Below, piece after piece: positions 1 through 64,000 of a DNA stretch of 64,000 bases. Both the position numbers and the translations under genes were made by a program. Positions within the stretch are counted from its first letter, which is position 1, and every line of letters begins with the position of its first letter. The stretch comes from Candidatus Saccharimonadota bacterium (GTDB lineage Bacteria > Patescibacteriota > Saccharimonadia > Saccharimonadales > Saccharimonadaceae): contig DAIDKE010000002.1 in NCBI GenBank assembly GCA_027450165.1, positions 62,001 through 126,000 of the forward strand. The letters run 5' to 3'. The notes under the pieces were generated by a model, which did no database searches, had not been told where the DNA came from, and saw nothing but the letters and a program-made list of their open reading frames with translations.

Positions 1-673
1 AAATGGCCTCGAGCTTGTAACCAAAACCGCGAACGGTGTGAATTAGCGGAGTCTTGAATGGCGCATCAATTTTATTGCGCAAGTACTTAATATAAACTTC
101 GACGGTGTTAGGCAAGATATCGGCGTCATAGTCCCAAACGTGGCTGATGATCACCTCTTTCGATAGTGGTCGTCCTGGATTGCGCAGCAGATATTCAAGC
201 AGAGCAAACTCTTTGCTGGTGAGCTGAATTGGCTTGCCGGCACGCTGAACAGCAAAAGTCACGGTATCGAGTGTCAAGTCGCCCATACCTAAAATGTGAG
301 ACTGTTGTTCGGTCGGTCGACGCAGCAGCGCACGTACACGAGCCAATAACTCTTCTAAGGCAAATGGCTTTACCAAGTAATCATCGGCACCGGCATCTAG
401 GCCTTCAGCGCGGTCCGAAACGCTGCCAAGTGCGCTCAAAATCAAAACTGGTGTGTGGATCTTGTCTTCACGTAGGCGCTTAACAAGTTCAAGACCATCG
501 GTTTCACCTGGTATTAAACGGTCAACAATTAAAACGTCATATGGTTCGGTGTCGATTAACGAACGGCCTTCGGTGCTGTCGAAACTGACATCAACGGCAT
601 AATGCTCTTGTTCCAAGGCTTTCTTCAGAGCCCTAGCAATCTTGTGCTCATCTTCTATAATTAAAATTCTCAT
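1..673 (-). CDS. OmpR/PhoB-family response regulator (3' end cut by window edge)
   Basis: DNA-binding response regulator of a two-component system. The visible 224 residues begin MRILIIEDE, giving the acidic pocket of a receiver domain, then IVDRLIPGETDG with the phosphoacceptor Asp near residue 50 and VKPF with the conserved Lys. A winged-helix output domain follows, ending in IHTVRGFGYKLE, the typical OmpR-family recognition-wing hairpin. Only a few residues are missing at the C-terminus. The start is the ATG at 673. The partner kinase may lie off the left edge; the kinase at 27647-29260 is another possible partner. The family is certain, the stimulus unknown. Confidence 0.93.
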   Translation of the reverse strand, partial: MRILIIEDEHKIARALKKALEQEHYAVDVSFDSTEGRSLIDTEPYDVLIVDRLIPGETDGLELVKRLREDKIHTPVLILSALGSVSDRAEGLDAGADDYLVKPFALEELLARVRALLRRPTEQQSHILGMGDLTLDTVTFAVQRAGKPIQLTSKEFALLEYLLRNPGRPLSKEVIISHVWDYDADILPNTVEVYIKYLRNKIDAPFKTPLIHTVRGFGYKLEAI

Positions 674-718
674 ATCTTTATTATATTTACCTTAGATTAA
701 AAAATGCTTAAAAAATGC

Positions 719-1033
719 CTAACAATGGGCGTATCTTTCGCTCCACGACTCCATACTACGGAGAATCGGCAGCAAATCGCGACCCTTTTTGGTCAGGCTG
801 TACTCACAGCGCACAGCCGAAGTGGTTGGGCTTTTAATAATCACGCCCTCTTGTTCGAGCATGTTTAACCTTGCCGAAAGAGTACGCGGATTAATACCGT
901 CTACGAGATCTTGTAGCTGGCAAAAGCGAACATTCTGTTCGTTAACAAAAAAACGTAGCAACTGAGGCGTCCACTTATCGCCCAAGATACGCGACGCTTC
1001 CTTGACACATCCTACAGTTTCTATAGTAATCAT
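719..1033 (-). CDS. HxlR-family winged-helix transcriptional regulator
   Basis: A 104-residue single-domain regulator. It has the HxlR signature: an ILGDKWTPQLLRFF helix near residues 17-30, INPRTLSARLNMLEQEGVI as the recognition helix region, and a wing with YSLTKKGRDLLPIL. A Cys at residue 9 precedes the first helix, as in redox- or electrophile-sensing HxlR members, so it may sense thiol stress (inference). It is divergent from the permease at 1071. The -10 box TATAGT (complement of 1041-1046) sits 7 nt before the ATG, so the mRNA is probably leaderless, and the two divergent promoters almost overlap. Confidence 0.88.
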   Translation of the reverse strand: MITIETVGCVKEASRILGDKWTPQLLRFFVNEQNVRFCQLQDLVDGINPRTLSARLNMLEQEGVIIKSPTTSAVRCEYSLTKKGRDLLPILRSMESWSERYAHC

Positions 1034-1035
1034 AA

Positions 1036-1070
1036 ATACTACTATACCATCTTTATGCTACAATGGTGAC
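1036..1070. promoter_or_regulatory. Overlapping divergent promoters, HxlR gene / AI-2E permease
   Basis: Rightward extended -10 box TGCTACAAT lies at 1056-1064 with the permease ATG at 1071. Leftward TATAGT is the complement of 1041-1046 with the regulator ATG ending at 1033. Both -10 boxes lie within 25 bp, so the HxlR protein could repress both genes from one site (inference). Confidence 0.6.
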
Positions 1071-2216
1071 ATGAAAGTCAAAATCGACATCGACACACGT
1101 ATCTTCGTTCGCTTTTGGTTAGTTCTAATCGGCTTCGGCCTGGCAGCGCTGCTGATTTTTCAAGCTCGCACAGCCCTATTTATTATTGGCGCGGCTATAT
1201 TCTTAGCCTTAGCGCTTAACCCGTCGGTTAACTGGATTGCTCGTATTATTCCTGGCGGCAAAAAGCGTCGCGGTCTGAGTACGGCCATCGCTTATGTGAT
1301 TGTGGTTGTTCTGTTGTCGGCGTTTGTTTTCTTGGCAGTACCGCCGATGATTCAGCAGACCAACAAAGTAGTGGCGACGATTCCGCAGTGGGTTGACACC
1401 GCCAGCCGCCAATATGAAGGCGTCAATAATTTCATTCAGCACTATCACTTGCAAGGTCAGGTTGACAGTGCCGTTCAATCGCTAAAAGATAGTGCCGCCA
1501 AGATTGGCAGTGGCCTTGGCAGCAACCTATTAACCGGCATCGGTTCGCTGCTATCGTTTGTAACGGCCGGGATTCTGACGCTTGTCATTGCATTCTTTAT
1601 CTTGATTGAGGGCCAGACTTGGCTGCGCTGGATTTGGAGTCTTTACGGCGACAAATCGAAAATGCAGTATCACCGCGGAGTTGTGCGTCGGCTTTATTCA
1701 GTCGTTACTGGGTACGTCACCGGTCAACTCTTGGTATCGGCGCTCGATGGTTTTTCGGCTGGTGTGGCCGTGTTTGTCTTAAGTTTGTTCTCTAACGTTC
1801 CGGCTAGCCTGGCTATTCCAACGGCCGTGATTGCGTTTTTGTTCTCGCTGATTCCGTTATTTGGCGCCACCATTGGTGCGATTATCGTTGGCTTGGTTCT
1901 GGCCTTTAACAGCTTAACGGCGGCAATAATCTACATTATTTTTGTTATTATTTACCAGCAACTCGAGAGCAATTTCATCGTTCCAAAGATTCAGTCAAAG
2001 CGCCTCGACTTGTCGGCGCTAATGGTCTTGCTGGCGGTGACAATCGGCATTTACCTATTCGGTATTGTCGGTGGTATTATTTCAATTCCAATCGCTGGCT
2101 GCGTGAAGGTTTTGACCGAAGAATACATTAACTACCTAAAAACCAAAAATACCGATTCAGGCGAGATTGAAAAAGCCTCGGTGACAGCCGAAGTAATTGT
2201 TGACGAAAAAGCTTAG
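1071..2216 (+). CDS. AI-2E family (PerM/TqsA-like) membrane permease
   Basis: A 381-residue integral membrane protein of the AI-2E transporter family. It has paired N-terminal membrane segments, a hydrophilic region with VPPMIQQTNK, and C-terminal segments containing the family-typical YQQLESNFIVPKI motif and a conserved IPIAG segment. Family members export autoinducer or other small molecules, or act as Na+/H+ antiporters, so the substrate is unclear. I chose the ATG at 1071 rather than the upstream in-frame codon because the -10 box TACAAT lies 6-7 nt before it. It is divergent from the HxlR regulator, which may control it. Confidence 0.85.
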   Translation: MKVKIDIDTRIFVRFWLVLIGFGLAALLIFQARTALFIIGAAIFLALALNPSVNWIARIIPGGKKRRGLSTAIAYVIVVVLLSAFVFLAVPPMIQQTNKVVATIPQWVDTASRQYEGVNNFIQHYHLQGQVDSAVQSLKDSAAKIGSGLGSNLLTGIGSLLSFVTAGILTLVIAFFILIEGQTWLRWIWSLYGDKSKMQYHRGVVRRLYSVVTGYVTGQLLVSALDGFSAGVAVFVLSLFSNVPASLAIPTAVIAFLFSLIPLFGATIGAIIVGLVLAFNSLTAAIIYIIFVIIYQQLESNFIVPKIQSKRLDLSALMVLLAVTIGIYLFGIVGGIISIPIAGCVKVLTEEYINYLKTKNTDSGEIEKASVTAEVIVDEKA

Positions 2217-2225
2217 TCGTCTAGT

Positions 2226-3677
2226 CTAGGCGTATTCCCAGACGGTGCCGTGCTCGGTATCGCGGATATTGATTTTGTAACCTTCGATTTCATGGCGCAG
2301 CTTATCGGCCCTTGGCCAATCTTTGGCGTCGCGGGCGCGTTCACGCTCGATAATTAGCATTTTGACGTCTTCGCTGACATCCGGCGTGGTTCCCAATAAG
2401 TTCAGGCCGGTTACTTCGTCGATAGTTTCCAAAAAATCAACCAGCGCATAGTGATGAATGTCGTCGACCCGGTCGAGTCGGTCGAAAGCATCGTCGATCA
2501 ACGTCAACGCACCGGGCGTGTCCAGGTCGTCGCCAAGGGTTTCGATCAGGGCCTGCGACGCCGCTAACAGCGAAACGGTCTTGTCGTCGGTCGATTTATC
2601 GTCATCGTCCATGAGTGTGTCGTGGGTCTGGTGGCGCAAAGCGGCGACGTTTCGCCAATGTTGCAGGCGGTTTTTGGCGGCCTCAAGGTTGTCGAAGCTA
2701 AAATTACCCTCGCTGCGGTAATGGCTCTGCAGCACGAACATTCGCAGATCGGCCGGCTCATAGCCTTTGTCGATCAAGTCCTCTAAGGTGTAGCCGTTGC
2801 CCAGCGACTTGCTGATTTTGGTACCGTTGGATTTTAGGTGGTTGTTGTGCAGCCAGTAGTTACTAAACCTTTCGCCGGTTACGGCCTCGGACTGAGCAAT
2901 TTCATTGGTGTGGTGCACTGGAATGTGGTCGATTCCGCCGGTGTGAATGTCGAGCGTATTGCCCAAGATCGATATGGCCATAGCCGAACATTCTAGGTGC
3001 CAGCCCGGAAAACCCATCACCGATTGGCCGTCTTCCATTAAATCGGCCGGGGTCTCCCACTCCATGTCACGCTTTTCGCCGGCCGGTGTAAACTTCCACA
3101 AGGCAAAGTCGCTAACGTTGCGTTTTTCAGGGTTGAATTCAACTCGCGCACCAGCCTGTTCACCGGTCAAATTCAGCCCGGCAAAATCGGCATAGCTTGA
3201 GAATTTTGAAGTATCGTAATAAATACCATCACTAATTTGGTAGGTGTAACCTTTTTGTTTAAGCTCCCGCACGAGCTCGAGCTGCTCGTCGATATAATCG
3301 GTTGCTTTGCTGATGTGGGTTGGTTCGATTAGGCCAAGTTTCTTCATGCCTTCCAGGAAATTATCGGTATAAAATTTAGCCACATCCCAGGCGGTTTTAT
3401 TCTCGCGACGCGCACCTTTTTCGAGTTTGTCCTCGCCCTCGTCGGCATCACTCACCAAGTGGCCGACGTCCGTGATATTCATAACTCGATCGACTTTGTA
3501 GCCGTGTGCCTGCAAAACGCGCACCAAAATATCCCAGTAAATATAGCCCGACCAGTTACCGATGTGGGCGTAATCGTAAACCGTCGGACCGCAAGTGTAC
3601 ATTTTAACCAAGTTCGGAGTTTGCGAAACGAAATCGTCGACCCGTTTGGTTAGTTGATTATGAAATCTGAGCGCCAT
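2226..3677 (-). CDS. cysS: Cysteinyl-tRNA synthetase
   Basis: Class I aminoacyl-tRNA synthetase charging tRNA-Cys. The zinc ligand Cys29 is in YTCGPTVYD. The signature HIGN is at 38-41, and KISKS (KMSKS variant) lies near residue 275. The motif HLECSAMA carries the second zinc Cys and HTGGIDHIPVHHTNE gives the His and Glu ligands. At 483 residues it is near the usual length, with a C-terminal DALR-like anticodon region. Its ATG lies inside the end of the upstream DHH gene (20-nt overlap), so the two are probably co-transcribed. It ends 9 bp past the convergent permease stop. Confidence 0.97.
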   Translation of the reverse strand: MALRFHNQLTKRVDDFVSQTPNLVKMYTCGPTVYDYAHIGNWSGYIYWDILVRVLQAHGYKVDRVMNITDVGHLVSDADEGEDKLEKGARRENKTAWDVAKFYTDNFLEGMKKLGLIEPTHISKATDYIDEQLELVRELKQKGYTYQISDGIYYDTSKFSSYADFAGLNLTGEQAGARVEFNPEKRNVSDFALWKFTPAGEKRDMEWETPADLMEDGQSVMGFPGWHLECSAMAISILGNTLDIHTGGIDHIPVHHTNEIAQSEAVTGERFSNYWLHNNHLKSNGTKISKSLGNGYTLEDLIDKGYEPADLRMFVLQSHYRSEGNFSFDNLEAAKNRLQHWRNVAALRHQTHDTLMDDDDKSTDDKTVSLLAASQALIETLGDDLDTPGALTLIDDAFDRLDRVDDIHHYALVDFLETIDEVTGLNLLGTTPDVSEDVKMLIIERERARDAKDWPRADKLRHEIEGYKINIRDTEHGTVWEYA

Positions 3678-4650
3678 TTTCTTTTAATGCCTTGTCGGTT
3701 GCGGTAACTAATTCTGATACGATTTTGTCATATTCTTCATAAACGCGAAAGCCCGCGGCGTAGGCATGGCCACCGCCACCGAAGTAACCGGCGACCTGTT
3801 CGGCGATTGGTAAATTGCCGCGCAGTTTACCGGTTAGTTTGCCGTCGGGGTAAGATTTAATTGCTACCGCCAGCTGGACGCCTTCGACCAAACGCATTTC
3901 GTCGAGCACTAAAACACTTGGGTTGTATTGGTCGCTATATTCTTGAATATCTTCCCATGGAATATGGACGATCGCTAGCGCACCATCAAGTAAGTATTCA
4001 ATGCGCTTAATAAGATCGGCCTTATAGGACAAGATTTCAGGCGCCTTCTTCATGTATTCGCGGCGGCGATCTTCGATTTCAGAATTACTGGCGCCGGCCT
4101 CAGTCAAAGCGGCAACAATACGGAAGGTCTCTGGCGTCACATTTGGTGTAGTAAGTCCCAAACTGTCGCTCATAATGGCAATCATCATTGGTTCAGCCGC
4201 AGCTTTATTTAACTGCCAGCCGGCATCTGTAGCGAGTTTATAAATCGCTTCACCACTAGCAACGGCCTCGACGCTTAATAGTGTGTGATCAAAGCTCAAA
4301 TTGTCTTCGGTCGAGTGGTGGTCGATTACTAGCACCGGGTGCGTCTCTAGGAAATGGCGTGCGCCGTAGGTTTCAAGCACCTTCGATAGTAAAACATCAG
4401 CGGCCGTATCAACAATAATGACCAGATCGGCCGAGGTATCAAAGTCACCGACTACCCTGTCCCAGCCGTTGATATAGCGCAGATACTTCGGAATATCAAC
4501 CGGGCAGTACAGAACAACTTCTTTGCCGAGGTTGCTTAATAATTCTTCAAGTGCCAAAGAACTACCCAGGCTATCACCGTCGGGGTTTTCGGCTTGGACG
4601 ACCATAATTTTGTGGGCGTCATTAATTAGATTTTTGGCTGAATCAAACAT
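3658..4650 (-). CDS. nrnA: DHH/DHHA1 phosphoesterase, NrnA-like (oligoribonuclease / pAp phosphatase)
   Basis: A 330-residue DHH superfamily protein that probably degrades nanoRNA and dephosphorylates pAp. The N-terminal domain has ENPDGDSLGSS (metal-binding Asp pair), IIVDTA and the DHH triad in VIDHHST near residue 130. The C-terminal DHHA1 domain has GGGGHAYAAGF. A -10 box TATAAT (complement of 4658-4663) lies 7 nt upstream of the ATG, so the transcript is probably leaderless. It overlaps cysS by 20 nt. NrnA and the cyclic-dinucleotide phosphodiesterase GdpP share this core, but there are no GdpP membrane, PAS or GGDEF parts, which favours NrnA. Confidence 0.85.
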   Translation of the reverse strand: MFDSAKNLINDAHKIMVVQAENPDGDSLGSSLALEELLSNLGKEVVLYCPVDIPKYLRYINGWDRVVGDFDTSADLVIIVDTAADVLLSKVLETYGARHFLETHPVLVIDHHSTEDNLSFDHTLLSVEAVASGEAIYKLATDAGWQLNKAAAEPMMIAIMSDSLGLTTPNVTPETFRIVAALTEAGASNSEIEDRRREYMKKAPEILSYKADLIKRIEYLLDGALAIVHIPWEDIQEYSDQYNPSVLVLDEMRLVEGVQLAVAIKSYPDGKLTGKLRGNLPIAEQVAGYFGGGGHAYAAGFRVYEEYDKIVSELVTATDKALKENGAQIS

Positions 4651-4696
4651 TATCTACATTATACCAGAGACTAAGGTGATAGTCTGATTGTATTTT

Positions 4697-4724
4697 TGAC
4701 TTATTTATGACATAATTGTCATCT
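4697..4724 (+). promoter_or_regulatory. -10 region of the 4725 gene
   Basis: CATAAT sits about 8 nt before the ATG, with TTGTAT 17 bp further upstream as a plausible -35. A TTG codon at 4716 could extend the reading frame by three residues, but it falls too close to the -10 box to be translated. Confidence 0.4.
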
Positions 4725-5726
4725 ATGGAAAAGCACAGCGAGGTGAATTACCGCCAAGTCTTACCTACGGTTTTGACGGAAAACGACTTAATACTAAGCC
4801 GATTGTTCCTTGATCATGTGACGCCGGCCGCCCTAGCGCAGACCGCCGAAGATAGTTTGCGAACATTTGAGTATAACGGCCGGCCATTTCAAATGGCCGT
4901 AGTCGATCCTGCTGGCGAAAAGGACGATGATGCTGTGGTGGCCACTTTTACCGAGTTCGGTACTGCTTTACCGCCGCGATTTGTCGCCAAATCACTCCTA
5001 ACTCGTCAGTTGGTTAACCCCAATGCTGCGCTAGTAATGCAGCCAACACCGGTGACCGGCCAAAATTACATGAACTTTTCGCATCGTGAGCGCACTATGC
5101 TGCTTCGTGGCGATCTTGGACCATTAACCGGTCGCATGGGTGTGGTCATGGGAGCCCTACATGACCCGACGGACGTTACACTGTCTGGGATTTCCCAGGG
5201 GGCTACGGTAGCGCTAGCATTTGCGGCCGATCAAAGCATGCCAGCGGCCGCTGTTTCAGCTATGGAAATACCATCGGTGGTTGAGCGTAGCCCGCTACAG
5301 ATGGGGGCTGATTTTATGTTCCGGTCCGGCGACGATCTAGAAGCTGTTATAAGTGCCAATTTTGATAATAAGGAAGCACCGCTAGCTCGGTTGGCCTTGA
5401 GAGACGCTGGCATGCGTGGTCTGTTACCTTTTTTTGCTAAGGTGGTAAATCCTAATACCTTGTCGATGATGGGCGCCTACACTAGGCCTATGGCTGAGCA
5501 TGATATTTTATTTACTTTGGGCAAGGGCGGCTCGGTAGTTCATAGCTATGGCGACCAAGCACAGGTTTCACCAAAAGAGGCCAATGATCATTTAGCTAAG
5601 CGATTTGCTAGCGAACCAAAATATGAAAGCCATGTCTTAAGAGGGATGGGACACACAGCAACCGACCTGTATGTTTTAAGTGCTGTTTTGGCGCGCCGAG
5701 CCCGCGACCTAAAAACTGCCCAATAA
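4725..5726 (+). CDS. Predicted alpha/beta-hydrolase-fold protein
   Basis: A 333-residue protein without a signal peptide. LSGISQGATVALAFA near residue 150 gives a GxSxG nucleophile elbow (GISQG), and RGMGHTATDLYVL near the C-terminus supplies the likely catalytic His. The stretch between them contains a helical lid-like region. I do not recognise a named family or substrate, so it could be an esterase, lipase or inactive relative. Start chosen at the ATG 8 nt after the -10 box. It is convergent with recR, only 1 bp between stop codons. Confidence 0.6.
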   Translation: MEKHSEVNYRQVLPTVLTENDLILSRLFLDHVTPAALAQTAEDSLRTFEYNGRPFQMAVVDPAGEKDDDAVVATFTEFGTALPPRFVAKSLLTRQLVNPNAALVMQPTPVTGQNYMNFSHRERTMLLRGDLGPLTGRMGVVMGALHDPTDVTLSGISQGATVALAFAADQSMPAAAVSAMEIPSVVERSPLQMGADFMFRSGDDLEAVISANFDNKEAPLARLALRDAGMRGLLPFFAKVVNPNTLSMMGAYTRPMAEHDILFTLGKGGSVVHSYGDQAQVSPKEANDHLAKRFASEPKYESHVLRGMGHTATDLYVLSAVLARRARDLKTAQ

Positions 5727-5727
5727 A

Positions 5728-6342
5728 CTAAAGTGACCGTCGTCCGTCGAGTGCGTGACTCAGCGTAATTTGATCGGCGTATTCCAGATCAACACCAACC
5801 GGAATGCCGCGCGCCAGGCGCGACAAATTAATTTCGATACCGGCATCACGAATGTGTTTTTGCAAAAATAGCGCCGTTGATTCGCCTTCAACGCTAGCGT
5901 TGGTGGCAATAATCACCTCTTGGACGTTGTCGCGGGTTAAACGCTCGATCAATTCCGGAATATGCAGCTGCTCGGGTCCAATGCCATCGATTGGGCTGAT
6001 AGCGCCGCCTAAAACATGGTAAGTGCCCTTATAGTGGCCGGTTCGCTCAATGGCAATAATATCAAGCGGCTCCTCGACGACGGCCACGGTGGTTTTGTCG
6101 CGGTCGGGATCGCTGTATAGCGGCGAGACATCTTCGCTGGCATCGATTAGGGCAAAAGTCACCGGACAGGTTTTTACCAGCTGATGTAAATCCTCAAGCG
6201 ATTTGGCCAACGATTCGCTAACATGCTTGTCGGCGCGCAGCAAAAAATAAGCGTAACGTTCGGCCGTTCGTGCGCCAACTCCTGGCAAACGGCCGAGTTC
6301 GTCGATGACCTTTTCTAGTGCAGCTGGTAACAAATGGGCCAC
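5728..6342 (-). CDS. recR: Recombination mediator RecR, zinc finger degenerate
   Basis: RecR loads RecA onto gaps together with RecF/RecO. The N-terminal helix-hairpin-helix (LGRLPGVGARTAERYA, residues 16-31) and the TOPRIM domain (VVEEPLDIIAIE, then ATNASVEGESTALFL) are intact. The four-Cys zinc finger between them is not: only Cys59 remains and the other three positions are Thr/Ala/Tyr-type residues. The start is GTG at 6342, 4 nt after the ybaB stop, consistent with the common dnaX-ybaB-recR linkage. Length of 204 residues is normal. Confidence 0.95.
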   Translation of the reverse strand: MAHLLPAALEKVIDELGRLPGVGARTAERYAYFLLRADKHVSESLAKSLEDLHQLVKTCPVTFALIDASEDVSPLYSDPDRDKTTVAVVEEPLDIIAIERTGHYKGTYHVLGGAISPIDGIGPEQLHIPELIERLTRDNVQEVIIATNASVEGESTALFLQKHIRDAGIEINLSRLARGIPVGVDLEYADQITLSHALDGRRSL

Positions 6343-6346
6343 GATT

Positions 6347-6640
6347 TTAGAGGCCTAGGTTACCCAAACCACCCATCAACGGCTTCATTTTTTCAGCAGC
6401 GATTTCTTGTGCTTTGGTTAGGCCATCGCGAACAGCGATTTCGAGCCAGTGTTCAAGTTCCGAAATGTTGTCAGTATCAACCGACTCTGGATCGATGGTG
6501 ATTTTTTTAACTTTTAGTTCGCCGGTAATCTGCACGACAACAGCTCCGTCGCCGGCTTCAACTTCGACAATCTCTTTTTTCAATTCGTTTTGCGCCTTGC
6601 GTAGTTGGTTAAGCATCTTAACCTGATCAAATGCTGCCAT
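6347..6640 (-). CDS. ybaB: YbaB/EbfC family nucleoid-associated protein
   Basis: A 97-residue DNA-binding nucleoid protein, usually found beside dnaX and recR as here. It shows the family layout: an N-terminal helix (MLNQLRKAQNELKKEI), a central beta sheet (VVVQITGELKVKKITIDPE) and a C-terminal helix ending MKPLMGGLGNLGL. The start has a good Shine-Dalgarno (AGGGAG) and a TATAAT box about 25 nt upstream, so this gene is translated from a conventional leader. Confidence 0.93.
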   Translation of the reverse strand: MAAFDQVKMLNQLRKAQNELKKEIVEVEAGDGAVVVQITGELKVKKITIDPESVDTDNISELEHWLEIAVRDGLTKAQEIAAEKMKPLMGGLGNLGL

Positions 6641-6674
6641 AATAGTCTCCCTCTTAATCTTTGATAATTATACC

Positions 6675-8108
6675 TTAATTGGCGGCGGTTTTGTAGATAT
6701 AAAAGCGATCGGCGTCGTACGCGAATGAGTCCGTAACAATGCGCTCGATCTTGTACTTGCTGTTAATATCTAGCTGCTGATGGGCTTGGTTGGTTAGCGC
6801 AAAACTATCACCCGATGGCGCCTCGGTAATTGTTAGCTGGTGACGGTAATTGGCGACTGCCTGCCAAAAAGCCTTTTCGTCGCTGGCAACAACAAGCTGT
6901 TTGGTGTCGTTCGGCAGCAGTGTTAAATCTTGCGAGAAGTTGCGGCTAGTGTCCGGATTATAGTGGTAGCCGTCGATGTAACGCATTAGACCAGGGCCAA
7001 TCAGGGCAATTACTAGTACCGTTAGTGGAATCAGACCGGCGACTCGGGCGTACGGATTACGCGGGAATAGACGGTACCAATAGCTAATCAACTCGTTGAC
7101 ACCCATGGCGATTAGCATGACGGCTGGTATAAATGTCACAGACGTAAAATCTGGGTTCAGCAGCTGTACCGGAATCAGACAAATAACCCAAATAATAATC
7201 AGGTAACTTTGGGTCGTGCTGCGGCTGCGAAACAGCTTGTAGACACCGATTAACGCCAATAAAGTCGACCCCAAACTAAAGACAGGCGTCATTAACGTGG
7301 TGCTGCTTGGGTTCCAAAAATCAAGGTACAAATGCGCTAGCGTGTGAAGGTTGTGTCCCAGGTTTGGCATCTTGGTTCGTATTCCAAGTAAGTCGAGCGA
7401 CAGTCCCGGGTGCTGAATCAGAGCAACAATAAGTGGTGCCAAAATAATCAAAGCGGCCACACCCGATGATATAATCCATATTTTCGGTAATCGTCGAATA
7501 ATATTACGCAGATGCGGGTGTAGGACAACCGCCAAAATCATCGCCAGGAAAGGATAGATACTAAGTGGTGTATAAAGGCTTAGTCCGCCGGCAATAAAAA
7601 ACAGCGCCGTCCATATGGTGCGCCAGCGCAACTCGCGGGTCACTAGCGTGCCGAGCAGTAATAATACAATCGGCCAAAAGATATACATAATGCTTGGTGT
7701 GCCGCTCTGGGCCACGAATAAAAATTGACCAGTCGTTATGGCGATTAGCGAGGCTATGACGGCGATGTTGCGCGGAAACCAGCGCCGCAGCAGATAAACC
7801 AGGCCTACAGCCGAGACAAGTGCCAAGAATAATGACGGCAGCTTGATGCTAAAGTCATGGGCGCCAAACAAATCCAAACTCAACTTCTGCAAAACGTGGT
7901 ACGGCATGTCTGGAATGGCCAAGCTACCCGGCTTTTTAATCGACACTTGATTGGTCGTGACAACCGATTGCATTTCGTCTTTTGATAAGCCGCCGGGCAG
8001 ATACAGGCCGGCAAAAATCAGCAGTCCAACTAACAGGACGCCAATTAGGCTATAGCCCAGAGCGTAGCGCCAACGATAGAAAAAGGAGTCGGTAAAGTTA
8101 AACACCAT
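6675..8108 (-). CDS. GT-C fold membrane glycosyltransferase (ArnT/PMT-like)
   Basis: A 477-residue polytopic protein with about 10-12 hydrophobic segments and a short soluble C-terminal domain. After the first membrane segment there is an acidic loop (LSKDEMQ), the position where GT-C enzymes hold their catalytic Asp/Glu. IKLPSLFLAL, in the following segment, is typical of the ArnT/dolichyl-phosphate-mannose transferase group. It probably moves a sugar from a polyprenyl phosphate carrier onto a surface glycan or protein. It sits between ybaB and dnaB but has its own TATAAT box 11 nt before the ATG. Confidence 0.65.
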   Translation of the reverse strand: MVFNFTDSFFYRWRYALGYSLIGVLLVGLLIFAGLYLPGGLSKDEMQSVVTTNQVSIKKPGSLAIPDMPYHVLQKLSLDLFGAHDFSIKLPSLFLALVSAVGLVYLLRRWFPRNIAVIASLIAITTGQFLFVAQSGTPSIMYIFWPIVLLLLGTLVTRELRWRTIWTALFFIAGGLSLYTPLSIYPFLAMILAVVLHPHLRNIIRRLPKIWIISSGVAALIILAPLIVALIQHPGLSLDLLGIRTKMPNLGHNLHTLAHLYLDFWNPSSTTLMTPVFSLGSTLLALIGVYKLFRSRSTTQSYLIIIWVICLIPVQLLNPDFTSVTFIPAVMLIAMGVNELISYWYRLFPRNPYARVAGLIPLTVLVIALIGPGLMRYIDGYHYNPDTSRNFSQDLTLLPNDTKQLVVASDEKAFWQAVANYRHQLTITEAPSGDSFALTNQAHQQLDINSKYKIERIVTDSFAYDADRFYIYKTAAN

Positions 8109-8130
8109 TACTACCGTAAATTATAACACA

Positions 8131-9480
8131 TTACTCATCATGCTTACGGTCAAGCGACATAAAGCGCAGCCGTTCTGGGTGGAAGTAAAGCTCAACCTTG
8201 CCGGTCGGACCGTTACGGTGTTTAGCGATGATCAAATCGGTAATATTTTCGCGCTCGGTTTCAGGGTTGTAGTAAGCTTCGCGGTAAATAAACATCACAA
8301 TGTCGGCATCTTGCTCGATCGATCCCGACTCACGGAGGTCGGCCAACTGTGGGATTTGTGGACTACGCGATTCAACCGAACGCGACAACTGGCTCAGAGC
8401 GATCACCGGTACGTTTAACTCGCGGGCAATCAACTTTAGGCCACGCGAAATCTCACTCACCTCTTGGACGCGGTTGCCGTCACTGCGTCCGGCTGCTTGC
8501 ATCAACTGCAAATAGTCGACGATAACTAGTCCGAGCGGGCGTTCGTGGGCGGCGCGACGAGCCTTGGTGCGCATTTCGAGCACTGAAAGTCCTGGTGTGT
8601 CATCGATATAAATTGGGGCCTCGGCCATCTCGCCCATCGCTTCGGATAGTTTTGAAAAATCGTCATCCGACAGGTTGCCGGTGCGGATATTCCAAGCATC
8701 GACACCCGAGGCGTCGGCCAGCATACGATCAACCAGCTGCTCTTTACTCATCTCAAGGCTAAAGAACAGAACTGGCTGCTTTGCAATGGTGGCGACATTG
8801 TAGGCCAAGTTGGTGACCAGGGTTGTTTTACCCATGGCCGGTCGGGCGGCCAAGATGATAAGGTCGGATCGCTGCAAGCCGGCCGTCATGTTATCCAGGT
8901 CGCGGTAGCCGGTACGCACGCCGCGCAAGCTACCCTTGTTGCGGTGGAGCTCCTCTAGGCGGTCGAAGCTATCGGTCAAAATGCTTTCAAGGCTTACTAA
9001 ATCCTGCTTCAGCGATTGGTCGCTGACGCTGAATAATTCGGTTTCGGCTTTCTCGAGCAACTCTTGGGTGCTGGTGTCTTCGTTAAAACCAAGCTCCGAA
9101 ATATCGGCGCTAGCCTTGATTAAGCGCCGGCGAACGGCTTTTTGAGCAACAATCTCGGCGTAGGCTTCGGCATGTGCGGCGGTTGGTACGTAGTTTGTCA
9201 GTTCGGTTAAGTAAGACGAACCGCCGATCGCATCGAGCTCGTCTTTGCGTTTTAATTCGTCAGTTAAGGTTAACAAGTCGACCGGTTTGTGCTTTTCGTA
9301 CAAACGCATCATGCCGCCAAAAATCGTGGCGTGACGCTTGTCGTAAAAATCCTTGACCGTTACGTGTTCTGAAATATCGGCCAACGTTTCTTCATCAATC
9401 AAAACAGCACCGAGCAAACTCATCTCGGCATCAACACTTTGTGGCGGAATTTTACCGGCCTGTACTTCCCTGTCTGCCAT
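8131..9480 (-). CDS. dnaB: Replicative DNA helicase DnaB
   Basis: The hexameric helicase of the replication fork, 449 residues. The N-terminal domain starts PPQSVDAEMSLLGAVLID. The RecA-like motor has Walker A ARPAMGKTTL near residue 212, Walker B LVIVDYLQLM, and the C-terminal ALSQLSRSVE and DLRESGSIEQDADIVMF motifs. A short Shine-Dalgarno (AGAGG) lies right before the ATG. The dnaX stop is 8 bp upstream, so dnaX-dnaB are probably one transcript. No intein is visible. Confidence 0.97.
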   Translation of the reverse strand: MADREVQAGKIPPQSVDAEMSLLGAVLIDEETLADISEHVTVKDFYDKRHATIFGGMMRLYEKHKPVDLLTLTDELKRKDELDAIGGSSYLTELTNYVPTAAHAEAYAEIVAQKAVRRRLIKASADISELGFNEDTSTQELLEKAETELFSVSDQSLKQDLVSLESILTDSFDRLEELHRNKGSLRGVRTGYRDLDNMTAGLQRSDLIILAARPAMGKTTLVTNLAYNVATIAKQPVLFFSLEMSKEQLVDRMLADASGVDAWNIRTGNLSDDDFSKLSEAMGEMAEAPIYIDDTPGLSVLEMRTKARRAAHERPLGLVIVDYLQLMQAAGRSDGNRVQEVSEISRGLKLIARELNVPVIALSQLSRSVESRSPQIPQLADLRESGSIEQDADIVMFIYREAYYNPETERENITDLIIAKHRNGPTGKVELYFHPERLRFMSLDRKHDE

Positions 9481-9488
9481 CCTCTAAT

Positions 9489-10952
9489 TTATAAAGCTTC
9501 AACTGAAACTTCTTCTCCGCCTCCCATAATAGCAGCTACCGCGGCAGCTTGGCTATCCTTTGGTGCGGGGACTGTGGGAATCGTGTGGACAGTTAGTTCA
9601 AAACTGCCAATCGCTTCCAGAGATGAATAGATCATCGGGCTATATTTTGGATCATCTAATTTCTTTTTGTAAAACGCGTTGCCGGTATAGATAGTTAAAG
9701 TCTTGCCATCGAGTTCGTATTTACACTTCGACAGCACGCTATAAACCGGCACGTACTCTTTACGGGTATATTCAATCAGCGCGTCCCAGTCGAATGGCTT
9801 TGCTTCGCCGGTTGGTTTTTTGGCAGCTGGTTTAGCTGGCGCGGTCTGGTCAGTTGTAGCCAGCAACGCCGGCTCGGACTTGATGGCGGTTTTTTGCGGC
9901 TTAATAACTGGATGTTCGCGCGTTGCTTGACGGGCTAATTCTTCGACTGTCGCCGAAACTTCTAGGACTGGTGTCGCTAGAGCGGCGGTCTTTGGAGCTG
10001 CTTTTGGCGCCGCCGCCATACCCAAAATACTCAGTAATTTTAGCTGCGGGTGGCTGCTTTTTGAGACATCTAGCAAACGATCCAGTAGGTCTAGAAATTG
10101 TGGCTTTTCGGCAATGATTCGCTCAAGGTGTGCCATCAGCTGATTGGCTATGGTCGTGCTGCTTATGCCGTCGTCGCTAGCTTGCTGCAATAACTGGGCA
10201 ATCTTAGCCACGTCATGAGCTTCAACGGTAGCCAATAGATTTTCGACCAGGTTTGTTGGTGCCAGGCCCAGCGTCGACTCAATTAATTCAGCCGTGATGC
10301 CGGTTTTGTCGTCGGCTAAGCTCGACAGCTGGTCGAGCAAGCTAATGCTATCACGAAAACTGCCGTCACCACGCTCGGCAATCAAGGCCAGTGCGGCATC
10401 GTCAATTTTGATTTTTTCATCATCAGCAATTTGGCGTAAGTGTTTGACGGCATCGTCGCGGCCGATTGCCCGAAAACTAAAGCGCTGCGTCCGACTGATA
10501 ATCGTGGCCGGCAGTTTCTCGACGTCGGTTGTCGCCAAAATAAACACCACATGCTCTGGCGGTTCTTCGAGCGTCTTAAGTAGAGCGTTAAAGGCCGGCT
10601 TCGAAAGCATGTGGACTTCGTCGATGATGTAGACTTTTTTAGCAGCCGAAACGGGGGCAATGCGGGCCTTTTCGCGTAAATCCCGCACATCTTCGACACC
10701 ATTGTTACTGGCGGCGTCAATTTCAATAATATCTAAATGTTCACCGTCGCCAGTATAAGGTAGATTGTTGATGGCATGCGCCAAAATTCGCGCCACCGAC
10801 GTCTTGCCGACGCCCCGCGGGCCAGTTAGCAAATAGGCGTGTGCAATACGACCCTGATCGAGCGCCTTTTTGAGCAGCGATGTAATGTGCTGCTGGCCAA
10901 CAATTTCATCCAGACTCTTGCTGCGGTACTTGCGGTATAACGCCTGAGTCAT
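9489..10952 (-). CDS. dnaX: DNA polymerase III subunit gamma/tau lacking the zinc module
   Basis: Clamp-loader ATPase of 487 residues. Walker A GPRGVGKT is at 44-51, DEVHMLS near 108, the sensor SRTQRF near 152, then an Ala/Pro/Lys-rich linker and a C-terminal tau-like domain (about 375-460). Between the Walker A helix and IIEIDAASNNGVEDVRDL, DnaX normally has a four-Cys zinc module. Here residues 59-72 are a short linker with no Cys, a clean deletion. Translation starts at an ATG with AGGGGAG upstream, about 30 nt after a TATAAT box. No slippery A-run was recognised. Confidence 0.95.
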   Translation of the reverse strand: MTQALYRKYRSKSLDEIVGQQHITSLLKKALDQGRIAHAYLLTGPRGVGKTSVARILAHAINNLPYTGDGEHLDIIEIDAASNNGVEDVRDLREKARIAPVSAAKKVYIIDEVHMLSKPAFNALLKTLEEPPEHVVFILATTDVEKLPATIISRTQRFSFRAIGRDDAVKHLRQIADDEKIKIDDAALALIAERGDGSFRDSISLLDQLSSLADDKTGITAELIESTLGLAPTNLVENLLATVEAHDVAKIAQLLQQASDDGISSTTIANQLMAHLERIIAEKPQFLDLLDRLLDVSKSSHPQLKLLSILGMAAAPKAAPKTAALATPVLEVSATVEELARQATREHPVIKPQKTAIKSEPALLATTDQTAPAKPAAKKPTGEAKPFDWDALIEYTRKEYVPVYSVLSKCKYELDGKTLTIYTGNAFYKKKLDDPKYSPMIYSSLEAIGSFELTVHTIPTVPAPKDSQAAAVAAIMGGGEEVSVEAL

Positions 10953-11095
10953 GCTACTCCCCTAATCCCATAACACGATTATACCCGCCCTTTAGGAGCA
11001 AGTTTGCCGTGTTTTTTACATTTTTAAACTATTTTTGTTTCACCTCAGTGATAAAAACATCATAACGCTCATGATTTATTTTTGCAAACGGTCAG
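10953..11095. other. Intergenic region with the dnaX promoter
   Basis: The dnaX -10 box (TATAAT on the minus strand, around 10978-10983) lies here. The rest is AT-rich and I see no clear terminator hairpin for the prepilin gene transcribed into it. Confidence 0.4.
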
Positions 11096-12181
11096 TTAAT
11101 TGGCGATGCAGCGAACCGCATAACCCGTGAACTTATTGCTGTTGGCCGATGTATTGACACTCGTACTATAAAAGTACAAGCCATAGGCACTGCCCGTTCC
11201 ACTCTGCGTGGAGGACCAGTAGTAGCTTTGGCTTCCCTGGGCACCAAATCCGCTATACCAATAGCCACTGTACTGTGCAAGCCAAGTGCTGCGCAGGCCG
11301 TTGTCTGTACTTGTCAAACCACCGTTAATAGCCGTATTTAGAGTGGCGAATTCATTACTACTATTAGTCGGTAGACGCCAGCCAGCCGGACAAATAGAAA
11401 CAGTTGTATCTACTGCGGTTGAGTCCGATCCACTACAGGCGCCGTTCCCTGTCTGCACGCCATTAGCGGCACAAAAGTTGTACAGATAACCGTATTGGCC
11501 GGTACCTGTTGTTGAGGTTGAAGGAGGCGTCGGCTCAGTTGTGGGGTTGGAACCAGTTGGTATGTAATAATATGCGGTGGTGTTACTATATCCCGAACCA
11601 CCTCCGTTAGCTATGCTTTTAGTGTCTCCATAAGTATTTGTACCGCCGCCAGCATATGCTAAGTTGGTTAACATCCAACATTTACCATCGGCTAATTTTT
11701 GGACCCAATAAGTATGGCTGTCGCGAGCGTCAACGGCTCTTATTTCGCTAGTTGGACAATTAGCGCTAGTAACGGTCTGGATTGGGCTACCGTCTGCAAT
11801 AATAGCGGAGCACGCTCCTTGAGTTGGTATGTTATTGGAATTAGTTACAAAATAAGTCTGGGCACCGTTACTATTAGATAAGCAATAGGTGTCGGTCGTG
11901 GTGTTTACTGAATATGCAAAAGTATCGTTAGGACTAGAACTCACGCCCGCCACATCGATCGTGCTGGGCCAGCTAGAGTTATCAACGCGGTAGTTTCCGA
12001 TCTTAATAGCCGCTTGGGCTAGGTCGGCTTTTAATGAAGCTACCTTAGCGTTATTTGCAATGCCGTTGTAAACCAAGGTTGTAATAGCGGCTAAGATAGC
12101 GATCACAACAATGACGATTAAAAGCTCGACAAGTGTAAAACCCGGCTTTGGCATATGTTGTTTATGCGTAATTCCCACCAT
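11096..12181 (-). CDS. Prepilin-like protein with C-terminal FISUMP domain
   Basis: A type IV pilin-like surface protein of 361 residues. The class III leader ends at Gly14, followed by FTLVELL with Glu at +5 and one hydrophobic helix to about residue 38. The middle module (about 40-140) ends with DTYCL and GAC, two Cys that probably form a disulfide and recur in the prepilins at 26306 and 30644. The C-terminal part contains GKCWMLTNLAYAG, CPAGWRLPT, YYWSSTQ and GYAVRCIAN, the pattern of the FISUMP domain known from Fibrobacter surface proteins. Probably a minor pilin tip or adhesin. TATATT lies about 11 nt before the ATG. Confidence 0.85.
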   Translation of the reverse strand: MVGITHKQHMPKPGFTLVELLIVIVVIAILAAITTLVYNGIANNAKVASLKADLAQAAIKIGNYRVDNSSWPSTIDVAGVSSSPNDTFAYSVNTTTDTYCLSNSNGAQTYFVTNSNNIPTQGACSAIIADGSPIQTVTSANCPTSEIRAVDARDSHTYWVQKLADGKCWMLTNLAYAGGGTNTYGDTKSIANGGGSGYSNTTAYYYIPTGSNPTTEPTPPSTSTTGTGQYGYLYNFCAANGVQTGNGACSGSDSTAVDTTVSICPAGWRLPTNSSNEFATLNTAINGGLTSTDNGLRSTWLAQYSGYWYSGFGAQGSQSYYWSSTQSGTGSAYGLYFYSTSVNTSANSNKFTGYAVRCIAN

Positions 12182-12239
12182 AATTACGTCTTAATATAAG
12201 GCATAGGTAGCATAGAATCAATCTATGTTTATGTCGTAT

Positions 12240-12761
12240 CTACAAAGAAGCTTCAACAGCTGCCCAAGTAGCGTCTGGGTTGTCGATTGGGACGATAATC
12301 GTGACTTGGTCACCAATGTTAATACGGAAGTATGTTACGCTAGCTAGCAAAATTCGGTATTCGCGGCCGTTGGCTTCGACGTAATAGGCGCCATCGTGCT
12401 GTACTAATGTACCGATGATTTGCCTACGTTCGACAGGGCCGATTTGTTTGTAAATAAAGCTGCCATCGTCGCCGATAGTTAGCTTTAGGATATCACCTTC
12501 AACTAATTTAGACTTACTAGCGTAGTTGGCTGGCACAGGGTATTCTTTGCCGTCTGGTCCGGCCATTTTTTGGCCATCAAAGACGCCCTCGACAACCTTG
12601 CCGCCGGCCTCATCGATGTGGGCGCCAGCCTTTGGTGTAATGACATTGCCATCGTCACCAACGATGCTAATCAGCAGCTCTTTAGCTGCCGCTAAATTAG
12701 TCTCCGCTTCCTGAATGAGCGCGTGGAGACGCTTCACTTGTTTTTCTGGTAGCTCAGACAT
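12240..12761 (-). CDS. Conserved-looking hypothetical protein with N-terminal coiled coil
   Basis: 173 residues, acidic, soluble. Residues 5-35 form an amphipathic helix (KQVKRLHALIQEAETNLAAA), likely a coiled coil. The rest is beta-rich with two similar segments: one around DGKEYPVPANYASKSKLVEGD and one around NGREYRILLASVTYFRINIGDQ, both ending in a turn before a hydrophobic strand. I do not recognise the family. It has its own TTGACA-17-TATAAG promoter and stands alone between a prepilin and the L7/L12 region. Could be a small nucleic-acid-binding or ribosome-associated protein, but that is a guess. Confidence 0.7.
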   Translation of the reverse strand: MSELPEKQVKRLHALIQEAETNLAAAKELLISIVGDDGNVITPKAGAHIDEAGGKVVEGVFDGQKMAGPDGKEYPVPANYASKSKLVEGDILKLTIGDDGSFIYKQIGPVERRQIIGTLVQHDGAYYVEANGREYRILLASVTYFRINIGDQVTIIVPIDNPDATWAAVEASL

Positions 12762-12811
12762 GGTTTCTCGCAGTTCCTTATCTGTATGTGTTTTGAACTA
12801 ATATCACCTTA

Positions 12812-12840
12812 CTTATATCAACATGTGAAAAAAATGTCAA
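12812..12840 (-). promoter_or_regulatory. Sigma70-type promoter of the 12240-12761 gene
   Basis: On the minus strand TTGACA (complement of 12835-12840), a 17-bp spacer, then TATAAG (complement of 12812-12817). A second TTGACA-like hexamer lies about 11 bp further upstream. Confidence 0.7.
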
Positions 12841-12872
12841 TATTTGTCAAAAATCAAGCCTAAAGTTATACA

Positions 12873-13322
12873 CTATGCCGCCGATTCAAACCGCCCGATA
12901 CTGCTAAACGGTAAATACAGTTCTTGGCCGAAAACTATGTCTTGAGGGTCGGGATCAACGTATCTTGGAACTAAGACTGCACACAAATCATAGCCAGAAA
13001 AATCTATTGGTAAGCCGTCAATATTCTCAAGTATGACTAACTGCTGGATGGCTACGCGCTGTAACTGAGCCTCGACACGTACACCTTTATGGCTAGTCAC
13101 GTCGTCGGTCTCCAGTAAAACTCCGTGCTCAGCCTCAACAATTAAACGCGTGTGCTGCATTTTGGTTAGTTCGGGCATGCAGGTGTGAATTGCGCGAGCA
13201 GCAATCTGTCCTGCGTGTTCATCGTAATACTTTCCACCCATACTCTCATGTCGATAGAGTTCTTCGCGCACAATTTCGGAAATAATCTTTAGCTTTTCGT
13301 GATTTGGCGTAATCAGTGTCAT
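12873..13322 (-). CDS. Hypothetical protein
   Basis: 149 residues, no membrane segment. The N-terminal part is helical (HEKLKIISEIVREELYR), followed by an HAGQIAARAIHTCMPEL segment and a beta-rich C-terminal half with DLCAVLVPRYVDPDPQDIVFG. No family recognised. The start has a perfect AGGAGG Shine-Dalgarno 6 nt before the ATG. A TATAAC box about 30 nt upstream may serve as promoter. It lies between the hypothetical 12240 gene and rplL with its own signals, so co-transcription is not indicated. Confidence 0.65.
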   Translation of the reverse strand: MTLITPNHEKLKIISEIVREELYRHESMGGKYYDEHAGQIAARAIHTCMPELTKMQHTRLIVEAEHGVLLETDDVTSHKGVRVEAQLQRVAIQQLVILENIDGLPIDFSGYDLCAVLVPRYVDPDPQDIVFGQELYLPFSSIGRFESAA

Positions 13323-13448
13323 TTATGCCTCCTGTGTGTCAATCTGTTATACACTTATCGGTTTGATTTGTCACCTAAATCATATTCCCGTTTTTCCACA
13401 GCAATTTCAGAGATAAAGCTTAAAACGTTGTCAAAATTATCAGCAAAA

Positions 13449-13485
13449 CAAAACCGCCTCGCGGTTAAACGGGACGGTTTTCGAG
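13449..13485 (-). terminator. Rho-independent terminator after rplL
   Basis: On the minus strand an AAAACCG arm and a CGGTTTT arm enclose a 16-nt loop, followed by a T-rich tail (TTTTGTTTTG). It follows the rplL stop by about 30 nt. Confidence 0.7.
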
Positions 13486-13516
13486 TTAAACAATTTGACC
13501 TAAATTAAGCGTTAAC

Positions 13517-13897
13517 TTATTGCAGTTCGACAGTAGCGCCAGCTTCTTCAAGAGTTTTCTTGGCAGCTTCGGCTTCTTCTTTTGGAGCTTTTTCTTTAAC
13601 GGTAGCAGGCGCGCCGTCAACGATAGCTTTAGCCTCACCAAGGCCAAGACCGGTAATGTCTTTAACAGCCTTGATAACGGCGACTTTCTGAGCACCGGCG
13701 TCCTTTAGGACGATTGTGTATTCAGATTTAGCAGCTTCTTCTGGAGCGTCAGCACCAGCGGCGGCAGGACCGGCAACTGCAACAGCGGCAGCGGCTGGCT
13801 CAATGCCGTATTCTTCTTTTAGGATGTTCTTGAGGTCGTTGACTTCAAGAACGGTTAGACCGGTTAGGGTCTCTGCAAGTTTTTTCAAATCAGCCAT
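13517..13897 (-). CDS. rplL: 50S ribosomal protein L7/L12
   Basis: The stalk protein that recruits translational GTPases, 126 residues. N-terminal dimerisation helices ([20 protein letters not shown]), an Ala/Gly hinge (AAGADAPEE) and the C-terminal domain with [20 protein letters not shown] and [15 protein letters not shown]. The Shine-Dalgarno GAGAGG precedes the ATG. It is co-transcribed with rplJ, 30 bp upstream, under the L10-leader attenuator. No rpoBC follows; a terminator and unrelated genes come next. Confidence 0.97.
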
Positions 13898-13927
13898 GAC
13901 TTAAAATTCCTCTCTTATTCAAATTGA

Positions 13928-14452
13928 TTAATTGGTTGCTTTTGCCGAAACACCATCAAGCAGCGCGTGCAAGTTGCCCGAAAGCGCGTTGGTAACGTCG
14001 TGAACTGGTGATAGCAATTGAGCGATAACTTCCGCAATAAGCTGCGACTTGCTTGGCAAGCTCGCTAGAGCCTTAACTTCGTCGGCGGTCATAACTGAGC
14101 CATCGGCGGTAAAAGCACCGGCAAGGACAAGTGCGGGGTTGGTTTTTGCAAAAGTATCAAGTACTTTTGCTGGAGCAACCTCGTCGTCGGCGCTAATTGC
14201 GTAAAGCAGTTGACCGTTTAGGGCGCTAGTGTCGGTATCTTTGTAGGTAGCGTTGTCAGCCATCGCAACCCGCACAAGGCGGTTTTTGACGACTTTAATG
14301 ACGACACCTTCGGCGCGAGCGGCAGCACGTAGCTGTTGCAGGTCGGCCACAGATAGACCGTTGTAGCTAGCAAAAACGGTGTTTTTAGCGTTTACAAGAA
14401 GTTCGCTAAGTTCAGCAACCAAAGTGTTCTTTTTATCGCGACTAATAGCCAT
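13928..14452 (-). CDS. rplJ: 50S ribosomal protein L10
   Basis: 174 residues. Binds 23S rRNA and carries L7/L12 dimers on its C-terminal helix. Family motifs: the N-terminal SRDKKNTLVAELSELL helix, VFASYNGLSVADLQQLR and VVKNRLVRVAM, then LALVLAGAFT-like strands. It starts with an ATG 7 nt after AAGGAG. The about 190-nt leader carries an L10 leader RNA and an attenuator, so L10-L12 complex probably represses its own operon. Confidence 0.96.
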   Translation of the reverse strand: MAISRDKKNTLVAELSELLVNAKNTVFASYNGLSVADLQQLRAAARAEGVVIKVVKNRLVRVAMADNATYKDTDTSALNGQLLYAISADDEVAPAKVLDTFAKTNPALVLAGAFTADGSVMTADEVKALASLPSKSQLIAEVIAQLLSPVHDVTNALSGNLHALLDGVSAKATN

Positions 14453-14520
14453 AAAAATTCTCCTTAGTTGTTTTTAGGTCAAATTGTTAACGTTCGACAG
14501 GCAATGCGGCGGATCCAGTA

Positions 14521-14645
14521 AAACAAAAAGTCTTTGGTTCTCGCACTGCCAAAGACTACTAGAATGTATGTTTTGTTACATCATCCTCGGCGGTAGATTA
14601 AGTGTCGTTTATAAAACTCCACGGCCGCTGTCTTTGGTATGTCTG
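14521..14645 (-). ncRNA. L10 leader RNA with attenuator (rplJ-rplL)
   Basis: On the minus strand the transcript begins near 14645. The element contains AGACAGCGGCC (near 14632-14622) and CCGCCGAGGAUG (near 14593-14582), the two conserved strands of the L10-leader kink-turn fold known from Firmicutes. It is followed by arm AGUCUUUGG (14557-14549), an 11-nt loop and ACCAAAGACU (14538-14529), then UUUUUGUUU, a perfect intrinsic terminator. The first leader strand also begins ACCAAAGAC (14638-14630), so it can pair with the terminator's 5' arm as an antiterminator. L10(L12)n binding would favour termination (established for the family; here inferred). Confidence 0.85.
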
Positions 14646-14651
14646 GTCGAA

Positions 14652-14680
14652 ATTATACAGATTGTTGTTAAAAATGTCAA
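14652..14680 (-). promoter_or_regulatory. Strong sigma70 promoter of rplJ-rplL
   Basis: Consensus on both hexamers on the minus strand: TTGACA (complement of 14675-14680), 17-bp spacer, TATAAT (complement of 14652-14657). The start site would be near 14645, just before the L10 leader. Confidence 0.88.
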
Positions 14681-14786
14681 TGAAAAGAGGCTCGTGCCGC
14701 GGCAGGCCTATCGCCAAGTCGCCAGCAAGTTATTTCCTACCCGCATGAGTGCCCTGTACTTCTGCAGAAAGACGCATTATGACTCA

Positions 14787-14815
14787 TAAACCATAGACGT
14801 CGAAAGTATGGTTTA
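14787..14815. repeat. Inverted repeat upstream of the 14878 gene
   Basis: Perfect 9-bp arms TAAACCATA (14787-14795) and TATGGTTTA (14807-14815) with an 11-nt loop. It lies about 14 bp upstream of the presumed -35 region of the next gene, so it could be an operator or the remains of a terminator. The 70 bp on its left hold nothing I can name. Confidence 0.45.
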
Positions 14816-14828
14816 GCAATGGATAACC

Positions 14829-14857
14829 TGGACGAAAGACTGAGAATATGCTAAAAT
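14829..14857 (+). promoter_or_regulatory. Promoter of the 14878 gene
   Basis: TGGACG (14829-14834), 17-bp spacer, extended -10 TGCTAAAAT (14849-14857). An in-frame ATG at 14848 overlaps this box and cannot be the translated start, which moves the start to 14878. Confidence 0.6.
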
Positions 14858-14877
14858 TACAAGGTTGTAATTGCATT

Positions 14878-15909
14878 ATGAATCGAATAGATGAACCACC
14901 AAAACCTTTGAACCGACAAGTTCCCGAATCTGCCTCAAGGCAACCCGAAAGTTTAAAGCATAGCCCAAATTACTCACTTGTATTGGCCGATCTGGCGCTA
15001 ATGCTTAAGAAGCGCGAGAAGGTTGACCTAGATTACGTCCCCGACCCTATTTTTACGGATCAAATTGAGCTTGATGTTGCTCCCTACGATGGTAATATCC
15101 AGTCTCCGACACCTTTTGATCCAGACGGTATTGTGATTAACGGAGCCCCATACATGCTTCACGCCGAGAGTTGGATGATGAAGCGTTTTAACAATGGTCT
15201 GATTAGGTCGGGTGATGCTGGTATTGAGCTGCCGTTCGATACCCTAACGGCAGTGCAAGACGAGATAATTTCGCAACACCACATTCGCTGCGAGCAAAAT
15301 CAAAACGCTTATGGGCGTTTGATGCGCGTAGTTGCCCAGGATCCTGATCGATTTTGCGACGAGCATCGTACGGCCTTGTGGGCGATACGCAGCGCTATCG
15401 CTGGTCCGCACAGCCGTGCCCAATTGTTGTTTGACTTTCCGGAAATCAAAGGTATTGAGGATATGAAAGACACGGCCGTATTTGACCTTGAGGGCTATGG
15501 CCGACGCCGCAAGCAATACATAAGCCGTCTTTTTTCTATGAATATTGTAGATGGGTGGCGCGTTGTCCTCAGAAACGACGGTGACCACAATTACCAATTT
15601 AAGTCCGTCGATCCGCGTGGAATTGTGTTAGTAAAAGGCGTTATAGCGGATATTTATAATGAAAAAGATCAGGTTATTGAAGTTGTTGAACGGCGCAGCT
15701 ACAGTTTATTACCTGCCAGTTTAAGTTCTGGCGGTAAGTTTGATAACATGGTGCGCGGTATTGATGGCCAGTTGTATAATCAGCAGCTCATTGCTGGTTC
15801 GGTTTATTTTCGTACCGCCGAATCGGTACTACAAGACGACGACCCAGAGGACATGAGCAGTATGCTGGTGGTTGATAACCCGCTTGGCGTCGGTCCAACT
15901 TTATCTTAG
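14878..15909 (+). CDS. Hypothetical protein
   Basis: 343 residues, soluble, no recognised family. The N-terminal 40 residues are Pro/Ser-rich and probably disordered. The body is mixed: an acidic stretch with DLDYVPDPIFTDQIELDV, a helical region around DPDRFCDEHRTALWAIRSAI, then beta-rich segments with DGWRVVLRNDGDHNYQF. The C-terminus is again acidic and Ser-rich. It faces tmk tail to tail with 8 bp between the stops. Context gives no function. Confidence 0.65.
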   Translation: MNRIDEPPKPLNRQVPESASRQPESLKHSPNYSLVLADLALMLKKREKVDLDYVPDPIFTDQIELDVAPYDGNIQSPTPFDPDGIVINGAPYMLHAESWMMKRFNNGLIRSGDAGIELPFDTLTAVQDEIISQHHIRCEQNQNAYGRLMRVVAQDPDRFCDEHRTALWAIRSAIAGPHSRAQLLFDFPEIKGIEDMKDTAVFDLEGYGRRRKQYISRLFSMNIVDGWRVVLRNDGDHNYQFKSVDPRGIVLVKGVIADIYNEKDQVIEVVERRSYSLLPASLSSGGKFDNMVRGIDGQLYNQQLIAGSVYFRTAESVLQDDDPEDMSSMLVVDNPLGVGPTLS

Positions 15910-15917
15910 ATACTTGA

Positions 15918-16598
15918 TCAGGCTGCAAGGGTAAATAGGCCGCGGACTTTACGCCACACTCGGTGCTCGACATCGACCGGTGCGCCATCGGCGCTAGTCA
16001 GTCGGATGCCGTTGTCGTGAGCGAAGCGAATGTAACCGTTTTGCATATTTTGCTGGAATTCTTCACCCATAGACTCAAAGGTATCTTTCTGCATGCCGTC
16101 GGCCGAGCGACCAATCATACGTCGGCGCCGTTCGCGCTCGTTTTTCATGGCTAGAATACAGATATAATCTGGCTGCATGTAAAGTTCACCGACATGTTCG
16201 CGGGTATATTCACGAATTTTATTAAGGTCAACGCCTTCGCCGTAGCCCTGGTAGGCCATGGTCGAAACCCAACTGCGAGCAGTTATTACTGGCCGTCCGG
16301 CTTCAAGTGCCGGATTGATGGCCTCGTTCCATATTGATTCTCTAGCCTCGGTGAACCACTCAACGTTCTGCCAAGGGGTGCGTGGAATTGATTTATCTTT
16401 AATGCGCCGCCGCAGTTCGTTGGCGCGCGGTGTGCCACCCGGCTCTTGGACTGGTTCCATTCGGTTGGTCTCGTCGTTAAAAACCAGTAACGGATCAAAA
16501 CCTAGTTTCTGAAGACGCTCCGTCAGCCGAATAGCCTGGAGCGACTTACCCGTACCATCGCTGCCTTCAATAACTATATATCTGCCACGTTCGGTCAT
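15918..16598 (-). CDS. tmk: Thymidylate kinase
   Basis: Phosphorylates dTMP to dTDP. The 226-residue protein has the P-loop GSDGTGKS at about residues 13-20, EPGGTPRANELRR, and DYICILAM, with a LID-like Arg-rich segment NERERRRRMIGR. It is somewhat longer than the usual 205-215 residues because of an insertion around VFNDETNRMEPVQ. The stop is TGA, evidence that UGA is not reassigned. The ATG overlaps the last base of dcd, so the two form an operon for dTTP supply. Confidence 0.88.
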   Translation of the reverse strand: MTERGRYIVIEGSDGTGKSLQAIRLTERLQKLGFDPLLVFNDETNRMEPVQEPGGTPRANELRRRIKDKSIPRTPWQNVEWFTEARESIWNEAINPALEAGRPVITARSWVSTMAYQGYGEGVDLNKIREYTREHVGELYMQPDYICILAMKNERERRRRMIGRSADGMQKDTFESMGEEFQQNMQNGYIRFAHDNGIRLTSADGAPVDVEHRVWRKVRGLFTLAA

Positions 16599-17302
16599 TA
16601 CTGCAGTTCCCTTTTAAGACCAGGAATATCAATTGGTAAATGCCGTCCATCCTTGTAGGCGCGTGGCAACATCAATTCTGGTTTCCAGTTTTTGACTAAT
16701 TCATCAAGGTTGGTGCTGGAATTATATTTACCGCTAAGGCTTTCGTAGCTGCCGCGAACTTCACCGGTGTGAAAGAATACGATTTGGGCGATTCGTTCGC
16801 CGACTGGCAGAACGATACTGTGTCGCTGGTTCAAATTGTAAACTTCAAGTGTCCAGCGATTGATATAGCCTGGGTCGCCCCAGCCGGCATCAAAACAAAC
16901 CGCCACACCATTGCGACCCCAAGTGCTGCGCGATTGCATGCTGGTGGTACCTGGCGGCAAGATGCCGATAAATTCGTGAGTATGTGCCAAAATTCGCTCG
17001 CCTGGTTCAAGTACGATCACTGGGTGATCGAGCGGAATATTTTCTGGTGGCTTATTGCCGGTTTCCTGGCACCATTCTTGTAGCGACTGAGCTTTTTGCG
17101 GCTCACCAAAATAGCGTTCAACATCTAGCTTGTCGAACGGACTATAGAAAGTTGTGGAGTTTTTGCGATCAGTCCGGAAATACCAGTTGCCTAGCGTGAC
17201 GTCGATACTACTGCCATTGATATGTTCAGGCTGATAAGGATGAAAGACAATATGACCGTCTTTGATAGCCTGTTCAATCTCGATGTTACTGTAAACTCCC
17301 AC
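16598..17302 (-). CDS. dcd: dCTP deaminase / dUTPase-superfamily protein
   Basis: Deaminates dCTP to dUTP, possibly also hydrolysing dUTP to dUMP, the substrate of thymidylate synthase. The 234-residue trimeric-fold protein has GSSIDVTLGNWYF, SRSTWGRNGV and the active-site strand RWTLEVYN with the Glu used by dCTP deaminases. The segment FDAGWGDPGY replaces the more usual HxTAxxIDPGW, so mono- versus bifunctional activity cannot be decided. At 234 residues it is longer than E. coli Dcd (193). It overlaps tmk by one base. A TATACT/TAGCAT-like AT-rich region lies upstream, shared with divergent folA. Confidence 0.82.
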   Translation of the reverse strand: MGVYSNIEIEQAIKDGHIVFHPYQPEHINGSSIDVTLGNWYFRTDRKNSTTFYSPFDKLDVERYFGEPQKAQSLQEWCQETGNKPPENIPLDHPVIVLEPGERILAHTHEFIGILPPGTTSMQSRSTWGRNGVAVCFDAGWGDPGYINRWTLEVYNLNQRHSIVLPVGERIAQIVFFHTGEVRGSYESLSGKYNSSTNLDELVKNWKPELMLPRAYKDGRHLPIDIPGLKRELQ

Positions 17303-17356
17303 AACTTCTCCCTTTTTGACGTGTTATCTAGATTGTAGCATGATAGTATACAAGGT

Positions 17357-17878
17357 ATGAAAACAATTGTTGTCGCCTATGACAAAAATCGGGCGATTGG
17401 ACGCAGAGGTGAATTACCATGGCAAGGTCAGCTACCGGCTGATATGCGCCATTTTAGCGATGTTACGAAAAATCAATCGGTAATCATGGGTCGCCTCACT
17501 TACGAATCCTTACCTAGGCGTTATCGCCCTTTGCCGGAGCGTCAAAACATAGTTTTGTCGATGTCAGCGCGAGTGATTGACGGTGTTCTTATCGCTAGAA
17601 CTCTAGACGAGGCCTACGAAATGGCCGACCATACTCCAATAGTGATTGGCGGTGGGCGGGTTTACGAACAAGCGTTACCAACGGTTGACCGTATCTTTGC
17701 GACAGAAATTGACGCAGTATCGCCGGGTGCGGACACGTTTTTTCCAGAACTCAACCCCGATGAGTGGCGCAGGTCAAATATAGCCATGTTTGATGCCGAT
17801 GAAAACAATAAATACAATTATGCGTTTGTGACGTATTTGCGCCGTCACGTGCACGATAATCAGACGGACGTTCAATAA
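17357..17878 (+). CDS. folA: Dihydrofolate reductase
   Basis: Regenerates tetrahydrofolate used up by thymidylate synthase. The 173-residue protein has VVAYDKNRAIGRRGELPW near the N-terminus, the DMRHF helix with the substrate Asp, VIMGRLTYESLP, and the NADPH-binding IGGGRVYEQALP. The ATG lies within about 5 nt of a TATACA box, so the mRNA is probably leaderless. It converges with the GC-rich thyA; the thyA terminator hairpin starts 5 bp after the folA stop and may also end folA transcripts. Base composition is native-like, unlike thyA. Confidence 0.95.
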   Translation: MKTIVVAYDKNRAIGRRGELPWQGQLPADMRHFSDVTKNQSVIMGRLTYESLPRRYRPLPERQNIVLSMSARVIDGVLIARTLDEAYEMADHTPIVIGGGRVYEQALPTVDRIFATEIDAVSPGADTFFPELNPDEWRRSNIAMFDADENNKYNYAFVTYLRRHVHDNQTDVQ

Positions 17879-17883
17879 AACAA

Positions 17884-17951
17884 CCCCGTGCGGGTCGGGG
17901 CATCCGTCGCAACTTGTGGTCGCTTCGGAGCATCATCCGACCCGCACGGGG
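17884..17951 (-). terminator. Large GC-rich terminator hairpin of thyA
   Basis: 15-bp perfect arms CCCCGTGCGGGTCGG (17884-17898) and its complement (17937-17951) enclose a 38-nt insert that can itself fold. In thyA orientation it is followed by TTGTTTTATT. Confidence 0.8.
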
Positions 17952-17984
17952 GCTTGCGGTGAATCAGAGCTTGCCGCTCCTGGT

Positions 17985-18803
17985 CTACACCGCGATCGGT
18001 GCCTTGATGGCCGGCCACGGGTTATAGTCGACGATCTCGACGTCCTCGTACGTGTAGCCGAAGATCGACGGCGCCTTGTGCAGCACCAGCTTCGGGAATG
18101 GACGTGGCTCACGCGACAGCTGCAGCTCCACCTGCTCGAAGTGGTTGTTGTAGATGTGCGTGTCACCACCGATCCAGATGAAGTCGCCGACCTCGAGTCC
18201 GACCTGCTGCGCGACCATGTGGGTCAGCAGCGAGTAGGACGCGATGTTGAACGGCACACCCAGGAGGGTGTCGCAGCTGCGCTGGTACATCTGGCAGCTG
18301 AGCTTGCCGTTGGCGACGTAGAACTGGAACAGCAGGTGGCATGGCGCCAGCGCCATCTTGTCGATTTCGGCGACGTTCCAGGCGCTGACGATGTGCCGGC
18401 GCGAGTCGGGGTCCTCCTTGAGGTCCTTCATCACCCTGGCGATCTGGTCGATGTGCTTGCCGTCGGGCGTCGGCCACGAGCGCCACTGCACACCGTAAAC
18501 CGGACCGAGCTCGCCGTTCTCGTCGGCCCACTCGTCCCAGATGGTCACGCCGTTCTGCTGCAGCCAGGCCACGTTCGAGTCGCCGCGGAGGAACCACAAC
18601 AGCTCGTAGATGACCGACTTCAGGTGAATCTTCTTGGTCGTGATCAGTGGGAAGCCCTTGCTCAGGTCGTAGCGCAGTCTCGCTCCGAACAGGCTCTTGG
18701 TGCCGGTACCGGTACGGTCCGACTTCGACGTGCCCTCCTCCATGACTGTGCGCAGCATAACCTCGTACTGACTGTCGATGACAACACTCGCCTCGTTGCT
18801 CAT
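17985..18803 (-). CDS. thyA: Thymidylate synthase (GC-rich, probably transferred)
   Basis: Makes dTMP from dUMP with methylene-tetrahydrofolate. The 272-residue protein is complete: [13 protein letters not shown] (phosphate-binding Arg30), WFLRGDSN, catalytic Cys155 in [30 protein letters not shown] and HIYNNH. The segment [20 protein letters not shown] and its mostly G/C third codon positions resemble actinobacterial ThyA (from memory). Start chosen at the ATG at 18803, 6 nt after GAGGAGAG; an in-frame upstream ATG lacks such a site. The gene is markedly more GC-rich than folA and rplA around it and has its own promoter and terminator. Confidence 0.96.
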
Positions 18804-18855
18804 GTCTCTCCTCAGGAACTGGGGTAAACTCTGAATGTTCACCACCCTACTTCGC

Positions 18856-18861
18856 ATTATA
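18856..18861 (-). promoter_or_regulatory. Probable -10 box of thyA
   Basis: TATAAT on the minus strand about 50 nt before the thyA ATG. No convincing -35 at 16-18 bp. The leader between box and ATG is moderately GC-rich and ends in a strong Shine-Dalgarno. Confidence 0.5.
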
Positions 18862-18905
18862 TGGCAAATTTATTCAAATTTATGCAAATTTCTGTTGTAA
18901 AAACA

Positions 18906-18930
18906 AAACCGCCCCATTTAGAGGCGGTTT
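18906..18930 (-). terminator. Rho-independent terminator of rplA
   Basis: Minus-strand arms AAACCGCC and GGCGGTTT with a 9-nt loop, followed by TTGTTTTT. About 20 nt after the rplA stop. Confidence 0.8.
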
Positions 18931-18950
18931 TTGATGATCAACTGAGTTGA

Positions 18951-19952
18951 TTAGTTAATCGTGTTCTCGACCTTGATGCCAGGGCCCATAGTGGTGCTGA
19001 TGGTCAAAGATTTGACGTAGGCACCCTTGATGCTGGTTGGTTTTTGGCTTTGCAAGCTGTCTAGGAAAGATTTTGCGTTTTCGACAAGTTTGTCGGTACC
19101 AAAGCTAACCTTACCGAAACCTAAGTGAACAATCGATTGCTTGTCGACGCGGTATTCCACCTTGCCGGCTTTCGCTTCAGTAACGGCCTTGGCGATGTCG
19201 GTAGCCACCGAACCACTCTTAGGGTTTGGCATCAAGCCGCGTGGTCCTAGCAGACGGGCGTATTTACCAAGACGCGGCATGTACTGAGGTGTCGCAATCA
19301 AGATGTCAAAGTTAAGCTCTTCTTTGTCGAGCTGCTTCAAGAATTCTTCGTCACCGGCGATATCGGCGCCAGCTTTTTTAGCGGCAGCAAGTTCGGTTTC
19401 AGGCGCAAAAACAGCTACGCGAACTGTTTTACCGGTGCCATTTGGCAGACTAACAGTAGCGCGAATGTTTTGGTCGGCCTGGCGTGGGTCGACGCCTAGG
19501 CGAACGTGAATTTCAACCGAAGCGTCAAACTTAGTGGGGTTGGTCTTTGTGGCCAGCTCAATAGCGTCATTTAGGCTGTAGAACTTAGTCTTGTCGACTA
19601 GTTCGGCCGATTTGCGGTAGTTTTTGCCGCGGCGCTCAATTAGTGGACGAGTTACAGGACGTGGGCCTTTCGCAGCGTGAGCCTCGGCCTCACCCTGAGG
19701 CGTGGTGTCACCGGCTTCTTTGCGGGCTTCTTTTTCAACTTTTGCTTCGGCTTCTTCAAGTGCTTTTTCGCTACGCTTGCCAGCCTTAGCTACGTCACTC
19801 TTGCGTTCAGCAACAACTTCTTTTTCAACCTTTTCGCGCTCAGCTGGTTTAGCGGCGGCAATAGCTGCCTCGAGCTCGGCGATGGTGGCCTTTGGTGAGA
19901 CTTCCAATTTTAGCTTGGCTGCCTCTTCAATTAGTTCGGCTTTTTTAGCCAT
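18951..19952 (-). CDS. rplA: 50S ribosomal protein L1 with about 105-residue N-terminal extension
   Basis: L1 of the ribosomal stalk. The core (about residues 108-333) is typical: [46 protein letters not shown] and [11 protein letters not shown]. Ahead of it lies an extension absent from most L1 proteins (usual length about 230, here 333). Residues 3-31 resemble a SAP/HeH-like helix-extended-helix ([20 protein letters not shown]), then come Ala/Glu/Lys-rich helices. Start chosen at ATG 19952, behind AAAGGATC; the longer frame upstream has no site. Isolated from rplK by two plus-strand genes. Confidence 0.94.
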
Positions 19953-20082
19953 AAGATGATCCTTTCTGTGGTAATAGCGGCCTTTTTGGCCTCCCAACAT
20001 TGATTTAACTTCGTTATTGTAACACATCTAATCCATATTTGCTAGGGTTGCGGCTAATTACCACTAGCGTTATATTTAAAAC

Positions 20083-20472
20083 ATGAACGTTTATTTAGAC
20101 GTCGATGGTGTATTGGTTGACCGGGCTGGTAACCTGGCACCGAATGCCGAGCTGTTTTTGTCTAAAGTTGTCGGAAATGACAATACTTATTGGTTAACGA
20201 CGCGCTGCCACGGTGACGCCGAACCGGTGCTAACCTACATGGAGCGTTTAGTGTCACCCGAGACCTTTGAGTTGATTAAAAAAATTAAGCCAACCACCTG
20301 GGCGACCTACAAAACCGAAGCCATCGACTTTTCGCAGCCGTTTGTTTGGTACGACGACAACCCGCTAATGGGCGAAGTCGATCAACTGCGCAGCAAAGAA
20401 TGTCTCAAAAATTTAGTGCGCGTACCAAAAAACGAATACGGCACACCCCTATTACCCGTCTACGCAGATTGA
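20083..20472 (+). CDS. Small HAD-like protein
   Basis: 129 residues with the HAD motif I at the N-terminus: YLDVDGVLVDR with Asp6 and Asp8. A later WYDDNPLMGEVDQLR may supply motif III/IV acidic residues, and TTRCHGD the motif II threonine. No cap domain, so a class C0-like or incomplete phosphatase; the substrate is unknown. A TATATT box about 8 nt before the ATG suggests a leaderless mRNA. Followed 34 bp later by the FAD oxidase, which has its own promoter. Confidence 0.7.
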   Translation: MNVYLDVDGVLVDRAGNLAPNAELFLSKVVGNDNTYWLTTRCHGDAEPVLTYMERLVSPETFELIKKIKPTTWATYKTEAIDFSQPFVWYDDNPLMGEVDQLRSKECLKNLVRVPKNEYGTPLLPVYAD

Positions 20473-20497
20473 CACAGGTCACTTAGCTGCTTATGCT
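20469..20497 (+). promoter_or_regulatory. Promoter of the FAD-binding oxidase
   Basis: TTGACA (20469-20474), 17-bp spacer, TATGCT (20492-20497), then 9 nt to the ATG. The start site would fall within 2-3 nt of the ATG, that is leaderless. Confidence 0.75.
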
Positions 20498-20506
20498 AAT
20501 AGCAGT

Positions 20507-22165
20507 ATGGAAGAAATTAAACATGAGTTACAAGCGCGTGGATTTAAGGGTGATTTGATTGACGACGACCAGTCGTTGGAATTTTATTCACACGACGCGT
20601 CAATGTTCGAGCTAAAACCAAAGTTAGCAATTGCACCAAAAGATGCCGCTGATGTCGAAACGGCCGTGAAGTTAGTGGCCGAAAAGAAAAAAAGCGATAA
20701 AACACTCTCGCTAACGGCTCGTAGTGCCGGTACCGACATGAGTGGTGCGGCCATTAACGATTCGATTATTGTTGATTTTAATAAATATTTTCGCGAAATT
20801 GTTTCAGTCAAAGAAGACCGCGCCACGGCCCAGCCAGGTGTTTTGTTTCGCGATTTCGACAAAGCTACGGGTGACTATTTGTTACCGAGTTTTCCGGCCA
20901 GTCGTGATCTAGCCAGCGTTGGTGGTATGGTTAACAACAACTCCGGCGGTGAAAAATCACTCGAATTCGGCAAAACCGAAAAATACGTACCGAAGCTGAA
21001 ATTCGTTTTCGCCGATGGAATTGAACGCGTCGTTAAGCCTTTGAAGAAGGAAGAACTTGATGCCAAAATGGCCCAAGATGACTTCGAGGGTAAGGTTTAC
21101 CGTGAACTGTTTGAGCTGATTGATAAAAACTATGACGCTATCAAGGCTGCCAAGCCGCACGTCAGTAAAAACTCGACCGGTTACAAATTATGGGACGTTT
21201 GGGACCGCGAAACTGGTATTTTTGACCTAACACAAATGATTATTGGCGCTCAGGGCACGCTTGGTTTTACCACCGAGGCCACCTTTAAGTTGGTCAAACG
21301 CCGCAAGCACTCGGGTTTGTTGGTGCTGTTTATGCACGATATCAACAAGCTTGGCGAACTGATTCCGACGGTTTTGAAATATAAGCCAGCCACCTTTGAA
21401 AGCTTTGATGATGCCACTCTGTGGCTGACGATTAAATTCTTGCCAAGTTTCTTTAAAATGCTCGGACCAATCGGCTTCATTCACCTACTGTTTAGTCTGA
21501 TACCGGACGGTCTGCAATTGCTGCGTGGCGTTCCGAAACTTATTCTAATGGTTGAGTTTAACGGTGACAGCGAAGACGAAGTTCGCCGCCAGATTAAAGC
21601 CCTGCATAAAGAGCTTGGCCCAATTCACGCTCGTTACGAAATCAACGGCTTTGAAGAAGACCCGAATGAACTAGCTAGCGAGAAGTTCTGGATTATGCGC
21701 CGCTACAGCTTCCAGTTGCTGCGCAGCAAGGTGAAAGACAAACACACGGCGCCGTTTATCGATGACTTGATCGTCAATCCTGAGCATTTGGCCGAATTCT
21801 TGCCAAAAATCCGCACCATCATTAAGAAATATAAGCTCTTAGCCACGATTGCTGGTCACATGGGCGACGGCAACTTCCATATCATTCCTCTCATGAAGCT
21901 TGAAGACCCAACCGACCGGGCCAAATTGTTACCGGCCATGAAAGAGGTCAACGAACTGGTCCTTAAATACAAAGGCTCGCTATCCGGCGAGCACAACGAC
22001 GGCTTGGTACGCGGTCCGTGGCTCGAGGAAATGTACGGTGAAGAAATCGTTGAGCTGTTTCGTAAGGCAAAAAACATTTTTGACCCACAGGGTATCTTTA
22101 ACCCGCACAAAAAAGCCAACGCCGACTGGAAATTCAGCTTCAGCCACATTCGCGACCACTTTTAG
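20507..22165 (+). CDS. FAD-linked oxidase, GlcD / D-lactate dehydrogenase type
   Basis: A 552-residue flavoprotein of the VAO/PCMH family. The FAD-binding domain is seen in LSLTARSAGTDMSG, QPGVLFRDFDKA and SFPASRDLASVGGMVNNN. The C-terminal cap has AGHMGDGNFHIIPLM and SGEHNDGLVRGPWLEEM, with the metal- and substrate-binding His residues of GlcD-like 2-hydroxyacid dehydrogenases, ending GIFNPHKKANADW. There is no Cys-rich iron-sulfur domain. Probable substrate D-lactate, glycolate or 2-hydroxyglutarate. A hydrophobic stretch near residue 315-340 may help membrane association. It ends at a complex hairpin region shared with rplK. Confidence 0.85.
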   Translation: MEEIKHELQARGFKGDLIDDDQSLEFYSHDASMFELKPKLAIAPKDAADVETAVKLVAEKKKSDKTLSLTARSAGTDMSGAAINDSIIVDFNKYFREIVSVKEDRATAQPGVLFRDFDKATGDYLLPSFPASRDLASVGGMVNNNSGGEKSLEFGKTEKYVPKLKFVFADGIERVVKPLKKEELDAKMAQDDFEGKVYRELFELIDKNYDAIKAAKPHVSKNSTGYKLWDVWDRETGIFDLTQMIIGAQGTLGFTTEATFKLVKRRKHSGLLVLFMHDINKLGELIPTVLKYKPATFESFDDATLWLTIKFLPSFFKMLGPIGFIHLLFSLIPDGLQLLRGVPKLILMVEFNGDSEDEVRRQIKALHKELGPIHARYEINGFEEDPNELASEKFWIMRRYSFQLLRSKVKDKHTAPFIDDLIVNPEHLAEFLPKIRTIIKKYKLLATIAGHMGDGNFHIIPLMKLEDPTDRAKLLPAMKEVNELVLKYKGSLSGEHNDGLVRGPWLEEMYGEEIVELFRKAKNIFDPQGIFNPHKKANADWKFSFSHIRDHF

Positions 22166-22180
22166 ACTGTCGATTGGTTG

Positions 22181-22315
22181 CGAAAGGTTCAGTTTAGCTT
22201 TGAGAGAGGCTGTGAAATCGGTTGCAATAACCGATTTCAGCCGAACGCTAAAAAAGACTTCCACTGGAAGTCTTTTTTAAAAGTGTACTCTCGAAAAACT
22301 AAACTGAAGCTTTCG
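22181..22315. repeat. Nested inverted-repeat element between FAD oxidase and rplK
   Basis: Outer 17-nt arms (22181-22197 and 22299-22315) are complementary with a single mismatch. Inside are a GGCTG-bulge-GAAATCGGTT stem (22207-22242; arms 22214-22223 and 22229-22238) and a second hairpin AAAAGACTTCC/GGAAGTCTTTT (22253-22276) that is a bidirectional terminator. The whole can fold as a multi-branched structure. It fills the space between two convergent genes. Confidence 0.7.
22253..22276. terminator. Bidirectional terminator, FAD oxidase / rplK
   Basis: 11-bp stem with a 2-nt apparent loop (effectively 10 bp and a tetraloop), A-run on the left and T-run on the right, so it works in both directions. 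Confidence 0.85.
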
Positions 22316-22319
22316 CGGA

Positions 22320-22748
22320 TTATTCGACGACTTCGACACCCATTGAGCGAGCGGTGCCGGCGATAACCTTAACGCGGCCCTCTAGGTCAATCGCGTTGAG
22401 TTGGTCTTTTTTGACCTCGGCGATTTCTTCGAGCTGCTTGCGGGTGATCTTACCTACCTTGTCGGTGTGCGGCTTGGCACTGCCTTTGGCGATACCAGCT
22501 TTTTCACGAATCATATCGTCAACTGGTTGGCCTAGGCTCTTCCAAGCGAAGGTGCGGTCTTCGAAGACCTGGATGTGGACGATAACGTCCTTACCCATTT
22601 GGTCTTTAGTGGCTTCGTTGAACGGGTTGATGAATTCCATCATGTTCAAACCCCATTGACCAAGTGTTGAACCCACTGGAGGTCCGGCTGTCGCACGGCC
22701 AGCAGGAATACGTAGTTTCAAGTTACCAATAACTTTTTTTGCTGCCAT
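22320..22748 (-). CDS. rplK: 50S ribosomal protein L11
   Basis: L11 of the GTPase centre, 142 residues. LRIPAGRATAGPPVGSTLGQ contains the conserved PPVG turn; the rRNA-binding C-terminal domain has GKITRKQLEEIAEVKK and GTARSMGVEV. The Shine-Dalgarno AAGAGGAAAA precedes the ATG. The leader carries a hairpin (22765-22774 with 22788-22798). In most bacteria rplA follows directly; here a plus-strand HAD gene and oxidase separate them. Confidence 0.97.
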   Translation of the reverse strand: MAAKKVIGNLKLRIPAGRATAGPPVGSTLGQWGLNMMEFINPFNEATKDQMGKDVIVHIQVFEDRTFAWKSLGQPVDDMIREKAGIAKGSAKPHTDKVGKITRKQLEEIAEVKKDQLNAIDLEGRVKVIAGTARSMGVEVVE

Positions 22749-22811
22749 TTAATTTTCCTCTTGTACTAAATATCTTAATTGAAGCGTGATATTTTAGTGC
22801 GTAACTGGGTA

Positions 22812-22840
22812 ATTATAGCAAAATATTACGTATCCAACAA
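22812..22840 (-). promoter_or_regulatory. Promoter of rplK
   Basis: Minus strand TTGTTG (complement of 22835-22840), 17-bp spacer, extended -10 TGCTATAAT. A hairpin with arms ACTAAAATATC/GATATTTAGT lies in the leader before the Shine-Dalgarno. Confidence 0.72.
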
Positions 22841-22849
22841 GACTATAAG

Positions 22850-22878
22850 TTGACATAGTCTTAATTAAGTTGTATTAC
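22850..22878 (+). promoter_or_regulatory. Promoter of the 54-aa basic protein gene
   Basis: TTGACA (22850-22855), 17-bp spacer, TATTAC (22873-22878). The -35 lies inside an inverted repeat GACTA/TAGTC. AT-rich, in contrast to the GC-rich leader and gene it drives. Confidence 0.65.
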
Positions 22879-22941
22879 AAGAAATGGTGAATGGTTCACC
22901 GGCTCGCTATACGTGAGCAGAACGAAAGGTTGGTGGTCGTA

Positions 22942-23106
22942 ATGGGCGACCCGAGCCCCAAGAGCCAGCAGCAAAAGGCTGCCAGCGCCGCACGCAAGGC
23001 GGCTCAAGCCCAGCGCGGCTCAGGCAAGTTCACCGGTGGCAGCAACGTGCACAACGGCGCCTCCCGCGGTCAGTCCGGACAGCAGTCCGGCGGCAAGAAG
23101 CGCTGA
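22942..23106 (+). CDS. Small basic low-complexity protein (GC-rich cassette)
   Basis: 54 residues made mainly of Gln, Ser, Gly, Ala, Lys and Arg, for example KSQQQKAASAARKAAQAQRG and a C-terminal GGKKR. No Cys, Trp, Tyr or Leu is visible, so it is very likely disordered and nucleic-acid-binding. Start taken at the ATG at 22942; a longer frame to 22891 overlaps the presumed leader. Third codon positions are almost all G/C. It has its own promoter and a 17-bp perfect hairpin after the stop, which supports a real gene. Stop is TGA. No family recognised. Confidence 0.6.
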   Translation: MGDPSPKSQQQKAASAARKAAQAQRGSGKFTGGSNVHNGASRGQSGQQSGGKKR

Positions 23107-23125
23107 GCGGAGCTTCACCACCCAC

Positions 23126-23166
23126 GCCGCCGACAACATCTCGTTTTGTGAGATGTTGTCGGCGGC
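23126..23166 (+). terminator. 17-bp perfect hairpin after the 54-aa gene
   Basis: Arms 23126-23142 and 23150-23166 pair without mismatch around a GTTTTGT loop. No T-tract follows, as in U-less actinobacterial terminators. The next gene's TATAAT box begins 7 bp later. Confidence 0.7.
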
Positions 23167-23188
23167 AATAACATATAATGAGACTATC

Positions 23189-24109
23189 ATGACCAGCTAC
23201 ACCCTATCACTAGCGAAACAAACGGAATATTCCATCGACGGCCATATATATGAGCATGTCATTGCTAATAAAATATTCCATAAATTGGCCAGTAAGGGCT
23301 ATAACTATTTTTTGGACTATACAGCTGAATGCAACACCTATGATGGCATAGTCGTTTTTACGCTCGAGGCTAAAAATCGTCGCCTATTGAATGAAGTCGC
23401 CAGTGTCATGAAACAGGCGCTAATCAGCCGTGAAGACGTCCAAGAAGCCGTTCTTGAGGTTGCTTCGGAATATACCAGGCGTCCACGGATTGATATTGAC
23501 ACGGCACTTGCCAAACTAAACCAAATCAACACTCAACCGTGGGTCAAGACCGCGAAGTTCCATTCGCGGCCAATTATCGAAGGCGCCGGTGAGCTAAAAT
23601 CGCCAATTGGTCGTTTTGGTCGTAAGGCCAGTGGCGATTTTGACAGCTTTATATTCACGTACGCTATCGATGGCTTATCGCACGAGCTGCGTCCACTTGC
23701 CGTATATGTGATTCAGGTGCTGGCTTTAATGCAAGTCAATTATTTGCAGCGAAAAATTCCTAGCGGATATGATGCCGGTGATGAATGGGCTGAATACTAT
23801 ACTGACTTAACGGCCTATGCGCACCGCTATGTTGTGCCAAAACTTAGTAAAGTGACCAAAGCTAAGGTTAAAACTATCTTCGATGAACAGTACGGGCGTC
23901 GCAACGATAAACAAATTATTCACGACATTAAAAACTATATTCTGTGGGACCTTAGACAGCCATATCATTACTTTAATATTGAAAAAATGTTTGCCTTTTC
24001 GTATCAAATTACCGGCAGTAGGGCTATGCGTCAAGACGTGACCGACGAAAATATAAAATTGGTCATTAGTAAAATTAAACTAAAAATAGAAAAAGAGGCC
24101 GTAAAGTAG
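23189..24109 (+). CDS. M16 (pitrilysin)-like protein with HxxEH motif
   Basis: 306 residues. The N-terminal GHIYEHVIANKIF contains H19-x-x-E22-H23, the inverted zinc motif of M16 metallopeptidases. An acidic helix about 70 residues later (EAVLEVASEY, Glu90/Glu94) could give the third ligand. The remaining fold looks alpha/beta but shorter than a full M16 unit (about 450 residues) and no partner subunit lies nearby. Start chosen at ATG 23189, 9 nt after a TATAAT box, so leaderless. It shares a terminator with convergent nusG. Assignment to M16 rests on the motif only. Confidence 0.5.
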   Translation: MTSYTLSLAKQTEYSIDGHIYEHVIANKIFHKLASKGYNYFLDYTAECNTYDGIVVFTLEAKNRRLLNEVASVMKQALISREDVQEAVLEVASEYTRRPRIDIDTALAKLNQINTQPWVKTAKFHSRPIIEGAGELKSPIGRFGRKASGDFDSFIFTYAIDGLSHELRPLAVYVIQVLALMQVNYLQRKIPSGYDAGDEWAEYYTDLTAYAHRYVVPKLSKVTKAKVKTIFDEQYGRRNDKQIIHDIKNYILWDLRQPYHYFNIEKMFAFSYQITGSRAMRQDVTDENIKLVISKIKLKIEKEAVK

Positions 24110-24118
24110 GCCTCTTTT
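24091..24118. terminator. Bidirectional terminator, M16-like gene / nusG
   Basis: 10-bp arms AAAAGAGGCC and GGCCTCTTTT with an 8-nt loop; the stem overlaps the stop of the plus-strand gene. T-run on the plus side, A-run giving U's on the minus side. Confidence 0.85.
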
Positions 24119-24134
24119 TTGAAGTGAACAAAAG

Positions 24135-24683
24135 CTAGACTTTTTTAACCTGCAAAGCGTCAAGCTCAACCGATGTGTCGCGGCCAAACATGCTGACCAT
24201 GACCTTGACCTTACCCTTTTGGTTGTCGATTTCGGAAACCGCGCCATCGAAGCCCTTGAATGGACCATCGGTGATACTGACGACTTCGCCGACAGTCATG
24301 TCGATGTTGTGCTTAGGATCTTCGACGCCCATGCGCTTCTTAATCTTGGCAATTTCAGCGTCAGAAACAGGGGTTGGCTGGGTGCTGGTGCCAACAAAAC
24401 CGGTTACGCCAGGCGTGTTGCGGACAATGTACCAGGTCTCATCGGTTAGCTTCATTTCAACCAACGCGTAGCCCTGGAATATCTTCTTTTCAACAACTTT
24501 ACGTTTGCCGTTTTTGATTTCAATTTGCTTCTCTTTTGGTACCATCACGTCGAAGATTTTGTCAGCCATGTCGACGGCGTTAATACGCTGGCGAATGCTT
24601 TCGGCGACTTTCTCTTCGTAACCGCTGTAGGTATGGATTGCATACCATTGGCGTGATGAGTCGTATCGGTTCTTTTGGGCCAT
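24135..24683 (-). CDS. nusG: Transcription antitermination factor NusG
   Basis: 182 residues. The NGN domain begins RQWYAIHTYSGYEEKVAESI and ends RNTPGVTGFVG; the KOW domain has VGEVVSITDGPFKGFDGAVSEID. It binds RNA polymerase and couples it to Rho or the ribosome. It follows secE by 14 bp, the classical secE-nusG pair. rplK, its usual next gene, lies about 1.4 kb away beyond two inserted plus-strand genes. Confidence 0.97.
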   Translation of the reverse strand: MAQKNRYDSSRQWYAIHTYSGYEEKVAESIRQRINAVDMADKIFDVMVPKEKQIEIKNGKRKVVEKKIFQGYALVEMKLTDETWYIVRNTPGVTGFVGTSTQPTPVSDAEIAKIKKRMGVEDPKHNIDMTVGEVVSITDGPFKGFDGAVSEIDNQKGKVKVMVSMFGRDTSVELDALQVKKV

Positions 24684-24697
24684 CTGTCTTTCCTTTT

Positions 24698-25042
24698 TTA
24701 CTTCAAAATTAATGAAAATAACTCTTTAAATAATGCATCAAGCAGCAAGATCACTAGCACAAAAAAGGCCGTGAAAATCAATACCGCAGCTGTTAAACCC
24801 CAAGTGGCGCGGCGGTTTGGCCAACGCACAGCGCGCAGTTCAACCCAGGCACCCTTGAAATATCCGCCAATTGCCGCGAACATCCGAATCAGCCAGAAGC
24901 GCTTTTCTTCTTTGGCTGGCTTGGTTTTTTTGGTAGTTGTGGTTTTGCTGACGCTTTTAATTTCAACCGCCTCTGATGGTTTACTATCAGATGCTTTAAT
25001 GCGCGTCACTTTTGTCTGATTGTCTTTCGGGTTTTTAGCCAC
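24698..25042 (-). CDS. secE: Protein translocase subunit SecE
   Basis: 114 residues. A charged Lys/Thr-rich N-terminal tail of about 55 residues is followed by FKGAWVELRAVRWPNRRATW, the conserved amphipathic helix before the single membrane segment (about 80-105). It holds the SecYEG translocon together. Start is GTG at 25042 behind GGGAG. The leader has a hairpin (AGTCTGC/GCAGACT, 25064-25081), which may attenuate transcription. Confidence 0.94.
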   Translation of the reverse strand: MAKNPKDNQTKVTRIKASDSKPSEAVEIKSVSKTTTTKKTKPAKEEKRFWLIRMFAAIGGYFKGAWVELRAVRWPNRRATWGLTAAVLIFTAFFVLVILLLDALFKELFSLILK

Positions 25043-25089
25043 TTTTTGCTCCCAAATTTAAAAGTCTGCCCTAGCAGACTGTCAAGTAG

Positions 25090-25118
25090 ATTGTAGCGCC
25101 TAAAGAGAAAAACGTCAA
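25090..25118 (-). promoter_or_regulatory. Promoter of secE-nusG
   Basis: Minus strand TTGACG (complement of 25113-25118), 17-bp spacer, TACAAT (complement of 25090-25095). It lies back to back with the TATAGT box (25124-25129) of the divergent glycosyltransferase. Confidence 0.78.
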
Positions 25119-25137
25119 TATGTTATAGTGTTAGTAG

Positions 25138-26283
25138 ATGCTAGAGCTTATCGTATACGGACTCGACGGGCTTCTGTTGGTTGTGGCGGTCTATTTTAGC
25201 TATCAACTTAGGCGGGCTTTTCGGTTGTTTCGCATGACAACTCCTTTGCCAGATATAAAACGTGATCAGTTGCCAACCGTCAGCGTCTGTATTCCGGCTC
25301 GTAACGAAAAGTTGGTTATGACCGAATGTCTCGAGAAAGTCCTGGCTAGCAGCTATCCCAAGCTCGAAATAATAGTCCTAGACGATAATTCAGCCGATGA
25401 TACCTCGGCGCTGATCAAAGCTTTTGCTAGCGAGGGTGTGCGCTTTGTTGAGAGCCGAGATCTGCCTGGTGACTGGATTGGTAAGAATCGCGCTTTACAA
25501 AAGCTGCTCGAAGCTTCAAGCGGCGACTATGTTCTATTTATGGACGTCGATACGCGCCTGGCGCCCGATACGATCCAAAAATTAGTTAGTTATACGCTTG
25601 CTGATGGTGCCGATATGGTTTCGGTCTTGCCGCGCCGTGAAGACGGCTGGCGTTGGAGCGCTATCTTTGGAACGTTACGCTATTTTTGGGAACTGGTCAT
25701 GCATAGTTCGCTAGCCCCGGCGGCGGCTGGTAATGCCTGGATGATCAAACGCTCGACGCTTATGGACATGAACGGCCTCAATGATTTTCGGGCGGTGGTT
25801 CAGCCAGAATCACAGCTAGCCGCTCGGTTAATGCCGGCTGGTAAATACCGCTTTTTGATTGGGTCGCCCGAACTTGGCTTATCGCACGAAAAGAAGTGGC
25901 GTTCGCAGATGCACACCAGTATACGTTTGTTGTACCCGCTCTTGGGCGGTCGAATTTGGTCGGCTGCGGCCGCGTTAATTGGTCTGTTGATTTTATTATT
26001 ACCGTTTGTTGAAGTTGTCGACGGTTTGTGGGCTGGCTGGACTGTTATTCAAACCGTAGCCGCCGGGATTCTGGTGATCTATATGCTTATCTACGGCTCA
26101 TTCTTGAAAAAGAACCGTGCACATAGCTGGTTTATTGGCGCCCTGTTTTGGCCACTGGTTGTTATGCAAGAAATCGTGCTGCTGATTACAAGCGTTGAGC
26201 GCCATATACGCAAGCGCGTTACCTGGAAAGGCCGTCGCTTACAGCCGGTTAATACTCGCATCGGCCGGCGGTTACGTCTATAA
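25138..26283 (+). CDS. Membrane-anchored GT2 glycosyltransferase (CrtQ-like)
   Basis: 381 residues: an N-terminal membrane segment, a GT-A catalytic domain with VSVCIPARNEK, LDDNSADDTS and the DxD-type FMDVDTRLAP, then two or three C-terminal membrane segments. The domain LPGDWIGKNRALQ is typical of the 4,4'-diaponeurosporenoate glycosyltransferase/hopene-associated GT2 group. The acceptor is probably a lipid or surface polymer. ATG lies 8 nt after TATAGT, so leaderless. Followed 22 bp later by the NHL prepilin, which has its own -10 box. Confidence 0.82.
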   Translation: MLELIVYGLDGLLLVVAVYFSYQLRRAFRLFRMTTPLPDIKRDQLPTVSVCIPARNEKLVMTECLEKVLASSYPKLEIIVLDDNSADDTSALIKAFASEGVRFVESRDLPGDWIGKNRALQKLLEASSGDYVLFMDVDTRLAPDTIQKLVSYTLADGADMVSVLPRREDGWRWSAIFGTLRYFWELVMHSSLAPAAAGNAWMIKRSTLMDMNGLNDFRAVVQPESQLAARLMPAGKYRFLIGSPELGLSHEKKWRSQMHTSIRLLYPLLGGRIWSAAAALIGLLILLLPFVEVVDGLWAGWTVIQTVAAGILVIYMLIYGSFLKKNRAHSWFIGALFWPLVVMQEIVLLITSVERHIRKRVTWKGRRLQPVNTRIGRRLRL

Positions 26284-26292
26284 AACTTATGC

Positions 26293-26298
26293 TATACT
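26293..26298 (+). promoter_or_regulatory. Extended -10 box of the NHL prepilin
   Basis: TGCTATACT with the hexamer at 26293-26298, 7 nt before the ATG at 26306. It overlaps the end of the preceding gene region. Typical of the leaderless starts of this window. Confidence 0.6.
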
Positions 26299-26305
26299 AA
26301 TTGCA

Positions 26306-27640
26306 ATGATCAGTAAAAAATACCCACGATCAAGCGGATTCACGTTGGTTGAACTGTTAATAGTTATCGTGGTTATCGTGATCTTAACGACCATCGCTGC
26401 TGTCTCTTACAATACGGTCGTCAACGACAGTCACTCATCGGTCGCAAAGTCCAATTTGACCGACGTTTACAGCCAACTCGGAACCTACGCCCTTCATAAT
26501 GGCGGTTATCCGTCGACGCTTGAAGCTGCCGGCATCAAAATGGACCCGGACACTAGCTATTACTACATACCCAACAGCGATAATAGCGGTTATTGCCTGG
26601 CCGACGACAACGGTGGTAATCAGTTCTATTTAACGAACACTCTTAACGTACCGCGTGCCGGCGACTGTCCGCTAATGGTGTCGACGTGGGCCGGCTCAAC
26701 TTCAGGCTCGGCCGACGGCCAGGGCACCTCGGCGCAGTTTAACGAGCCAACTAGCATCGTACTGGCGCCGGACGGTGGCTTATATGTGGCCGATTACAGT
26801 AATAACGAGATTCGCAAGATTTCACCAACTGGCTATGTATCTACTTTTGCCGGTTCGACAACGGCTGGTTACGCTGATGGTCAGGGCACGGCGGCAACCT
26901 TTGATTTACCCGGCGGTTTGGCCATCGATTCAGCAGGTAATCTGTACGTCGCCGATCAGGCCTATAGTTTGATTCGTAAGATTACGCCGAGCGGTAATGT
27001 GACGACGATCGCCGGTTGGGGCTATGGTTATGCCGATGGCAATGGCAAAAACGCTCGCTTTGCTGATCCTTGGGACGTGGCCGTTGACCCTAACGGCAAC
27101 CTTTACGTCGCAGATACTTATAATGAAGTGATTCGAAAAATCGACACCAGTGGCAATGTTACGACATTTGCCGGTATAGCTGGCACGGCTGGGTATGTCG
27201 ATGGTCCGGCGGCCTCTGCAGAGTTTAACTATCCCGCAGGTGTGGCGGTGGCCGCCGACGGCTCAATCTATGTTGCCGACCAAGATAACAACCGAATTCG
27301 AAAAATCGATACCAGCGGCAATGTTACAACTTTCGCCGGTTCGGGTGCTAAAAGCACTGTCGACGGTGTTGGTACGGCGGCCTCGTTTGCCAGCCCGCAC
27401 AGCATATCGATTGACGCTGCCGGTAACATGTATGTTGGTGACGAGTACAGCCACAGAGTGCGCAAGATTACTCCAAGCGGGGTTGTCGCGACCTTGGCTG
27501 GCACAACCGAAGGCTACCTGGACGGTCCTTCGACAATAGCACAGTTTGATCACCCGCTAGGCGTCGTCGCCACCCCAAGTGGTATTGTCTACGTTGTTGA
27601 GCGCGCCAATAACCGAGTGCGCGTCATTCAGTATCAATAG
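26306..27640 (+). CDS. Prepilin-like protein with C-terminal NHL-repeat beta-propeller
   Basis: 444 residues. Prepilin leader to Gly11, then FTLVELL with Glu at +5 and a hydrophobic helix. A middle module ends with GYCL and AGDC, the same Cys pair as in the other two prepilins. From about residue 132 six NHL-type blades follow, each with a variant of GLYVADYSNNEIRKI and TFAGSTTAGYADGQGTAATF. Such propellers bind proteins or glycans. The six-blade ring would sit at the end of a pilin stalk. Start at ATG 26306, 7 nt after TGCTATACT; a longer upstream frame overlaps the previous gene and lacks signals. Confidence 0.9.
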   Translation: MISKKYPRSSGFTLVELLIVIVVIVILTTIAAVSYNTVVNDSHSSVAKSNLTDVYSQLGTYALHNGGYPSTLEAAGIKMDPDTSYYYIPNSDNSGYCLADDNGGNQFYLTNTLNVPRAGDCPLMVSTWAGSTSGSADGQGTSAQFNEPTSIVLAPDGGLYVADYSNNEIRKISPTGYVSTFAGSTTAGYADGQGTAATFDLPGGLAIDSAGNLYVADQAYSLIRKITPSGNVTTIAGWGYGYADGNGKNARFADPWDVAVDPNGNLYVADTYNEVIRKIDTSGNVTTFAGIAGTAGYVDGPAASAEFNYPAGVAVAADGSIYVADQDNNRIRKIDTSGNVTTFAGSGAKSTVDGVGTAASFASPHSISIDAAGNMYVGDEYSHRVRKITPSGVVATLAGTTEGYLDGPSTIAQFDHPLGVVATPSGIVYVVERANNRVRVIQYQ

Positions 27641-27646
27641 ATTATA

Positions 27647-29260
27647 TTATTGCTTGTTGTTGACCGGCAGTTTAAACCAAAAGGTTGAACCGTGATTTAG
27701 ACGACTGGTGAATTCAATATTGGTACCAAGTTTGTGTGACAATTTCTTGGCGACATATAAGCCCAAACCGGTGCCGCTGGTTTCGCGGGTGCGGTAATCT
27801 TCGCTGCGGTAAAACTTCTGAAAGACTTTTTGCTGGTCGCTTTTGCTAATGCCAATACCAGTGTCTTTGACTGAAAAAGTAATAATTCCCCCGCTTTGTT
27901 CGGCGCTCAAGGTAACGCTGCCGCTAGGCGTGTATTTCAAGCTGTTGGTAATAAAATTCTGTAGTAATTCTTCCAGGTAAAGGCGGCTGGCATTGACAGA
28001 GCCCAGATGGGCGCTGGTGTTGATGTTGAAGTGCAGTTTTTTGGCCTTGGCTTCTTTGGCGTAGGTTTCGTACATGTTGTGGATCAGCTCGCGCACATCA
28101 ATCAACTCTGGGGCATCAGCCACACCGCGCTCGGCCCGCGACAAAGTGCTTAGGTCGTTAACCATCTTGGCTAAATAGACCACTTGGTCGTGAGCGGCAT
28201 CGACGGTTTCGGTCATGGTTGCCTTGGTGACTTTTGAACCCTTCTTCATCATGAGCTGAACGTTTGACAAACTACCTTCCATAATCGTAATTGGTGTGCG
28301 CAGCTCGTGGCTGACCACGCTTATAAATTCGTCGCGCTCTTCTTCAAGGCTTTTTGCCTTGGTAACGTCGCGCATAATCAAAATATAACCCTCTTGAGAA
28401 TCATTGCCGCTACGAATTGGCGAATAAGTAATTTCAAGGCGGATCTGCTCACCATCGGCAAAAGTATACTCCAGGTCGTCACGCGTATGGGCGCTATGTG
28501 CTTCGGTTAATTCGCGCAAAATTGACACCTTGGCATCATTTTGATCGGTCAGCGGCAAAATCTCGTCGATTTTGCGACCATTGATGTCGGTGTTGGTATC
28601 GAGCAAGTTTAAACTAGCGGCATTGTATAGCTTAATCACACCATGGCGGTCGGTGCTGATAATAGCATCGGCCAGGTTGTTGATAATCGTGACCATTCGG
28701 TCGTGCTGCAGTGTCTCACTAGCCACTGGCCGCGACGCTCGGCGCTGTTTAACCTCGGTCCCAATGCCAATGGTGATAATTCCGCTTAACAGCACGGCAA
28801 CTAAGGTCGACAGGTCATAAGAAGCGAAGGTTGGGTAAAACCGCGACCACAGCAAGATATCGATAAAGACGATCGTCGTAAACCAGACGGCGCTTAAATA
28901 AACGCCGGTGCGACCAAAGTAGACGTAAGCGGCCACAATTAGGGCAATCCAAAAGATTGCAAACGGCGATGGAATACCAATCACGTAAAACAAATAAGCA
29001 GTCGCCAACAGATGATACGCGATAAGTCTAAGGGCTGAATCTAACCGCGTACGACTGACATACAAAAATTGCACCACAGCAACCAAAATCCACCAAAAGC
29101 CAAGTGCCAAAAACCCGGTCATCGGAATGGTACGGTCGCTAGGTATTAACCCGGTTTCGATTAACATGCCATAAGTAATAAGGATAATCGGAATTATTAA
29201 CCCGGCAATACGAACAATTCGGGCTAATTTTGGCGTGTAAGTAGGGCCACCCTTATACAT
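27647..29260 (-). CDS. Membrane PAS sensor histidine kinase
   Basis: 537 residues. Five or six N-terminal membrane segments (about 1-170), a PAS domain (about 190-300, IINNLADAIISTDRHGVI), HisKA with the phosphoacceptor His in VVSHELRTPITI, and HATPase_c with NSLKYTPSG, VKDTGIGISKSD and SGTGLGLYVAKKL. The regulator partner is not adjacent; it may be the response regulator at 1-673 or one elsewhere. TATAAT lies 10 nt before the ATG. Its stop is only 6 bp from the convergent NHL prepilin stop, so prepilin control is conceivable but unsupported. Confidence 0.93.
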   Translation of the reverse strand: MYKGGPTYTPKLARIVRIAGLIIPIILITYGMLIETGLIPSDRTIPMTGFLALGFWWILVAVVQFLYVSRTRLDSALRLIAYHLLATAYLFYVIGIPSPFAIFWIALIVAAYVYFGRTGVYLSAVWFTTIVFIDILLWSRFYPTFASYDLSTLVAVLLSGIITIGIGTEVKQRRASRPVASETLQHDRMVTIINNLADAIISTDRHGVIKLYNAASLNLLDTNTDINGRKIDEILPLTDQNDAKVSILRELTEAHSAHTRDDLEYTFADGEQIRLEITYSPIRSGNDSQEGYILIMRDVTKAKSLEEERDEFISVVSHELRTPITIMEGSLSNVQLMMKKGSKVTKATMTETVDAAHDQVVYLAKMVNDLSTLSRAERGVADAPELIDVRELIHNMYETYAKEAKAKKLHFNINTSAHLGSVNASRLYLEELLQNFITNSLKYTPSGSVTLSAEQSGGIITFSVKDTGIGISKSDQQKVFQKFYRSEDYRTRETSGTGLGLYVAKKLSHKLGTNIEFTSRLNHGSTFWFKLPVNNKQ

Positions 29261-29293
29261 CTTATGTTTAATTATACATGTTTGGGTTTGAAA

Positions 29294-29986
29294 CTAAATA
29301 GTTGGTGTTTCTGATTTTAGGGTGCGGCGATGAGCTCGGTACTCCGGGTCACCAATTGCCACGATATCCCAGAATGACTGCGAGTGGTTCATTTCGCGGG
29401 TGTGCGCCAGCTCGTGGATGATCACATAGTCGATTAACTCAAATGGTAACTTCATCAAAGCGATATTTAGGCTAATGGTGCCGTTCGAACTACAGCTCCC
29501 CCAGCGGCCGCTAGCGTGCGAAAAACGAACTTTGTCGTAGTGCATGCCCAACTTGTGCGCTAAAAACGCTAGGCGTTTAGGCAAATAACTCTTTGCCTCA
29601 ACCCTTAAGGCTGCAATCACGGCATCGCGAACCTGGCGCGACACATCGTCGTCTTGCAAGGTTTTTTGCGCCGGTAGAGCCACCGTAATGTGCTGGCCGC
29701 GTGTCGTAACCTTCAAGCTGCCACTGGTCGGTGACACCAGTAAACTATGGCTTTTGCCGATTTGCATACCATTTTCGTAGCTAACTTGTGGCGTTGCCTG
29801 GTGCAATAGCTGGCGCAGCTCTTGGCGATTATTTTTGACCAATCGTTTTACTAAAAAAGTCGGCGCATAAAGCGGCAGCGAGGCTCGCAGGGTGCCGTCT
29901 GGCGCCACGCGCAACCGAACCTGTGAGGCTTTGGCGCTGCGACGGATAGTGATTTTGCCAAATTCTTCATCGTTGATGATTGGCAT
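29294..29986 (-). CDS. YgjP-like (M48/DUF45) metallopeptidase
   Basis: 230 residues. The zinc motif HELAH lies in YVIIHELAHTREMNHSQSFW near residue 190, with WGSCSSNGTISLN ahead of it, exactly the DUF45/YgjP pattern. The N-terminal half is a beta domain (RRSAKASQVRLRVAPDG). The role in bacteria is poorly known; homologues accompany type I restriction genes or stand alone. Start at ATG 29986 with GGAG upstream, 16 bp after the kinase gene's stop, so probably one operon. Confidence 0.88.
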   Translation of the reverse strand: MPIINDEEFGKITIRRSAKASQVRLRVAPDGTLRASLPLYAPTFLVKRLVKNNRQELRQLLHQATPQVSYENGMQIGKSHSLLVSPTSGSLKVTTRGQHITVALPAQKTLQDDDVSRQVRDAVIAALRVEAKSYLPKRLAFLAHKLGMHYDKVRFSHASGRWGSCSSNGTISLNIALMKLPFELIDYVIIHELAHTREMNHSQSFWDIVAIGDPEYRAHRRTLKSETPTI

Positions 29987-30002
29987 GTAATTAAGCTCCG
30001 AT

Positions 30003-30590
30003 TTATCGAATAATAATATTGCGGTTCGGCCGCGGAGGAATGGCGGCGTGTGCAGCCGCCTCGGCGTGTTCACCGGCTAGGCGCTTCAAGACAATCTTTA
30101 ATTGGCTGGCAAAAGTGTGCTTACCGCTAATAACAACCACCTTTTCACTGGCGGTCGGCACGCGAAAACGCGACAACAAACTCTCATATTCGTCACTGCT
30201 AAGCGATCGGTCTTTGTTAAGTTTAATAGCCCGGCGCTTGGCCTCTACAGGGTCGGTTTGGACCCAAACAAACAACGATTCATAGCCCGCTTCTTTGGCT
30301 GCTTTAGCTAATTCAAGTCTTTCTGGCCTGGTGTCAGACGCGCCGTCAAAAACGACCGTTTGGCCAGTTTTTAAAAGCTGGTCTAACAAATAACGCGACA
30401 CACCATTGGCTGCCTCAATTTGCGGTCGGCCAGCTTGAGTACCTGGAAAAATTTGTTCCAAAATTGCGTCACGGTTAACTAGTGGTGCTTTAAAAACCTC
30501 TGCAAATTGGGCAGCAAACTGGCTTTTACCAGCTCCAGAGATTCCAACCATAACAATCAAATGCGGTCGAGATAGGCTAAGCGGCTTCAT
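30003..30590 (-). CDS. P-loop kinase of the AAA/zeta-toxin-like group
   Basis: 195 residues. Walker A VGISGAGKSQF near residue 18-25, VFDGASDTRPER and an Arg/Lys-rich LID (EAKRRAIKLNKDR). Such predicted kinases phosphorylate nucleotides, polynucleotide 5' ends or small molecules. Zeta toxins share the fold, but no antitoxin is seen. Start set at ATG 30590 because the extended -10 box TGCTATACT ends 8 nt before it. An upstream ATG would overlap the box. Followed by the YgjP-like peptidase. Confidence 0.75.
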   Translation of the reverse strand: MKPLSLSRPHLIVMVGISGAGKSQFAAQFAEVFKAPLVNRDAILEQIFPGTQAGRPQIEAANGVSRYLLDQLLKTGQTVVFDGASDTRPERLELAKAAKEAGYESLFVWVQTDPVEAKRRAIKLNKDRSLSSDEYESLLSRFRVPTASEKVVVISGKHTFASQLKIVLKRLAGEHAEAAAHAAIPPRPNRNIIIR

Positions 30591-30643
30591 ATAAGCTAAG
30601 TATAGCAAATTTGTGCGCAAATAACACCGTAAGCGCTAATAAC

Positions 30644-31696
30644 TTAACTGGCCGGTGGAATTGCAATTTGAATCGCGGTGCCATTGGTGGTCTGAGGGTT
30701 TGGGTACGTTACTGTCATTGCTTTTGATGTACCGGTACTCGCCTGCTCATCGTAGCCGATGGTAATCGTTTGCAGCTTGGTGCTGCCGTATTGCGGAATA
30801 TAAAACCAAGGTGTAACACCGCTCAGTGAAGTGTAGCTCGTTTCATCGGCTATGGTTCGTTCAGTGCTAATCGACAAAACTAGTGATTTAGCGACTGTTA
30901 CATTGATCGTAGGTGTTAACGTCGTTGTCGGGGTGGCATTATTGGCGCGGTCGCCGAAACTACCGATTGTCCAGCTACTGATGGCCGCTCCATTGCTACC
31001 CCAAAACAGAGCCATGTTTGTCGTACCGGCGCCACCAGAACCAGCAGCGCCAAATAGTTGTTGGTCGGTGTCGCTGGCTTGTTTGATTTTGGCATAAACC
31101 ACGGTTTGCATTGTGTTGGTGGTGTGGCGTGGAACAATATTGGTCCAACCGGATGGCACCGACGCCATATCGGCGTTGTTGGTGTAGCTTATGACGGCAA
31201 TAATCCAGTCACCGGTTGGAATTGACCCAATTGAAGCAACAAACGAATTTCCCGAAACAGCATTCGATAAATCGGTATAACCAGCAAGGGTTGGTGAGCC
31301 GCTAATCATATTGTCTCCAGGGCAGACTCCGCTCTGAACATTGCCGCTGTCGGTTGATATGTGGTAGGTGTCGTCGGACTTATCACTGGTGGCCGTTAAA
31401 CAGTAGCTACCTGTGGTGCTATCTAACGAATATTGGAACGATACGCCCGGGCTAGGTGTGAGGCCGGCCGTGGCTAAACTATCTGGGTACGAACTGCCGT
31501 CGATTTTAAGTTTTTCGAGTAACTGCGCCGAGCTTGACAGGTCGTTTTGCATAACACTATCGGCGGCTCGTTTTGCAACGCCATTATAACTAACGATCGT
31601 TATGACAGCTAATATGGCAATAACGACGATAACGATCAGCAGCTCAACCAAAGTAAAACCAACCGAAGACCTGCGATGTGCTCGAGTCGTGATCAT
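30644..31696 (-). CDS. Prepilin-like protein with beta-sandwich C-terminal head
   Basis: 350 residues. Prepilin leader to Gly13, FTLVELL with Glu at +5, hydrophobic helix, then the Cys-pair module (GSYCL, SGVC) shared with the other two prepilins. The C-terminal 200 residues are Ser/Thr/Gly-rich and beta-predicted, with VPSGWTNIVPR and MALFWGSNGAAISSW, reminiscent of beta-sandwich modules in phage fibres and cell-wall proteins. No FISUMP or NHL motifs. Probably a third tip variant. An AT-rich TATATACT region precedes the ATG. Confidence 0.82.
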   Translation of the reverse strand: MITTRAHRRSSVGFTLVELLIVIVVIAILAVITIVSYNGVAKRAADSVMQNDLSSSAQLLEKLKIDGSSYPDSLATAGLTPSPGVSFQYSLDSTTGSYCLTATSDKSDDTYHISTDSGNVQSGVCPGDNMISGSPTLAGYTDLSNAVSGNSFVASIGSIPTGDWIIAVISYTNNADMASVPSGWTNIVPRHTTNTMQTVVYAKIKQASDTDQQLFGAAGSGGAGTTNMALFWGSNGAAISSWTIGSFGDRANNATPTTTLTPTINVTVAKSLVLSISTERTIADETSYTSLSGVTPWFYIPQYGSTKLQTITIGYDEQASTGTSKAMTVTYPNPQTTNGTAIQIAIPPAS

Positions 31697-31775
31697 GCTT
31701 ATGTATAAGTATATACCAGCGTATATAGGTGAACAACTTCCAAGAATATCTAGATCCTAAATAACCTTGGGGGTT

Positions 31776-31801
31776 GCCCGAGAGCTTGTGGGCTCTCGGG
31801 C
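31776..31801 (-). terminator. GC-rich terminator of the 31812 gene
   Basis: 10-bp perfect arms GCCCGAGAGC/GCTCTCGGGC with a 6-nt loop, 10 bp past the stop. No T-tract follows on the minus strand. Confidence 0.7.
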
Positions 31802-31811
31802 GCGTACCGCA

Positions 31812-32258
31812 TCAGGCGACGGAGTACAGGGCCGAGCTGATGTCGATCGCGCCGATGCGCGAATCGGTCTCGGCCCAGACCTCACGGTTGTCGCCCATTC
31901 GCAGGACGCAGTGGGCGGCTTCGCCTGGAATCAACCAGCGGAAACCCGTCTGGTCCTCGAGCTTGTGGCTCCACAGGACATGCGTGATGTCCGCCTTCTG
32001 GACGCCCTTCGGCAGGATGCGTTGCGTGACGTGCTCATCCAGCTTGGCGACGTGCTCGGCGATGATCCGCGGGTCGCGTCGCGCCTCGTAGGCCTCGTCC
32101 TTGGTCATGCCGTTGGCGGCGACCTCTCGCAGGTCAGCCAGGTCGGCCGGCACGAAGCAGATCAGCGGGCTGACGTCATCTCTCTGTCGGATGGCGGTCG
32201 TGAAGGCTGCGATGTGCGTCGACGAAACCTCGCCGACGACCAGCAGTACCTTGTTCAT
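31812..32258 (-). CDS. Hypothetical protein (GC-rich cassette)
   Basis: 148 residues, soluble. It begins MNKVLLVVGEVSSTHIAAF, a strand-loop-helix start as in Rossmann-like folds, and later has PADLADLREVAANGMTKDE and THVLWSHKLEDQTGFRWL. I do not recognise it. The start at 32258 follows GGGAG by 8 nt; the longer frame lacks a site. The stop is TGA and codons end mostly in G/C, unlike neighbours. It has a TTGACT-17-TATAAT promoter in AT-rich DNA and a GC-rich hairpin terminator. Confidence 0.7.
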   Translation of the reverse strand: MNKVLLVVGEVSSTHIAAFTTAIRQRDDVSPLICFVPADLADLREVAANGMTKDEAYEARRDPRIIAEHVAKLDEHVTQRILPKGVQKADITHVLWSHKLEDQTGFRWLIPGEAAHCVLRMGDNREVWAETDSRIGAIDISSALYSVA

Positions 32259-32310
32259 ATGTGTACTCCCATCAACTTGCGCGATCAACCACAAACCTTT
32301 TGCGGCTGCA

Positions 32311-32342
32311 TAATTATACTATATAATCTATAAAAAGTCAAT
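32311..32342 (-). promoter_or_regulatory. Promoter of the 31812-32258 gene
   Basis: On the minus strand TTGACT, 17-bp spacer, TATAAT, in a very AT-rich stretch abutting the stop of the aldo/keto reductase gene. The leader of about 50 nt is GC-richer and ends in GGGAG. Confidence 0.72.
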
Positions 32343-32345
32343 CGT

Positions 32346-33167
32346 TCAGTCTACGGTATCCCGAAGGCTATCAAGGTAAGCCATATCCTCTGGACTAATT
32401 TCAAAGTCGACGGCGGCGTTTTCTAAAATAAATTGTTCGTGAGTTGACTTCGGTAATGGCAGCGTTCCCCGCTGCAGAGTGTAGCGAATCGAGATTTGGG
32501 CGATTGATTTGCCGTATTTGTCGGCCAATTTGTGAATTTCAATGTTGCTAAGCAGGCGGCCGGTGGCCAGTGGCGAATAGGCCTCGACCAAAATATTGTG
32601 TTCCTGGCAAAACTTGGTGACTTCGTCTTGGGTGTAGCCGATGAAGAATCGAATCTGGTTAGCGGCAGGCACCACTGAACCGCTATCTAGGATTGCCTGT
32701 AAATCATGCACGTTAAAGTTCGATACTCCAATTGCCCTAGCGCGACCCGAGCGGTAAATCTTTTCCATCTCGGCCCAAACTTCAATGTTTTGCGGCGTAT
32801 AGTCGGCGCCGCGTTCACTCCATGGCCATGGTGCGTGGATTAGGTACAGATCAACATAGTCTAACGCGAGCGCGTCCATGGTTTTTTCAAAAGTCGGCAA
32901 AACATCGGCCGCATTTTTAATCTCGGCCGGCAGTTTAGTGGTTAAAAATATCTCTTCACGCGCGATGCCGCTATCTCGGATTGCTCGGCCAACGCTAGCT
33001 TCGTTGCCGTAGGCTCTAGCGGTGTCGACGTGCCTATAACCATTGTTCAGCGCGAACAAGGTTGAATTGTAAGCTGCGTCACCATCCGGGATCTGCCAGG
33101 TCCCAAAGCCGATCTTTGGAATTTTAGCGCCCGTGTTGAGTGTATAAGTGTCGTTTAAAATTGCCAT
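32346..33167 (-). CDS. Aldo/keto reductase
   Basis: 273-residue NADPH-dependent carbonyl reductase of the AKR3/5 type. The tetrad is seen as Asp and Tyr in HVDTARAYGNE, Lys in TTKLPAE and His in YLIHAPWPW. IGVSNFNVHDL and LPLPKSTH near the C-terminus are the NADPH-binding segments. Related enzymes reduce methylglyoxal, gluconate or 2,5-diketogluconate, and the substrate cannot be told. A strong GGGGAGG Shine-Dalgarno precedes the ATG. Confidence 0.94.
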   Translation of the reverse strand: MAILNDTYTLNTGAKIPKIGFGTWQIPDGDAAYNSTLFALNNGYRHVDTARAYGNEASVGRAIRDSGIAREEIFLTTKLPAEIKNAADVLPTFEKTMDALALDYVDLYLIHAPWPWSERGADYTPQNIEVWAEMEKIYRSGRARAIGVSNFNVHDLQAILDSGSVVPAANQIRFFIGYTQDEVTKFCQEHNILVEAYSPLATGRLLSNIEIHKLADKYGKSIAQISIRYTLQRGTLPLPKSTHEQFILENAAVDFEISPEDMAYLDSLRDTVD

Positions 33168-33229
33168 ATATTTTCCTCCCCTATAATTCCATGATACGCG
33201 CTTATTGTCATAAGCACGACCAAGTGGTG

Positions 33230-33235
33230 TATTAT
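33230..33235 (+). promoter_or_regulatory. -10 box of the Nudix gene at 33243
   Basis: TATTAT 7 nt before the ATG, implying a leaderless mRNA. Confidence 0.5.
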
Positions 33236-33242
33236 TAGGTCA

Positions 33243-33842
33243 ATGAATACCACCACATCCGCACCAACCGCGGCTTTAACTTCCGAGGGCTTCGTCGTTG
33301 AATATTACGACGTAGTTGACCGCAACGATAAATTACTTGGCTATACGGCCGATTTTGACGAGGCACGCCGGCGTGGCTTGTGGCGCCGCGGCATTAGGGT
33401 GATCATATATACCGACACTGGGCGCATTGTCATGCAAAAACGTTCTAACAACCTGGTCTTTTACCCCGGTGAAGTTGAGGTATCGGTCGGCGGAGGCGTT
33501 AATACCGGCGAAACTCCGCTTGATGCTGTTATTCGCGAGGTTAAAGAAGAACTCGGTATAGATATATCTGGCTATAAGATACGATTTTTGGGTCGTACGC
33601 GCTACAATCATCGGTTTAAGAATAACTGCGCTCATCGAATTATCGGCTATAACTACGCCGTTCGCATACCCGAAAAAGATCTGAAATTCAATCCGGACAC
33701 GCGTGAAACAGAGGCAGTTTTTCTAATGACTCGGCGCCAATTACTGCGAGCCTTAAGAACGCACCGCATTAAAAACTTCGGTCGACTTGTACCGCTTTAT
33801 GCAACCTGGCGCAAGCTGCTAGACGAAATACCTAAGAATTAG
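33243..33842 (+). CDS. Nudix hydrolase (isopentenyl-diphosphate isomerase-like)
   Basis: 199 residues. The complete Nudix box runs from GGGVNTGETPLDAVI to REVKEELGI (Gx5Ex7REUxEExGU). The flanking EYYDVVDRNDKLLGY and WRRGIRVIIYT resemble the IPP isomerase/YfcD branch, whose members act on nucleoside diphosphates or unknown substrates. Leaderless start. The last 11 nt overlap the 3' end of tdk on the other strand. Confidence 0.88.
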   Translation: MNTTTSAPTAALTSEGFVVEYYDVVDRNDKLLGYTADFDEARRRGLWRRGIRVIIYTDTGRIVMQKRSNNLVFYPGEVEVSVGGGVNTGETPLDAVIREVKEELGIDISGYKIRFLGRTRYNHRFKNNCAHRIIGYNYAVRIPEKDLKFNPDTRETEAVFLMTRRQLLRALRTHRIKNFGRLVPLYATWRKLLDEIPKN

Positions 33843-34425
33843 CCTTGGCAAGCTCGGTTAAATAGCAGCTGCCGCAGAGTGAGTCATAAGTGACGCTACC
33901 TTCGCCGTCGATCGCCACTTGATTGCCATCAAAAACGAAAACACCATTAACCATACGGGTATTGAATTCGGCTTGCGAGCCGCAGCGGCACATTGTCGGC
34001 AGTTTTTCAATATGATCGGCCAGCTCAAGTAGCCGTTTGCTTCCAGGGAACATTAACCGGCGAAAATCGGCCCTTAAGCCATATGCGATTACCGAAATCT
34101 CGTCGAACTTAGCAACTTCAAATAGTTGATCGATCTGTTCCGGCTGCAAAAATTGAGCTTCGTCAACCAAAACGCAATTTAAGCCACCTTTTTTATCACT
34201 AATTTTGCGGATAGTATCGCGGAGGTTCATTTTTGGCGTGATTAGGGCGTCAACTTTACGTTCAAGTCCGGCCCGCGCCACAATCATCTTGCTGCCTTTA
34301 GTGTCAACGCTCGGCTTGACGACAGCTACCTTCAAGCCGCGTTCCTCGTAGTTATAGGCGGCATTAATCAAGGCCGTACTTTTACCGCTATTCATCGCGC
34401 CGTATTTAAAGTGAAGTTTTGCCAT
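33832..34425 (-). CDS. tdk: Thymidine kinase (type II)
   Basis: Salvages thymidine to dTMP. The 197-residue protein has Walker A YGAMNSGKSTALI at about 8-20, the DEAQFL Walker B region, and the zinc-lasso Cys residues in TMCRCGSQAEFN and SLCGSCYL. VVKPSVDTKG is the typical phosphate-site follow-up. Shine-Dalgarno GAGAGGG precedes the ATG. Together with thyA and tmk in the same window the cell has both de novo and salvage routes to dTMP. Confidence 0.96.
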   Translation of the reverse strand: MAKLHFKYGAMNSGKSTALINAAYNYEERGLKVAVVKPSVDTKGSKMIVARAGLERKVDALITPKMNLRDTIRKISDKKGGLNCVLVDEAQFLQPEQIDQLFEVAKFDEISVIAYGLRADFRRLMFPGSKRLLELADHIEKLPTMCRCGSQAEFNTRMVNGVFVFDGNQVAIDGEGSVTYDSLCGSCYLTELAKANS

Positions 34426-34492
34426 ACCGCCCTCTCAATCTAATTTAGATTTTAGCACGGTGACCGATGATAATTACTAGTTTGTTGTTTAT

Positions 34493-35356
34493 TTAACCGA
34501 CTTGCGCTGCGCTAATGACTTCGGCCGAAGCTCGCAAATAGTCTTCAGCCGCTTGCATATCAAGTGGTCGTTTGCCTAATTCGTCTATCGGATGCAACTG
34601 TCCTTCGGCGTCCCAGGACAGATTTGGGTATTTTCTAAGTAATTGTGGCAAATCGTCGCGCACAACGTCGGCACTTAAGCCGCCAGCGACCGCTAGTCCA
34701 ACTTTCACGTCAAGTTTGGAATCGGCCTCTTCTAGAAAATGATCGAGACTCGTAACGTCGAGGCGCTTACCTGTGCCGTGTGAAGAATCAAACAAAATAT
34801 AATCAATAAATCTAACATAGTGACCCAAGCGCCGCGCCACACCTTTTGGCTTGAGCTCGTCCATAGCGTCCTTGTGGCACTGCAAAAGAGTCGTCAAACC
34901 ATATTCTTCGCTTAGCTCCTCAAGAAAATGCAGCATCGCGTTATCGTTATGCCATGGTAAAAGGTCGAACTGAATAGCCTGAAGCCATGGCCCTCCACGC
35001 TCAACAATTCTTCTGACGAACTGGCGTCGGTAGTCTGCATCGGTGACAAACTTGCTGTCTATGTAAGTCAGCGCAACAGGCAAGGTGTCCGGAGAGGTTG
35101 CATTGTGGTCCCGCCCGTCGAGCGCGCCTCGAAACTCATTTTCGCCGACCGGATACCACTCCCGCCCGTACCTATTTTCAACATCAAGCCATTGGGTTGT
35201 GTGAACTGCTTTGACGCCCAGTCCAAGCTGACGGCCAGTTTTAAATAAGCCAACTTCTTCGGCGCTAGCCTCGAGCTGGTGCTGAATCTCTGGCGAAATT
35301 ACGCCGCTAACGCCAACGTAAGGTTGTGGCCTCTCGCTGTTGATAGATGATGTCAT
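34493..35356 (-). CDS. Phosphoribosylanthranilate isomerase-like TIM-barrel protein
   Basis: 287 residues. The start PYVGVSGVISPEIQHQLEAS and the C-terminal FDSSHGTGKRLDV and VGLAVAGGLSADVV match the first strand and the phosphate-binding strands 7-8 of TrpF-type barrels. The central part differs and contains QAIQFDLLPWHND. No trp genes are near, and the protein is longer than TrpF (about 200-220), so tryptophan synthesis is doubtful. It may be a related sugar-phosphate enzyme. Sits between tdk and a Nudix gene. Confidence 0.6.
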   Translation of the reverse strand: MTSSINSERPQPYVGVSGVISPEIQHQLEASAEEVGLFKTGRQLGLGVKAVHTTQWLDVENRYGREWYPVGENEFRGALDGRDHNATSPDTLPVALTYIDSKFVTDADYRRQFVRRIVERGGPWLQAIQFDLLPWHNDNAMLHFLEELSEEYGLTTLLQCHKDAMDELKPKGVARRLGHYVRFIDYILFDSSHGTGKRLDVTSLDHFLEEADSKLDVKVGLAVAGGLSADVVRDDLPQLLRKYPNLSWDAEGQLHPIDELGKRPLDMQAAEDYLRASAEVISAAQVG

Positions 35357-35402
35357 TTTTTTAGTATCTCTAAGTTAGTAGTAATTAACAAGCATAAATG
35401 GT

Positions 35403-35939
35403 TTAGCCGAAGACCCTCGGATCAACTTCTTCCCAGGTTCGGAATGCGGTCGTTAAAACATATTGACCAATCTCGCGGACGTTTTCGGGAATCCTTGACC
35501 CATCGAGATCGCTTAACTCTTGGTAACTAAGCCAGCGCAAATCGGTTGACTCGCCTTCGTCTGGGCGGTGAGCCGGCTCGCCAGTTGCCGTAAAAGCCAT
35601 AGCAATGTCGGTGTGCTTGTGATGTCCTTCGTGATCGAAATTGTGCGTGTTAATTGATACCGGATACGGCAATAATGTCGTATTGGTCATAGTTTTAATG
35701 CGGTCTTTGGGTTGTAGTAACCTTAGCTGCTCGATGTCATAACCGGCCTCTTCTAGCAACTCATGCTTAATGGCCTGCCATGGATTTTCGGTTAGCTCAA
35801 CATGGCCGCCTGGCTGCAATAAAATGTGCAGTAGTTTATGTGTATGTAGCAAAAGTCGCGGCTCGTCGGTGTCCTTGCGAACAATAAACGCACTCGCCGT
35901 TAGGTCGTGTTCACCTTCCCCTGTGTGAATATGTGGCAT
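35403..35939 (-). CDS. Nudix hydrolase
   Basis: 178 residues with a Nudix box GGHVELTENPWQAIKHELL then EEAGY. The usual Arg before the first Glu is His here (KHELLEE), but the catalytic glutamates are kept. The preceding LLLHTHKLLHILLQPGGHVE is typical of the 8-oxo-dGTP/ADP-ribose type family fused in 'hydrolase in DNA damage' groups; the substrate is unknown. It starts 4 bp after the stop of the upstream hydrolase gene, so both are likely in one operon. Confidence 0.85.
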   Translation of the reverse strand: MPHIHTGEGEHDLTASAFIVRKDTDEPRLLLHTHKLLHILLQPGGHVELTENPWQAIKHELLEEAGYDIEQLRLLQPKDRIKTMTNTTLLPYPVSINTHNFDHEGHHKHTDIAMAFTATGEPAHRPDEGESTDLRWLSYQELSDLDGSRIPENVREIGQYVLTTAFRTWEEVDPRVFG

Positions 35940-35943
35940 ATGC

Positions 35944-37266
35944 CTAGCTTAACCCTGATTTGAAAGTTTTCAAATAGTCATACTTTGAGCCGCCGGCTGT
36001 TGTGTCGGCATGTAGGCCTTGGTTGGTTTTGATTTTGTTATTACTACTATCTTGATCGGCGCTCGCAATCACTGCGTTGATAGACGGGTTAATATTTGTG
36101 TTGATAAATTTGTTGTACATATCTTTGCGATATGGCAGGTTAAAATGTGTGACATCTAGAGGTACGAACGTGACATTGGCGCCGTATTTTTTGGCTAGTT
36201 TACTTAGCGCGTTTGAGCTTTCGCTAACATTAACGATGTGATCTTTGGAAGGTATTTCGGCCATCGTGTAATGAATAACTGGCTGGATACCGTCTTTTGG
36301 CTTCGACAAAATTTCGACAATCTTATCGATACTATATTCATTTAAGAACTGGTCGCGATCGCTATCTGGAAAATTCATTGGCGCACCTTCGACAATAGCT
36401 GCCTGGTTATAAGCCAAAGCTGGCGTTGCCACATTTGGGTTAGCTATTTCGGCGTTGGTCTTGCGGACCGCCGAGATAAAGCCCTGAAGGTCGAAAATCT
36501 TGCCGTTATGATACATAAATTGGTTTTGAGAGCTATATAGATTAGCGGCCGCCTGAGCTGTGTGTGAGTATTGCAGGCCGTCACAGACTTTTATCTCGTT
36601 AAAACAAGCGTTTAGGCTGCGGCCGATCACACTGGAGGCAATATTCATCACCTGCTGCGCGACCCCGTCTTTGCCGACTGGTGTGCTGTTCATGGTGTCG
36701 CCCACAATATAAACATTCGGCTGGGTGACTTGGATTTCGGCGCCAATTGCGCTCAGCGCTACGCCGCCCATGCTGTAGCCGTCCAAATTCAAATAACGAA
36801 TTGGTACGCCGGTTTTCTTTTCCTCGGCCTGCAAGCCGTCCATAACAGCCTTAACGTAAGTATCGACGTCGATATAATCACCACCGTAATCAAGCGCAAA
36901 GACGTGCCCAAAGTTGGCATGAGCCTTAAGGGCTTCGGCGGCGATAGTCGATTCTTTAGTATTAAAGCCGGTTAAAACGATTGTCGCGCGGTCTTCGTCG
37001 GCGGTGTTTGTGGGGTCATAGATATGTTCAAGCTCTGGCTCAATACTAGCGGCGTAGGCTCTGCCGTTCTGGATATCTGCTCGCAAGAAGGCGCCCATAG
37101 TTAGCGATGCCATGCCCAGGCCAGCCATAACTACACCAGCGGCTTCTAGCCTTCGGATCCGTGTTTGACGTTGTATCTCGCGTCGGTGATGCTCGTATGC
37201 CGCCATATCGACTTTGGGCGCTGGTGGTAAATCGGACAAACCGGACGTCAACTCCGGGCTTTTCAT
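35944..37266 (-). CDS. Membrane-anchored alpha/beta hydrolase-like protein
   Basis: 440 residues. After a 35-residue charged N-terminus there is one membrane segment (LEAAGVVMAGLGMASLTMGA), so the catalytic part is outside. LNLDGYSMGGVALSAIG holds the GxSxG elbow (GYSMG), and LDVTHFNLPYRKDMY near the C-terminus a possible His. ATIVLTGFNTKES is the usual first strand before the oxyanion loop. I infer an esterase or peptidase acting at the cell surface. Start at 37266: the extended -10 TGCTATAAT lies 6 nt before the ATG. Confidence 0.7.
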   Translation of the reverse strand: MKSPELTSGLSDLPPAPKVDMAAYEHHRREIQRQTRIRRLEAAGVVMAGLGMASLTMGAFLRADIQNGRAYAASIEPELEHIYDPTNTADEDRATIVLTGFNTKESTIAAEALKAHANFGHVFALDYGGDYIDVDTYVKAVMDGLQAEEKKTGVPIRYLNLDGYSMGGVALSAIGAEIQVTQPNVYIVGDTMNSTPVGKDGVAQQVMNIASSVIGRSLNACFNEIKVCDGLQYSHTAQAAANLYSSQNQFMYHNGKIFDLQGFISAVRKTNAEIANPNVATPALAYNQAAIVEGAPMNFPDSDRDQFLNEYSIDKIVEILSKPKDGIQPVIHYTMAEIPSKDHIVNVSESSNALSKLAKKYGANVTFVPLDVTHFNLPYRKDMYNKFINTNINPSINAVIASADQDSSNNKIKTNQGLHADTTAGGSKYDYLKTFKSGLS

Positions 37267-37272
37267 TGGGGC

Positions 37273-37316
37273 ATTATAGCACAGCCTAGCTGTAGTAAAA
37301 CCTAAGGATGTACAAT
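37273..37316. promoter_or_regulatory. Divergent leaderless promoters, hydrolase / zinc-ribbon protein
   Basis: Leftward TGCTATAAT (hexamer complement of 37273-37278) is 6 nt from the hydrolase ATG. Rightward TGTACAAT (hexamer 37311-37316) is 6 nt from the ATG at 37323. The context TACAATGGTG before the ATG is the same as at the permease gene (1059). Confidence 0.6.
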
Positions 37317-37322
37317 GGTGCA

Positions 37323-37526
37323 ATGAAGCATAAGAAGCGTGGCCCAACTAATCCGCTATCGCCCAACCCGTCTGACTACTGTTATGCGCGCGGTAAAAAG
37401 AAGCGAAAATATAAAACTAAACTTGAAGCTGAAATTTTCGCACCGACGCATAAATTACAACAGTACGTCTGTGAGTACTGCGGTTTTTGGCATAATGGCA
37501 ACAGTAGTCTAAATAATAAAGACTAG
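37323..37526 (+). CDS. Small protein with single zinc-ribbon knuckle
   Basis: 67 residues, strongly basic. The C-terminal YVCEYCGFWHNGN has a CxxC knuckle followed by His, and Cys at CYARG near residue 20 may complete the site. Similar small 'CxYCxxWHxG' proteins occur in phages and bacteria, function unknown. Possibly nucleic-acid binding. Leaderless start. Confidence 0.7.
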   Translation: MKHKKRGPTNPLSPNPSDYCYARGKKKRKYKTKLEAEIFAPTHKLQQYVCEYCGFWHNGNSSLNNKD

Positions 37527-37598
37527 AGGTGTTGACACTATAGTATATCTAGCTAATTTAGGTTATGCTATATATAAAGTTCAACCAAGATAAAAATA

Positions 37599-38684
37599 GT
37601 GTCAAAAATAAAAAAATCATCGTCGACTAAACGTTCAAGCGGCCAAGCGCTGATAATTGTTATTGGTATTGTTTTGTCTTTGGCGGCCGTGGGCGGTTCG
37701 GCTCTAGCTTTTGAGAATTATGTGTTGCCGCATAAAGTGGCCGTTACTAATCAGAAGCCTAAGACAACCCCTAAGACAACAAGCGCGCCCAAAGCTGCGC
37801 CAACCAAGACTACTGCACCAGCTCAGACGCCTAAACAAACACAAGCTCCGGTAGATACTACCGTTCAGCCGACGGCACCGGTTGTAGCGACGCCACCCCC
37901 AACTCCGGCACCGCAACCGGTGGCCCAAACACAGCCATCGCCAGGTACAAGTGTCCAGCAGCTCGTACCAACTTCAAGTACCTCAACCAGTTCGACATCA
38001 TCGACTAGCTCAACATCGAGCACGACTGGCTCGTCCGACCCCGCTCCAGCCACCGGTGGCTATAATTCAACCAACTGGTCAGGCTATGCTGCTTTAAGCG
38101 GCAAATTTACATCCGTAAGTGGCTCATGGGTGGTTCCGTCGGTGACCGGCACCGGCAGCGGCGAATCTGGCGATGCTAGCTGGGTTGGCATCGGTGGCGT
38201 CAACTCGAAAGATTTAATCCAAGCTGGCACTGATAACACAGTCAATGCCGACGGCAGCGTTACGACAATCGCCTTTTATGAAATGCTACCAGACCCCGCC
38301 ATGCAAATCACTTCTCTTAAAGTTAGCGTTGGTGATACAATTTCAGTTTCGATTGTCCAGCAAGCCGACGGCACCTGGACGATTACCGTCGGCGACGTAA
38401 CCACCGGCAAGGCCTATACTAACAACGTTAGCTATACATCTACCTACTCGTCGGCCGAATGGATCGAAGAAGACCCTAGCTACCTAAATGGCTCGCTGGT
38501 ACCGTTTGATAAATTTAGTCACGTAGTATTTTCGGGCGGCGGTGCAACCATGAACGGTGCACTAACAACCATTACCGCCAGTGGCGCTCAGCCAATCACC
38601 CTAGTCGATAGCGCCAGTAACCCACTCGCCACGCCATCGGTTGTTGACAGTACTGGTGAAAGCTTTTGGGTAGTTAGAAACTAG
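37599..38684 (+). CDS. Secreted glutamic peptidase of G1 (eqolisin) type
   Basis: 361 residues. An N-terminal membrane or signal segment (ALIIVIGIVLSLAAVGGSAL) is followed by a Thr/Pro/Ser-rich linker to about residue 150, then a beta-sandwich domain: NSTNWSGYAAL, SVSGSWVVPSV, DASWVGIGG, DLIQAGTDNTV and SSAEWIEEDPS. The Gln in LIQAG and the Glu in AEWIEED match the catalytic Gln/Glu pair of scytalidoglutamic-type peptidases. Such enzymes cut proteins at acidic pH outside the cell. The start is GTG at 37599, downstream of TATGCTATATAT. Confidence 0.85.
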   Translation: MSKIKKSSSTKRSSGQALIIVIGIVLSLAAVGGSALAFENYVLPHKVAVTNQKPKTTPKTTSAPKAAPTKTTAPAQTPKQTQAPVDTTVQPTAPVVATPPPTPAPQPVAQTQPSPGTSVQQLVPTSSTSTSSTSSTSSTSSTTGSSDPAPATGGYNSTNWSGYAALSGKFTSVSGSWVVPSVTGTGSGESGDASWVGIGGVNSKDLIQAGTDNTVNADGSVTTIAFYEMLPDPAMQITSLKVSVGDTISVSIVQQADGTWTITVGDVTTGKAYTNNVSYTSTYSSAEWIEEDPSYLNGSLVPFDKFSHVVFSGGGATMNGALTTITASGAQPITLVDSASNPLATPSVVDSTGESFWVVRN

Positions 38685-38708
38685 TTCTAATTTTGACGAT
38701 GATCTTGC

Positions 38709-40865
38709 CTATAGCTGTGGCAGTACGGTATCAAGAGCCTGACCAACGGTCATAACCTGTACGCCGGTTGAACGTATGTTTGACAACTCAGCCGATAAGT
38801 CGGATGGTGTCGTATGGTACGGGTCAGTGCCATTGTCGATGCCATGATAGACGATTACGAGCCAGCTATTGGTGTTAATAGCCTGGTTGACCCAATCGGC
38901 AACCTCGGCCGGAGTCGTGGTAGCTTCTATATTTTGGACGCGTATGTTGTACGGGTCGAAATTATCTTTGCTGTTATAGCCTACATCAACCGAACGGTGC
39001 GATCGATAATATTGTTTGACAGCGGTTAATACTGATTGGTTGTATAGACCTTCGGGGCTGGCAAAGTCGATTGCCGTATCACTACCAAACAATCCGCGGA
39101 GCGTAGATTGTGATTGGCTTAGTTCGGTGTTTAAGGCGCTACTCGTTAGGGTCGTTAGTGCGGGATGTGTTACTGTGTGTGATCCAATCTCGCTGCCCTG
39201 TGCTTTAAAGGCACTTGCCTGAGCGGTCGTCATGTAGCCGGGTGTATTGAGGAAACCCGATATCAGGTATTGAGTTGAGACGACGCCATATTGTTCAAGC
39301 AAAGGAAGGCCATTGGTGTAGGTTGAAGCGAGACCATCATCAAAAGTTAAACTCACGATTGGCTGCGAAAAACCGGTCGGAGTGTATTCTTGCATGCTAT
39401 AGTCGTCAACTTGAAGCCAGCCATTGCTTGAGATCAGCATGAATACGGTAGCTGACGTGGCGCCCTTCGGCAAAGTGAATGTAGAGCTATATTGCGTCCA
39501 AGTAGTACTAGAGTTGCTATTAGGTAACGGTCGAGGAATTGTCATGTAGTTTTCGTTATTGCTTGAGTCGGTGTACATAACAACGGCGCTAGGCTGGGTG
39601 TTCGTTTTGTACCAAGCCGAAAACTTATAAGATTTATCACCCGACACAGACGATATTGGGTTAAAGTACCATTTTGCGTCCCCGCTAGAGTATTTACTGA
39701 TTGTGACTTTAACGCTTTTCGTACTGTTGTGTCCGTCGTTTGTGATGTAGCTAAAAGTCGATGTATTCGTTCCCCACTTATCGTGTTGCCAGCCGGTAGG
39801 CTGATTGTTGCTGGCGCTCTCGACCGACGGGTTGGAAATTAGGTTTGACGTGGGCACTTTGACCATCAAACTTACGTCATCAATCGACAGCCATCCATTC
39901 GCGGCAATAAGATGAAAGATAGACACCTTTGTAATATTGGCCGGAATGGTCAGGTCGACAGACGCTTGAGCCCAAGTCTGACTTGCTGGAACACTCCCTA
40001 AATCAACGTAGGTAGCCTGACCGGACGCATCAAGGTATTGCGCGACCAATTCAGTACTGGTGCTAGATTGATAATAATCAGAATATGTATAGGCCTGGCC
40101 GGCATTAACCGCAACCGCGTTAGCATACCACTTGGCGTCACCGCTCGAATAGTTACTCATTTGAACATAAAGGCTTCTTGTGCCAGTGTGTCCAGTGTTC
40201 TGGTAGCTAAAATTCGACGTGTTTGTGCCCCAGCCACCCTGGTTCCACGAGTCGGGCGTTACGCCGTCGGTTGAGGTCTCCATCGACGGATTGGCAATTA
40301 AGTTCTGTGTTGTTGTTGGTGGTGTCACGAACAGAGCAAGTCTAACGTCATCGATAGTTAAGCTGCCGTTACTATCAATAAGATGGTATACAGTAACGGT
40401 TGCAACGTTAGAAGGTGTTGTGAAGTCGGTTGTGTACTGCATCCAGTTGGTTGCTGGCGCTGCTGGCGATAATTCCACATATGTACTATTGCCGCTATTA
40501 TCGACAAACGCCGCGACGACCCTTGTGCTAACGTCAGAACGATAATAGTCAGAATAGGTGTATTTAGTGCTTGGTGAAACAGACACGGGGTTCGCTAACC
40601 ACTTTGCGTCACCTGTCGAGTAGTTAGTTATATTAACCGTGGCGCTCATGCTTCCGCTGTGCGGATTAGTAGAGCTGTAGTCAAAGCTTCTAGTGTTGCT
40701 CCCCCAGCCACCCTGGTTCCAGTCAGTTGGCTGACCGCCGCTTGCCGTTTCAAAAGACGGATTAGATATTAAGTTAACTGACGCCGCCCTAACTGGTGGC
40801 TGCAAGCCTAATAATAGATATAATGATAGAAACAACCCTGATATTAAATACACAAACTTCTTCAT
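38709..40865 (-). CDS. Secreted polysaccharide deacetylase with three CBM-like modules
   Basis: 718 residues. Signal peptide (KKFVYLISGLFLSLYLLLG, cleavage after RAA). Three homologous modules of about 150 residues (about 30-180, 187-335, 345-490), each opening NLISNPSFE or LIANPSME and containing GDAKW and LTIDDV/LSIDDV, resemble CBM4/9-type carbohydrate-binding folds. The C-terminal NodB domain (about 510-718) has LTFDDGLAST and GSHTVTHPAL, giving the metal triad Asp/His/His of CE4 enzymes. It probably deacetylates chitin-, peptidoglycan- or xylan-like polymer. Promoter TTGACG-17-TATAAT and GGGAG precede the ATG. Confidence 0.92.
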   Translation of the reverse strand: MKKFVYLISGLFLSLYLLLGLQPPVRAASVNLISNPSFETASGGQPTDWNQGGWGSNTRSFDYSSTNPHSGSMSATVNITNYSTGDAKWLANPVSVSPSTKYTYSDYYRSDVSTRVVAAFVDNSGNSTYVELSPAAPATNWMQYTTDFTTPSNVATVTVYHLIDSNGSLTIDDVRLALFVTPPTTTQNLIANPSMETSTDGVTPDSWNQGGWGTNTSNFSYQNTGHTGTRSLYVQMSNYSSGDAKWYANAVAVNAGQAYTYSDYYQSSTSTELVAQYLDASGQATYVDLGSVPASQTWAQASVDLTIPANITKVSIFHLIAANGWLSIDDVSLMVKVPTSNLISNPSVESASNNQPTGWQHDKWGTNTSTFSYITNDGHNSTKSVKVTISKYSSGDAKWYFNPISSVSGDKSYKFSAWYKTNTQPSAVVMYTDSSNNENYMTIPRPLPNSNSSTTWTQYSSTFTLPKGATSATVFMLISSNGWLQVDDYSMQEYTPTGFSQPIVSLTFDDGLASTYTNGLPLLEQYGVVSTQYLISGFLNTPGYMTTAQASAFKAQGSEIGSHTVTHPALTTLTSSALNTELSQSQSTLRGLFGSDTAIDFASPEGLYNQSVLTAVKQYYRSHRSVDVGYNSKDNFDPYNIRVQNIEATTTPAEVADWVNQAINTNSWLVIVYHGIDNGTDPYHTTPSDLSAELSNIRSTGVQVMTVGQALDTVLPQL

Positions 40866-40888
40866 ACAAAACTCCCGCTTATATAACT

Positions 40889-40917
40889 ATTATATTAAGC
40901 TTGCAACATCACGTCAA
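40889..40917 (-). promoter_or_regulatory. Promoter of the deacetylase gene
   Basis: On the minus strand TTGACG (complement of 40912-40917), 17-bp spacer, TATAAT (complement of 40889-40894). Confidence 0.8.
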
Positions 40918-40953
40918 TTATGGCCTGAATAAGTTTTTGCATAACCAGTTTAG

Positions 40954-42099
40954 TTACTTGGCGAGTGGAAAATAGTTGACGCTGGCAATTTGTGCGCTAA
41001 CTGGGAACATATTTTGATCAATGCCGTCTGGCGGGTATTTCGCTGGGTCACCAGTGTACCACTTACCGCCAATCGCGAGATTCAAAATCAAGTGATATGG
41101 CTGATCGTATGGCCACTGTGTATAGTCGTCATTAGCACCTTTTGTTACCGAGTAGCATTCGTTGCCGTCAATAGTGAAGGTTATCTTGTCGGGCGTCCAA
41201 GATAGGCCGTAAACATGAAAAGTCTTATCGGAATCAGGCACCTTAAGGGTTGAGAAGTATTTTTCTGGGTATGGGTTATTGGTCGGATCTTTGAGCGAAT
41301 GGGCGATACAATACATAACGTTAGGGTCAACACCCGACGTTTCGGCAATGTCCAGCTCGCCATTTAGGTAATATTTATTAGACCCACTTGGTATAGGGTT
41401 ACCGTTATAGATGTTTTTAGATGGCTCAAGCCAGATTGCCGGCCACGTGCCTACGCCGACTGGCAATTTGGCGGTTACCTCAATCTTGCCATACTGGAAG
41501 TCCTCTTTGCCAAGCGTATCAACTCGGCCTGATGTGTAGTTATAGCCAAGTTCGCTCTGCTTATGCGCCTCGAGTACTAGTTTGCCGTTCTCTACCCTAA
41601 CGTTACTCAAGCTATCGGTATAAACTTGTTTTTCTTCGTTAGCAATTGGTGGCCCATCAACAATATTCCAATCCTTTTTACCTAACGGTCCATCTGGCAT
41701 CGTACTAAAATCCTGCGACCAGCTGGCGAATTTTTCGAATCGACCATCAGGAAAGGCCTGAACTTCCGGTTTTGCGGGTGGTGTTACCTCAGTACTACTC
41801 GGTGACGGTGAAGGCTCGGGTGCGGCTGTGGTCTGCTGCGGCCGGCTGTTTGGATTTGAAGGTGACCCTGTTGATACTGACTCCGTTTCAGCTGGTCCGG
41901 ACTGAGAGAAGCTAGGAGCCACGGTCAGAGCCAAACTAAGAAGCCCGGTGAGACCAAGCCGCGTGGCCACGATCCTTAGTCGATGTCGTCTTTCTTGCTT
42001 TTCTTGGGCAATCAAATCGCCGACTTCGCCTAGGTCATGGGCATATTCAGGCTCCGTGTTACTGGAGCCGGCTGAGTTTATTTGACCATCTTTATGCAT
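40954..42099 (-). CDS. GH16 family endo-glucanase, membrane-linked
   Basis: 381 residues. A cytoplasmic N-terminus of about 45 residues, one membrane segment (LGLTGLLSLALTVAPSF), a Ser/Pro/Thr linker to about 115, then a GH16 beta-jellyroll: WSQDFSTMPDGPLGKKDW, YGKIEVTAKLP and the active site GELDIAETSG (ExDxxE), ending HLILNLAIGGKW. Related enzymes cut beta-1,3- or mixed-linkage glucans, agar or carrageenan. A near-consensus promoter (TTGACT-17-TATAAT) is 8 nt from the ATG, so leaderless. Divergent from the GC-rich GT2 cassette. Confidence 0.92.
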   Translation of the reverse strand: MHKDGQINSAGSSNTEPEYAHDLGEVGDLIAQEKQERRHRLRIVATRLGLTGLLSLALTVAPSFSQSGPAETESVSTGSPSNPNSRPQQTTAAPEPSPSPSSTEVTPPAKPEVQAFPDGRFEKFASWSQDFSTMPDGPLGKKDWNIVDGPPIANEEKQVYTDSLSNVRVENGKLVLEAHKQSELGYNYTSGRVDTLGKEDFQYGKIEVTAKLPVGVGTWPAIWLEPSKNIYNGNPIPSGSNKYYLNGELDIAETSGVDPNVMYCIAHSLKDPTNNPYPEKYFSTLKVPDSDKTFHVYGLSWTPDKITFTIDGNECYSVTKGANDDYTQWPYDQPYHLILNLAIGGKWYTGDPAKYPPDGIDQNMFPVSAQIASVNYFPLAK

Positions 42100-42107
42100 A
42101 GAACATT

Positions 42108-42136
42108 ATTATAAACAAAACAGAGGTAAAAGTCAA
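42108..42136 (-). promoter_or_regulatory. Promoter of the GH16 gene
   Basis: Minus strand TTGACT (complement of 42131-42136), 17-bp spacer, TATAAT (complement of 42108-42113), 8 nt to the ATG. Its -35 is about 12 bp from the -35 of the divergent GT2 promoter. Confidence 0.82.
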
Positions 42137-42147
42137 TAGGTATAGGA

Positions 42148-42176
42148 TTGACAAATACTGTAAAACAGTATATATT
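42148..42176 (+). promoter_or_regulatory. GT2 promoter with palindromic operator in its spacer
   Basis: TTGACA (42148-42153), 17-bp spacer, TATATT (42171-42176). ATACTGT-AAA-ACAGTAT forms a perfect 7+7 inverted repeat spanning 42156-42172, that is inside the spacer and into the -10 box, a classical repressor position. Confidence 0.78.
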
Positions 42177-42328
42177 TCGAATAGGTGGTACACGTAAATC
42201 TTAGGCCAATTTCAGCTTAGGCTGTGATTAGTCCAAGGTCGATAACCACTTGAAGCTTAAAAACCCGATGGGCATGGATGCCCATATTTTTGTGCAGGGA
42301 CCAATCCGACAACACAAGGAGCGCGGTA
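42177..42328 (+). promoter_or_regulatory. Long 5' leader with attenuator-like hairpin upstream of GT2
   Basis: About 145 nt between promoter and GTG start. GGTGGT (near 42185) and ACCAC (near 42246) can close a multi-stem domain. Further on ATGGGCAT/ATGCCCAT (42270-42287) is a perfect hairpin followed by ATTTTTG, resembling an intrinsic terminator before the gene. The arrangement fits a riboswitch or attenuator, class unknown. Confidence 0.5.
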
Positions 42329-43504
42329 GTGGCTGCTACAGTGAGGGACAGGACACCTCAACACGTCATCGGTAAACGATCCACGAGGCTCTACCCGGTA
42401 ACCAAGACCAGCACGGTTGCACTGGTGCCGGCGTACAACGAAGAGGACTGCATCGCAGAGACGATCGAGTCGCTGATGAATCAGACAGTCCCGTTCATGT
42501 ACGTGCTCGTCATTGCCAACAACTGCAGGGATAACACAGTTGCAATCGTGCAGTCGCTGCAGTCGGTGTATGGCGAGGACAAGCTGAGGCTGATCGTGAT
42601 GGAAAAGAACGACGGTCTCAAGGCGGGAGCGCTCAACGAAGGCTTTCGCTACGTCGTGACTCACGGCGAACGACCCCACTTCATCTTTTCGATGGACGGT
42701 GACACGATCATCCACGAGAAGATGCTCGAAGAGGGCGTCAAGAAGTTCGCTCGGGAGCCAAAAACCGGTGGAATCTGCTCCGCTTACCGAACCATGCCGC
42801 TCGAGCGTTTCGAGCGGAGTGGCAAGGTGGGCTGGATCAAGAGGTTCCTCTGGCGGCAGCAGAACATCGAGTTCTCGCTCGCCAACGCCTGGCGAACTGA
42901 GACATACAAGAGTGCACGTGTTCTGCCGGGGGTTTCGACCCTTTACAGAACCGGCGCACTTGAACAGGTCGGCATGTTGCCGGAGCACGAAGGCCCCTGG
43001 GTCGTCAACAACCGTGTCGAGGACTACATCCTCACACTGGAGCTCAAAGACCTGGGATGGGGCGTCAAGTCCTACCAGGACATGATCAGCTGGAGCGACG
43101 TCCCGCTGGACCTCGTGACGCTGCGAAATCAGCGCCTGCGGTGGTACAGCGGTACGGTCGACGTGATTCGTCAGCGTGGACTGCGCAAGCACTCGCGCTA
43201 CGAGTTGTTCACGATCTGGCTGCTCATGCTCAACCTGGTTGCCCGAGTGTCTCTGGTTAGCGGCTACTTGGCGCTGATGGTAACAGGAATCCCGATCCAG
43301 TGGGTGACCTGGTGCCTTCTGTTGCCTGTCGTCGCTTCGGCAACACAGCTGCACCGGCTGCACAAGTACGGTGACCAGCTCGACTTCTGGCAGTACTTCT
43401 TCACCGGAACACTTCTGGTGGTGGAGTTGTACGCGTTGTACAGGGAGACCCTGTACGCGCGTGCTATCTGGCAGAGCTACTACCGTCCCAACCGGGGCTG
43501 GTAG
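42329..43504 (+). CDS. Processive-type GT2 glycosyltransferase (GC-rich cassette)
   Basis: 391 residues. The catalytic domain has LVPAYNEEDCI, the DxD-type FSMDGDTIIHE, the acceptor-site NNRVEDYILTLE (ED) and QRLRWYSGT (QxxRW). These are the four conserved sites of polysaccharide synthases such as cellulose, hyaluronan or poly-GlcNAc synthases. Three C-terminal membrane segments follow (about 295-375). Start at GTG 42329, 7 nt after AAGGAG; a longer frame runs through the attenuator. Third codon positions are mainly G/C, unlike GH16 beside it. Probably exports a polymer. Confidence 0.88.
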   Translation: MAATVRDRTPQHVIGKRSTRLYPVTKTSTVALVPAYNEEDCIAETIESLMNQTVPFMYVLVIANNCRDNTVAIVQSLQSVYGEDKLRLIVMEKNDGLKAGALNEGFRYVVTHGERPHFIFSMDGDTIIHEKMLEEGVKKFAREPKTGGICSAYRTMPLERFERSGKVGWIKRFLWRQQNIEFSLANAWRTETYKSARVLPGVSTLYRTGALEQVGMLPEHEGPWVVNNRVEDYILTLELKDLGWGVKSYQDMISWSDVPLDLVTLRNQRLRWYSGTVDVIRQRGLRKHSRYELFTIWLLMLNLVARVSLVSGYLALMVTGIPIQWVTWCLLLPVVASATQLHRLHKYGDQLDFWQYFFTGTLLVVELYALYRETLYARAIWQSYYRPNRGW

Positions 43505-43528
43505 GCGACAATAGAGGTAGGAGGGCGC

Positions 43529-43753
43529 TTGCTGTACACAGCTCGGATCGGTGCGTCCGGGGCGGGGGCCACTGCGTTGGTCGCCATTCCGGCGTATTAC
43601 GCGCACAACTCGTTGCTTTGGCGCGGGTTGTTCGTATGGATCGTGGTCGGGGCGCTGATCGTCTCGATTTCGATCGTCCGGTTCTGGATCGGTCACCGTC
43701 ACTTCCTCATGGAGCGGCGGATTGCCGAGCACCAGACCGTCATGACCAGCTAG
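43529..43753 (+). CDS. Small membrane protein after GT2
   Basis: 74 residues with two hydrophobic segments (ATALVAIPAYYA and LFVWIVVGALIVSISIVRFW) and a basic C-terminal tail (RRIAEHQTVMTS). Start is TTG at 43529 behind GGTAGGAGG. It lies 24 bp after GT2 and before the shared terminator, so it is probably an accessory subunit of the synthase, comparable in size and place to small partners of GT2 synthases. No family recognised. Confidence 0.65.
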   Translation: MLYTARIGASGAGATALVAIPAYYAHNSLLWRGLFVWIVVGALIVSISIVRFWIGHRHFLMERRIAEHQTVMTS

Positions 43754-43774
43754 CCGATGGCATCCATACCACAC

Positions 43775-43815
43775 CCCGCCAGGGGTGACTCGCAAGTTTG
43801 AGTCCCCCTGGCGGG
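43775..43815 (+). terminator. Two-tier GC-rich terminator of the GT2 cassette
   Basis: Outer arms CCCGCCAGGGG (43775-43785) and CCCCTGGCGGG (43805-43815), inner arms GACTC/GAGTC. No T-tract follows. Confidence 0.78.
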
Positions 43816-43960
43816 TCTGGTAGCCCATTGAGCGTCGGAATAAGTGCTGCCTTTAGGCCGCTTTTCCGAAGCTTCTGTTTGCTTACGTAAATGTGTGTTT
43901 ACGCCGATGATTCCAAAAGGATGAAAAGCATAACAAGATAATTCATTGATTATAAAACAA
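43816..43960. other. Intergenic DNA between two GC-rich cassettes
   Basis: About 145 bp that become AT-rich to the right. A TTACGTAAA/TTTACG palindromic stretch (near 43883-43902) is visible. No gene or promoter is convincing. Confidence 0.3.
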
Positions 43961-44010
43961 GCCCTATAGGTACGGCGCCACTATTCAAGTGGGCTGCATA
44001 CGTATAGGGC
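43961..44010 (-). terminator. Terminator of the 82-aa membrane protein gene
   Basis: 8-bp arms GCCCTATA/TATAGGGC enclose a 34-nt insert; on the minus strand it is followed by TTGTTTTATAA, almost the same tail as that of the thyA terminator. Confidence 0.7.
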
Positions 44011-44026
44011 TGACACCGCCTGGCGT

Positions 44027-44275
44027 TCACTCGTTGTGGTCGTAGAAGTAACGCCCCTTGACCGAGTCGTCGGCGATCAGGTCGATAGCCCAGAAGACGA
44101 CCAGGATAACAAGCGACGCCCACCATCCGTAGTGCTCCCAGAACAACTCCTGACCGTAGTGGTTGAAAAGCTGGATTACGAAGTACCCAAGCTCCACTAC
44201 CACGACTGCGGCGACGAGCTGCTTGATAAAAGACCAGAGCAGCCTCTTCAGACGTTGGCGTTTCAGTGTACTCAC
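44027..44275 (-). CDS. Small membrane protein (GC-rich cassette)
   Basis: 82 residues: a basic N-terminus (LKRQRLKRLLW), two hydrophobic segments (LVAAVVVVELGYFVIQLF and WWASLVILVVFWAIDLI), and an acidic tail. Start is GTG at 44275. Codons end mostly in G/C. No family recognised. It has its own promoter and terminator, so it is a separate unit from the GT2 cassette on the other strand. Confidence 0.62.
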   Translation of the reverse strand: MSTLKRQRLKRLLWSFIKQLVAAVVVVELGYFVIQLFNHYGQELFWEHYGWWASLVILVVFWAIDLIADDSVKGRYFYDHNE

Positions 44276-44310
44276 CTGCTTCCGTGTCGATGTAACTGCG
44301 GTGTGGCTGT

Positions 44311-44338
44311 ATTATAACACTTAATTTAAAAAAGTAAA
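44311..44338 (-). promoter_or_regulatory. Promoter of the 82-aa gene
   Basis: Minus strand TTTACT (complement of 44333-44338), 16-bp spacer, TATAAT (complement of 44311-44316). The leader is about 35 nt. Confidence 0.65.
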
Positions 44339-44345
44339 TACAGGC

Positions 44346-46415
44346 TTAAAAAGCTGGGTTTGGAATTATTTCTCCGGTATCGTCCCACACATTGCCAGAC
44401 CACGAGTCGAAGTTTGCCAGCGGTTCGTTGATGTGCAGCGGTCCATAGGCAAAATCACGCAGGAAGTGGTTGTTAGTAACAGTATAGCCAGCTTGATGAT
44501 ATTGTCCGTTGTTACCGTCGACGATAGCCAGAGTAAAACCACCGCCATCTAATAGGTTCTTATCAATTGTGATTGGTCCAGTACCGTCAGGACCTAAATC
44601 AGGTGCAAAAAACAGTGCCGAGTTTCCGCCTAAGCCGTTAATGTTGTTATGCCGGACAATTATATTACTGGAACCGTTCTGCATCTGTCCGCCGTCTGAA
44701 TGTGAGCCCGTACCAGGTGTGAAGTTGTGTATATAAGAGTCTTCAAGGTCGGTGTTGTCGCCGAGTTTTACGCCATCTCCTAGCATATCGTGGATATTAA
44801 GGTTATATCCCTTCCAATTCGTGTATCCGACAGCCGTTTCGTCGATATTATAAAACTCTGAATTTCGAATTGTCGCATCACCGCTATAGACGCCAATTCC
44901 CGGTGTTGAGTCGTGAATCTTGCTATTTTCGATAGTAACATTGTTGGCCCGAACGTTGACTGTTCCTGTAACATCCATATTATAAAGCGTCATGTTGTCG
45001 TGCGTTATTGTCAGTGAGCCGTGGTATGGAATTAAGGTTGACCCTGGTGCGACGCCCGTGCAAGTTGCGTCTGGAAACGCTGGATATGCCGGACAGGCGG
45101 CAAAGGATGTTGGCGCCGAAACAACTGTTGATGGTGAGAACGTTGCATCCACCCAATAGTTGGCGTTTTGGTAATTACTTTGCGGAAACGTTGGAGATGC
45201 GGCGTAATCGTAAACACTAGCAGTACCAGTCTCGGATGGCGAAGCGACCACGAGATATTGACTTGAAAAATAAGATGAATTGAAAAAGCTTGACGTCGCC
45301 GCATAATTACCGTTTGGCGCATAATAAGATACTATGTAATCTGTGCCGGCTGTGACTTGCACGGGCGTATTAAATCGCGCCGCCTGCCAACCGGTGGCCG
45401 ATTCATTGGTAAAAGTTACACTTCCCAAATTTGTGCCAGAAGTGGTCCACAGATTACCGACGTGCGTACCATTGTTGCCTGTATCTTTATAAAACCTGAC
45501 ACCTGTAATATATCCGTCGACCGACGGCCTAATGCGCAGCCCAACCTCGATGCCGTTATTGTCGGCTGCCGCTGTTGTGGGCGGTGTGTCCGTGTTATTG
45601 AATATTGTAATATCTGCCAGAGTAACCGTAACAGGTTGACTTGAGTCTGAAACGTTGCCAGCGACGTCGTATGCGGTAACAGCGTAGGAATAAGCGTCGC
45701 CAGGCAGAGCATTAGTGTCCGTAAAACTAGTTCCAGTAGTAGTTGCCAGCTTTTGTCCTCCGCGCCATATCTGATAACCTGCGACGCCGACATTGTCGGT
45801 CGCAGCCGACCAAGTTAACCGTACGTCGTGCTCGGCCGATTGCTCAACTGTAAAATTGGTTGGCTTTGTTGGTGGCGTGGTGTCGCTAGGTTGACCCAAA
45901 ATAGGTGTCGTTATAGGAGCTATTTTCTTGACTAGGCTTGCCGAGCTAGAGTTTTGGTCTGTCGTTTGGGGCGTATTGCCGCTAGCATCTGAAGCCTTTG
46001 CTGCGACATTAAAACTATACACCTTAGGCTGACTGGCGTTACCGGAGGCGTCGTAAGCGATAATAGTTAACTCATGTTTGCCGGGTGACAGCGAAGAAAT
46101 ATCGATGGTTGCACTGAACGGACTGGCATAGCTAACCGCAGCAAGTTGACCGTCGACACGGTATTCTACTTTTCCGATGTTATTGCTATCACCGGTATCT
46201 ATGGCCACATTCAGTGAAGTTGACTGAGCAACCGATAAGTCAACCGATGAGCTTAGGCTTACTACTGGCGGTGCGACATTATTCTTTGTCGTGGTTGATA
46301 CAGAATCCTTTTTATTAGTATGCGAAGTCGTGGCGGCGACAACCAACCAGCCGACGCAAAAAATAACTAGGAGTGAAATAAGGAGTCGGACATTTTTTGT
46401 TTTTTTCGACACCAT
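44346..46415 (-). CDS. Surface protein: Ig-like, fibronectin III, DUF4082 and beta-helix domains
   Basis: 689 residues. One N-terminal membrane segment (LLISLLVIFCVGWLVVAA), an Ig-like domain (about 50-140), a fibronectin type III domain (about 180-265, DTTPPTKPTNFTVEQ to YSYAVTAYDVAGNVS), a DUF4082 domain (about 270-425, IRPSVDGYITGVRFYKD) and a right-handed parallel beta-helix (about 460-680) with repeated N/D-x-T/I-I-x-N turns. The beta-helix resembles pectate-lyase or polysaccharide-epimerase folds; no catalytic set is identified. Probably a cell-anchored glycan-binding or -cutting protein. TATAAT lies 9 nt before the ATG. Confidence 0.88.
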   Translation of the reverse strand: MVSKKTKNVRLLISLLVIFCVGWLVVAATTSHTNKKDSVSTTTKNNVAPPVVSLSSSVDLSVAQSTSLNVAIDTGDSNNIGKVEYRVDGQLAAVSYASPFSATIDISSLSPGKHELTIIAYDASGNASQPKVYSFNVAAKASDASGNTPQTTDQNSSSASLVKKIAPITTPILGQPSDTTPPTKPTNFTVEQSAEHDVRLTWSAATDNVGVAGYQIWRGGQKLATTTGTSFTDTNALPGDAYSYAVTAYDVAGNVSDSSQPVTVTLADITIFNNTDTPPTTAAADNNGIEVGLRIRPSVDGYITGVRFYKDTGNNGTHVGNLWTTSGTNLGSVTFTNESATGWQAARFNTPVQVTAGTDYIVSYYAPNGNYAATSSFFNSSYFSSQYLVVASPSETGTASVYDYAASPTFPQSNYQNANYWVDATFSPSTVVSAPTSFAACPAYPAFPDATCTGVAPGSTLIPYHGSLTITHDNMTLYNMDVTGTVNVRANNVTIENSKIHDSTPGIGVYSGDATIRNSEFYNIDETAVGYTNWKGYNLNIHDMLGDGVKLGDNTDLEDSYIHNFTPGTGSHSDGGQMQNGSSNIIVRHNNINGLGGNSALFFAPDLGPDGTGPITIDKNLLDGGGFTLAIVDGNNGQYHQAGYTVTNNHFLRDFAYGPLHINEPLANFDSWSGNVWDDTGEIIPNPAF

Positions 46416-46594
46416 GATGTGACTATTATAACATTACATATTTGAAATTAACTATTTTTTGCCGTCGCCTAAGTGCTTACTGGCGACGCTTAAGGCAAAT
46501 AAATAAGACCTAATATTCCGAATACTACTGATGACCAAATAAATACGCGTGTTGCTATTTTTTGCATATATTAATTATACCATTATCCCTGGTG
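46416..46594. other. Intergenic region
   Basis: Holds the TATAAT box of the surface-protein gene (complement of 46425-46430) and a GCGTCGCC/GGCGACG hairpin (about 46461-46490) that may end DoxX-gene transcripts. Nothing else is supported. Confidence 0.35.
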
Positions 46595-46981
46595 TTACAT
46601 AGTGCTATACGCGCCAGCGCCAAATAAGACAATCACGCCGCAAAGCGCAAAAAGCATCAGATCATATTCCCAGCCGCCGCGACTTGCCCAATAAGGGCTG
46701 TGCCACTTAAAGATATGTAGCGACATTGTCGAAATCATCAGAAGCATTAAGCCAAGCGCCGCCAGCTGCGGCAACACACCAAAAACCAGCCCCAGTGCGC
46801 CGGCGAATTCAGCCGTTGCCACAAAATAACCCACCGGCACCGAGACGCTGTTTTCGCGAGCGAATTTTTTAATGTTTTTGAATTTTTTACGCGAACTTAC
46901 GAAAAATGTTAAACCAACGACCAGGCGTATTAACAGAAGTAACGCCGAATAAACAAATGCCGGATATTGGTTCGATAACAT
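46595..46981 (-). CDS. DoxX-family membrane protein
   Basis: 128 residues with four hydrophobic segments. The first helix LLLIRLVVGLTFFVSSRKKF and VGYFVATAEFAGALGLVFGV follow the DoxX pattern. Family members work in quinone- or thiosulfate-linked redox and in methylamine dehydrogenase maturation; here the function is open. An extended -10 box TGCTAAACT lies 6 nt before the ATG, so leaderless. Confidence 0.82.
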   Translation of the reverse strand: MLSNQYPAFVYSALLLLIRLVVGLTFFVSSRKKFKNIKKFARENSVSVPVGYFVATAEFAGALGLVFGVLPQLAALGLMLLMISTMSLHIFKWHSPYWASRGGWEYDLMLFALCGVIVLFGAGAYSTM

Positions 46982-47005
46982 GGTTATAGTTTAGCACTGT
47001 TTGGC

Positions 47006-47036
47006 GGGGCGTCGCATCGAAAGGTGGGATGCCCCC
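47006..47036 (-). terminator. Hairpin after the 47043 gene
   Basis: GGGGC and GCATC pair with GATGC and CCCC across an internal 3-nt bulge. No T-run follows. Confidence 0.45.
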
Positions 47037-47042
47037 ACTAGT

Positions 47043-47396
47043 CTATAGAGCGGTTTGATTATACCACCCTGGGTTGGTGACCTCTCTAAATCCTGGCGGT
47101 GTGCTACCGAAGTCATATTGATAGGTATACTCATGTCTATCTACTAATGAACCTTGGTCAATGCGAGCCCGTACAACATCTTGAGCCTGTGCTTCAAAAT
47201 CTGCTGCCTGAGTATGTATTTGACGCAGGGACTCTTCGATAACGCTTACGGCGAAGATAAACGGATATACTTCGTTGTCGTCCTTCTTCGCTAGAATTTT
47301 TGTAAAACGAAAAAAGCCCCCGGCAACGAGTAAGGTATTATTAAATCCGTCACCATTAATGAAGATTTTGTGCCCATTGTATTCTTCATAATCCAT
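47043..47396 (-). CDS. Hypothetical protein
   Basis: 117 residues, soluble. It has a beta-rich N-terminal half (GHKIFINGDGFNNTLLVAGGFFRF), a helix (VIEESLRQIHTQAADFEAQAQ) and a Tyr-rich end (HEYTYQYDFGSTPPGF). Not recognised. GGGAG lies 8 nt before the ATG. One of three unrelated hypothetical genes of AT-rich composition between DoxX and tRNA-Trp. Confidence 0.6.
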   Translation of the reverse strand: MDYEEYNGHKIFINGDGFNNTLLVAGGFFRFTKILAKKDDNEVYPFIFAVSVIEESLRQIHTQAADFEAQAQDVVRARIDQGSLVDRHEYTYQYDFGSTPPGFREVTNPGWYNQTAL

Positions 47397-47459
47397 AAAA
47401 GTACTCCCGTATATTATGACTCTTTATGCTCGTCGTTTATTCGTAGATGGACTTAGATG

Positions 47460-48014
47460 CTATATATATTTATCGATATCGTTTACGAACAGCCTTAGTA
47501 TGTCGCCCTTCTTAATTTTTGATTTGCCGTGCCCGAGGTCTCGCCTTATTGCCAGCATTAACTCCTCTAGTTGGAAAAGTGTCTTATAAGTTTTGTCGTC
47601 AGGATCAATAGGTGTAACGCGCAATACCCCCCACTTAGCAACAACTTCATTCGAACCATATGACAAAAACAAGGGTGTTTTATTAATAAAGAATTCTTGA
47701 ATTTCTTTTTGCGTGGGATTATTTACGATGTCATTTTTGCCTAATATTCTAAGATACAACTTAAAAACATCATTATATAGTTCGACCTTCTGGGAGCGAA
47801 GCGACTGATCAGTGAGTTGCTTCATTTGAATTGATTTGTTTGTTAATACGGTCACGACTGCTACTACTATCAATGCTACACCTGAAATAATACTCGCCTG
47901 AAGCGGCTGAGCTAGTTTTAGAAAAGCTTGAGCCAAAATATTACCGACAATAAGAACGGCTATAGCAGCTAGTGTTATAGCTAAAAATCCCATTAATAGT
48001 AGACTTTTTTTCAT
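47460..48014 (-). CDS. Hypothetical membrane protein with soluble C-terminal domain
   Basis: 184 residues. Two hydrophobic helices (MGFLAITLAAIAVLIVG, IISGVALIVVAVVTVL), a short linker and a helical domain with ELYNDVFKLYLRILG and FLSYGSNEVVAKWGVLR. The latter resembles a widespread uncharacterised family in which an YNxF segment is followed by WGSDEV. Function unknown. Start at ATG 48014, 7 nt after TATGAT. AT-rich compared with flanking core genes. Confidence 0.6.
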   Translation of the reverse strand: MKKSLLLMGFLAITLAAIAVLIVGNILAQAFLKLAQPLQASIISGVALIVVAVVTVLTNKSIQMKQLTDQSLRSQKVELYNDVFKLYLRILGKNDIVNNPTQKEIQEFFINKTPLFLSYGSNEVVAKWGVLRVTPIDPDDKTYKTLFQLEELMLAIRRDLGHGKSKIKKGDILRLFVNDIDKYI

Positions 48015-48069
48015 AAAACACATCATACACTTTATGATAAAAGTAGTATAGGTATTGGAAATATTCACC

Positions 48070-48207
48070 TGTATTTAGCGCGGTAAATATAAGCACTAAT
48101 AATTAACTATGAATAAATCTCCGACAATGAGGTAAGTTAGTTTTGCTACTTTAACAGGACGCTAGGGATGGGAATATAATTTTTAACGATGAACTTAAGC
48201 GTGCACG
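48070..48207. other. AT-rich intergenic stretch
   Basis: 138 bp without a gene. It follows the stop of the HEPN-like gene; I see no clear hairpin. Confidence 0.3.
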
Positions 48208-48957
48208 CTAAACTCTTGCCTCAACTTCTCCGGTCACTTTGTTGAGCGTAACACCGACTCTGTATTTTTTGGGCATAGCCTGATCGCGATTTTCCTTAGG
48301 TATCTCAAAGATGGTTAGCTGCTTACCAAACTCTTCTTGCATACAGTGGATGAATACGTCCTCGATGGCATGCCAAATATTACTAAAAATTACCTCTGCA
48401 TTCTGGAGGCTGTGCATGGGATGGCCGTCGAAAGTCGGCTCTTTTATGTTGTGCTCACCGTCGTTACGGTAGGTATATAATGCTTTCTGCCAGGTTCTTT
48501 TATCTTCTTTGATGCGCTCAGTCATTTGAGGGTCAACTTCAGGATGGGCAATCTGAAAAGCGGCGACAAGTTGATCAAAATTGACGTCTTTGTCAAAAAC
48601 ATATCCAATATCGTAGCCAAGTAACTTCATTAATTCTTGAAAGCGGCTCTTGTAAGCAACCCACAGGTGTCCGTATAGGTCTCTATACGCTTTGGTTGTC
48701 TCAAGCTCTGTTGAAAGAAAGCCTTTCGATTCGCGCAGACGCCGCAAGTCTATAAACGCCTGGCCGAGCTCTTCTGCCATAGACATGGCTAAGCCCGTTG
48801 CAGCCTCCTTTTTAATTTCAAAAGCAGTAACCGGATCATCACCGCCATCTACCTTGAGAAAAGGAAAAAAATCCAGCATAGTCATTTCGGTGCGCGCAAC
48901 CCACGGCTCACTGGCGCCAAAATCAGCAACCTTTTTAAGCTCAAGTTCAAATGGCAT
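48208..48957 (-). CDS. Hypothetical protein with HEPN-like RX4H motif
   Basis: 249 residues, mostly helical. A helix-rich core (TTKAYRDLYGHLWVAYKSRF to QKALYTY) is followed by RNDGEH, an Arg-x4-His with Asn right after Arg. That is the RX4-6H arrangement of HEPN ribonucleases and abortive-infection proteins. The C-terminal part is beta-rich. No nucleotidyltransferase or antitoxin is adjacent. The assignment rests on this motif and helix content only. TACAAT lies 6 nt before the ATG (leaderless). Confidence 0.5.
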   Translation of the reverse strand: MPFELELKKVADFGASEPWVARTEMTMLDFFPFLKVDGGDDPVTAFEIKKEAATGLAMSMAEELGQAFIDLRRLRESKGFLSTELETTKAYRDLYGHLWVAYKSRFQELMKLLGYDIGYVFDKDVNFDQLVAAFQIAHPEVDPQMTERIKEDKRTWQKALYTYRNDGEHNIKEPTFDGHPMHSLQNAEVIFSNIWHAIEDVFIHCMQEEFGKQLTIFEIPKENRDQAMPKKYRVGVTLNKVTGEVEARV

Positions 48958-49043
48958 GACAATATTGTACTACGTTTTTGGCGCTCAGAGTTATCTAGTG
49001 TCAAAAGTTTGGCGCACCACCTCTTGTACTTCAAATCAAACAA

Positions 49044-49072
49044 AAATACACCTCATTTGTAGGGGTGTATTT
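49044..49072 (-). terminator. Terminator of tRNA-Trp
   Basis: On the minus strand AAATACACC/GGTGTATTT arms with an 11-nt loop, followed by TTGTTTG, 16 nt past the encoded CCA. Confidence 0.8.
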
Positions 49073-49087
49073 CGTTAATAAGTGCTC

Positions 49088-49162
49088 TGGCAGGGGAGAC
49101 AGGACTCGAACCTGCAACCAACGGTTTTGGAGACCGCTACTCTACCATTGAGCTACTCCCCT
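49088..49162 (-). tRNA. tRNA-Trp (CCA)
   Basis: Complete cloverleaf on the minus strand: acceptor AGGGGAG/CTCCCCT, D arm with AGCTCAATGG, anticodon stem CGGTC... with loop carrying CCA, T arm GGTTCGAGTCC, discriminator G and an encoded CCA end. In the common bacterial order it sits next to secE; here about 24 kb separates them. Confidence 0.95.
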
Positions 49163-49450
49163 TTATTGCCTGTGCAATATTGTATCAAATGTCACCACCT
49201 TAGCCAAGCAGGCGTGGTGCGCGCACGGAACTTGTGGTATGTGACCTGCGTTACATAAGCCAAATCTATAATTCGACTTAGTTTTAATATATTTACCAGC
49301 CATTATAGATATAGGCTTCAACATATCCACAAGCAAAAAACTGTCGTGAAGTGTTGTAAAAGCATAAGCTGGTGTCTATAATCATGAGTGAAAGATCCAA
49401 AGAAACATAAGGAGATTCGGGAACGCTTTGCGTGACTCATTAACAGGGGT
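49163..49450. promoter_or_regulatory. Leader and promoter region of the alpha-glucan operon
   Basis: A rightward promoter: TTGTAA (49354-49359), 17-bp spacer, TATAAT (49377-49382), giving a leader of about 60 nt. In it ATGAGT (49384) and ACTCAT (49436-49441) can pair. A leftward TACAAT (complement of 49179-49184) is a candidate for tRNA-Trp. The middle 150 bp show no gene. Confidence 0.6.
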
Positions 49451-50671
49451 ATGAAAATATTAATGCTCGGGTGGGAGCTTCCACCACATAACAGCGGAGG
49501 CCTTGGCGTTGCATGTTATCACATGGCGAAGGCACTAGCGCTGAAGGGGGCCGAGATTGATTTTGTTGTGCCCTACTCTGCCGAGCACCCCAATATCGAC
49601 TTTATGAAGATTCATAGCGCGACAAAGTTGTCGCCGCTTGAACGTTATGGACTTGGTGCTTACGATAGCAAACATCTCTTGAAACACCTTGACGGTGAAG
49701 ATGCTAGTGACCTTAAGGATATGCGCGGTGTGCAGCAGCGTTACGTACGTTTTGTTGAGCGCTTGGTTGAAGATAATGTGCCCGACGTTATTCACGCCCA
49801 CGACTGGCTAACGATGGAAGCTGGCATGCGCGCCAAAGAGTTAACCGACGCACCATTAATTGTGCATGTTCATGCCACCGAATTTGACCGTGCTGGCGGC
49901 GCTGATGGTAATCCGTTGGTTCACGATATTGAATATAACGGTTTGATGATGGCCGACCGAATCATCGCGGTTAGCAACATCACCAAAAACATTATTATTA
50001 GCAAATATGGTATTCCGGCCGACAAGATTGAGGTCGTACATAACGCAATTGATCTAGATAGCTTTGACGGCGACTACGAATACGACCGCCGCACCTATAA
50101 CTATCTAGAGGCTTTGAAGTCCGAAGGCTACACGATTGTTAGCACCGTGACGCGCTTTACGGTCCAAAAGGGCCTTGATCAGCTGGTGCGCGCCTTTGCC
50201 AAGGCTACCGAAAAGTATGACAAATTGGCGCTACTGCTGGCCGGTGACGGTGAACAGCGCAATGAATTGATTGAGCTGGCCGCTAGCTTCGGTATTGCCG
50301 ACAAAGTCTTCTTTACCGGTTTTGTCCGCGGTAAACAGTTGCGCGACGCTTATAGCGTGTCCGACGTGTTTGTTATGAGTTCCGTCAGCGAGCCGTTTGG
50401 TTTAACGGCACTCGAGGCTGCTCACCACGGCAATGCTTTGATTATTAGCAAAACATCCGGCGTTGGTGAAGTTTTACATAGTATTTTCCGTTATGATTTT
50501 TGGGACATTAACCGTTTAGCTGACCAGCTTGTCGGTATTGCCACCTCTAGCGCATTACAATCGTCGCTAAAGGACAATATCAAACAAGAATACAGCCGGT
50601 TTTCGTGGAATGATGTCGCCGAACGCTGTTTATCAACTTACCGTGCTGCGAGAGAGAGGGTCTACGCATGA
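49451..50671 (+). CDS. GT4 glycosyltransferase, glycogen/starch synthase-like
   Basis: 406 residues of GT-B fold. N-terminal LGWELPPHNSGGLGVACYHM binds the glucan acceptor side as in glycogen synthases; HAHDWLTMEAG follows. The C-terminal nucleotide-sugar domain has TRFTVQKGLDQLVRAF, FTGFVRGKQL and EPFGLTALEAAHHGN with the Ex7E pair. Probably transfers glucose from ADP- or UDP-glucose to an alpha-1,4-glucan. First gene of an operon with GH57 and GH15; the stop TGA overlaps the next ATG by 4 nt. The combination is known from archaeal-type glycogen metabolism. Confidence 0.88.
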   Translation: MKILMLGWELPPHNSGGLGVACYHMAKALALKGAEIDFVVPYSAEHPNIDFMKIHSATKLSPLERYGLGAYDSKHLLKHLDGEDASDLKDMRGVQQRYVRFVERLVEDNVPDVIHAHDWLTMEAGMRAKELTDAPLIVHVHATEFDRAGGADGNPLVHDIEYNGLMMADRIIAVSNITKNIIISKYGIPADKIEVVHNAIDLDSFDGDYEYDRRTYNYLEALKSEGYTIVSTVTRFTVQKGLDQLVRAFAKATEKYDKLALLLAGDGEQRNELIELAASFGIADKVFFTGFVRGKQLRDAYSVSDVFVMSSVSEPFGLTALEAAHHGNALIISKTSGVGEVLHSIFRYDFWDINRLADQLVGIATSSALQSSLKDNIKQEYSRFSWNDVAERCLSTYRAARERVYA

Positions 50672-51897
50672 GCAAAAAAGGGGTGGTGCTGTATTTGCAT
50701 GTCCATCAACCATTGCGCGTCCGCAATTATACTGTGTTTGACGTTGCCACCAACCACGACTACTTTGATGAGTCGAGTTACGACACCGATCGTAACAACG
50801 AAAAAGTAATGCGCAAAGTGGCCGATAAGTCATATCGACCAATGAATTCACTTCTGGAGCGCCTACTGGCCGAAAATCCAGAATTTCGTTTGAGCTTGAG
50901 CATCACTGGCACATTCATTGAACAAGCCGAAAAGTGGGCGCCAGATGTTCTGGAAAGCTTCCAGCGTTTGGTCAAAACTGGCCGAGTTGAGATTGTGGCC
51001 GAGACTTACTACCACTCCCTCGCTTTCTTTTACAGCCGCGATGAGTTTGAGCGCCAAGTTCGCGCCCATCAAGACAAGATCCGCGAAGTATTTGGCGTCG
51101 AAACTAAGGTTTTCCGTAATACCGAGCTGGCTTATAACGACGAGCTTGGTAAATGGGCCGATGACTTTGGCTTCAAGGGCATTCTGGCCGAGGGTTGGGA
51201 CCCTATCCTGGGCTGGCGCAGTCCAAACTTCCTATACCGGCCGGTTAATACCAAAAACATTGGTTTACTACTAAAGAACTATCGCCTGTCTGATGATCTA
51301 GCCTTCCGTTTTGGTAATCGTGCCTGGAAAGAATGGCCGCTAACCTCTGAGAAATACAACGAATGGGTCAAGGCCGCGTCTTACGACGGTGATTTAATCA
51401 ACCTGTTCATGGACTACGAGACCTTCGGTGAGCACCAATGGGAAGACACGGGTATTTTTGACTTCTTTGGCGCTTGGGTTAACGAGTGGCTCAAAGATGA
51501 AAACCATACTTTTTACACCGTTTCTGAAGCAGTTGCCTCTAACGAGCCGGCCGGTGAAATTAGCATGCCTAACACCGTAACTTGGGCTGACACGGAGCGC
51601 GACTTAACGGCTTGGCTGGGCAATGCCATGCAACACGAGGCGCTTGGTCACCTGTATGCCATGGAAGATCACATTTTGCGGACTGGCGACGTTGACTTAA
51701 TCGCCGACTGGCGCCGCTTGCAGACATCTGACCATGTTTACTACATGTGCACCAAATGGTTTACCGACGGTGACGTGCACGCCTACTTTAGCCCTTACGA
51801 ATCGCCATATGACGCATTTTTGTACTTTATCAATGCCGTGCGCGATCTCCGCTACCGTCTTCATGAAGACCATCATAGCGGGGGCCTGAATGTCTAG
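50668..51897 (+). CDS. GH57 family alpha-amylase / 4-alpha-glucanotransferase
   Basis: 409 residues. GH57 motif 1 is HVHQP at 11-15; FRNTELAYN holds the catalytic Glu, FMDYETFGEH the catalytic Asp, and TWADTERDLTAW is motif 5. The protein has no signal peptide, so it acts on internal alpha-glucan. It may branch, transfer or hydrolyse alpha-1,4 links. Overlaps the GT4 gene by 4 nt and GH15 by 8 nt, indicating translational coupling. Confidence 0.94.
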   Translation: MSKKGVVLYLHVHQPLRVRNYTVFDVATNHDYFDESSYDTDRNNEKVMRKVADKSYRPMNSLLERLLAENPEFRLSLSITGTFIEQAEKWAPDVLESFQRLVKTGRVEIVAETYYHSLAFFYSRDEFERQVRAHQDKIREVFGVETKVFRNTELAYNDELGKWADDFGFKGILAEGWDPILGWRSPNFLYRPVNTKNIGLLLKNYRLSDDLAFRFGNRAWKEWPLTSEKYNEWVKAASYDGDLINLFMDYETFGEHQWEDTGIFDFFGAWVNEWLKDENHTFYTVSEAVASNEPAGEISMPNTVTWADTERDLTAWLGNAMQHEALGHLYAMEDHILRTGDVDLIADWRRLQTSDHVYYMCTKWFTDGDVHAYFSPYESPYDAFLYFINAVRDLRYRLHEDHHSGGLNV

Positions 51898-53875
51898 GCC
51901 GATCGTCTTATCAAACGGTGAGATGCACGTAGCGCTCAACGAATTTGGGCTCGTGCATGAGTTTTATTACCCTTACGTTGGACTTGAGAATCACTCGGCC
52001 GGTACTGGTTTGCGCCACAAGATAGGTGTTTATGTTGATGGCCAAATTAGCTGGCTTGATTCCGACCCACGCTGGAAGTTTACTTTTAGCTACCCGTCGA
52101 CGGCTTTGATTGGCCATACCTTCATCAAGAACGAGGCTCTAGGTATTATTCTAGAGTTTGATGACTGTGTCGATGCATATATTAGCGTCTTTATGCGTAA
52201 CATTCATGTTGTAAACCTGTGGCCGCAGAAGCGCGAAATCAGATTGTTCTTGCACCAAGCCTTTGCTATTGGCGATTCGCGCAGCAATACCGACACCGCT
52301 CAATACTTACCAGATAGTGAAGCAATCCTGCACTACCGCGGCCGACGCGCCTTTATGGTGTCTGGACAGCATAATAATATGCCTTTTGACCAGCATTCAA
52401 TCGGTTTGTTTGGTATTGAAGGCCACGAAGGAACCTTCCGTGATGCCGAAGATGGCGAACTTTCTGGCAGTAATGTTGAGCACGGCCGCGTTGATTCTAT
52501 CTTGCGCTTTAACTTAAATATTGCCGCTCACAGCTCGGAACGCGTTCTGTATTGGGTTGCCGCCGGCACCTCAACGCGTGAGGCTAACTATGTCCACAAA
52601 CAGATGAAAGACGACGGCTTATTAAAGCGCCTGCACGACACGGCCACTTGGTGGGACGAGTGGATCAAGCCGGCAGTCGATATTGCCAAAAAACTACCGC
52701 AGCAGTACCAAGAATCGTTTGTCGATAGTGTCATGATTATTAAGTCGCAAATCGATAAGCGCGGCGCAGTCATTGCCAGTACCGACACCACGATGCTTAA
52801 TTATTCACGCGACGCCTACGCCTATTGTTGGCCACGTGACGGCGCCTATGCGCTGTGGCCGTTAATTCGCATGGGCTACAACGATGAAGCCTACCGATTC
52901 TTTGAGTTTTGTAAACGCAGCCTGCATCCATCTGGCTATCTGATGCACAAATATCGCGCCGATGGCGCCCTGGGTAGCAGCTGGCATACTTATGTGCACG
53001 AAAACGGTGTTATCGCGCCGCCGATTCAAGAAGATGAAACTGCCTTGGTCGTCTTTATGTTTGCTCAATACTACCAAATGCACCCGTCCGGCTCGCTGCT
53101 AAAAGATTTTTACGCATCGATGATTCGTCCAATGGCCGACTTTATGACCGAATATATCGACGAAACGACTGGCCTACCGCGACCAACCTACGATCTGTGG
53201 GAAGAAGTCTTTATGACGACGACCTACACTGTGAGCTTGACCTATGCGGCCCTGCAAGTGGCCTCAGAACTAGCCTCAATCATGCAAGATGATGTGAGTG
53301 CTGTTCGTTGGCAAACGGCCGCAGCTGACATCAAGGAAGCATCTGCTAAATACCTGTTTAATAAGTCGCGCGGCGTGTTCCACAAGTCGATTATCGTTCA
53401 GAACGGCCAAGTTCAGTACGACCAAACGATTGATTCATCGGCTGTGTTTGGGGCGTTCCTGTTTGGCCTGTTTGACTCCGACAGCGAAGAAATTAAGTCA
53501 TCCGTAAAAACATTAGTTGATACATTCCATGTTAGCCGTGAAGCGCCGGGCGTGCCGCGCTACGAAAACGATAATTATCGCCGTCAGAGCCCAGATATCA
53601 ACGGCAACTGGTGGTTTATTTGTACGCTTTGGCTAGCTCAATATTATATCGATCAAGATAAAGAAGCCAAAAACGACGACATAACGGCCATATTAGACTG
53701 GGTATTGTCGAAAGCCTTGAGTACAAGCATGCTAAGCGAACAAATCGATCCAACCAACAACCGTGTAATTTCGCCAGCACCGCTCACCTGGAGTCATGCC
53801 GAATACGTCTCAACCCTACTCGATATGATTATGGAGGACAGTAGTGCACCCAAGAGTAAAACTAGCCGCAGCTAA
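51890..53875 (+). CDS. GH15 glucoamylase / trehalase-like glycoside hydrolase
   Basis: 661 residues. An N-terminal beta-sandwich (about 1-260) and a C-terminal (alpha/alpha)6 barrel with SRDAYAYCWPRDGAYALW, PPIQEDETALVVFMF (Glu-Asp-Glu) and YDLWEEVFMTTTYTVSL, the motifs of prokaryotic glucoamylases. It releases glucose from alpha-glucan ends. No signal peptide. The last 32 nt overlap the next gene's start region. Confidence 0.94.
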   Translation: MSRPIVLSNGEMHVALNEFGLVHEFYYPYVGLENHSAGTGLRHKIGVYVDGQISWLDSDPRWKFTFSYPSTALIGHTFIKNEALGIILEFDDCVDAYISVFMRNIHVVNLWPQKREIRLFLHQAFAIGDSRSNTDTAQYLPDSEAILHYRGRRAFMVSGQHNNMPFDQHSIGLFGIEGHEGTFRDAEDGELSGSNVEHGRVDSILRFNLNIAAHSSERVLYWVAAGTSTREANYVHKQMKDDGLLKRLHDTATWWDEWIKPAVDIAKKLPQQYQESFVDSVMIIKSQIDKRGAVIASTDTTMLNYSRDAYAYCWPRDGAYALWPLIRMGYNDEAYRFFEFCKRSLHPSGYLMHKYRADGALGSSWHTYVHENGVIAPPIQEDETALVVFMFAQYYQMHPSGSLLKDFYASMIRPMADFMTEYIDETTGLPRPTYDLWEEVFMTTTYTVSLTYAALQVASELASIMQDDVSAVRWQTAAADIKEASAKYLFNKSRGVFHKSIIVQNGQVQYDQTIDSSAVFGAFLFGLFDSDSEEIKSSVKTLVDTFHVSREAPGVPRYENDNYRRQSPDINGNWWFICTLWLAQYYIDQDKEAKNDDITAILDWVLSKALSTSMLSEQIDPTNNRVISPAPLTWSHAEYVSTLLDMIMEDSSAPKSKTSRS

Positions 53876-54530
53876 AGCTCGGGCCGCAATCGTACGTGGT
53901 GGGCCGGCTCAGCGCTCGCGCGGTCGCTCGATTCGGCGCTTTAGTGATGCTTTAGGGTTTGTCTACTTTGGTGCGGTTGATCCTAGGCGCGACGAGCAAG
54001 TCGTCAGGGGTCTAACTGTCTCAGCGACGCATAAAGACTTTCATTATAGTTCAGGTGCCTACGAGGGCTACGAGATTCAAATTGTCGACCGTCTAGATGT
54101 GGCTCTCGACAGCAAAGGCGAGCCGGTGCGCCGCCAGTGGCTAATTATGCAAACAAGCCTAGCGGTTAAGGGTAATATTCCACACATGTTTATCAAACCG
54201 AAAGGTCAGTCGGAATACAATCATTTGTTTCAGGCTTTAACGACCTTGCAGCCAGTCCACCCGACCGATGCTCCGATTGAGTTTACAGATCACTATGAGC
54301 TCTACTCTCACCTTGATTATTTGTACGACATTGACCGCTTATTGCCACCGGCGGTTCTGCGTATCATTTCGGCCCATTTTTGGCCACTTGCTGTCGAGGT
54401 TTACCAAAACTCGGTCTATATCTATTCGTTACATCCAAAACTAACCACCCATCTGCTAGAAACAATGGTCAAAAATAGCGCCTGGTTGGCCCAGACGCTA
54501 GATGATGAATCCGAAGTTCCTACAGATTAA
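53844..54530 (+). CDS. Hypothetical protein of the alpha-glucan operon
   Basis: 228 residues. Basic N-terminus ([13 protein letters not shown]), then a beta-rich body with [21 protein letters not shown] and [19 protein letters not shown], and a mixed C-terminal half. No signal, no family recognised. Start is GTG at 53844 with GGAGGA upstream, inside the end of GH15. The overlap suggests coupled translation and a related role, but evidence stops there. Ends 4 nt into convergent rpmG. Confidence 0.7.
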
Positions 54531-54733
54531 CCCTTGCGAGCCTTGACTTCGTTGCGACCGAGGTTCTTTTTAGTCTCGGTGTAAGTCGCGTGCTTACGAG
54601 CAATCGGATCGTACTTCTTCAGACTAATTTTCTCAGTCGTGTTTTGCGTGTTTTTGGTGGTGTAGTAAGTACGGTGACCCGAAAGTTCGCTCACCAAACC
54701 AACCAATTTCCGCTTTGTATTCTTCTTTGCCAT
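54527..54733 (-). CDS. rpmG: 50S ribosomal protein L33, zinc-free form
   Basis: 68-residue-class L33 (67 aa). [20 protein letters not shown], then [24 protein letters not shown] keeps the L33 fold pattern, but all four zinc Cys positions are replaced (Ser, Gly/His, Asp, Ala). This is a C-minus L33. The extended -10 box TGCTATAAT lies 11 nt upstream of the ATG. The neighbour tRNA genes match the ancestral rpmG-trn linkage. Confidence 0.9.
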
Positions 54734-54852
54734 ATCAGTGGTTGATTATAGCAAACATATCTGTTTTTAACAACCTTTACGCCAGCGTTGACAAACAAAA
54801 CCATTTTTGACACTATAAACGTGTTCGTTCTTGCGATTGAAGGGATGCTGTC

Positions 54853-55125
54853 ATGGCCAAGAAGCCGTATCAAGACAGAGAGCGCACCTCTGACCCACGG
54901 GTTGTCGAGGCGCGCCTTCGCCACGACATGTCCTACGCGCGTCGAGTCGTCGACGAGACCTACATCAAGGCCGTCGCCGCCGATCTGCTTCGTACTGCCG
55001 AATGGGAGACGTACTCCGCGGCCAATCTGGTCGCTGACATCGAAAACCACCTGCGGGCCCTTGCCGAGCGTGACAGAAACAAGCAGGCGGCGGACTTCTT
55101 CCGTGGCATTGCATCCGCGAAGTAA
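54853..55125 (+). CDS. Hypothetical protein (GC-rich cassette)
   Basis: 90 residues, highly charged and helical: DRERTSDPRVVEARLRHDM, ARRVVDETYIKAVAADLLRT and ENHLRALAERDRNKQAADF. Probably a small coiled or helical-bundle protein. No family recognised. GAAGGG lies 11 nt before the ATG. The composition is G/C-rich at third positions, unlike rpmG next to it. Preceded by AT-rich DNA with TTGACA and TATAAA, followed by a GC hairpin. Confidence 0.65.
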   Translation: MAKKPYQDRERTSDPRVVEARLRHDMSYARRVVDETYIKAVAADLLRTAEWETYSAANLVADIENHLRALAERDRNKQAADFFRGIASAK

Positions 55126-55146
55126 CCAACAACCAGGAACGAGCAT

Positions 55147-55171
55147 GGCCCCGTGAGAAATCTCCGGGGCC
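55147..55171 (+). terminator. GC-rich terminator of the 90-aa gene
   Basis: GGCCCCG-GAG/CTC-CGGGGCC stem with a 1-nt bulge and AAAT loop, followed by TTGTTCTTTG. It ends 25 bp before tRNA-Thr on the other strand. Confidence 0.75.
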
Positions 55172-55195
55172 TTGTTCTTTGTCTGTAAATAAAAA

Positions 55196-55271
55196 TGGAG
55201 CCACGACTGGGATTTGAACCCAGGACCTCTTCCTTACCATGGAAGCGCTCTACCAACTGAGCTATCGCGGC
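55196..55271 (-). tRNA. tRNA-Thr (GGT)
   Basis: Cloverleaf on the minus strand: acceptor GCCGCGA/TCGTGGC, D arm GCTCAGTTGGTAGAGC, anticodon stem CTTCC/GGAAG with loop ATGGTAA (GGT at its centre), T arm GGGTTCAAATCCC, and encoded CCA. Confidence 0.95.
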
Positions 55272-55299
55272 ACGTTAACCTCGATAATTTTAGCAGAAA

Positions 55300-56151
55300 T
55301 TACCCTTTGCGTAAAGGTAGATGGCGCCTAAAGTAAAGCATGACCCAAATATCAAGGCCGAAGGCGACAACCCATCCCAGCGCAATTGAGTAGAGGTTTA
55401 GCGGATCATGAAGAGGTCGTAAGCCAACGCCTAATATAGAGACCAGAGATCCATATGTAAATGAAGCGTAGACGGCGAATAGGTTAATTACTAGAAATAG
55501 CTGCATTTTTGTTCCGCGTCGATATAATATTGCGGTATTTATGATTATCGCGGACACAAGAGACAGTAGTGGGCCTAACAACATGAAGAATAATGATATG
55601 ACTAACGTTGATCCGGCGTATTGACCTTCATTATAAAACGACAAAACGTGCGGAATTGATGGAACCGTTGTGATTGCGTAAACCAGTATCACGAGCACCG
55701 TAAGCACTCCGAAGTATAGCTGAGAGCGGATTCGGTCAATACTAGTTCGTTTGCCGAAAACAAATACCGTAACCAATAGCTGAATTACAAAAGCGCTAAT
55801 TAGCTGTACGGCTAGGGCGCTGCCGTTGTGCCACCAGTGCCACAAGAATATCTCGAATGCTTTACCCCATAGCCACCAGGTAATGGCGCTCCATAGTATT
55901 GCTGAAGTCGAAAATATTACACCGGCAACCAGTGGCTTTGACTGTCTCCATATTTTAGCGATTACCCAACCCGTACCAAATGCGGCTATAGGAAATACAA
56001 TATCCTGCCAGATTGAAAGCTTAATGGAAGAACCGATGCTCATTATTCCTGGTATAACAAATACTGATGCCAACTGTGTGACGTAAACGACTATAGCGCT
56101 GATGATTAGCGGCTTTGCTAAGATATCCAGGAAACTTTTCTTTTTAACCAT
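55300..56151 (-). CDS. Hypothetical multi-pass membrane protein
   Basis: 283 residues, about seven hydrophobic segments, for example IISAIVVYVTQLASVFVI, FGVLTVLVILVYAITTV and LVISLFFMLLGPLLSLVSA, with short charged loops. No family recognised; the topology could suit a transporter or sensor. It interrupts the tRNA-Thr/tRNA-Tyr/tRNA-Thr set and is AT-rich. Confidence 0.62.
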   Translation of the reverse strand: MVKKKSFLDILAKPLIISAIVVYVTQLASVFVIPGIMSIGSSIKLSIWQDIVFPIAAFGTGWVIAKIWRQSKPLVAGVIFSTSAILWSAITWWLWGKAFEIFLWHWWHNGSALAVQLISAFVIQLLVTVFVFGKRTSIDRIRSQLYFGVLTVLVILVYAITTVPSIPHVLSFYNEGQYAGSTLVISLFFMLLGPLLSLVSAIIINTAILYRRGTKMQLFLVINLFAVYASFTYGSLVSILGVGLRPLHDPLNLYSIALGWVVAFGLDIWVMLYFRRHLPLRKG

Positions 56152-56209
56152 GATCCCAGTCTAGCACTAGCATTATCAAACACCTATACGTACTAATTTG
56201 TGCGTATAA

Positions 56210-56237
56210 ACAAAAAACGCCTCATTCGAGACGTTCT
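56210..56237 (-). terminator. Terminator after the tRNA-Thr/tRNA-Tyr pair
   Basis: Minus-strand AACGTCTC/GAGGCGTT stem with a GAAT loop, followed by TTTTTTGTTT. Confidence 0.7.
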
Positions 56238-56242
56238 TTGTT

Positions 56243-56328
56243 TGGTACAGGGGGTAGGATTCGAACCTACGAAGGCGAAAGCCGACAGATTTACAGTCTG
56301 TTGTGTTTGACCGCTCCACAACCCCTGC
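56243..56328 (-). tRNA. tRNA-Tyr (GTA)
   Basis: Class II tRNA on the minus strand: acceptor GCAGGGG/CCCCTGT, anticodon loop CTGTAAA (GTA), a long variable arm (CGGCTTTCGCC), T arm GGTTCGAATCC and encoded CCA. Confidence 0.95.
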
Positions 56329-56344
56329 GCACGAATTGTTAATT

Positions 56345-56421
56345 TGGAGCCGCTTCAGGGATTCGAACCCGGGACCCCCTCTTTACAAAAGAGGTGCTCT
56401 AACCAGCTGAGCTAAAGCGGC
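56345..56421 (-). tRNA. tRNA-Thr (TGT)
   Basis: Minus strand cloverleaf: acceptor GCCGCTT/AAGCGGC, anticodon stem CCTCT/AGAGG with loop TTTGTAA (TGT), T arm GGGTTCGAATCCC, encoded CCA. It is 16 bp upstream of tRNA-Tyr and probably co-transcribed with it. Confidence 0.95.
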
Positions 56422-56475
56422 ATTTAACTTTATGTATTTTACTTGATTAACACCGTAAAAGCAAGCTTATGGGCG

Positions 56476-57129
56476 CTACATAATTACGCGGCGCGGCTGT
56501 GTCAGCTTCTTAGGCTGGCCTTGCGGAATAATCATATTGGCGGCTTTTTCGCGTAGTTTCAAGGCTAGCTCGGCCTCACCGATACGTTCGTAGGCGTCGG
56601 CTAGAATGGTCAATGTCTGCGGAATTGGGTCTAACTCAACTGCACGTTCTAGCGACTCAATCATCCGTCGATCGTTGCCGAGCTTTTCTTGCACTTTGGC
56701 ATAGGCAATGTGACGTGTGGCAAGCTCGTTGTCGATGGCCAAGGCTTGCTCAAAGGCCAAAGCGGCCTTGTCGTAGTCGCCGGTTTCGTAATAAATTAGG
56801 CCGACGTTATGCAAACTGCTGGCGCTCGGCTCCAGACTCTGGGCGATTTCAAAACACTCAATCGCCTCTTTGTACTGCTTTTGTTTGGCATACAGAATAC
56901 CTAGTCGGTTATAGGCGCTGGCGTTACGGTCGTCGACACGCAAAATAGTCAACAGGGCGCGTTCAGCACGCAAATATTTACGCTCAACCAAAGATTGCTG
57001 AGCAATTGACCAAAGTTGATCAAGCTTTTCAGATAATTTAGACGGTAAATTAGCCGCTACCTCACCTACGGTTTGTTTCTGATACAAAACCCAGGCGCCA
57101 AAAAGAGCAATAACTAATAATCCAAGCAT
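56476..57129 (-). CDS. TPR-repeat protein with N-terminal membrane anchor
   Basis: 217 residues. A hydrophobic start (LGLLVIALFGAWVLYQ) anchors the protein, then a helical region (LSEKLDQLWSIAQQSLVERKY) and at least three tetratricopeptide repeats with the A-x3-LG pattern, e.g. SAYNRLGILYAKQKQYKEAI. Such proteins act as scaffolds for envelope complexes or pilus assembly. Starts 9 bp after the holB stop, so it is probably part of the trpS-rluA-holB operon. Confidence 0.83.
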   Translation of the reverse strand: MLGLLVIALFGAWVLYQKQTVGEVAANLPSKLSEKLDQLWSIAQQSLVERKYLRAERALLTILRVDDRNASAYNRLGILYAKQKQYKEAIECFEIAQSLEPSASSLHNVGLIYYETGDYDKAALAFEQALAIDNELATRHIAYAKVQEKLGNDRRMIESLERAVELDPIPQTLTILADAYERIGEAELALKLREKAANMIIPQGQPKKLTQPRRVIM

Positions 57130-57138
57130 TTCTGTTAC

Positions 57139-57975
57139 TTATTGTAACACAATATCGGCCAAAATCAGGCGGACGTTGCCGTTCTGTTCGATCCGCTGAT
57201 AGGCGTTAAGTAAATTATCTATCTTTACAACCAGCGACGAAGCATCTTTTGGCGATAGGTTTTGGCTGAGCAGCTTGGCCGTGTCGTCAAGCAGAGTTAG
57301 GGTTCCGGGTCGATCGTCGCGATATTTCTCGGCTACCAGTAGTCGTTTATACGGTGTAGCTTGCAAAAATTCCCGCGCATCGCGCACAATTTCACTGCGC
57401 GACGCAAAATAGGCTTCGTCTTGCGCTAACCTGCTTAGTTCAGCCGGCAAACCACCGGCAATAAACATCAATTGAGCTCGCTGGCGCTGATCTTTGATAT
57501 CTAGTTCGTCCAACAGGGCCTCAGATTGAGCCTTGGTGATTGTGCGCAGTTCATGAGCCTCAACGCGTGAGCGAATAGTCGGCAAAAGCAGTTGTGGCGC
57601 ATGGGTTAACAAAATGTAGTGCGTCTGTGGCGTCGGCTCTTCGAGCAGCTTTAAAAAGGCGTTTTGCGCCGTTTGACGCATCCTTTCGGCGTAATCAATG
57701 ATCACGACACGCATCGTATCGGTTTTGCCGCGCGTGTAATCATACAGACTACGAATGCGATCTACGGTAATAGTCCCCTTTTCGAGGTCAACTTTTTCGT
57801 CACGTTCCGGCAAGATAACTAGCGGCTGAACCTTGAGTTTACTGGTTATATATTCAGCGGCACTACTTAAACCGATGCCATCTGGGCCGCTAATCAGAAC
57901 CGATTGCGGCAAATTGTGCGCCAGTTGATCGATCGCAACTTGTGAAACCTGGTGAAAATACCTAGCTGGCATCAT
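57139..57975 (-). CDS. holB: DNA polymerase III subunit delta'
   Basis: 278 residues. Delta' of the clamp loader: an AAA+ fold with LISGPDGIGLSSAAEYI in place of Walker A (Lys missing, as usual in delta'), VIIDYAERMRQTAQNAFLKL near residue 110, LLEEPTPQTHYILLT and the SRV sensor TIRSRVEAHEL. Start at ATG 57975 (ATGATG); a longer frame extends into rluA. It overlaps the RluA-family gene by 14 nt. Works with DnaX. Confidence 0.86.
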   Translation of the reverse strand: MMPARYFHQVSQVAIDQLAHNLPQSVLISGPDGIGLSSAAEYITSKLKVQPLVILPERDEKVDLEKGTITVDRIRSLYDYTRGKTDTMRVVIIDYAERMRQTAQNAFLKLLEEPTPQTHYILLTHAPQLLLPTIRSRVEAHELRTITKAQSEALLDELDIKDQRQRAQLMFIAGGLPAELSRLAQDEAYFASRSEIVRDAREFLQATPYKRLLVAEKYRDDRPGTLTLLDDTAKLLSQNLSPKDASSLVVKIDNLLNAYQRIEQNGNVRLILADIVLQ

Positions 57976-59134
57976 GAAATTCCGGAAACAACTGTTTAAA
58001 TTCGTTTGGCAGCGGTGCCACAAAAACTTTGCGATCAGATGTAGGAATAGTAATTTCTAGACTGTAGGCGTGCAAATACAACCTATCAGATGGCTTGCCA
58101 TACACCCGGTCGCCATGAATCGGCGTGCCAATATAGGCCATATGAACGCGCAGCTGATGCGTCCGTCCGGTCTTGGGCGCTAACTTTACCAGAGACAGAT
58201 TTTTATTAGCATCAATCACATCATAGGCCGTCTCGGCATCTTTGCCGCCAGCGTCTACCCGAAAAGTGCTCGGCGTGCTTGGATTACGGCCAAGCGGCAG
58301 GTCAATCAGGGCTGAATCAAGCTTCGGTCGGCCATCAACGATCGCCAAATAGGTTTTCTTGGTTTTGCGATCGGCAAATTGTTTTTGTAGTAAGACGGCC
58401 GTTTCGGGGTTGCGGGCGCCAATAATTACACCAGAAGTGTCGCGGTCCAAACGGTGCACAATGCCCGGTCGGTTCGTCTCAAGCCCAAAACTCGTATAGC
58501 GCCTAAAGAATTCGGCCACCGTAAACTCATCGTTCAGCTCGCCTTTGGAGTGAGTCAAGACGCCGGCCGGCTTATTAACGACAATCACATTATCGTCGAG
58601 GTATAAAATCGGTAACTCGTGCGCCGAGTAATCAAGCTTTTCCGGGAAATTGACCGCTATCGACGACGTCTCGCTGACCTCTGTTTTTGGCGACGATGCG
58701 ACATCACCGTCGACTAAAACAAAACCTGATTTAATATATTTCTGCAAAGTACTGCGCGAAAACTCCGGATAGCGTTCGGTCAGTTCAACATCGAGCCGTT
58801 TTTTAGCCGAAACAGCCTCGAATAGATAGCAATCGTGGCCCTTAAAAGGTATGCCATAGGTCTTGTGGCCGCCATCTGGACTTTTGACAAGCTCACCGGT
58901 GATATTTGGATTAGTCGTTTTTACCAAATTTAAAAGATCATCGGCGTCATCACTGGCTTTAGAATCAAGAATGATAACATAGCGCTGCTTGTAAAACCGA
59001 AAATCAACCAGAGTCGTCTCTTGGTATGGGTGGTAGTTTTTGGTATAAGTGACGCTGCGCGAGGTATCTTCGTCTGTAGCGCGTTTAAAACGCCTCAGGA
59101 CAGCCAGAATATCCGAAGTCGACACCTTGACCAT
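57962..59134 (-). CDS. RluA-family pseudouridine synthase with extra N-terminal domain
   Basis: 390 residues. The C-terminal two-thirds are standard: an S4 domain (SRSTLQKYIKSGFVLVDG, about 122-145) and a synthase domain with the catalytic HRLDRDTSGVII and GRTHQLRVHMAYIG. The first about 105 residues (DEDTSRSVTYTKNYHPYQET, and TYGIPFKGHDCYLFE at the end) are not part of usual RluA/RluD proteins. Targets may be 23S rRNA or tRNA. It starts at ATG 59134, 1 bp after the trpS stop. Confidence 0.88.
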   Translation of the reverse strand: MVKVSTSDILAVLRRFKRATDEDTSRSVTYTKNYHPYQETTLVDFRFYKQRYVIILDSKASDDADDLLNLVKTTNPNITGELVKSPDGGHKTYGIPFKGHDCYLFEAVSAKKRLDVELTERYPEFSRSTLQKYIKSGFVLVDGDVASSPKTEVSETSSIAVNFPEKLDYSAHELPILYLDDNVIVVNKPAGVLTHSKGELNDEFTVAEFFRRYTSFGLETNRPGIVHRLDRDTSGVIIGARNPETAVLLQKQFADRKTKKTYLAIVDGRPKLDSALIDLPLGRNPSTPSTFRVDAGGKDAETAYDVIDANKNLSLVKLAPKTGRTHQLRVHMAYIGTPIHGDRVYGKPSDRLYLHAYSLEITIPTSDRKVFVAPLPNEFKQLFPEFHDAS

Positions 59135-59135
59135 C

Positions 59136-60266
59136 TTAAGCCTTTGGTCGCAATCCGACCGCTTGCTGCACTTTAAGGAGCGTTTCGTTAGCCACGGGTG
59201 TCAAATCGCGTTCTGATTGCTCAAGCTTGGCCAGTACGACCGCATCGTCTACGCTTGCTAGTTTTTGCTGGAAGTCAACCAAGAAGTTCTTAACCGCATC
59301 GGCAACAACGGCCTTAAAATCACCATAACGGGTTTTGCCCTCAAACTCAGCCGCAATATCATTCAACTTTACGCCTCGCAATAAGGCTAAAATTTCTAGT
59401 AAATTACTAATTCCTGGCTGATTAGCACGATCAAAGCGAACCATTGCCTTGTCGTCGGTCGTAGCGCCCATAACCTTACGAGCAGCCTCGTCTGGGTTGT
59501 CTCCCAAAAATATAACTCCCCGACCCGATTCATCGCTCTTGCTCATTTTTTTGGTTGGAGTCAATAAGTCCATAATCCTTAGGCCCTGATCCTTGCCGAA
59601 GAAAGCATGCTGCTCTTTGACAGCCTCAGGAATATCGAATAACTCGCCAAAACGGTTATTCATCCTCTCGGCGATATTACGAGTAAACTCAAGGTGCTGC
59701 GTCTGATCGTCACCTACCGGTATATATTTGGCGCCGTATAGCAATATATCTGCTGCCATTAAAACCGGGTAGTTAAATAGGCCTACAGATACCCTATCGA
59801 TATGGTTATTTTCTATCTCAATCTGTTTGTCCTCATCCCATACTAGCTCACCATTAACCGGTTTGAGGGGGGGCGTTTCCATCCGAGGTTGCGATAATAT
59901 ATGTTGAGACTTATCTTTAAACTGAGTCATACGACTCATTTCGCCAAATCCAGTAAAACAATCTAGAATCCACGTGAGCTCGCTGTGTGCCGAGATATAA
60001 CTCTGTCGATAGAGGTAAATATCAGAGTTATTTAGAGGTAAACCAGCCGCCGTAAATATACGTGCGTTATGCAACGTCTGTTCGTATAGCTGCGTGTGAT
60101 CAATTGGTGTTGTAAAACTATGCAGATCAGGAATAAACATATTAATTTGATATTCGCCAGCATGGTTTCTGGCCATATCAACCGTCGGTAAAATACCACC
60201 AAAGTAATTACCTAGTGTCAAATCATTATTAGCGCGAATACCGGTCAGAATTACAGTTTTACTCAT
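59136..60266 (-). CDS. trpS: Tryptophanyl-tRNA synthetase
   Basis: 376 residues. The HIGH-type motif is LTLGNYFGG (TLGN, as in many bacterial TrpRS), the KMSKS motif is KKMSKSDES, and IPVGDDQTQHLEFTRNIAERM is the typical dimer/active-site helix. TATAAT lies 8 nt upstream of the ATG, overlapping the hydrolase stop, so a leaderless internal promoter is likely. It is far from tRNA-Trp (49088). Followed by rluA-type gene, holB and TPR gene. Confidence 0.95.
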   Translation of the reverse strand: MSKTVILTGIRANNDLTLGNYFGGILPTVDMARNHAGEYQINMFIPDLHSFTTPIDHTQLYEQTLHNARIFTAAGLPLNNSDIYLYRQSYISAHSELTWILDCFTGFGEMSRMTQFKDKSQHILSQPRMETPPLKPVNGELVWDEDKQIEIENNHIDRVSVGLFNYPVLMAADILLYGAKYIPVGDDQTQHLEFTRNIAERMNNRFGELFDIPEAVKEQHAFFGKDQGLRIMDLLTPTKKMSKSDESGRGVIFLGDNPDEAARKVMGATTDDKAMVRFDRANQPGISNLLEILALLRGVKLNDIAAEFEGKTRYGDFKAVVADAVKNFLVDFQQKLASVDDAVVLAKLEQSERDLTPVANETLLKVQQAVGLRPKA

Positions 60267-60275
60267 TGCTAGTTA

Positions 60276-61079
60276 TTATACCATCCCTTTAAGGGCTTTC
60301 ACCACCTGGCCAACATACAAACCGCGCACTTCATGACCCGCGGCAACGGTTTTTAGAACAACCTTCTTGTTATTGGCCGTTAAATAACGCAGATTTGCGC
60401 CGTTTACCACCGGGTCAAGCAGCCCCTGAAAGATCGTGATTGGTTTTTTAAGCGTTAAAGCATGGGCCAAGCTTTCTTGGTTAATAATACTGGCTTCAAG
60501 ACTGGCAATATAGCTGGCTATGTTCTCATCATTAAGGTTAAACGACGAATTTAATAGCCCCGCCCGCAGCGCCAGCTGCGATATCCTCACAAATTGCTTG
60601 GGATATTTATGTACCTCGCGGTATAACTGGCGCAAACTGGCATCTTTAACGGCGCCAAAATAACGCCGATCACCATCTGGGCGATAAAATGGCGGACTGC
60701 ACAAAACAAGTGATTTTACCAGTATTGGATACCGCCTGGCTACTTCAACCGCTACCAGCGCCCCCAGCGAATGCCCCACCACAATTAGCCGCCGATTAAG
60801 CTGAAGCTTCAGCAAGGTGGCGATAATTGCCTTAGCCTGGGTGGTGGTGTCGTATTTTGCCCAATCCGGCTTCGGTGAGTTGCCAAAACCTAAGAGGTCG
60901 ATGCTATAAATCGTTACATCTTCGGGCATTTTGGCGATAACTTCGCGCCAAGCGTCGCCGGTGTTGCCTATTCCGTGAATAAATAAGATAGCGGCCTTTG
61001 ATTTGGTTGGGCGCTGATTGTAGCGTACCTCGAGCGTATAAGGCACCCTTAACCATTTGTGAACTAGTTTGTCTAACAC
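60276..61079 (-). CDS. Alpha/beta hydrolase
   Basis: 267 residues. ILFIHGIGNTGDAWREV is the oxyanion region, VVGHSLGALVAVE the nucleophile elbow (GHSLG), FQGLLDPVVNG the acid and AAGHEVRG the catalytic His. The lid (RPDGDRRYFGAVKDAS) is short. It belongs to the broad esterase/haloperoxidase group; the substrate cannot be told. Between rpsI and trpS. Confidence 0.9.
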   Translation of the reverse strand: MLDKLVHKWLRVPYTLEVRYNQRPTKSKAAILFIHGIGNTGDAWREVIAKMPEDVTIYSIDLLGFGNSPKPDWAKYDTTTQAKAIIATLLKLQLNRRLIVVGHSLGALVAVEVARRYPILVKSLVLCSPPFYRPDGDRRYFGAVKDASLRQLYREVHKYPKQFVRISQLALRAGLLNSSFNLNDENIASYIASLEASIINQESLAHALTLKKPITIFQGLLDPVVNGANLRYLTANNKKVVLKTVAAGHEVRGLYVGQVVKALKGMV

Positions 61080-61093
61080 AATCCTATTCTAAC

Positions 61094-61122
61094 AAAAAAG
61101 ACCCCCTGACGAGGATCTTTTT
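61094..61122 (-). terminator. Terminator after rpsI
   Basis: On the minus strand AAAGATCCTC pairs (one mismatch) with GGGGGTCTTT, followed by TTTTTG. 15 nt past the rpsI stop. Confidence 0.65.
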
Positions 61123-61137
61123 CGTAGATTTGCAGTA

Positions 61138-61536
61138 CTAACGCTTCGAGAATTGCTCGCGTTTGCGGGCGCTGCGTAGACCGTATTTCTTGCGCTCTTT
61201 TTCGCGTGAGTCGCGCTTCAACAGCTCGGCTTTCTTGAGCGTACCACGAAGGTCACCAAAAGCGGTTGTCAGAGCCTTGGCTACAGCCAACTTGATAGCG
61301 TCAACCTGACCAGCAACACCACCACCCGCAACACGGATAGTAACGTCGAAGTCACCTTGTTTGTTAACAAGTGCTAGTGGGTCGGTAATTTCAGCCAACA
61401 AAGTTTTGTTGTCAGATAGGTACTCAGCAGCTGGCTTGTCGTTGATGGTAATGTTACCTTTACCAGTGTACAAGCGGGCGCGAGCAGTAGCGCTCTTGCG
61501 TCGTCCTAGACCGTAGAAATATTTTTTCTCAGCCAT
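61138..61536 (-). CDS. rpsI: 30S ribosomal protein S9
   Basis: 132 residues. FYGLGRRKSATARARLY at the start, VAGGGVAGQVDAIKLAVAKA and the extreme C-terminus KYGLRSARKREQFSKR, whose last Lys/Arg contacts the P-site tRNA. Stop-start distance to rplM is 1 bp; they form one unit. Confidence 0.97.
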   Translation of the reverse strand: MAEKKYFYGLGRRKSATARARLYTGKGNITINDKPAAEYLSDNKTLLAEITDPLALVNKQGDFDVTIRVAGGGVAGQVDAIKLAVAKALTTAFGDLRGTLKKAELLKRDSREKERKKYGLRSARKREQFSKR

Positions 61537-61537
61537 C

Positions 61538-61978
61538 TTACTTTACCTCAACTTTCTCTGGAGTTTGAGCGGTGTGAGCGTGCTCGCTACCGGCAAAAAT
61601 CTTCAGACGGGCCATGCGATCGGCGGCCAATTTGTTCTTTGGAATCATGCCTTTAACGGCATTTTCGATGATGCGCTCAGGTGCTTTGGCGCGAACTTCG
61701 GCCAAAGTTGCATCTTTGATACCACCAGGAAAACCTGAGTGGCGGTAGTAAATCTTGCCGGTTTCTTTATTGCCGGTAACTACGGTTTTAGCAGCATTGA
61801 TGATTACGACGTAGTCGCCACCGTCAACGTGTGGAGTGTAGGTTGGTTTGTACTTACCAATCAAGTATTTAGCAGCTTCGGTCGCAATGCGTCCTAGCGG
61901 TGCTTCAGCGGCATCAAGCAGAATCCAGCGGCGTGAGACGTCGGCAGGTTTTTGTGAGAAGGTCTTAAACTCGGCCAT
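61538..61978 (-). CDS. rplM: 50S ribosomal protein L13
   Basis: 146 residues, with RRWILLDAAEAPLGRIATEA and HVDGGDYVVIINAAKTVVTG, YYRHSGFPGGIKDATL and MIPKNKLAADRMARLKIF. Normal length. Overlaps rplQ by one base. Confidence 0.97.
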   Translation of the reverse strand: MAEFKTFSQKPADVSRRWILLDAAEAPLGRIATEAAKYLIGKYKPTYTPHVDGGDYVVIINAAKTVVTGNKETGKIYYRHSGFPGGIKDATLAEVRAKAPERIIENAVKGMIPKNKLAADRMARLKIFAGSEHAHTAQTPEKVEVK

Positions 61979-62430
61979 TACGCTTTCACCTCTTCTTTCT
62001 TAGCAACTGGTTTCTTGGCAGCGGCTGGTTTTTCAACTGGCTTAACGACCTCGGCTTTTGGAGCGGCCTTAAGTTCGTCGACAAACTCGATAATCGCCAT
62101 TTGGGCGGTGTCGCCAACACGCAGACGGGTTCGCTCAACGCGGACGTGACCGCTAGTGCGACCAGTCAGCTGAGGAGCAATTTCGTCAACGAGTTTAAAG
62201 GCGGCAACTTGAGTGGTCAGCCCAGCAATCACCATGCGGCGGTTTGCTAGGTCACCCTTTTTAGCCTTTGTGATCAATTTTTCAATATAACGGACTAGTT
62301 CTTTAGCCTTTGGCAAAGTCGTTTCGATTTTGCCATGCATGACCAAGTCAGTCGCAAGACCCTTCAAAAGGGCTTTGCGCTGGTCGCGCTCGCGGCCGAA
62401 CTTTCGTCCTACGTAACCGTGTCGGTGCAT
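61978..62430 (-). CDS. rplQ: 50S ribosomal protein L17 with Lys/Ala-rich tail
   Basis: 150 residues. Core L17 in MHRHGYVGRKFGRERDQRKA and KIETTLPKAKELVRYIEKLI. After about residue 118 there is a tail rich in Ala, Lys, Pro, Glu and Val that is not part of most L17 proteins, probably disordered and rRNA-contacting. Downstream of rpoA by 3 bp. Confidence 0.96.
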   Translation of the reverse strand: MHRHGYVGRKFGRERDQRKALLKGLATDLVMHGKIETTLPKAKELVRYIEKLITKAKKGDLANRRMVIAGLTTQVAAFKLVDEIAPQLTGRTSGHVRVERTRLRVGDTAQMAIIEFVDELKAAPKAEVVKPVEKPAAAKKPVAKKEEVKA

Positions 62431-62433
62431 ATT

Positions 62434-63357
62434 CTAAAGTTCCAATTCCGCCAATTTATCTTTAACTTCATCAAGCGCTTTGCTGCCGAAACCCTTTAGT
62501 TCGCGTAGATCTTGCTCTGAAAGAGTGACCAAGTCGTGAACAGTGCGGATGTCGTTGTTAATCAAAGCGTTAGCTGTGCGGGCACTCAGGTTGAGCTCTT
62601 CAATTGGCGTATTGAGCTCGCTGGAGTCGTCCTCTGCTTCTTGACCAAGTGCTGGAGCTGATTCAACGGTAGTTGAACCGGCTAGAGCGGTGTATTGGTT
62701 AACCAAGATAGCAGCGGCTTCCTCAAAAGCTTCGCGTGGGCTTAGTGAACCGTTGGTTTCGACGTTCAGGGTCAATTTGTCTAGGTTGGTTTCTTGGCCA
62801 ACACGGGTGCTATCAACTTTGTAGCGAACGCGGATAACCGGGCTGTACAAAGCGTCAAGGGCGATCATGTCGCTGTGCAAGCGGTGAGCGCTTGACTCTT
62901 CGATGGTCTCGTAACCGCGACCAGCTTCAGCAACAATATCCATAACAACCGTCTTCTTAGGGTCGTCAATTGTGGCAATAACTTGGTCTGGGTTAACGAT
63001 CTCGACGTCGGCGTTAGCCTTGATGTCGGCAGCAGTAATGACACCGGCACCCTTTTTCTCTAGACGCAGTTCAACTGGTTCGTCAGTTTTGACAATCAAG
63101 TGAACGTTCTTTAGGTTCAACATGATGTCAACGACATCTTCTTTGATACCCTCAACGGTGGTAAATTCGTGGCTGGCGCCCTCAACACGGAAAGCGACAA
63201 TTGCGCCACCGCGAACGCTTGAAAGCAGCACGCGACGAAGACTATTACCAAGTGTATTACCGTAACCTGCGTGCAGCGGCTCGATTACGAAGCTGGCGCT
63301 GGTTGCGCTGTGCTCGTCGACGCTGGCTAGTGCTGGGTTGTGAATAACTTTTGTCAT
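62434..63357 (-). CDS. rpoA: DNA-directed RNA polymerase subunit alpha
   Basis: 307 residues. The N-terminal assembly domain has VIEPLHAGYGNTLGNSLRRV and IVAFRVEGASHEFTTVEGIK; the C-terminal DNA-binding domain has LNLSARTANALINNDIRTV and LKGFGSKALDEVKDKL. A start at 63357 fits, since AAGGAGC lies 10 nt before it. A longer frame overlaps rpsD. Part of rpsD-rpoA-rplQ, the conserved alpha operon. Confidence 0.97.
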   Translation of the reverse strand: MTKVIHNPALASVDEHSATSASFVIEPLHAGYGNTLGNSLRRVLLSSVRGGAIVAFRVEGASHEFTTVEGIKEDVVDIMLNLKNVHLIVKTDEPVELRLEKKGAGVITAADIKANADVEIVNPDQVIATIDDPKKTVVMDIVAEAGRGYETIEESSAHRLHSDMIALDALYSPVIRVRYKVDSTRVGQETNLDKLTLNVETNGSLSPREAFEEAAAILVNQYTALAGSTTVESAPALGQEAEDDSSELNTPIEELNLSARTANALINNDIRTVHDLVTLSEQDLRELKGFGSKALDEVKDKLAELEL

Positions 63358-63376
63358 TATAATAGGCTCCTTACCC

Positions 63377-63994
63377 TTAGCGTGAGTAGTACTCAACAAT
63401 TAGCTGTTCGTTGATATCTGGCTCGGCCTCTGCGCGTAGTGGCAGGCCGGTAATTGAAATCGTAAGCTTCTTAGAATCACTCTTCAACCAACTTAGTGGC
63501 TGTTGGCTAGTAGCCGCGACAACGTCATTGATGTTACCGAAGTAACCATCTTTGGCACTGTGCTGACGAACGGTAATTTCATCACCTGGCTTCAGGCGAA
63601 TCGATGGAATGTCAACGCGGCGGCCGTTCAACATAAAGTGGCCGTGGCTAACCAACTGGCGGGCAGCGCGACGACTAACGGCGAAACCTGCGCGGTAAAC
63701 GGCGTTGTCGAGACGTAGCTCTAGTAGTTGGAGTAGGTTTTCACCGGCTAGGCCTGGACGGCGGCCGGCTTCAACCATCAACTTAGCGAATTGCTTTTCA
63801 AGCAGACCGTACAAACGGCGAACTTTTTGCTTTTCACGTAGCTGAGTTAGGTACAAACCGGATTTGCCCTGACGAGCACCAGAGTGCTGACCTGGAATAC
63901 CAGACTTACGAGCCATGATCTTGTGAGCCTTAGGGTGAAGGGCGTAACCTTCGCGACGGCTCTGCTTAACAATAGGAGAAGTTTCTCGTGCCAT
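63377..63994 (-). CDS. rpsD: 30S ribosomal protein S4, zinc-free form
   Basis: 205 residues. The S4 domain (AGFAVSRRAARQLVSHGHFML, RLKPGDEI) is complete and LLQLLELRLDNAVYRAG precedes it. The N-terminus, GYALHPKAHKIMARKSGIPG, lacks the Cys cluster of zinc-binding S4. It can start assembly of the small subunit and usually represses the alpha operon. The ATG is at 63994; its leader lies beyond the right edge. Confidence 0.97.
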   Translation of the reverse strand: MARETSPIVKQSRREGYALHPKAHKIMARKSGIPGQHSGARQGKSGLYLTQLREKQKVRRLYGLLEKQFAKLMVEAGRRPGLAGENLLQLLELRLDNAVYRAGFAVSRRAARQLVSHGHFMLNGRRVDIPSIRLKPGDEITVRQHSAKDGYFGNINDVVAATSQQPLSWLKSDSKKLTISITGLPLRAEAEPDINEQLIVEYYSR

Positions 63995-64000
63995 ATGCTA

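Follow-up and report, generated by a model that had tools for sequence, protein, structure and literature searches.

Three prepilins share a segment and differ in everything that follows it

Three genes in a 64,000-nucleotide stretch of DNA (referred to here as the window) from the 794-kb genome of a Candidatus Saccharibacteria bacterium encode prepilins that resemble each other in their N-terminal parts, while their C-terminal domains (heads) look entirely different. This raises the question of what the common part is, and why one kind of pilin should carry such different heads. All three reading frames are intact (Table 1). The prepilin motif PF07963 was found above its cut-off in each of the proteins (E 4e-7, 4e-7 and 6e-6), as was TIGR02532, and thus all three possess a prepilin leader with GFxxxE and a hydrophobic helix.

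Since any two pilins may resemble each other in the helix, it was left out when the segment of about 90 residues behind it was compared by Smith-Waterman alignment against 1000 shuffles. The z values were 23 for the FISUMP and NHL proteins, 21 for FISUMP and the third protein, and 14 for NHL and the third protein. These values, together with the columns invariant in all three proteins (Y, N, P, AG, P, Y, YCL and GxC), indicate a likeness that exceeds that of a generic pilin helix. The preliminary description, which had proposed a leader and a segment ending in YCL...GxC as the common part and unrelated heads behind it, was therefore right in both respects: past the second Cys the three proteins are mutually unrelated, and the third head has no match in Pfam or NCBIfam. 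Up to E 1, Pfam gave no match to the C-terminal propeller of PilY1 (PF05567) in any of the three window proteins.

Table 1. Positions of the modular prepilins, their parts and a promoter element in the window.
Feature	Position	Strand	Basis
Modular prepilin with FISUMP head, 361 aa	11096..12181	-	ORF; PF07963 and PF09603/TIGR02145
Its pilin module, G14 to Cys124 (pair Cys100-Cys124)	11810..12142	-	Alignment; AF2
FISUMP head	11099..11809	-	TIGR02145, E 7e-19
Modular prepilin with NHL beta-propeller head, 444 aa	26306..27640	+	ORF; PF07963 and PF01436
Its pilin module, G11 to Cys121 (pair Cys97-Cys121)	26336..26668	+	Alignment
NHL propeller head, six matched NHL stretches	26669..27637	+	PF01436, E 1e-41
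Modular prepilin with third head, 350 aa	30644..31696	-	ORF; PF07963
Its pilin module, G13 to Cys125 (pair Cys99-Cys125)	31322..31660	-	AF2; Foldseek
Third head, with homology to portions of minor tail proteins and phosphodiesterases of Microbacterium/Clavibacter phages	30647..31321	-	tblastn, best E 1e-12; phrog_30808
Extended -10 promoter element TATGCTATACT, just 5' of the NHL pilin start	26288..26298	+	Pattern search and upstream comparison

The common segment is an entire pilin domain of the small PilA4 type

A profile of the segment, built from eleven members in the genome, was searched against the PDB and matched Thermus thermophilus PilA4 (6xxd) with E 1.4e-6. The AF2 model of the third protein has a helix at residues 16-67 and strands at 85-92, 97-104 and 110-114, with pLDDT 95-98 across residues 21-120; that of the FISUMP protein likewise has a helix at 16-67, followed by three strands, and most of its module exceeds pLDDT 90. 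Foldseek with the third protein's module placed 6xxd PilA4 at rank 1. Taken together, the profile match, the models and the Foldseek result identify the segment as a small but entire type IV pilin domain like that of PilA4, and not as a new element. The name "stalk", given to it earlier, is thus misleading, as this is the globular pilin domain itself. The structure prediction suggested at that time resolved the module and left the heads, with pLDDT mostly below 50, unresolved.

PilA4, the nearest relative of the module in both solved fold and sequence, bears no head, whereas most copies of the module described here do. There are also headless members, which end at the second Cys (L016 and L155 in the genus of the window genome, and the more distant L245-L247 in Microbacteriaceae), and this implies that heads are joined just past the presumed disulfide. 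A separate 284-aa pilin of the same genome (L001, C2:1587) matches the module profile at both of its ends, as if about 120 residues had been inserted within the pilin domain.

It could be asked whether these proteins belong, as minor pilins, to a pilus for DNA uptake (competence), with the small domain binding DNA as ComP does and the heads being mere accessories. The module does match PF16732 (ComP_DUS), with E 4e-4 to 0.08, but the best score of 21.6 bits falls below the Pfam cut-off of 27.3, a structural pilin (PilA4) is matched better, and the wealth of sugar-binding-type heads would be left without explanation. We thus regard a competence function as very unlikely.

The module is multiplied in the genome and carries a large repertoire of heads

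Three members had been noted at first, all in the window; the genome holds 13 copies of the module among about 29 prepilins (28 N_methyl matches). Two of them have FISUMP heads (L011, L018) and three have NHL heads (L010, L006, L008); the others are the third window protein (L017) and L002, L007, L012, L014, L016, L022 and L164. In L022 (L032; C2:38461 onward), which has a LamG head, an in-frame TAA occurs just past the hydrophobic helix, probably reflecting a decaying copy or a sequencing error. L164 (893-2623, minus strand) consists of the module and two tandem sandwich-like domains, with no recognisable prepilin leader or helix. Because of this stop codon and this missing leader, some copies have to be considered non-functional.

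A congeneric sister genome has a set of copies resembling that of the window genome. In a sample of the class, 59 of 393 genomes had module matches at E <= 1e-12, and all 59 belong to the window genome's family; TM7i, another member of this family, has 8 copies. Among Microbacteriaceae, 26 of 200 genomes gave a match at 1e-6, only two of them a strong one. Type IV pilus (T4P) ATPases are encoded in the window genome, and the modular pilins would presumably become part of a type IV pilus, either within it or at its tip.

Collecting the members, as had been recommended earlier, gave 158 distinct ones, 151 of which have the Cys pair. Grouped by BLAST, the 148 heads that are 60 aa or longer form 33 clusters, or about 32 after a profile comparison in which many singletons were poorly comparable. 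Pfam families found in these heads were CBM_4_9 (23 heads, jelly-roll-like), LamG (20), FISUMP (12), NHL (10), FGE-sulfatase (8), RCC1 (7), Lcl_C (5) and PA14 (2), with single representatives of F5/8C and fibrinogen-C. They are not ordinary single-copy pilin domains. The families to which they belong suggest that the heads may bind ligands directly. An adhesive role of the FISUMP and NHL heads is hypothetical, and FGE-like heads could be enzymes.

Three large prepilins of the same genome (L013, L020 and L021, 50-57% identical) have a second, different carrier, to which FGE-sulfatase-like domains are attached in repeats; relatives have a head of this type on the Cys-pair carrier as well. The heads of L164, L002 and the third window protein may or may not have one fold in common: L002 and L164 are weakly related (E 9e-5), and the window head, at only E 0.02, was not merged with them by profiles.

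Heads are exchanged between carriers, and copies come and go within the genus

In the tree of the module, three supported sister pairs carry different heads, namely L008 (NHL) with L002 (sandwich; support 97/92), L006 (NHL) with L217 (FGE; 99/90), and L164 with L229 (RCC1; 95/90). The three NHL pilins of the window genome are found at three separate positions. Seven head types mapped on the tree of all members require 37 changes where six would be sufficient, a count to be read in view of only 96 columns and many unresolved forks. The sister modules with different heads show that heads have been exchanged between carriers, and agree with the earlier idea of a modular set in which one module displays exchangeable binding-type heads.

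Within the genus, copies are also gained and lost, and some decay. The sister genome has no FISUMP gene between dnaX and a 173-aa gene, with the left flank 81% identical up to the junction. The NHL gene is present at the equivalent position, its leader helix being broken by a deletion or frameshift. This NHL pilin (L153, C21) has lost most of the helix and has a shorter propeller, with a head of 214 aa vs 322. In other genera, a search covering about 1.5 kb per side in a subset of genomes found no carrier pilin at the dnaX locus or at two flanking loci with searched neighbours.

Neither of two known sources of variation was found. A diversity-generating retroelement was rejected, there being no PF00078 (reverse transcriptase) match in the genome, as was phase variation, since the stretches upstream of the pilins contain no homopolymer of 7 or more. 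A special promoter common to the pilins was discarded too, because the conserved extended -10 precedes other window genes and is not pilin-specific. This element, TRTGCTATANT, lies just 5' of several unrelated genes (e.g., 26288-26298, 37273-37283 and 25119-25129) and occurs 14 times in the window vs 6.6 expected from shuffles; it looks like the general promoter of this organism, one with very short leaders.

Two classes of heads are related to tail proteins of actinobacterial phages

Phage matches of the heads are to be read as a direction and not as a statistic, since the phage records are interrelated, not independent, and the collection is rich in actinophages: for the jelly-roll head of L012, 79 of 79 phage records were from actinobacterial hosts (70 from Microbacterium), mostly minor tail proteins among the matches listed; for a jelly-roll head of another genome, 84 of 89; and for the third window head, 14 of 15 (Microbacterium and Clavibacter). 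For the L164 head, the matches were two minor tail proteins from Rhodococcus phages. Used as comparisons, the LamG, RCC1, NHL and FISUMP heads gave phage matches from mixed or unrelated hosts. The pilins have jelly-roll, third-head or L164-type domains in common with minor tail proteins from phages of Microbacterium, Arthrobacter, Streptomyces, Clavibacter and Rhodococcus (e.g., FuzzBuster gp42 and Leaf gp66); the latter are tail components without a pilin module, unlike the carrier-borne heads. Of three such phage genes examined, two are located close 3' of the tape measure gene. At the level of sequence, the jelly-roll and third heads are homologous to regions of actinophage minor tail proteins, which suggests that pilins and phages address a similar target on the host surface.

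Among the relatives of the third head in phages, some sit within phosphodiesterase or purple acid phosphatase genes. This, along with the existence of FGE-sulfatase-like heads, might suggest that the heads are not adhesins but enzymes (such as FGE-like proteins or propeller hydrolases) tethered to a pilus or pseudopilus and processing polymers of the host surface. However, the part common to the phage genes may be a binding region beside the catalytic one, given that minor tail proteins contain this domain too, and the majority of heads match folds that bind without catalysing (CBM, LamG, F5/8C, PA14 and propellers). Tethered enzymes therefore seem an unlikely answer for the family.

Another scenario is that the heads vary under phage pressure, allowing escape from phages that use the pilus as a receptor, rather than by host choice. 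The high diversity and turnover of the heads and their homology to phage tail domains would fit such a scenario. The tail homologues, however, are found on phages of Actinobacteria and not on known phages of Saccharibacteria, and escape would favour point variation over the grafting of whole known binding folds, which makes this scenario highly improbable in our opinion.

Genes with the same carrier and head occur in Actinobacteria

Microbacterium schleiferi, M. sorbitolivorans and a further member of Microbacteriaceae (G603) have chromosomal genes in which the carrier is followed by a jelly-roll head with the same C-terminal motif, and Nesterenkonia muleiensis has the carrier with an RCC1 head (L099). 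The latter gene is located directly 3' of a short gene resembling the N-terminal part of a tyrosine recombinase. Between the G603 carrier and a Saccharibacterial one the identity is 71%, and the Microbacteriaceae sequences are placed among the Saccharibacterial ones in the tree, although without starred support; this identity and placement imply a cross-phylum transfer, which may have occurred in either direction. A plasmid route was dismissed, as no plasmid with such a gene was found; only a jelly-roll head match was present on two Curtobacterium plasmids.

Leucobacter belongs to Microbacteriaceae. TM7i depends on its T4P for adhesion to Leucobacter, its host (PMC11452946). We would propose, rather tentatively and as somewhat less than an even chance, that a common pool of receptor-binding domains supplies both the Saccharibacteria of this family and the phages infecting their actinobacterial hosts, that exchangeable heads on a standard pilin socket set the host range, and that Microbacteriaceae acquired whole socket-plus-head genes across phyla.

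Relation to known modular pilins, and a possible role in host recognition

No description of the arrangement had been known at first, but it is not undescribed. Modular type IV pilins were reported in 2021, with 264 architectures, FISUMP (IPR011871) and LamG (PF13385) among the commonest and one Saccharibacterial example (PMC8179133); some of their heads are thus the same as here. The prototypes, PilB (vWA) and PilC (lectin) of Streptococcus sanguinis (PMC8179133, PMC9934059), likewise carry a bulky module of non-pilin type, grafted onto the C-terminal end of a small pilin module. The three window proteins, in which a leader, a predicted pilin domain and an extra C-terminal module were found, are of this known kind. 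S. sanguinis, however, has two modular minor pilins with different modules, whereas here one Cys-paired carrier occurs in 13 copies in 0.79 Mb, and the head exchange, actinophage-tail-like heads and Microbacteriaceae relatives also distinguish this family from PilB and PilC.

Saccharibacteria, too, are known to have minor pilins that end in a jelly-roll or propeller domain: Nanosynbacter lyticus TM7x has PilX1 (jelly roll) and PilX2 (RCC1 propeller), the latter needed for normal host binding (PMC12206443). As described, they differ in being two proteins, encoded in T4P loci and without a predicted PilD signal peptide (PMC12206443); in the class sample, the 59 genomes with strong matches to our carrier all belong to a single family. 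By analogy, the role of PilX2 supports an adhesin function.

We consider it likely that the proteins described here are multi-copy modular type IV minor pilins serving as interchangeable, presumably pilus-displayed adhesins for actinobacterial hosts. Prepilin peptidase would cleave the prepilins, and the helix would pack them into the type IV pilus, probably at its tip. The disulfide-closed pilin domain would then act as a neutral carrier, and the heads might bind sugars or proteins on the actinobacterial cell surface. By swapping and multiplying heads on one carrier, the epibiont could change or broaden what its pili grip.

In the open-access literature, we found no description of a within-genome expansion on one carrier, of supported head exchange on it, of two head classes linked to actinophage tails, or of carrier-plus-jelly-roll genes shared with Microbacteriaceae, and these features are new as far as we could find. 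For host recognition by ultrasmall Saccharibacteria, pilins with one carrier and many heads provide concrete candidate recognition proteins. The overlap of two head classes with actinophage tails and Microbacteriaceae pilins suggests hosts to test, and as a cultivated relative, TM7i (grown with Leucobacter), has the family, the idea is directly testable.

Follow-up and report, generated by a model that had tools for sequence, protein, structure and literature searches.

The window analysed here, a 64,000-nucleotide stretch from a Candidatus Saccharimonadota genome, carries on its minus strand the ribosomal operon rplJ-rplL (L10/L7-L12), and all leader coordinates below refer to that strand. 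The gene for ribosomal protein L10, rplJ, occupies 13928-14452 (Pfam PF00466, E 5.9e-22), the gene for L7/L12, rplL, occupies 13517-13897 (Pfam PF00542, E 2.1e-27), and the leader lies directly upstream in the 5' UTR of this pair. Its promoter (14652-14680), described in a preliminary description of this DNA as near-consensus, matched the consensus at 12 of 12 positions, with a -35 box TTGACA (14680-14675), a 17-nt spacer and a -10 box TATAAT (14657-14652). Throughout the family to which the genome belongs, a promoter is found at the equivalent position, directly 5' of the conserved leader signature. Transcription is predicted from the sequence to start near 14647-14644, and the signature, ACCAAAGAC (14638-14630), begins within about 10 bases of that point.

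This 5' signature strand was assigned both as the 5' strand of the L10 kink-turn and as the 5' arm of an antiterminator, based on alignment to the Rfam model RF00557 and on covariation elsewhere in the phylum. It is followed by an L10 recognition core (14628-14585), in which alignments to RF00557 and to a family model place a stem of GCGG (14628-14625) with CCGC (14593-14590), the sequence UUAAU (14601-14597) and CGAGG (14589-14585). Further downstream, a 9-bp terminator stem is formed by AGUCUUUGG (14557-14549) and CCAAAGACU (14537-14529), the latter supported by sequence, the family covariance model and alignment folding; it encloses an 11-nt loop and leads into the U-tract UUUUUGUUU (14529-14521). 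Terminator and U-tract (14557-14521) thus precede the coding sequence, and the Shine-Dalgarno sequence AAGGAG of rplJ lies at 14465-14460.

The preliminary description proposed a two-state switch at this site, and the coordinates on which it relied are all correct on the minus strand. ACCAAAGAC is present twice, at 14638-14630 and at 14538-14530, and AGUCUUUGG is complementary to both copies, so that this shared strand can serve as the 5' arm of the terminator or as the 3' arm of the antiterminator. Dinucleotide shuffling of the upstream leader, repeated 20,000 times, yielded an exact ACCAAAGAC on 34 occasions. The two folds are nearly equal in energy for an RNA that extends through the U-tract (-32.0 kcal/mol for the antiterminator vs -31.0 kcal/mol for the terminator), and before the 3' arm of the terminator has been transcribed the antiterminator is already the optimum fold (-29.8 kcal/mol). 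One strand of the antiterminator helix, CCAAAGAC:GUCUUUGG, belongs to the L10 signature and the other to the 5' arm of the terminator, and the bases equivalent to GUCUUUG were invariant across 36 aligned family members. The 134-nt leader as a whole was more stable than its shuffles (z -3.5; 0/200).

An L10 leader and a terminator ahead of rplJ-rplL had been recognized from the letters alone, and both assignments were borne out by the covariance-model search that had been suggested as a check. RF00557 (L10_leader) aligned over its whole length to 14655-14515 (42.4 bits, E 1.4e-5), which is 1.6 bits below the curated gathering score of 44, leaving the window copy unlisted at the default threshold; the copy in a relative of the same genus reached 53.9 bits, and the threshold was exceeded in 91 of the 151 family genomes. 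A second covariance model, trained on 36 leaders of the family but not on the window's own sequence, matched 14643-14523 at 94.3 bits (E 4e-20), and the next match in the window reached 14.8 bits. Homology is therefore not in doubt despite the sub-threshold score. The 5' signature ACCNNAGACAG, the core stem, UUAAU and CCGAGG are all present in the two alignments. Core stem pairs showed compensatory changes among relatives, and an ungapped all-against-all column scan of the family clearly recovered the core stem alone. The preliminary description held such regulation to be rarely described in what it called a CPR-type genome; the leader is no oddity in this phylum, since RF00557 matched in 126 of the 151 genomes from the window's family and in about half of those sampled across the phylum (162/333). 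In the open-licence literature that we searched, we found no description of an L10 leader in this bacterial group.

The model alignment also bears on what had been called a duplicated switch segment. The repeat exists, but it is not private to this locus: the first ACCAAAGAC aligns to the conserved 5' signature of RF00557 (consensus UACCGaAGACAG, also given by Rfam as UACCGAAGACAG). Since the signature is universal among L10 leaders, it is the 3' arm of the terminator that copies the 5' strand and not the reverse. Judged by this alignment, the segment is a terminator arm that mimics the universal signature, as an attenuator would predict.

We compared the two pairings in more than 200 leaders from relatives, calling terminators independently and then anchoring them on GUCU, the complement of invariant AGAC. 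In other families of the phylum, two variable signature bases per leader (41 rows, one of them a Bacillus locus) paired with the terminator in 77 of 82 cells, against a permuted mean of about 50 (0/5000 permutations). The pairing between signature and terminator arm passed through at least seven variants in these families: CCAAAGAC/GUCUUUGG, CCGAAGAC/GUCUUCGG, CCAUAGAC with GUCUAUGG or GUCUGUGG, CCACAGAC/GUCUGUGG, CCGCAGAC with GUCUGCG or GUCUGUGG, CCCAAGAC/GUCUUGGG, CUCAAGAC/GUCUUGAG and CCGUAGAC/GUCUGCGG. A register-free helix test, in which each signature was set against its leader's own downstream region or a permuted one, gave z 12.1 in other families, 7.1 in the window's family without a terminator, 2.4 in that family with a terminator and 1.9 in Bacillus relatives. 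Individually, p < 0.01 against shuffles was reached by 49 of 126 leaders in the window's family, by 35 of 102 in other families and by none of the 80 from Bacillus; two of those 102 (L313, L314) are Bacillus loci, which were excluded from the register-free z and from the third-pair test described below, and whose inclusion works against the signal. The signature/terminator covariation test gave no signal in Bacillus. Within the window's own terminator-bearing family the covariation was weak (1272 of 5000 permutations reached the observed value), because the switch strand hardly varies there. Related sequences are not independent, yet the variants are spread over many families, and repeated independent compensation is the simplest reading. 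Compensatory pairing, whose loss in related genomes had been named as the finding that would count against the switch, is thus retained, and together with the near-equal energies it upholds the proposed two-state arrangement; on this comparative evidence, both pairings are preserved by evolution in this group of very small bacteria.

The signature strand also takes part in the L10 site. Elsewhere in the phylum, outside the window's family, covariation links the base that precedes the signature CC to the base that follows the core GG (78 of 98 paired vs 47.7 permuted), supporting a lower kink-turn stem ACC:GGU. Pairing of the signature strand in those other families is therefore supported with the L10 site as well as with the terminator arm, as a switch requires. 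In the window's family this third pair is mostly lost (18/92), and the lower stem is reduced to CC:GG plus weak pairs, so that the L10-bound fold would rest there on CC:GG, the core stem and UUAAU. This reduced lower stem is the weakest structural link in the window's family.

Beyond the terminator, we found support for two further helices, neither of which appears in the preliminary description. GGCAGUGCG (14550-14542), which comprises the end of the switch strand and the terminator loop, is complementary over 9 bp to the post-terminator strand CGCAUUGCC (14508-14500), and matched pairs exceeded permuted ones with z 9.6 across 69 family leaders. The RNA 5' end pairs with the strand just before a UUAACAAU motif (z 4.4; 0/1000 permutations; two control segments null); in the window genome this helix is just 4 bp, formed by GACA (14643-14640) and UGUC (14499-14496) in the minimum-free-energy readthrough fold. 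For the full leader, the readthrough fold reached -49.1 kcal/mol vs -39.0 kcal/mol for the terminator fold. Because the post-terminator helices form only after readthrough, they cannot decide termination. Both appear to lock the readthrough form, and we infer that they act in this way or else affect translation or decay.

The UUAACAAU motif itself (14490-14483), followed by approximately GGNC, lies just upstream of the rplJ ribosome-binding site and was seen a few dozen bases 5' of the rplJ start in 114 family leaders, almost the whole set, with or without a terminator. We considered whether it could be a genome-wide regulon element and rejected this, as rplJ is the sole ribosomal gene that it precedes in the window genome and its other occurrences appear to be coding. 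A hairpin across the motif looked plausible by eye and was likewise set aside, covariation giving it no support (z 0.5; 289/1000 permutations).

The closest characterized system is the rplJL leader of B. subtilis. There, L10(L12)4 binds the leader with an apparent Kd of 33 nM and promotes termination, its stabilization of an anti-antiterminator is proven, L10 recognizes a kink-turn and a UAA sequence, and termination fell when an oligonucleotide was directed at the 5' side of the L10 site (Yakhnin et al., 2015, PMC4538822; Table 1 therein for the oligonucleotide). The window leader has in common with it the operon, the 5' signature, the CCGAGG core, a promoter just upstream and an overlapping anti-antiterminator, antiterminator and terminator, and L10(L12)4 would be expected to favour termination here as well. 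The two differ in the origin of the antiterminator arm. Among 80 Bacillus-group leaders, B. subtilis-like ones take the antiterminator arm from the L10 site's 3' strand, pairing GAGGUGUAUAU with AUAUACAGCCUC and having GCCUC in common with the terminator, which agrees with the 8 and 5 shared nucleotides described in PMC4538822. In the window's family, in contrast, the arm is the 5' strand CCAAAGAC, and complementarity of the 3' strand is absent (z -0.9, vs 2.4-7.1 for the 5' strand). The window leader is therefore a variant that would work like B. subtilis rplJL and is not the same design. While L10-leader attenuation is already known from B. subtilis, what is new, as far as complementarity and covariation can tell, is the use of the opposite strand for the antiterminator.

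Both designs are seen among the other families of the phylum (z 12.1 for the 5' strand and 3.8 for the 3' strand). Terminators at L245, L280, L301 and similar loci in these families open with ACUCGG, a complement of the CCGAG core, as in the 3'-strand design of Bacillus. Conversely, 65 of 75 Bacillus terminators contained GUCU (17.6 expected; L153-L232), and their folds pair it with the signature AGAC. This enrichment reads as a trace of 5' wiring, and the two designs may thus be ends of one continuum. In some other loci of that phylum (L315-L343), terminator UGUCUGCGG matches CCGUAGACA. Compared with RF00557, the window leader has the same signature, core stem, UUAAU, CCGAGG, terminator and gene context; it differs in that the Rfam terminator consensus holds no complement to the signature and that the post-terminator helices lie outside the model. 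In E. coli, according to the background given in PMC4538822, L10 represses translation, the effector complex binding a mimic of 23S rRNA in its own mRNA; the effector complex is the same, and the window leader differs by its intrinsic terminator.

Sequence, homology and covariation thus establish the L10 leader, its two alternative pairings and the helices beyond the terminator, and we consider it likely that the leader belongs to the L10-leader class of autogenous transcription attenuators. The part of L10 as bound effector, the direction of the response, kinetic control and termination itself are proposed by analogy with B. subtilis as reported in PMC4538822. When free L10-L12 is absent, the 5' signature CCAAAGAC would pair with GUCUUUGG immediately on transcription of that strand, and this antiterminator would hide the 5' arm of the terminator and let RNA polymerase continue into rplJ-rplL. 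When L10(L12)4 is in excess, it would bind the nascent kink-turn element (signature, core stem, UUAAU and CCGAGG) before GUCUUUGG emerges; with the signature held, GUCUUUGG would be free to pair with the second CCAAAGAC copy as the terminator. Following readthrough, CGCAUUGCC would engage the terminator loop and UGUC the RNA 5' end, holding the mRNA in its antiterminated form. The terminator loop is long, which we count against the attenuator reading. The architecture predicts that an oligonucleotide against the 5' signature raises termination, the opposite of B. subtilis, which makes the wiring idea directly testable.

Leaders without a terminator bear on the alternatives. A clear terminator was not called in 45 of 126 family leaders, and 31 of these 45 keep the signature helix (p <= 0.05) with compensatory changes, for example CGUUAUCAAAGA:UUUUUGAUAACG. 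In those lineages the helix must also serve some purpose besides antitermination, which may be translational. The helix between signature and GUCUUUGG might accordingly be a constitutive closing stem, serving RNA stability or translational control, with the terminator fixed as partial or secondary. Its retention in these 31 leaders favours such a stem, as do the many rplJ ribosome-binding sites in the family that read ACCAAAGG, likewise complementary to UUUGGU. However, a helix between the switch strand and the Shine-Dalgarno region fits by eye but did not exceed chance per leader (median p 0.14-0.20), and the 5' arm of the terminator is the signature-pairing strand across many families whose terminators are otherwise different; we regard a constitutive stem as unlikely.

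L10 could also act mainly on translation, as proposed for E. coli, if its binding freed the switch strand to cover the Shine-Dalgarno region. Terminatorless genera do keep the switch strand, and ACC before AAARGGA-N-ATG is uncommon in these genomes, with rplJ among the matches in G062, G011 and G068. Yet the window's own site, CUAAGGAG, matches the switch strand poorly (p 0.25) and the window's terminator is intact, making this reading highly improbable here. Least credible is a chance repeat, in which the conserved 5' signature merely stands beside an unrelated terminator. L10 binding would constrain the signature in any case, but the rarity of the repeat among shuffles speaks against coincidence, and the covariation in other families, together with the register-free helix tests, refutes it.

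A more general reading, which we offer tentatively and hold to be doubtful, is that the 5' strand of the L10 site is an input arm used throughout the phylum, its partner being wired to the terminator through a 3' arm that copies the signature or, where the terminator was lost, to another output such as the ribosome-binding site, with the post-terminator helices locking readthrough. If so, one ribosomal protein sensor would have swapped outputs by copying its own signature. Among leaders with no clear terminator, L041, L046, L048, L049, L062, L093 and others keep GUUACCAAA:UUUGGUGAC and have the ribosome-binding site ACCAAAGGA or ACCAAAAGGA. Apart from this reading, the covariation drawn from many families indicates that very small, reduced genomes keep an apparent RNA-switch feedback control of ribosome production, and that an L10-leader antiterminator can be built from the strand opposite to the one proven in B. 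subtilis.

Several neighbouring genes in the window also drew our attention. Divergent from the rplJ promoter, a 353-residue reading frame (14848-15909, plus strand) had no Pfam match. Between the L10-L12 and L1 genes, translations read by eye suggest a nucleotide-gene cluster (15918-18857) of a thymidylate kinase-like protein, a dCTP deaminase-like protein, dihydrofolate reductase and thymidylate synthase. The L1 gene (18951-20027, minus strand) encodes an Ala/Lys/Glu-rich N-terminal extension of about 160 residues, the Pfam L1 match covering just residues 161-349. Lastly, a gene at 11096-12181 (minus strand) encodes a pilin-like protein whose N-terminus is that of a type IV prepilin (GFTLVELLIVIVVIAILAAI).
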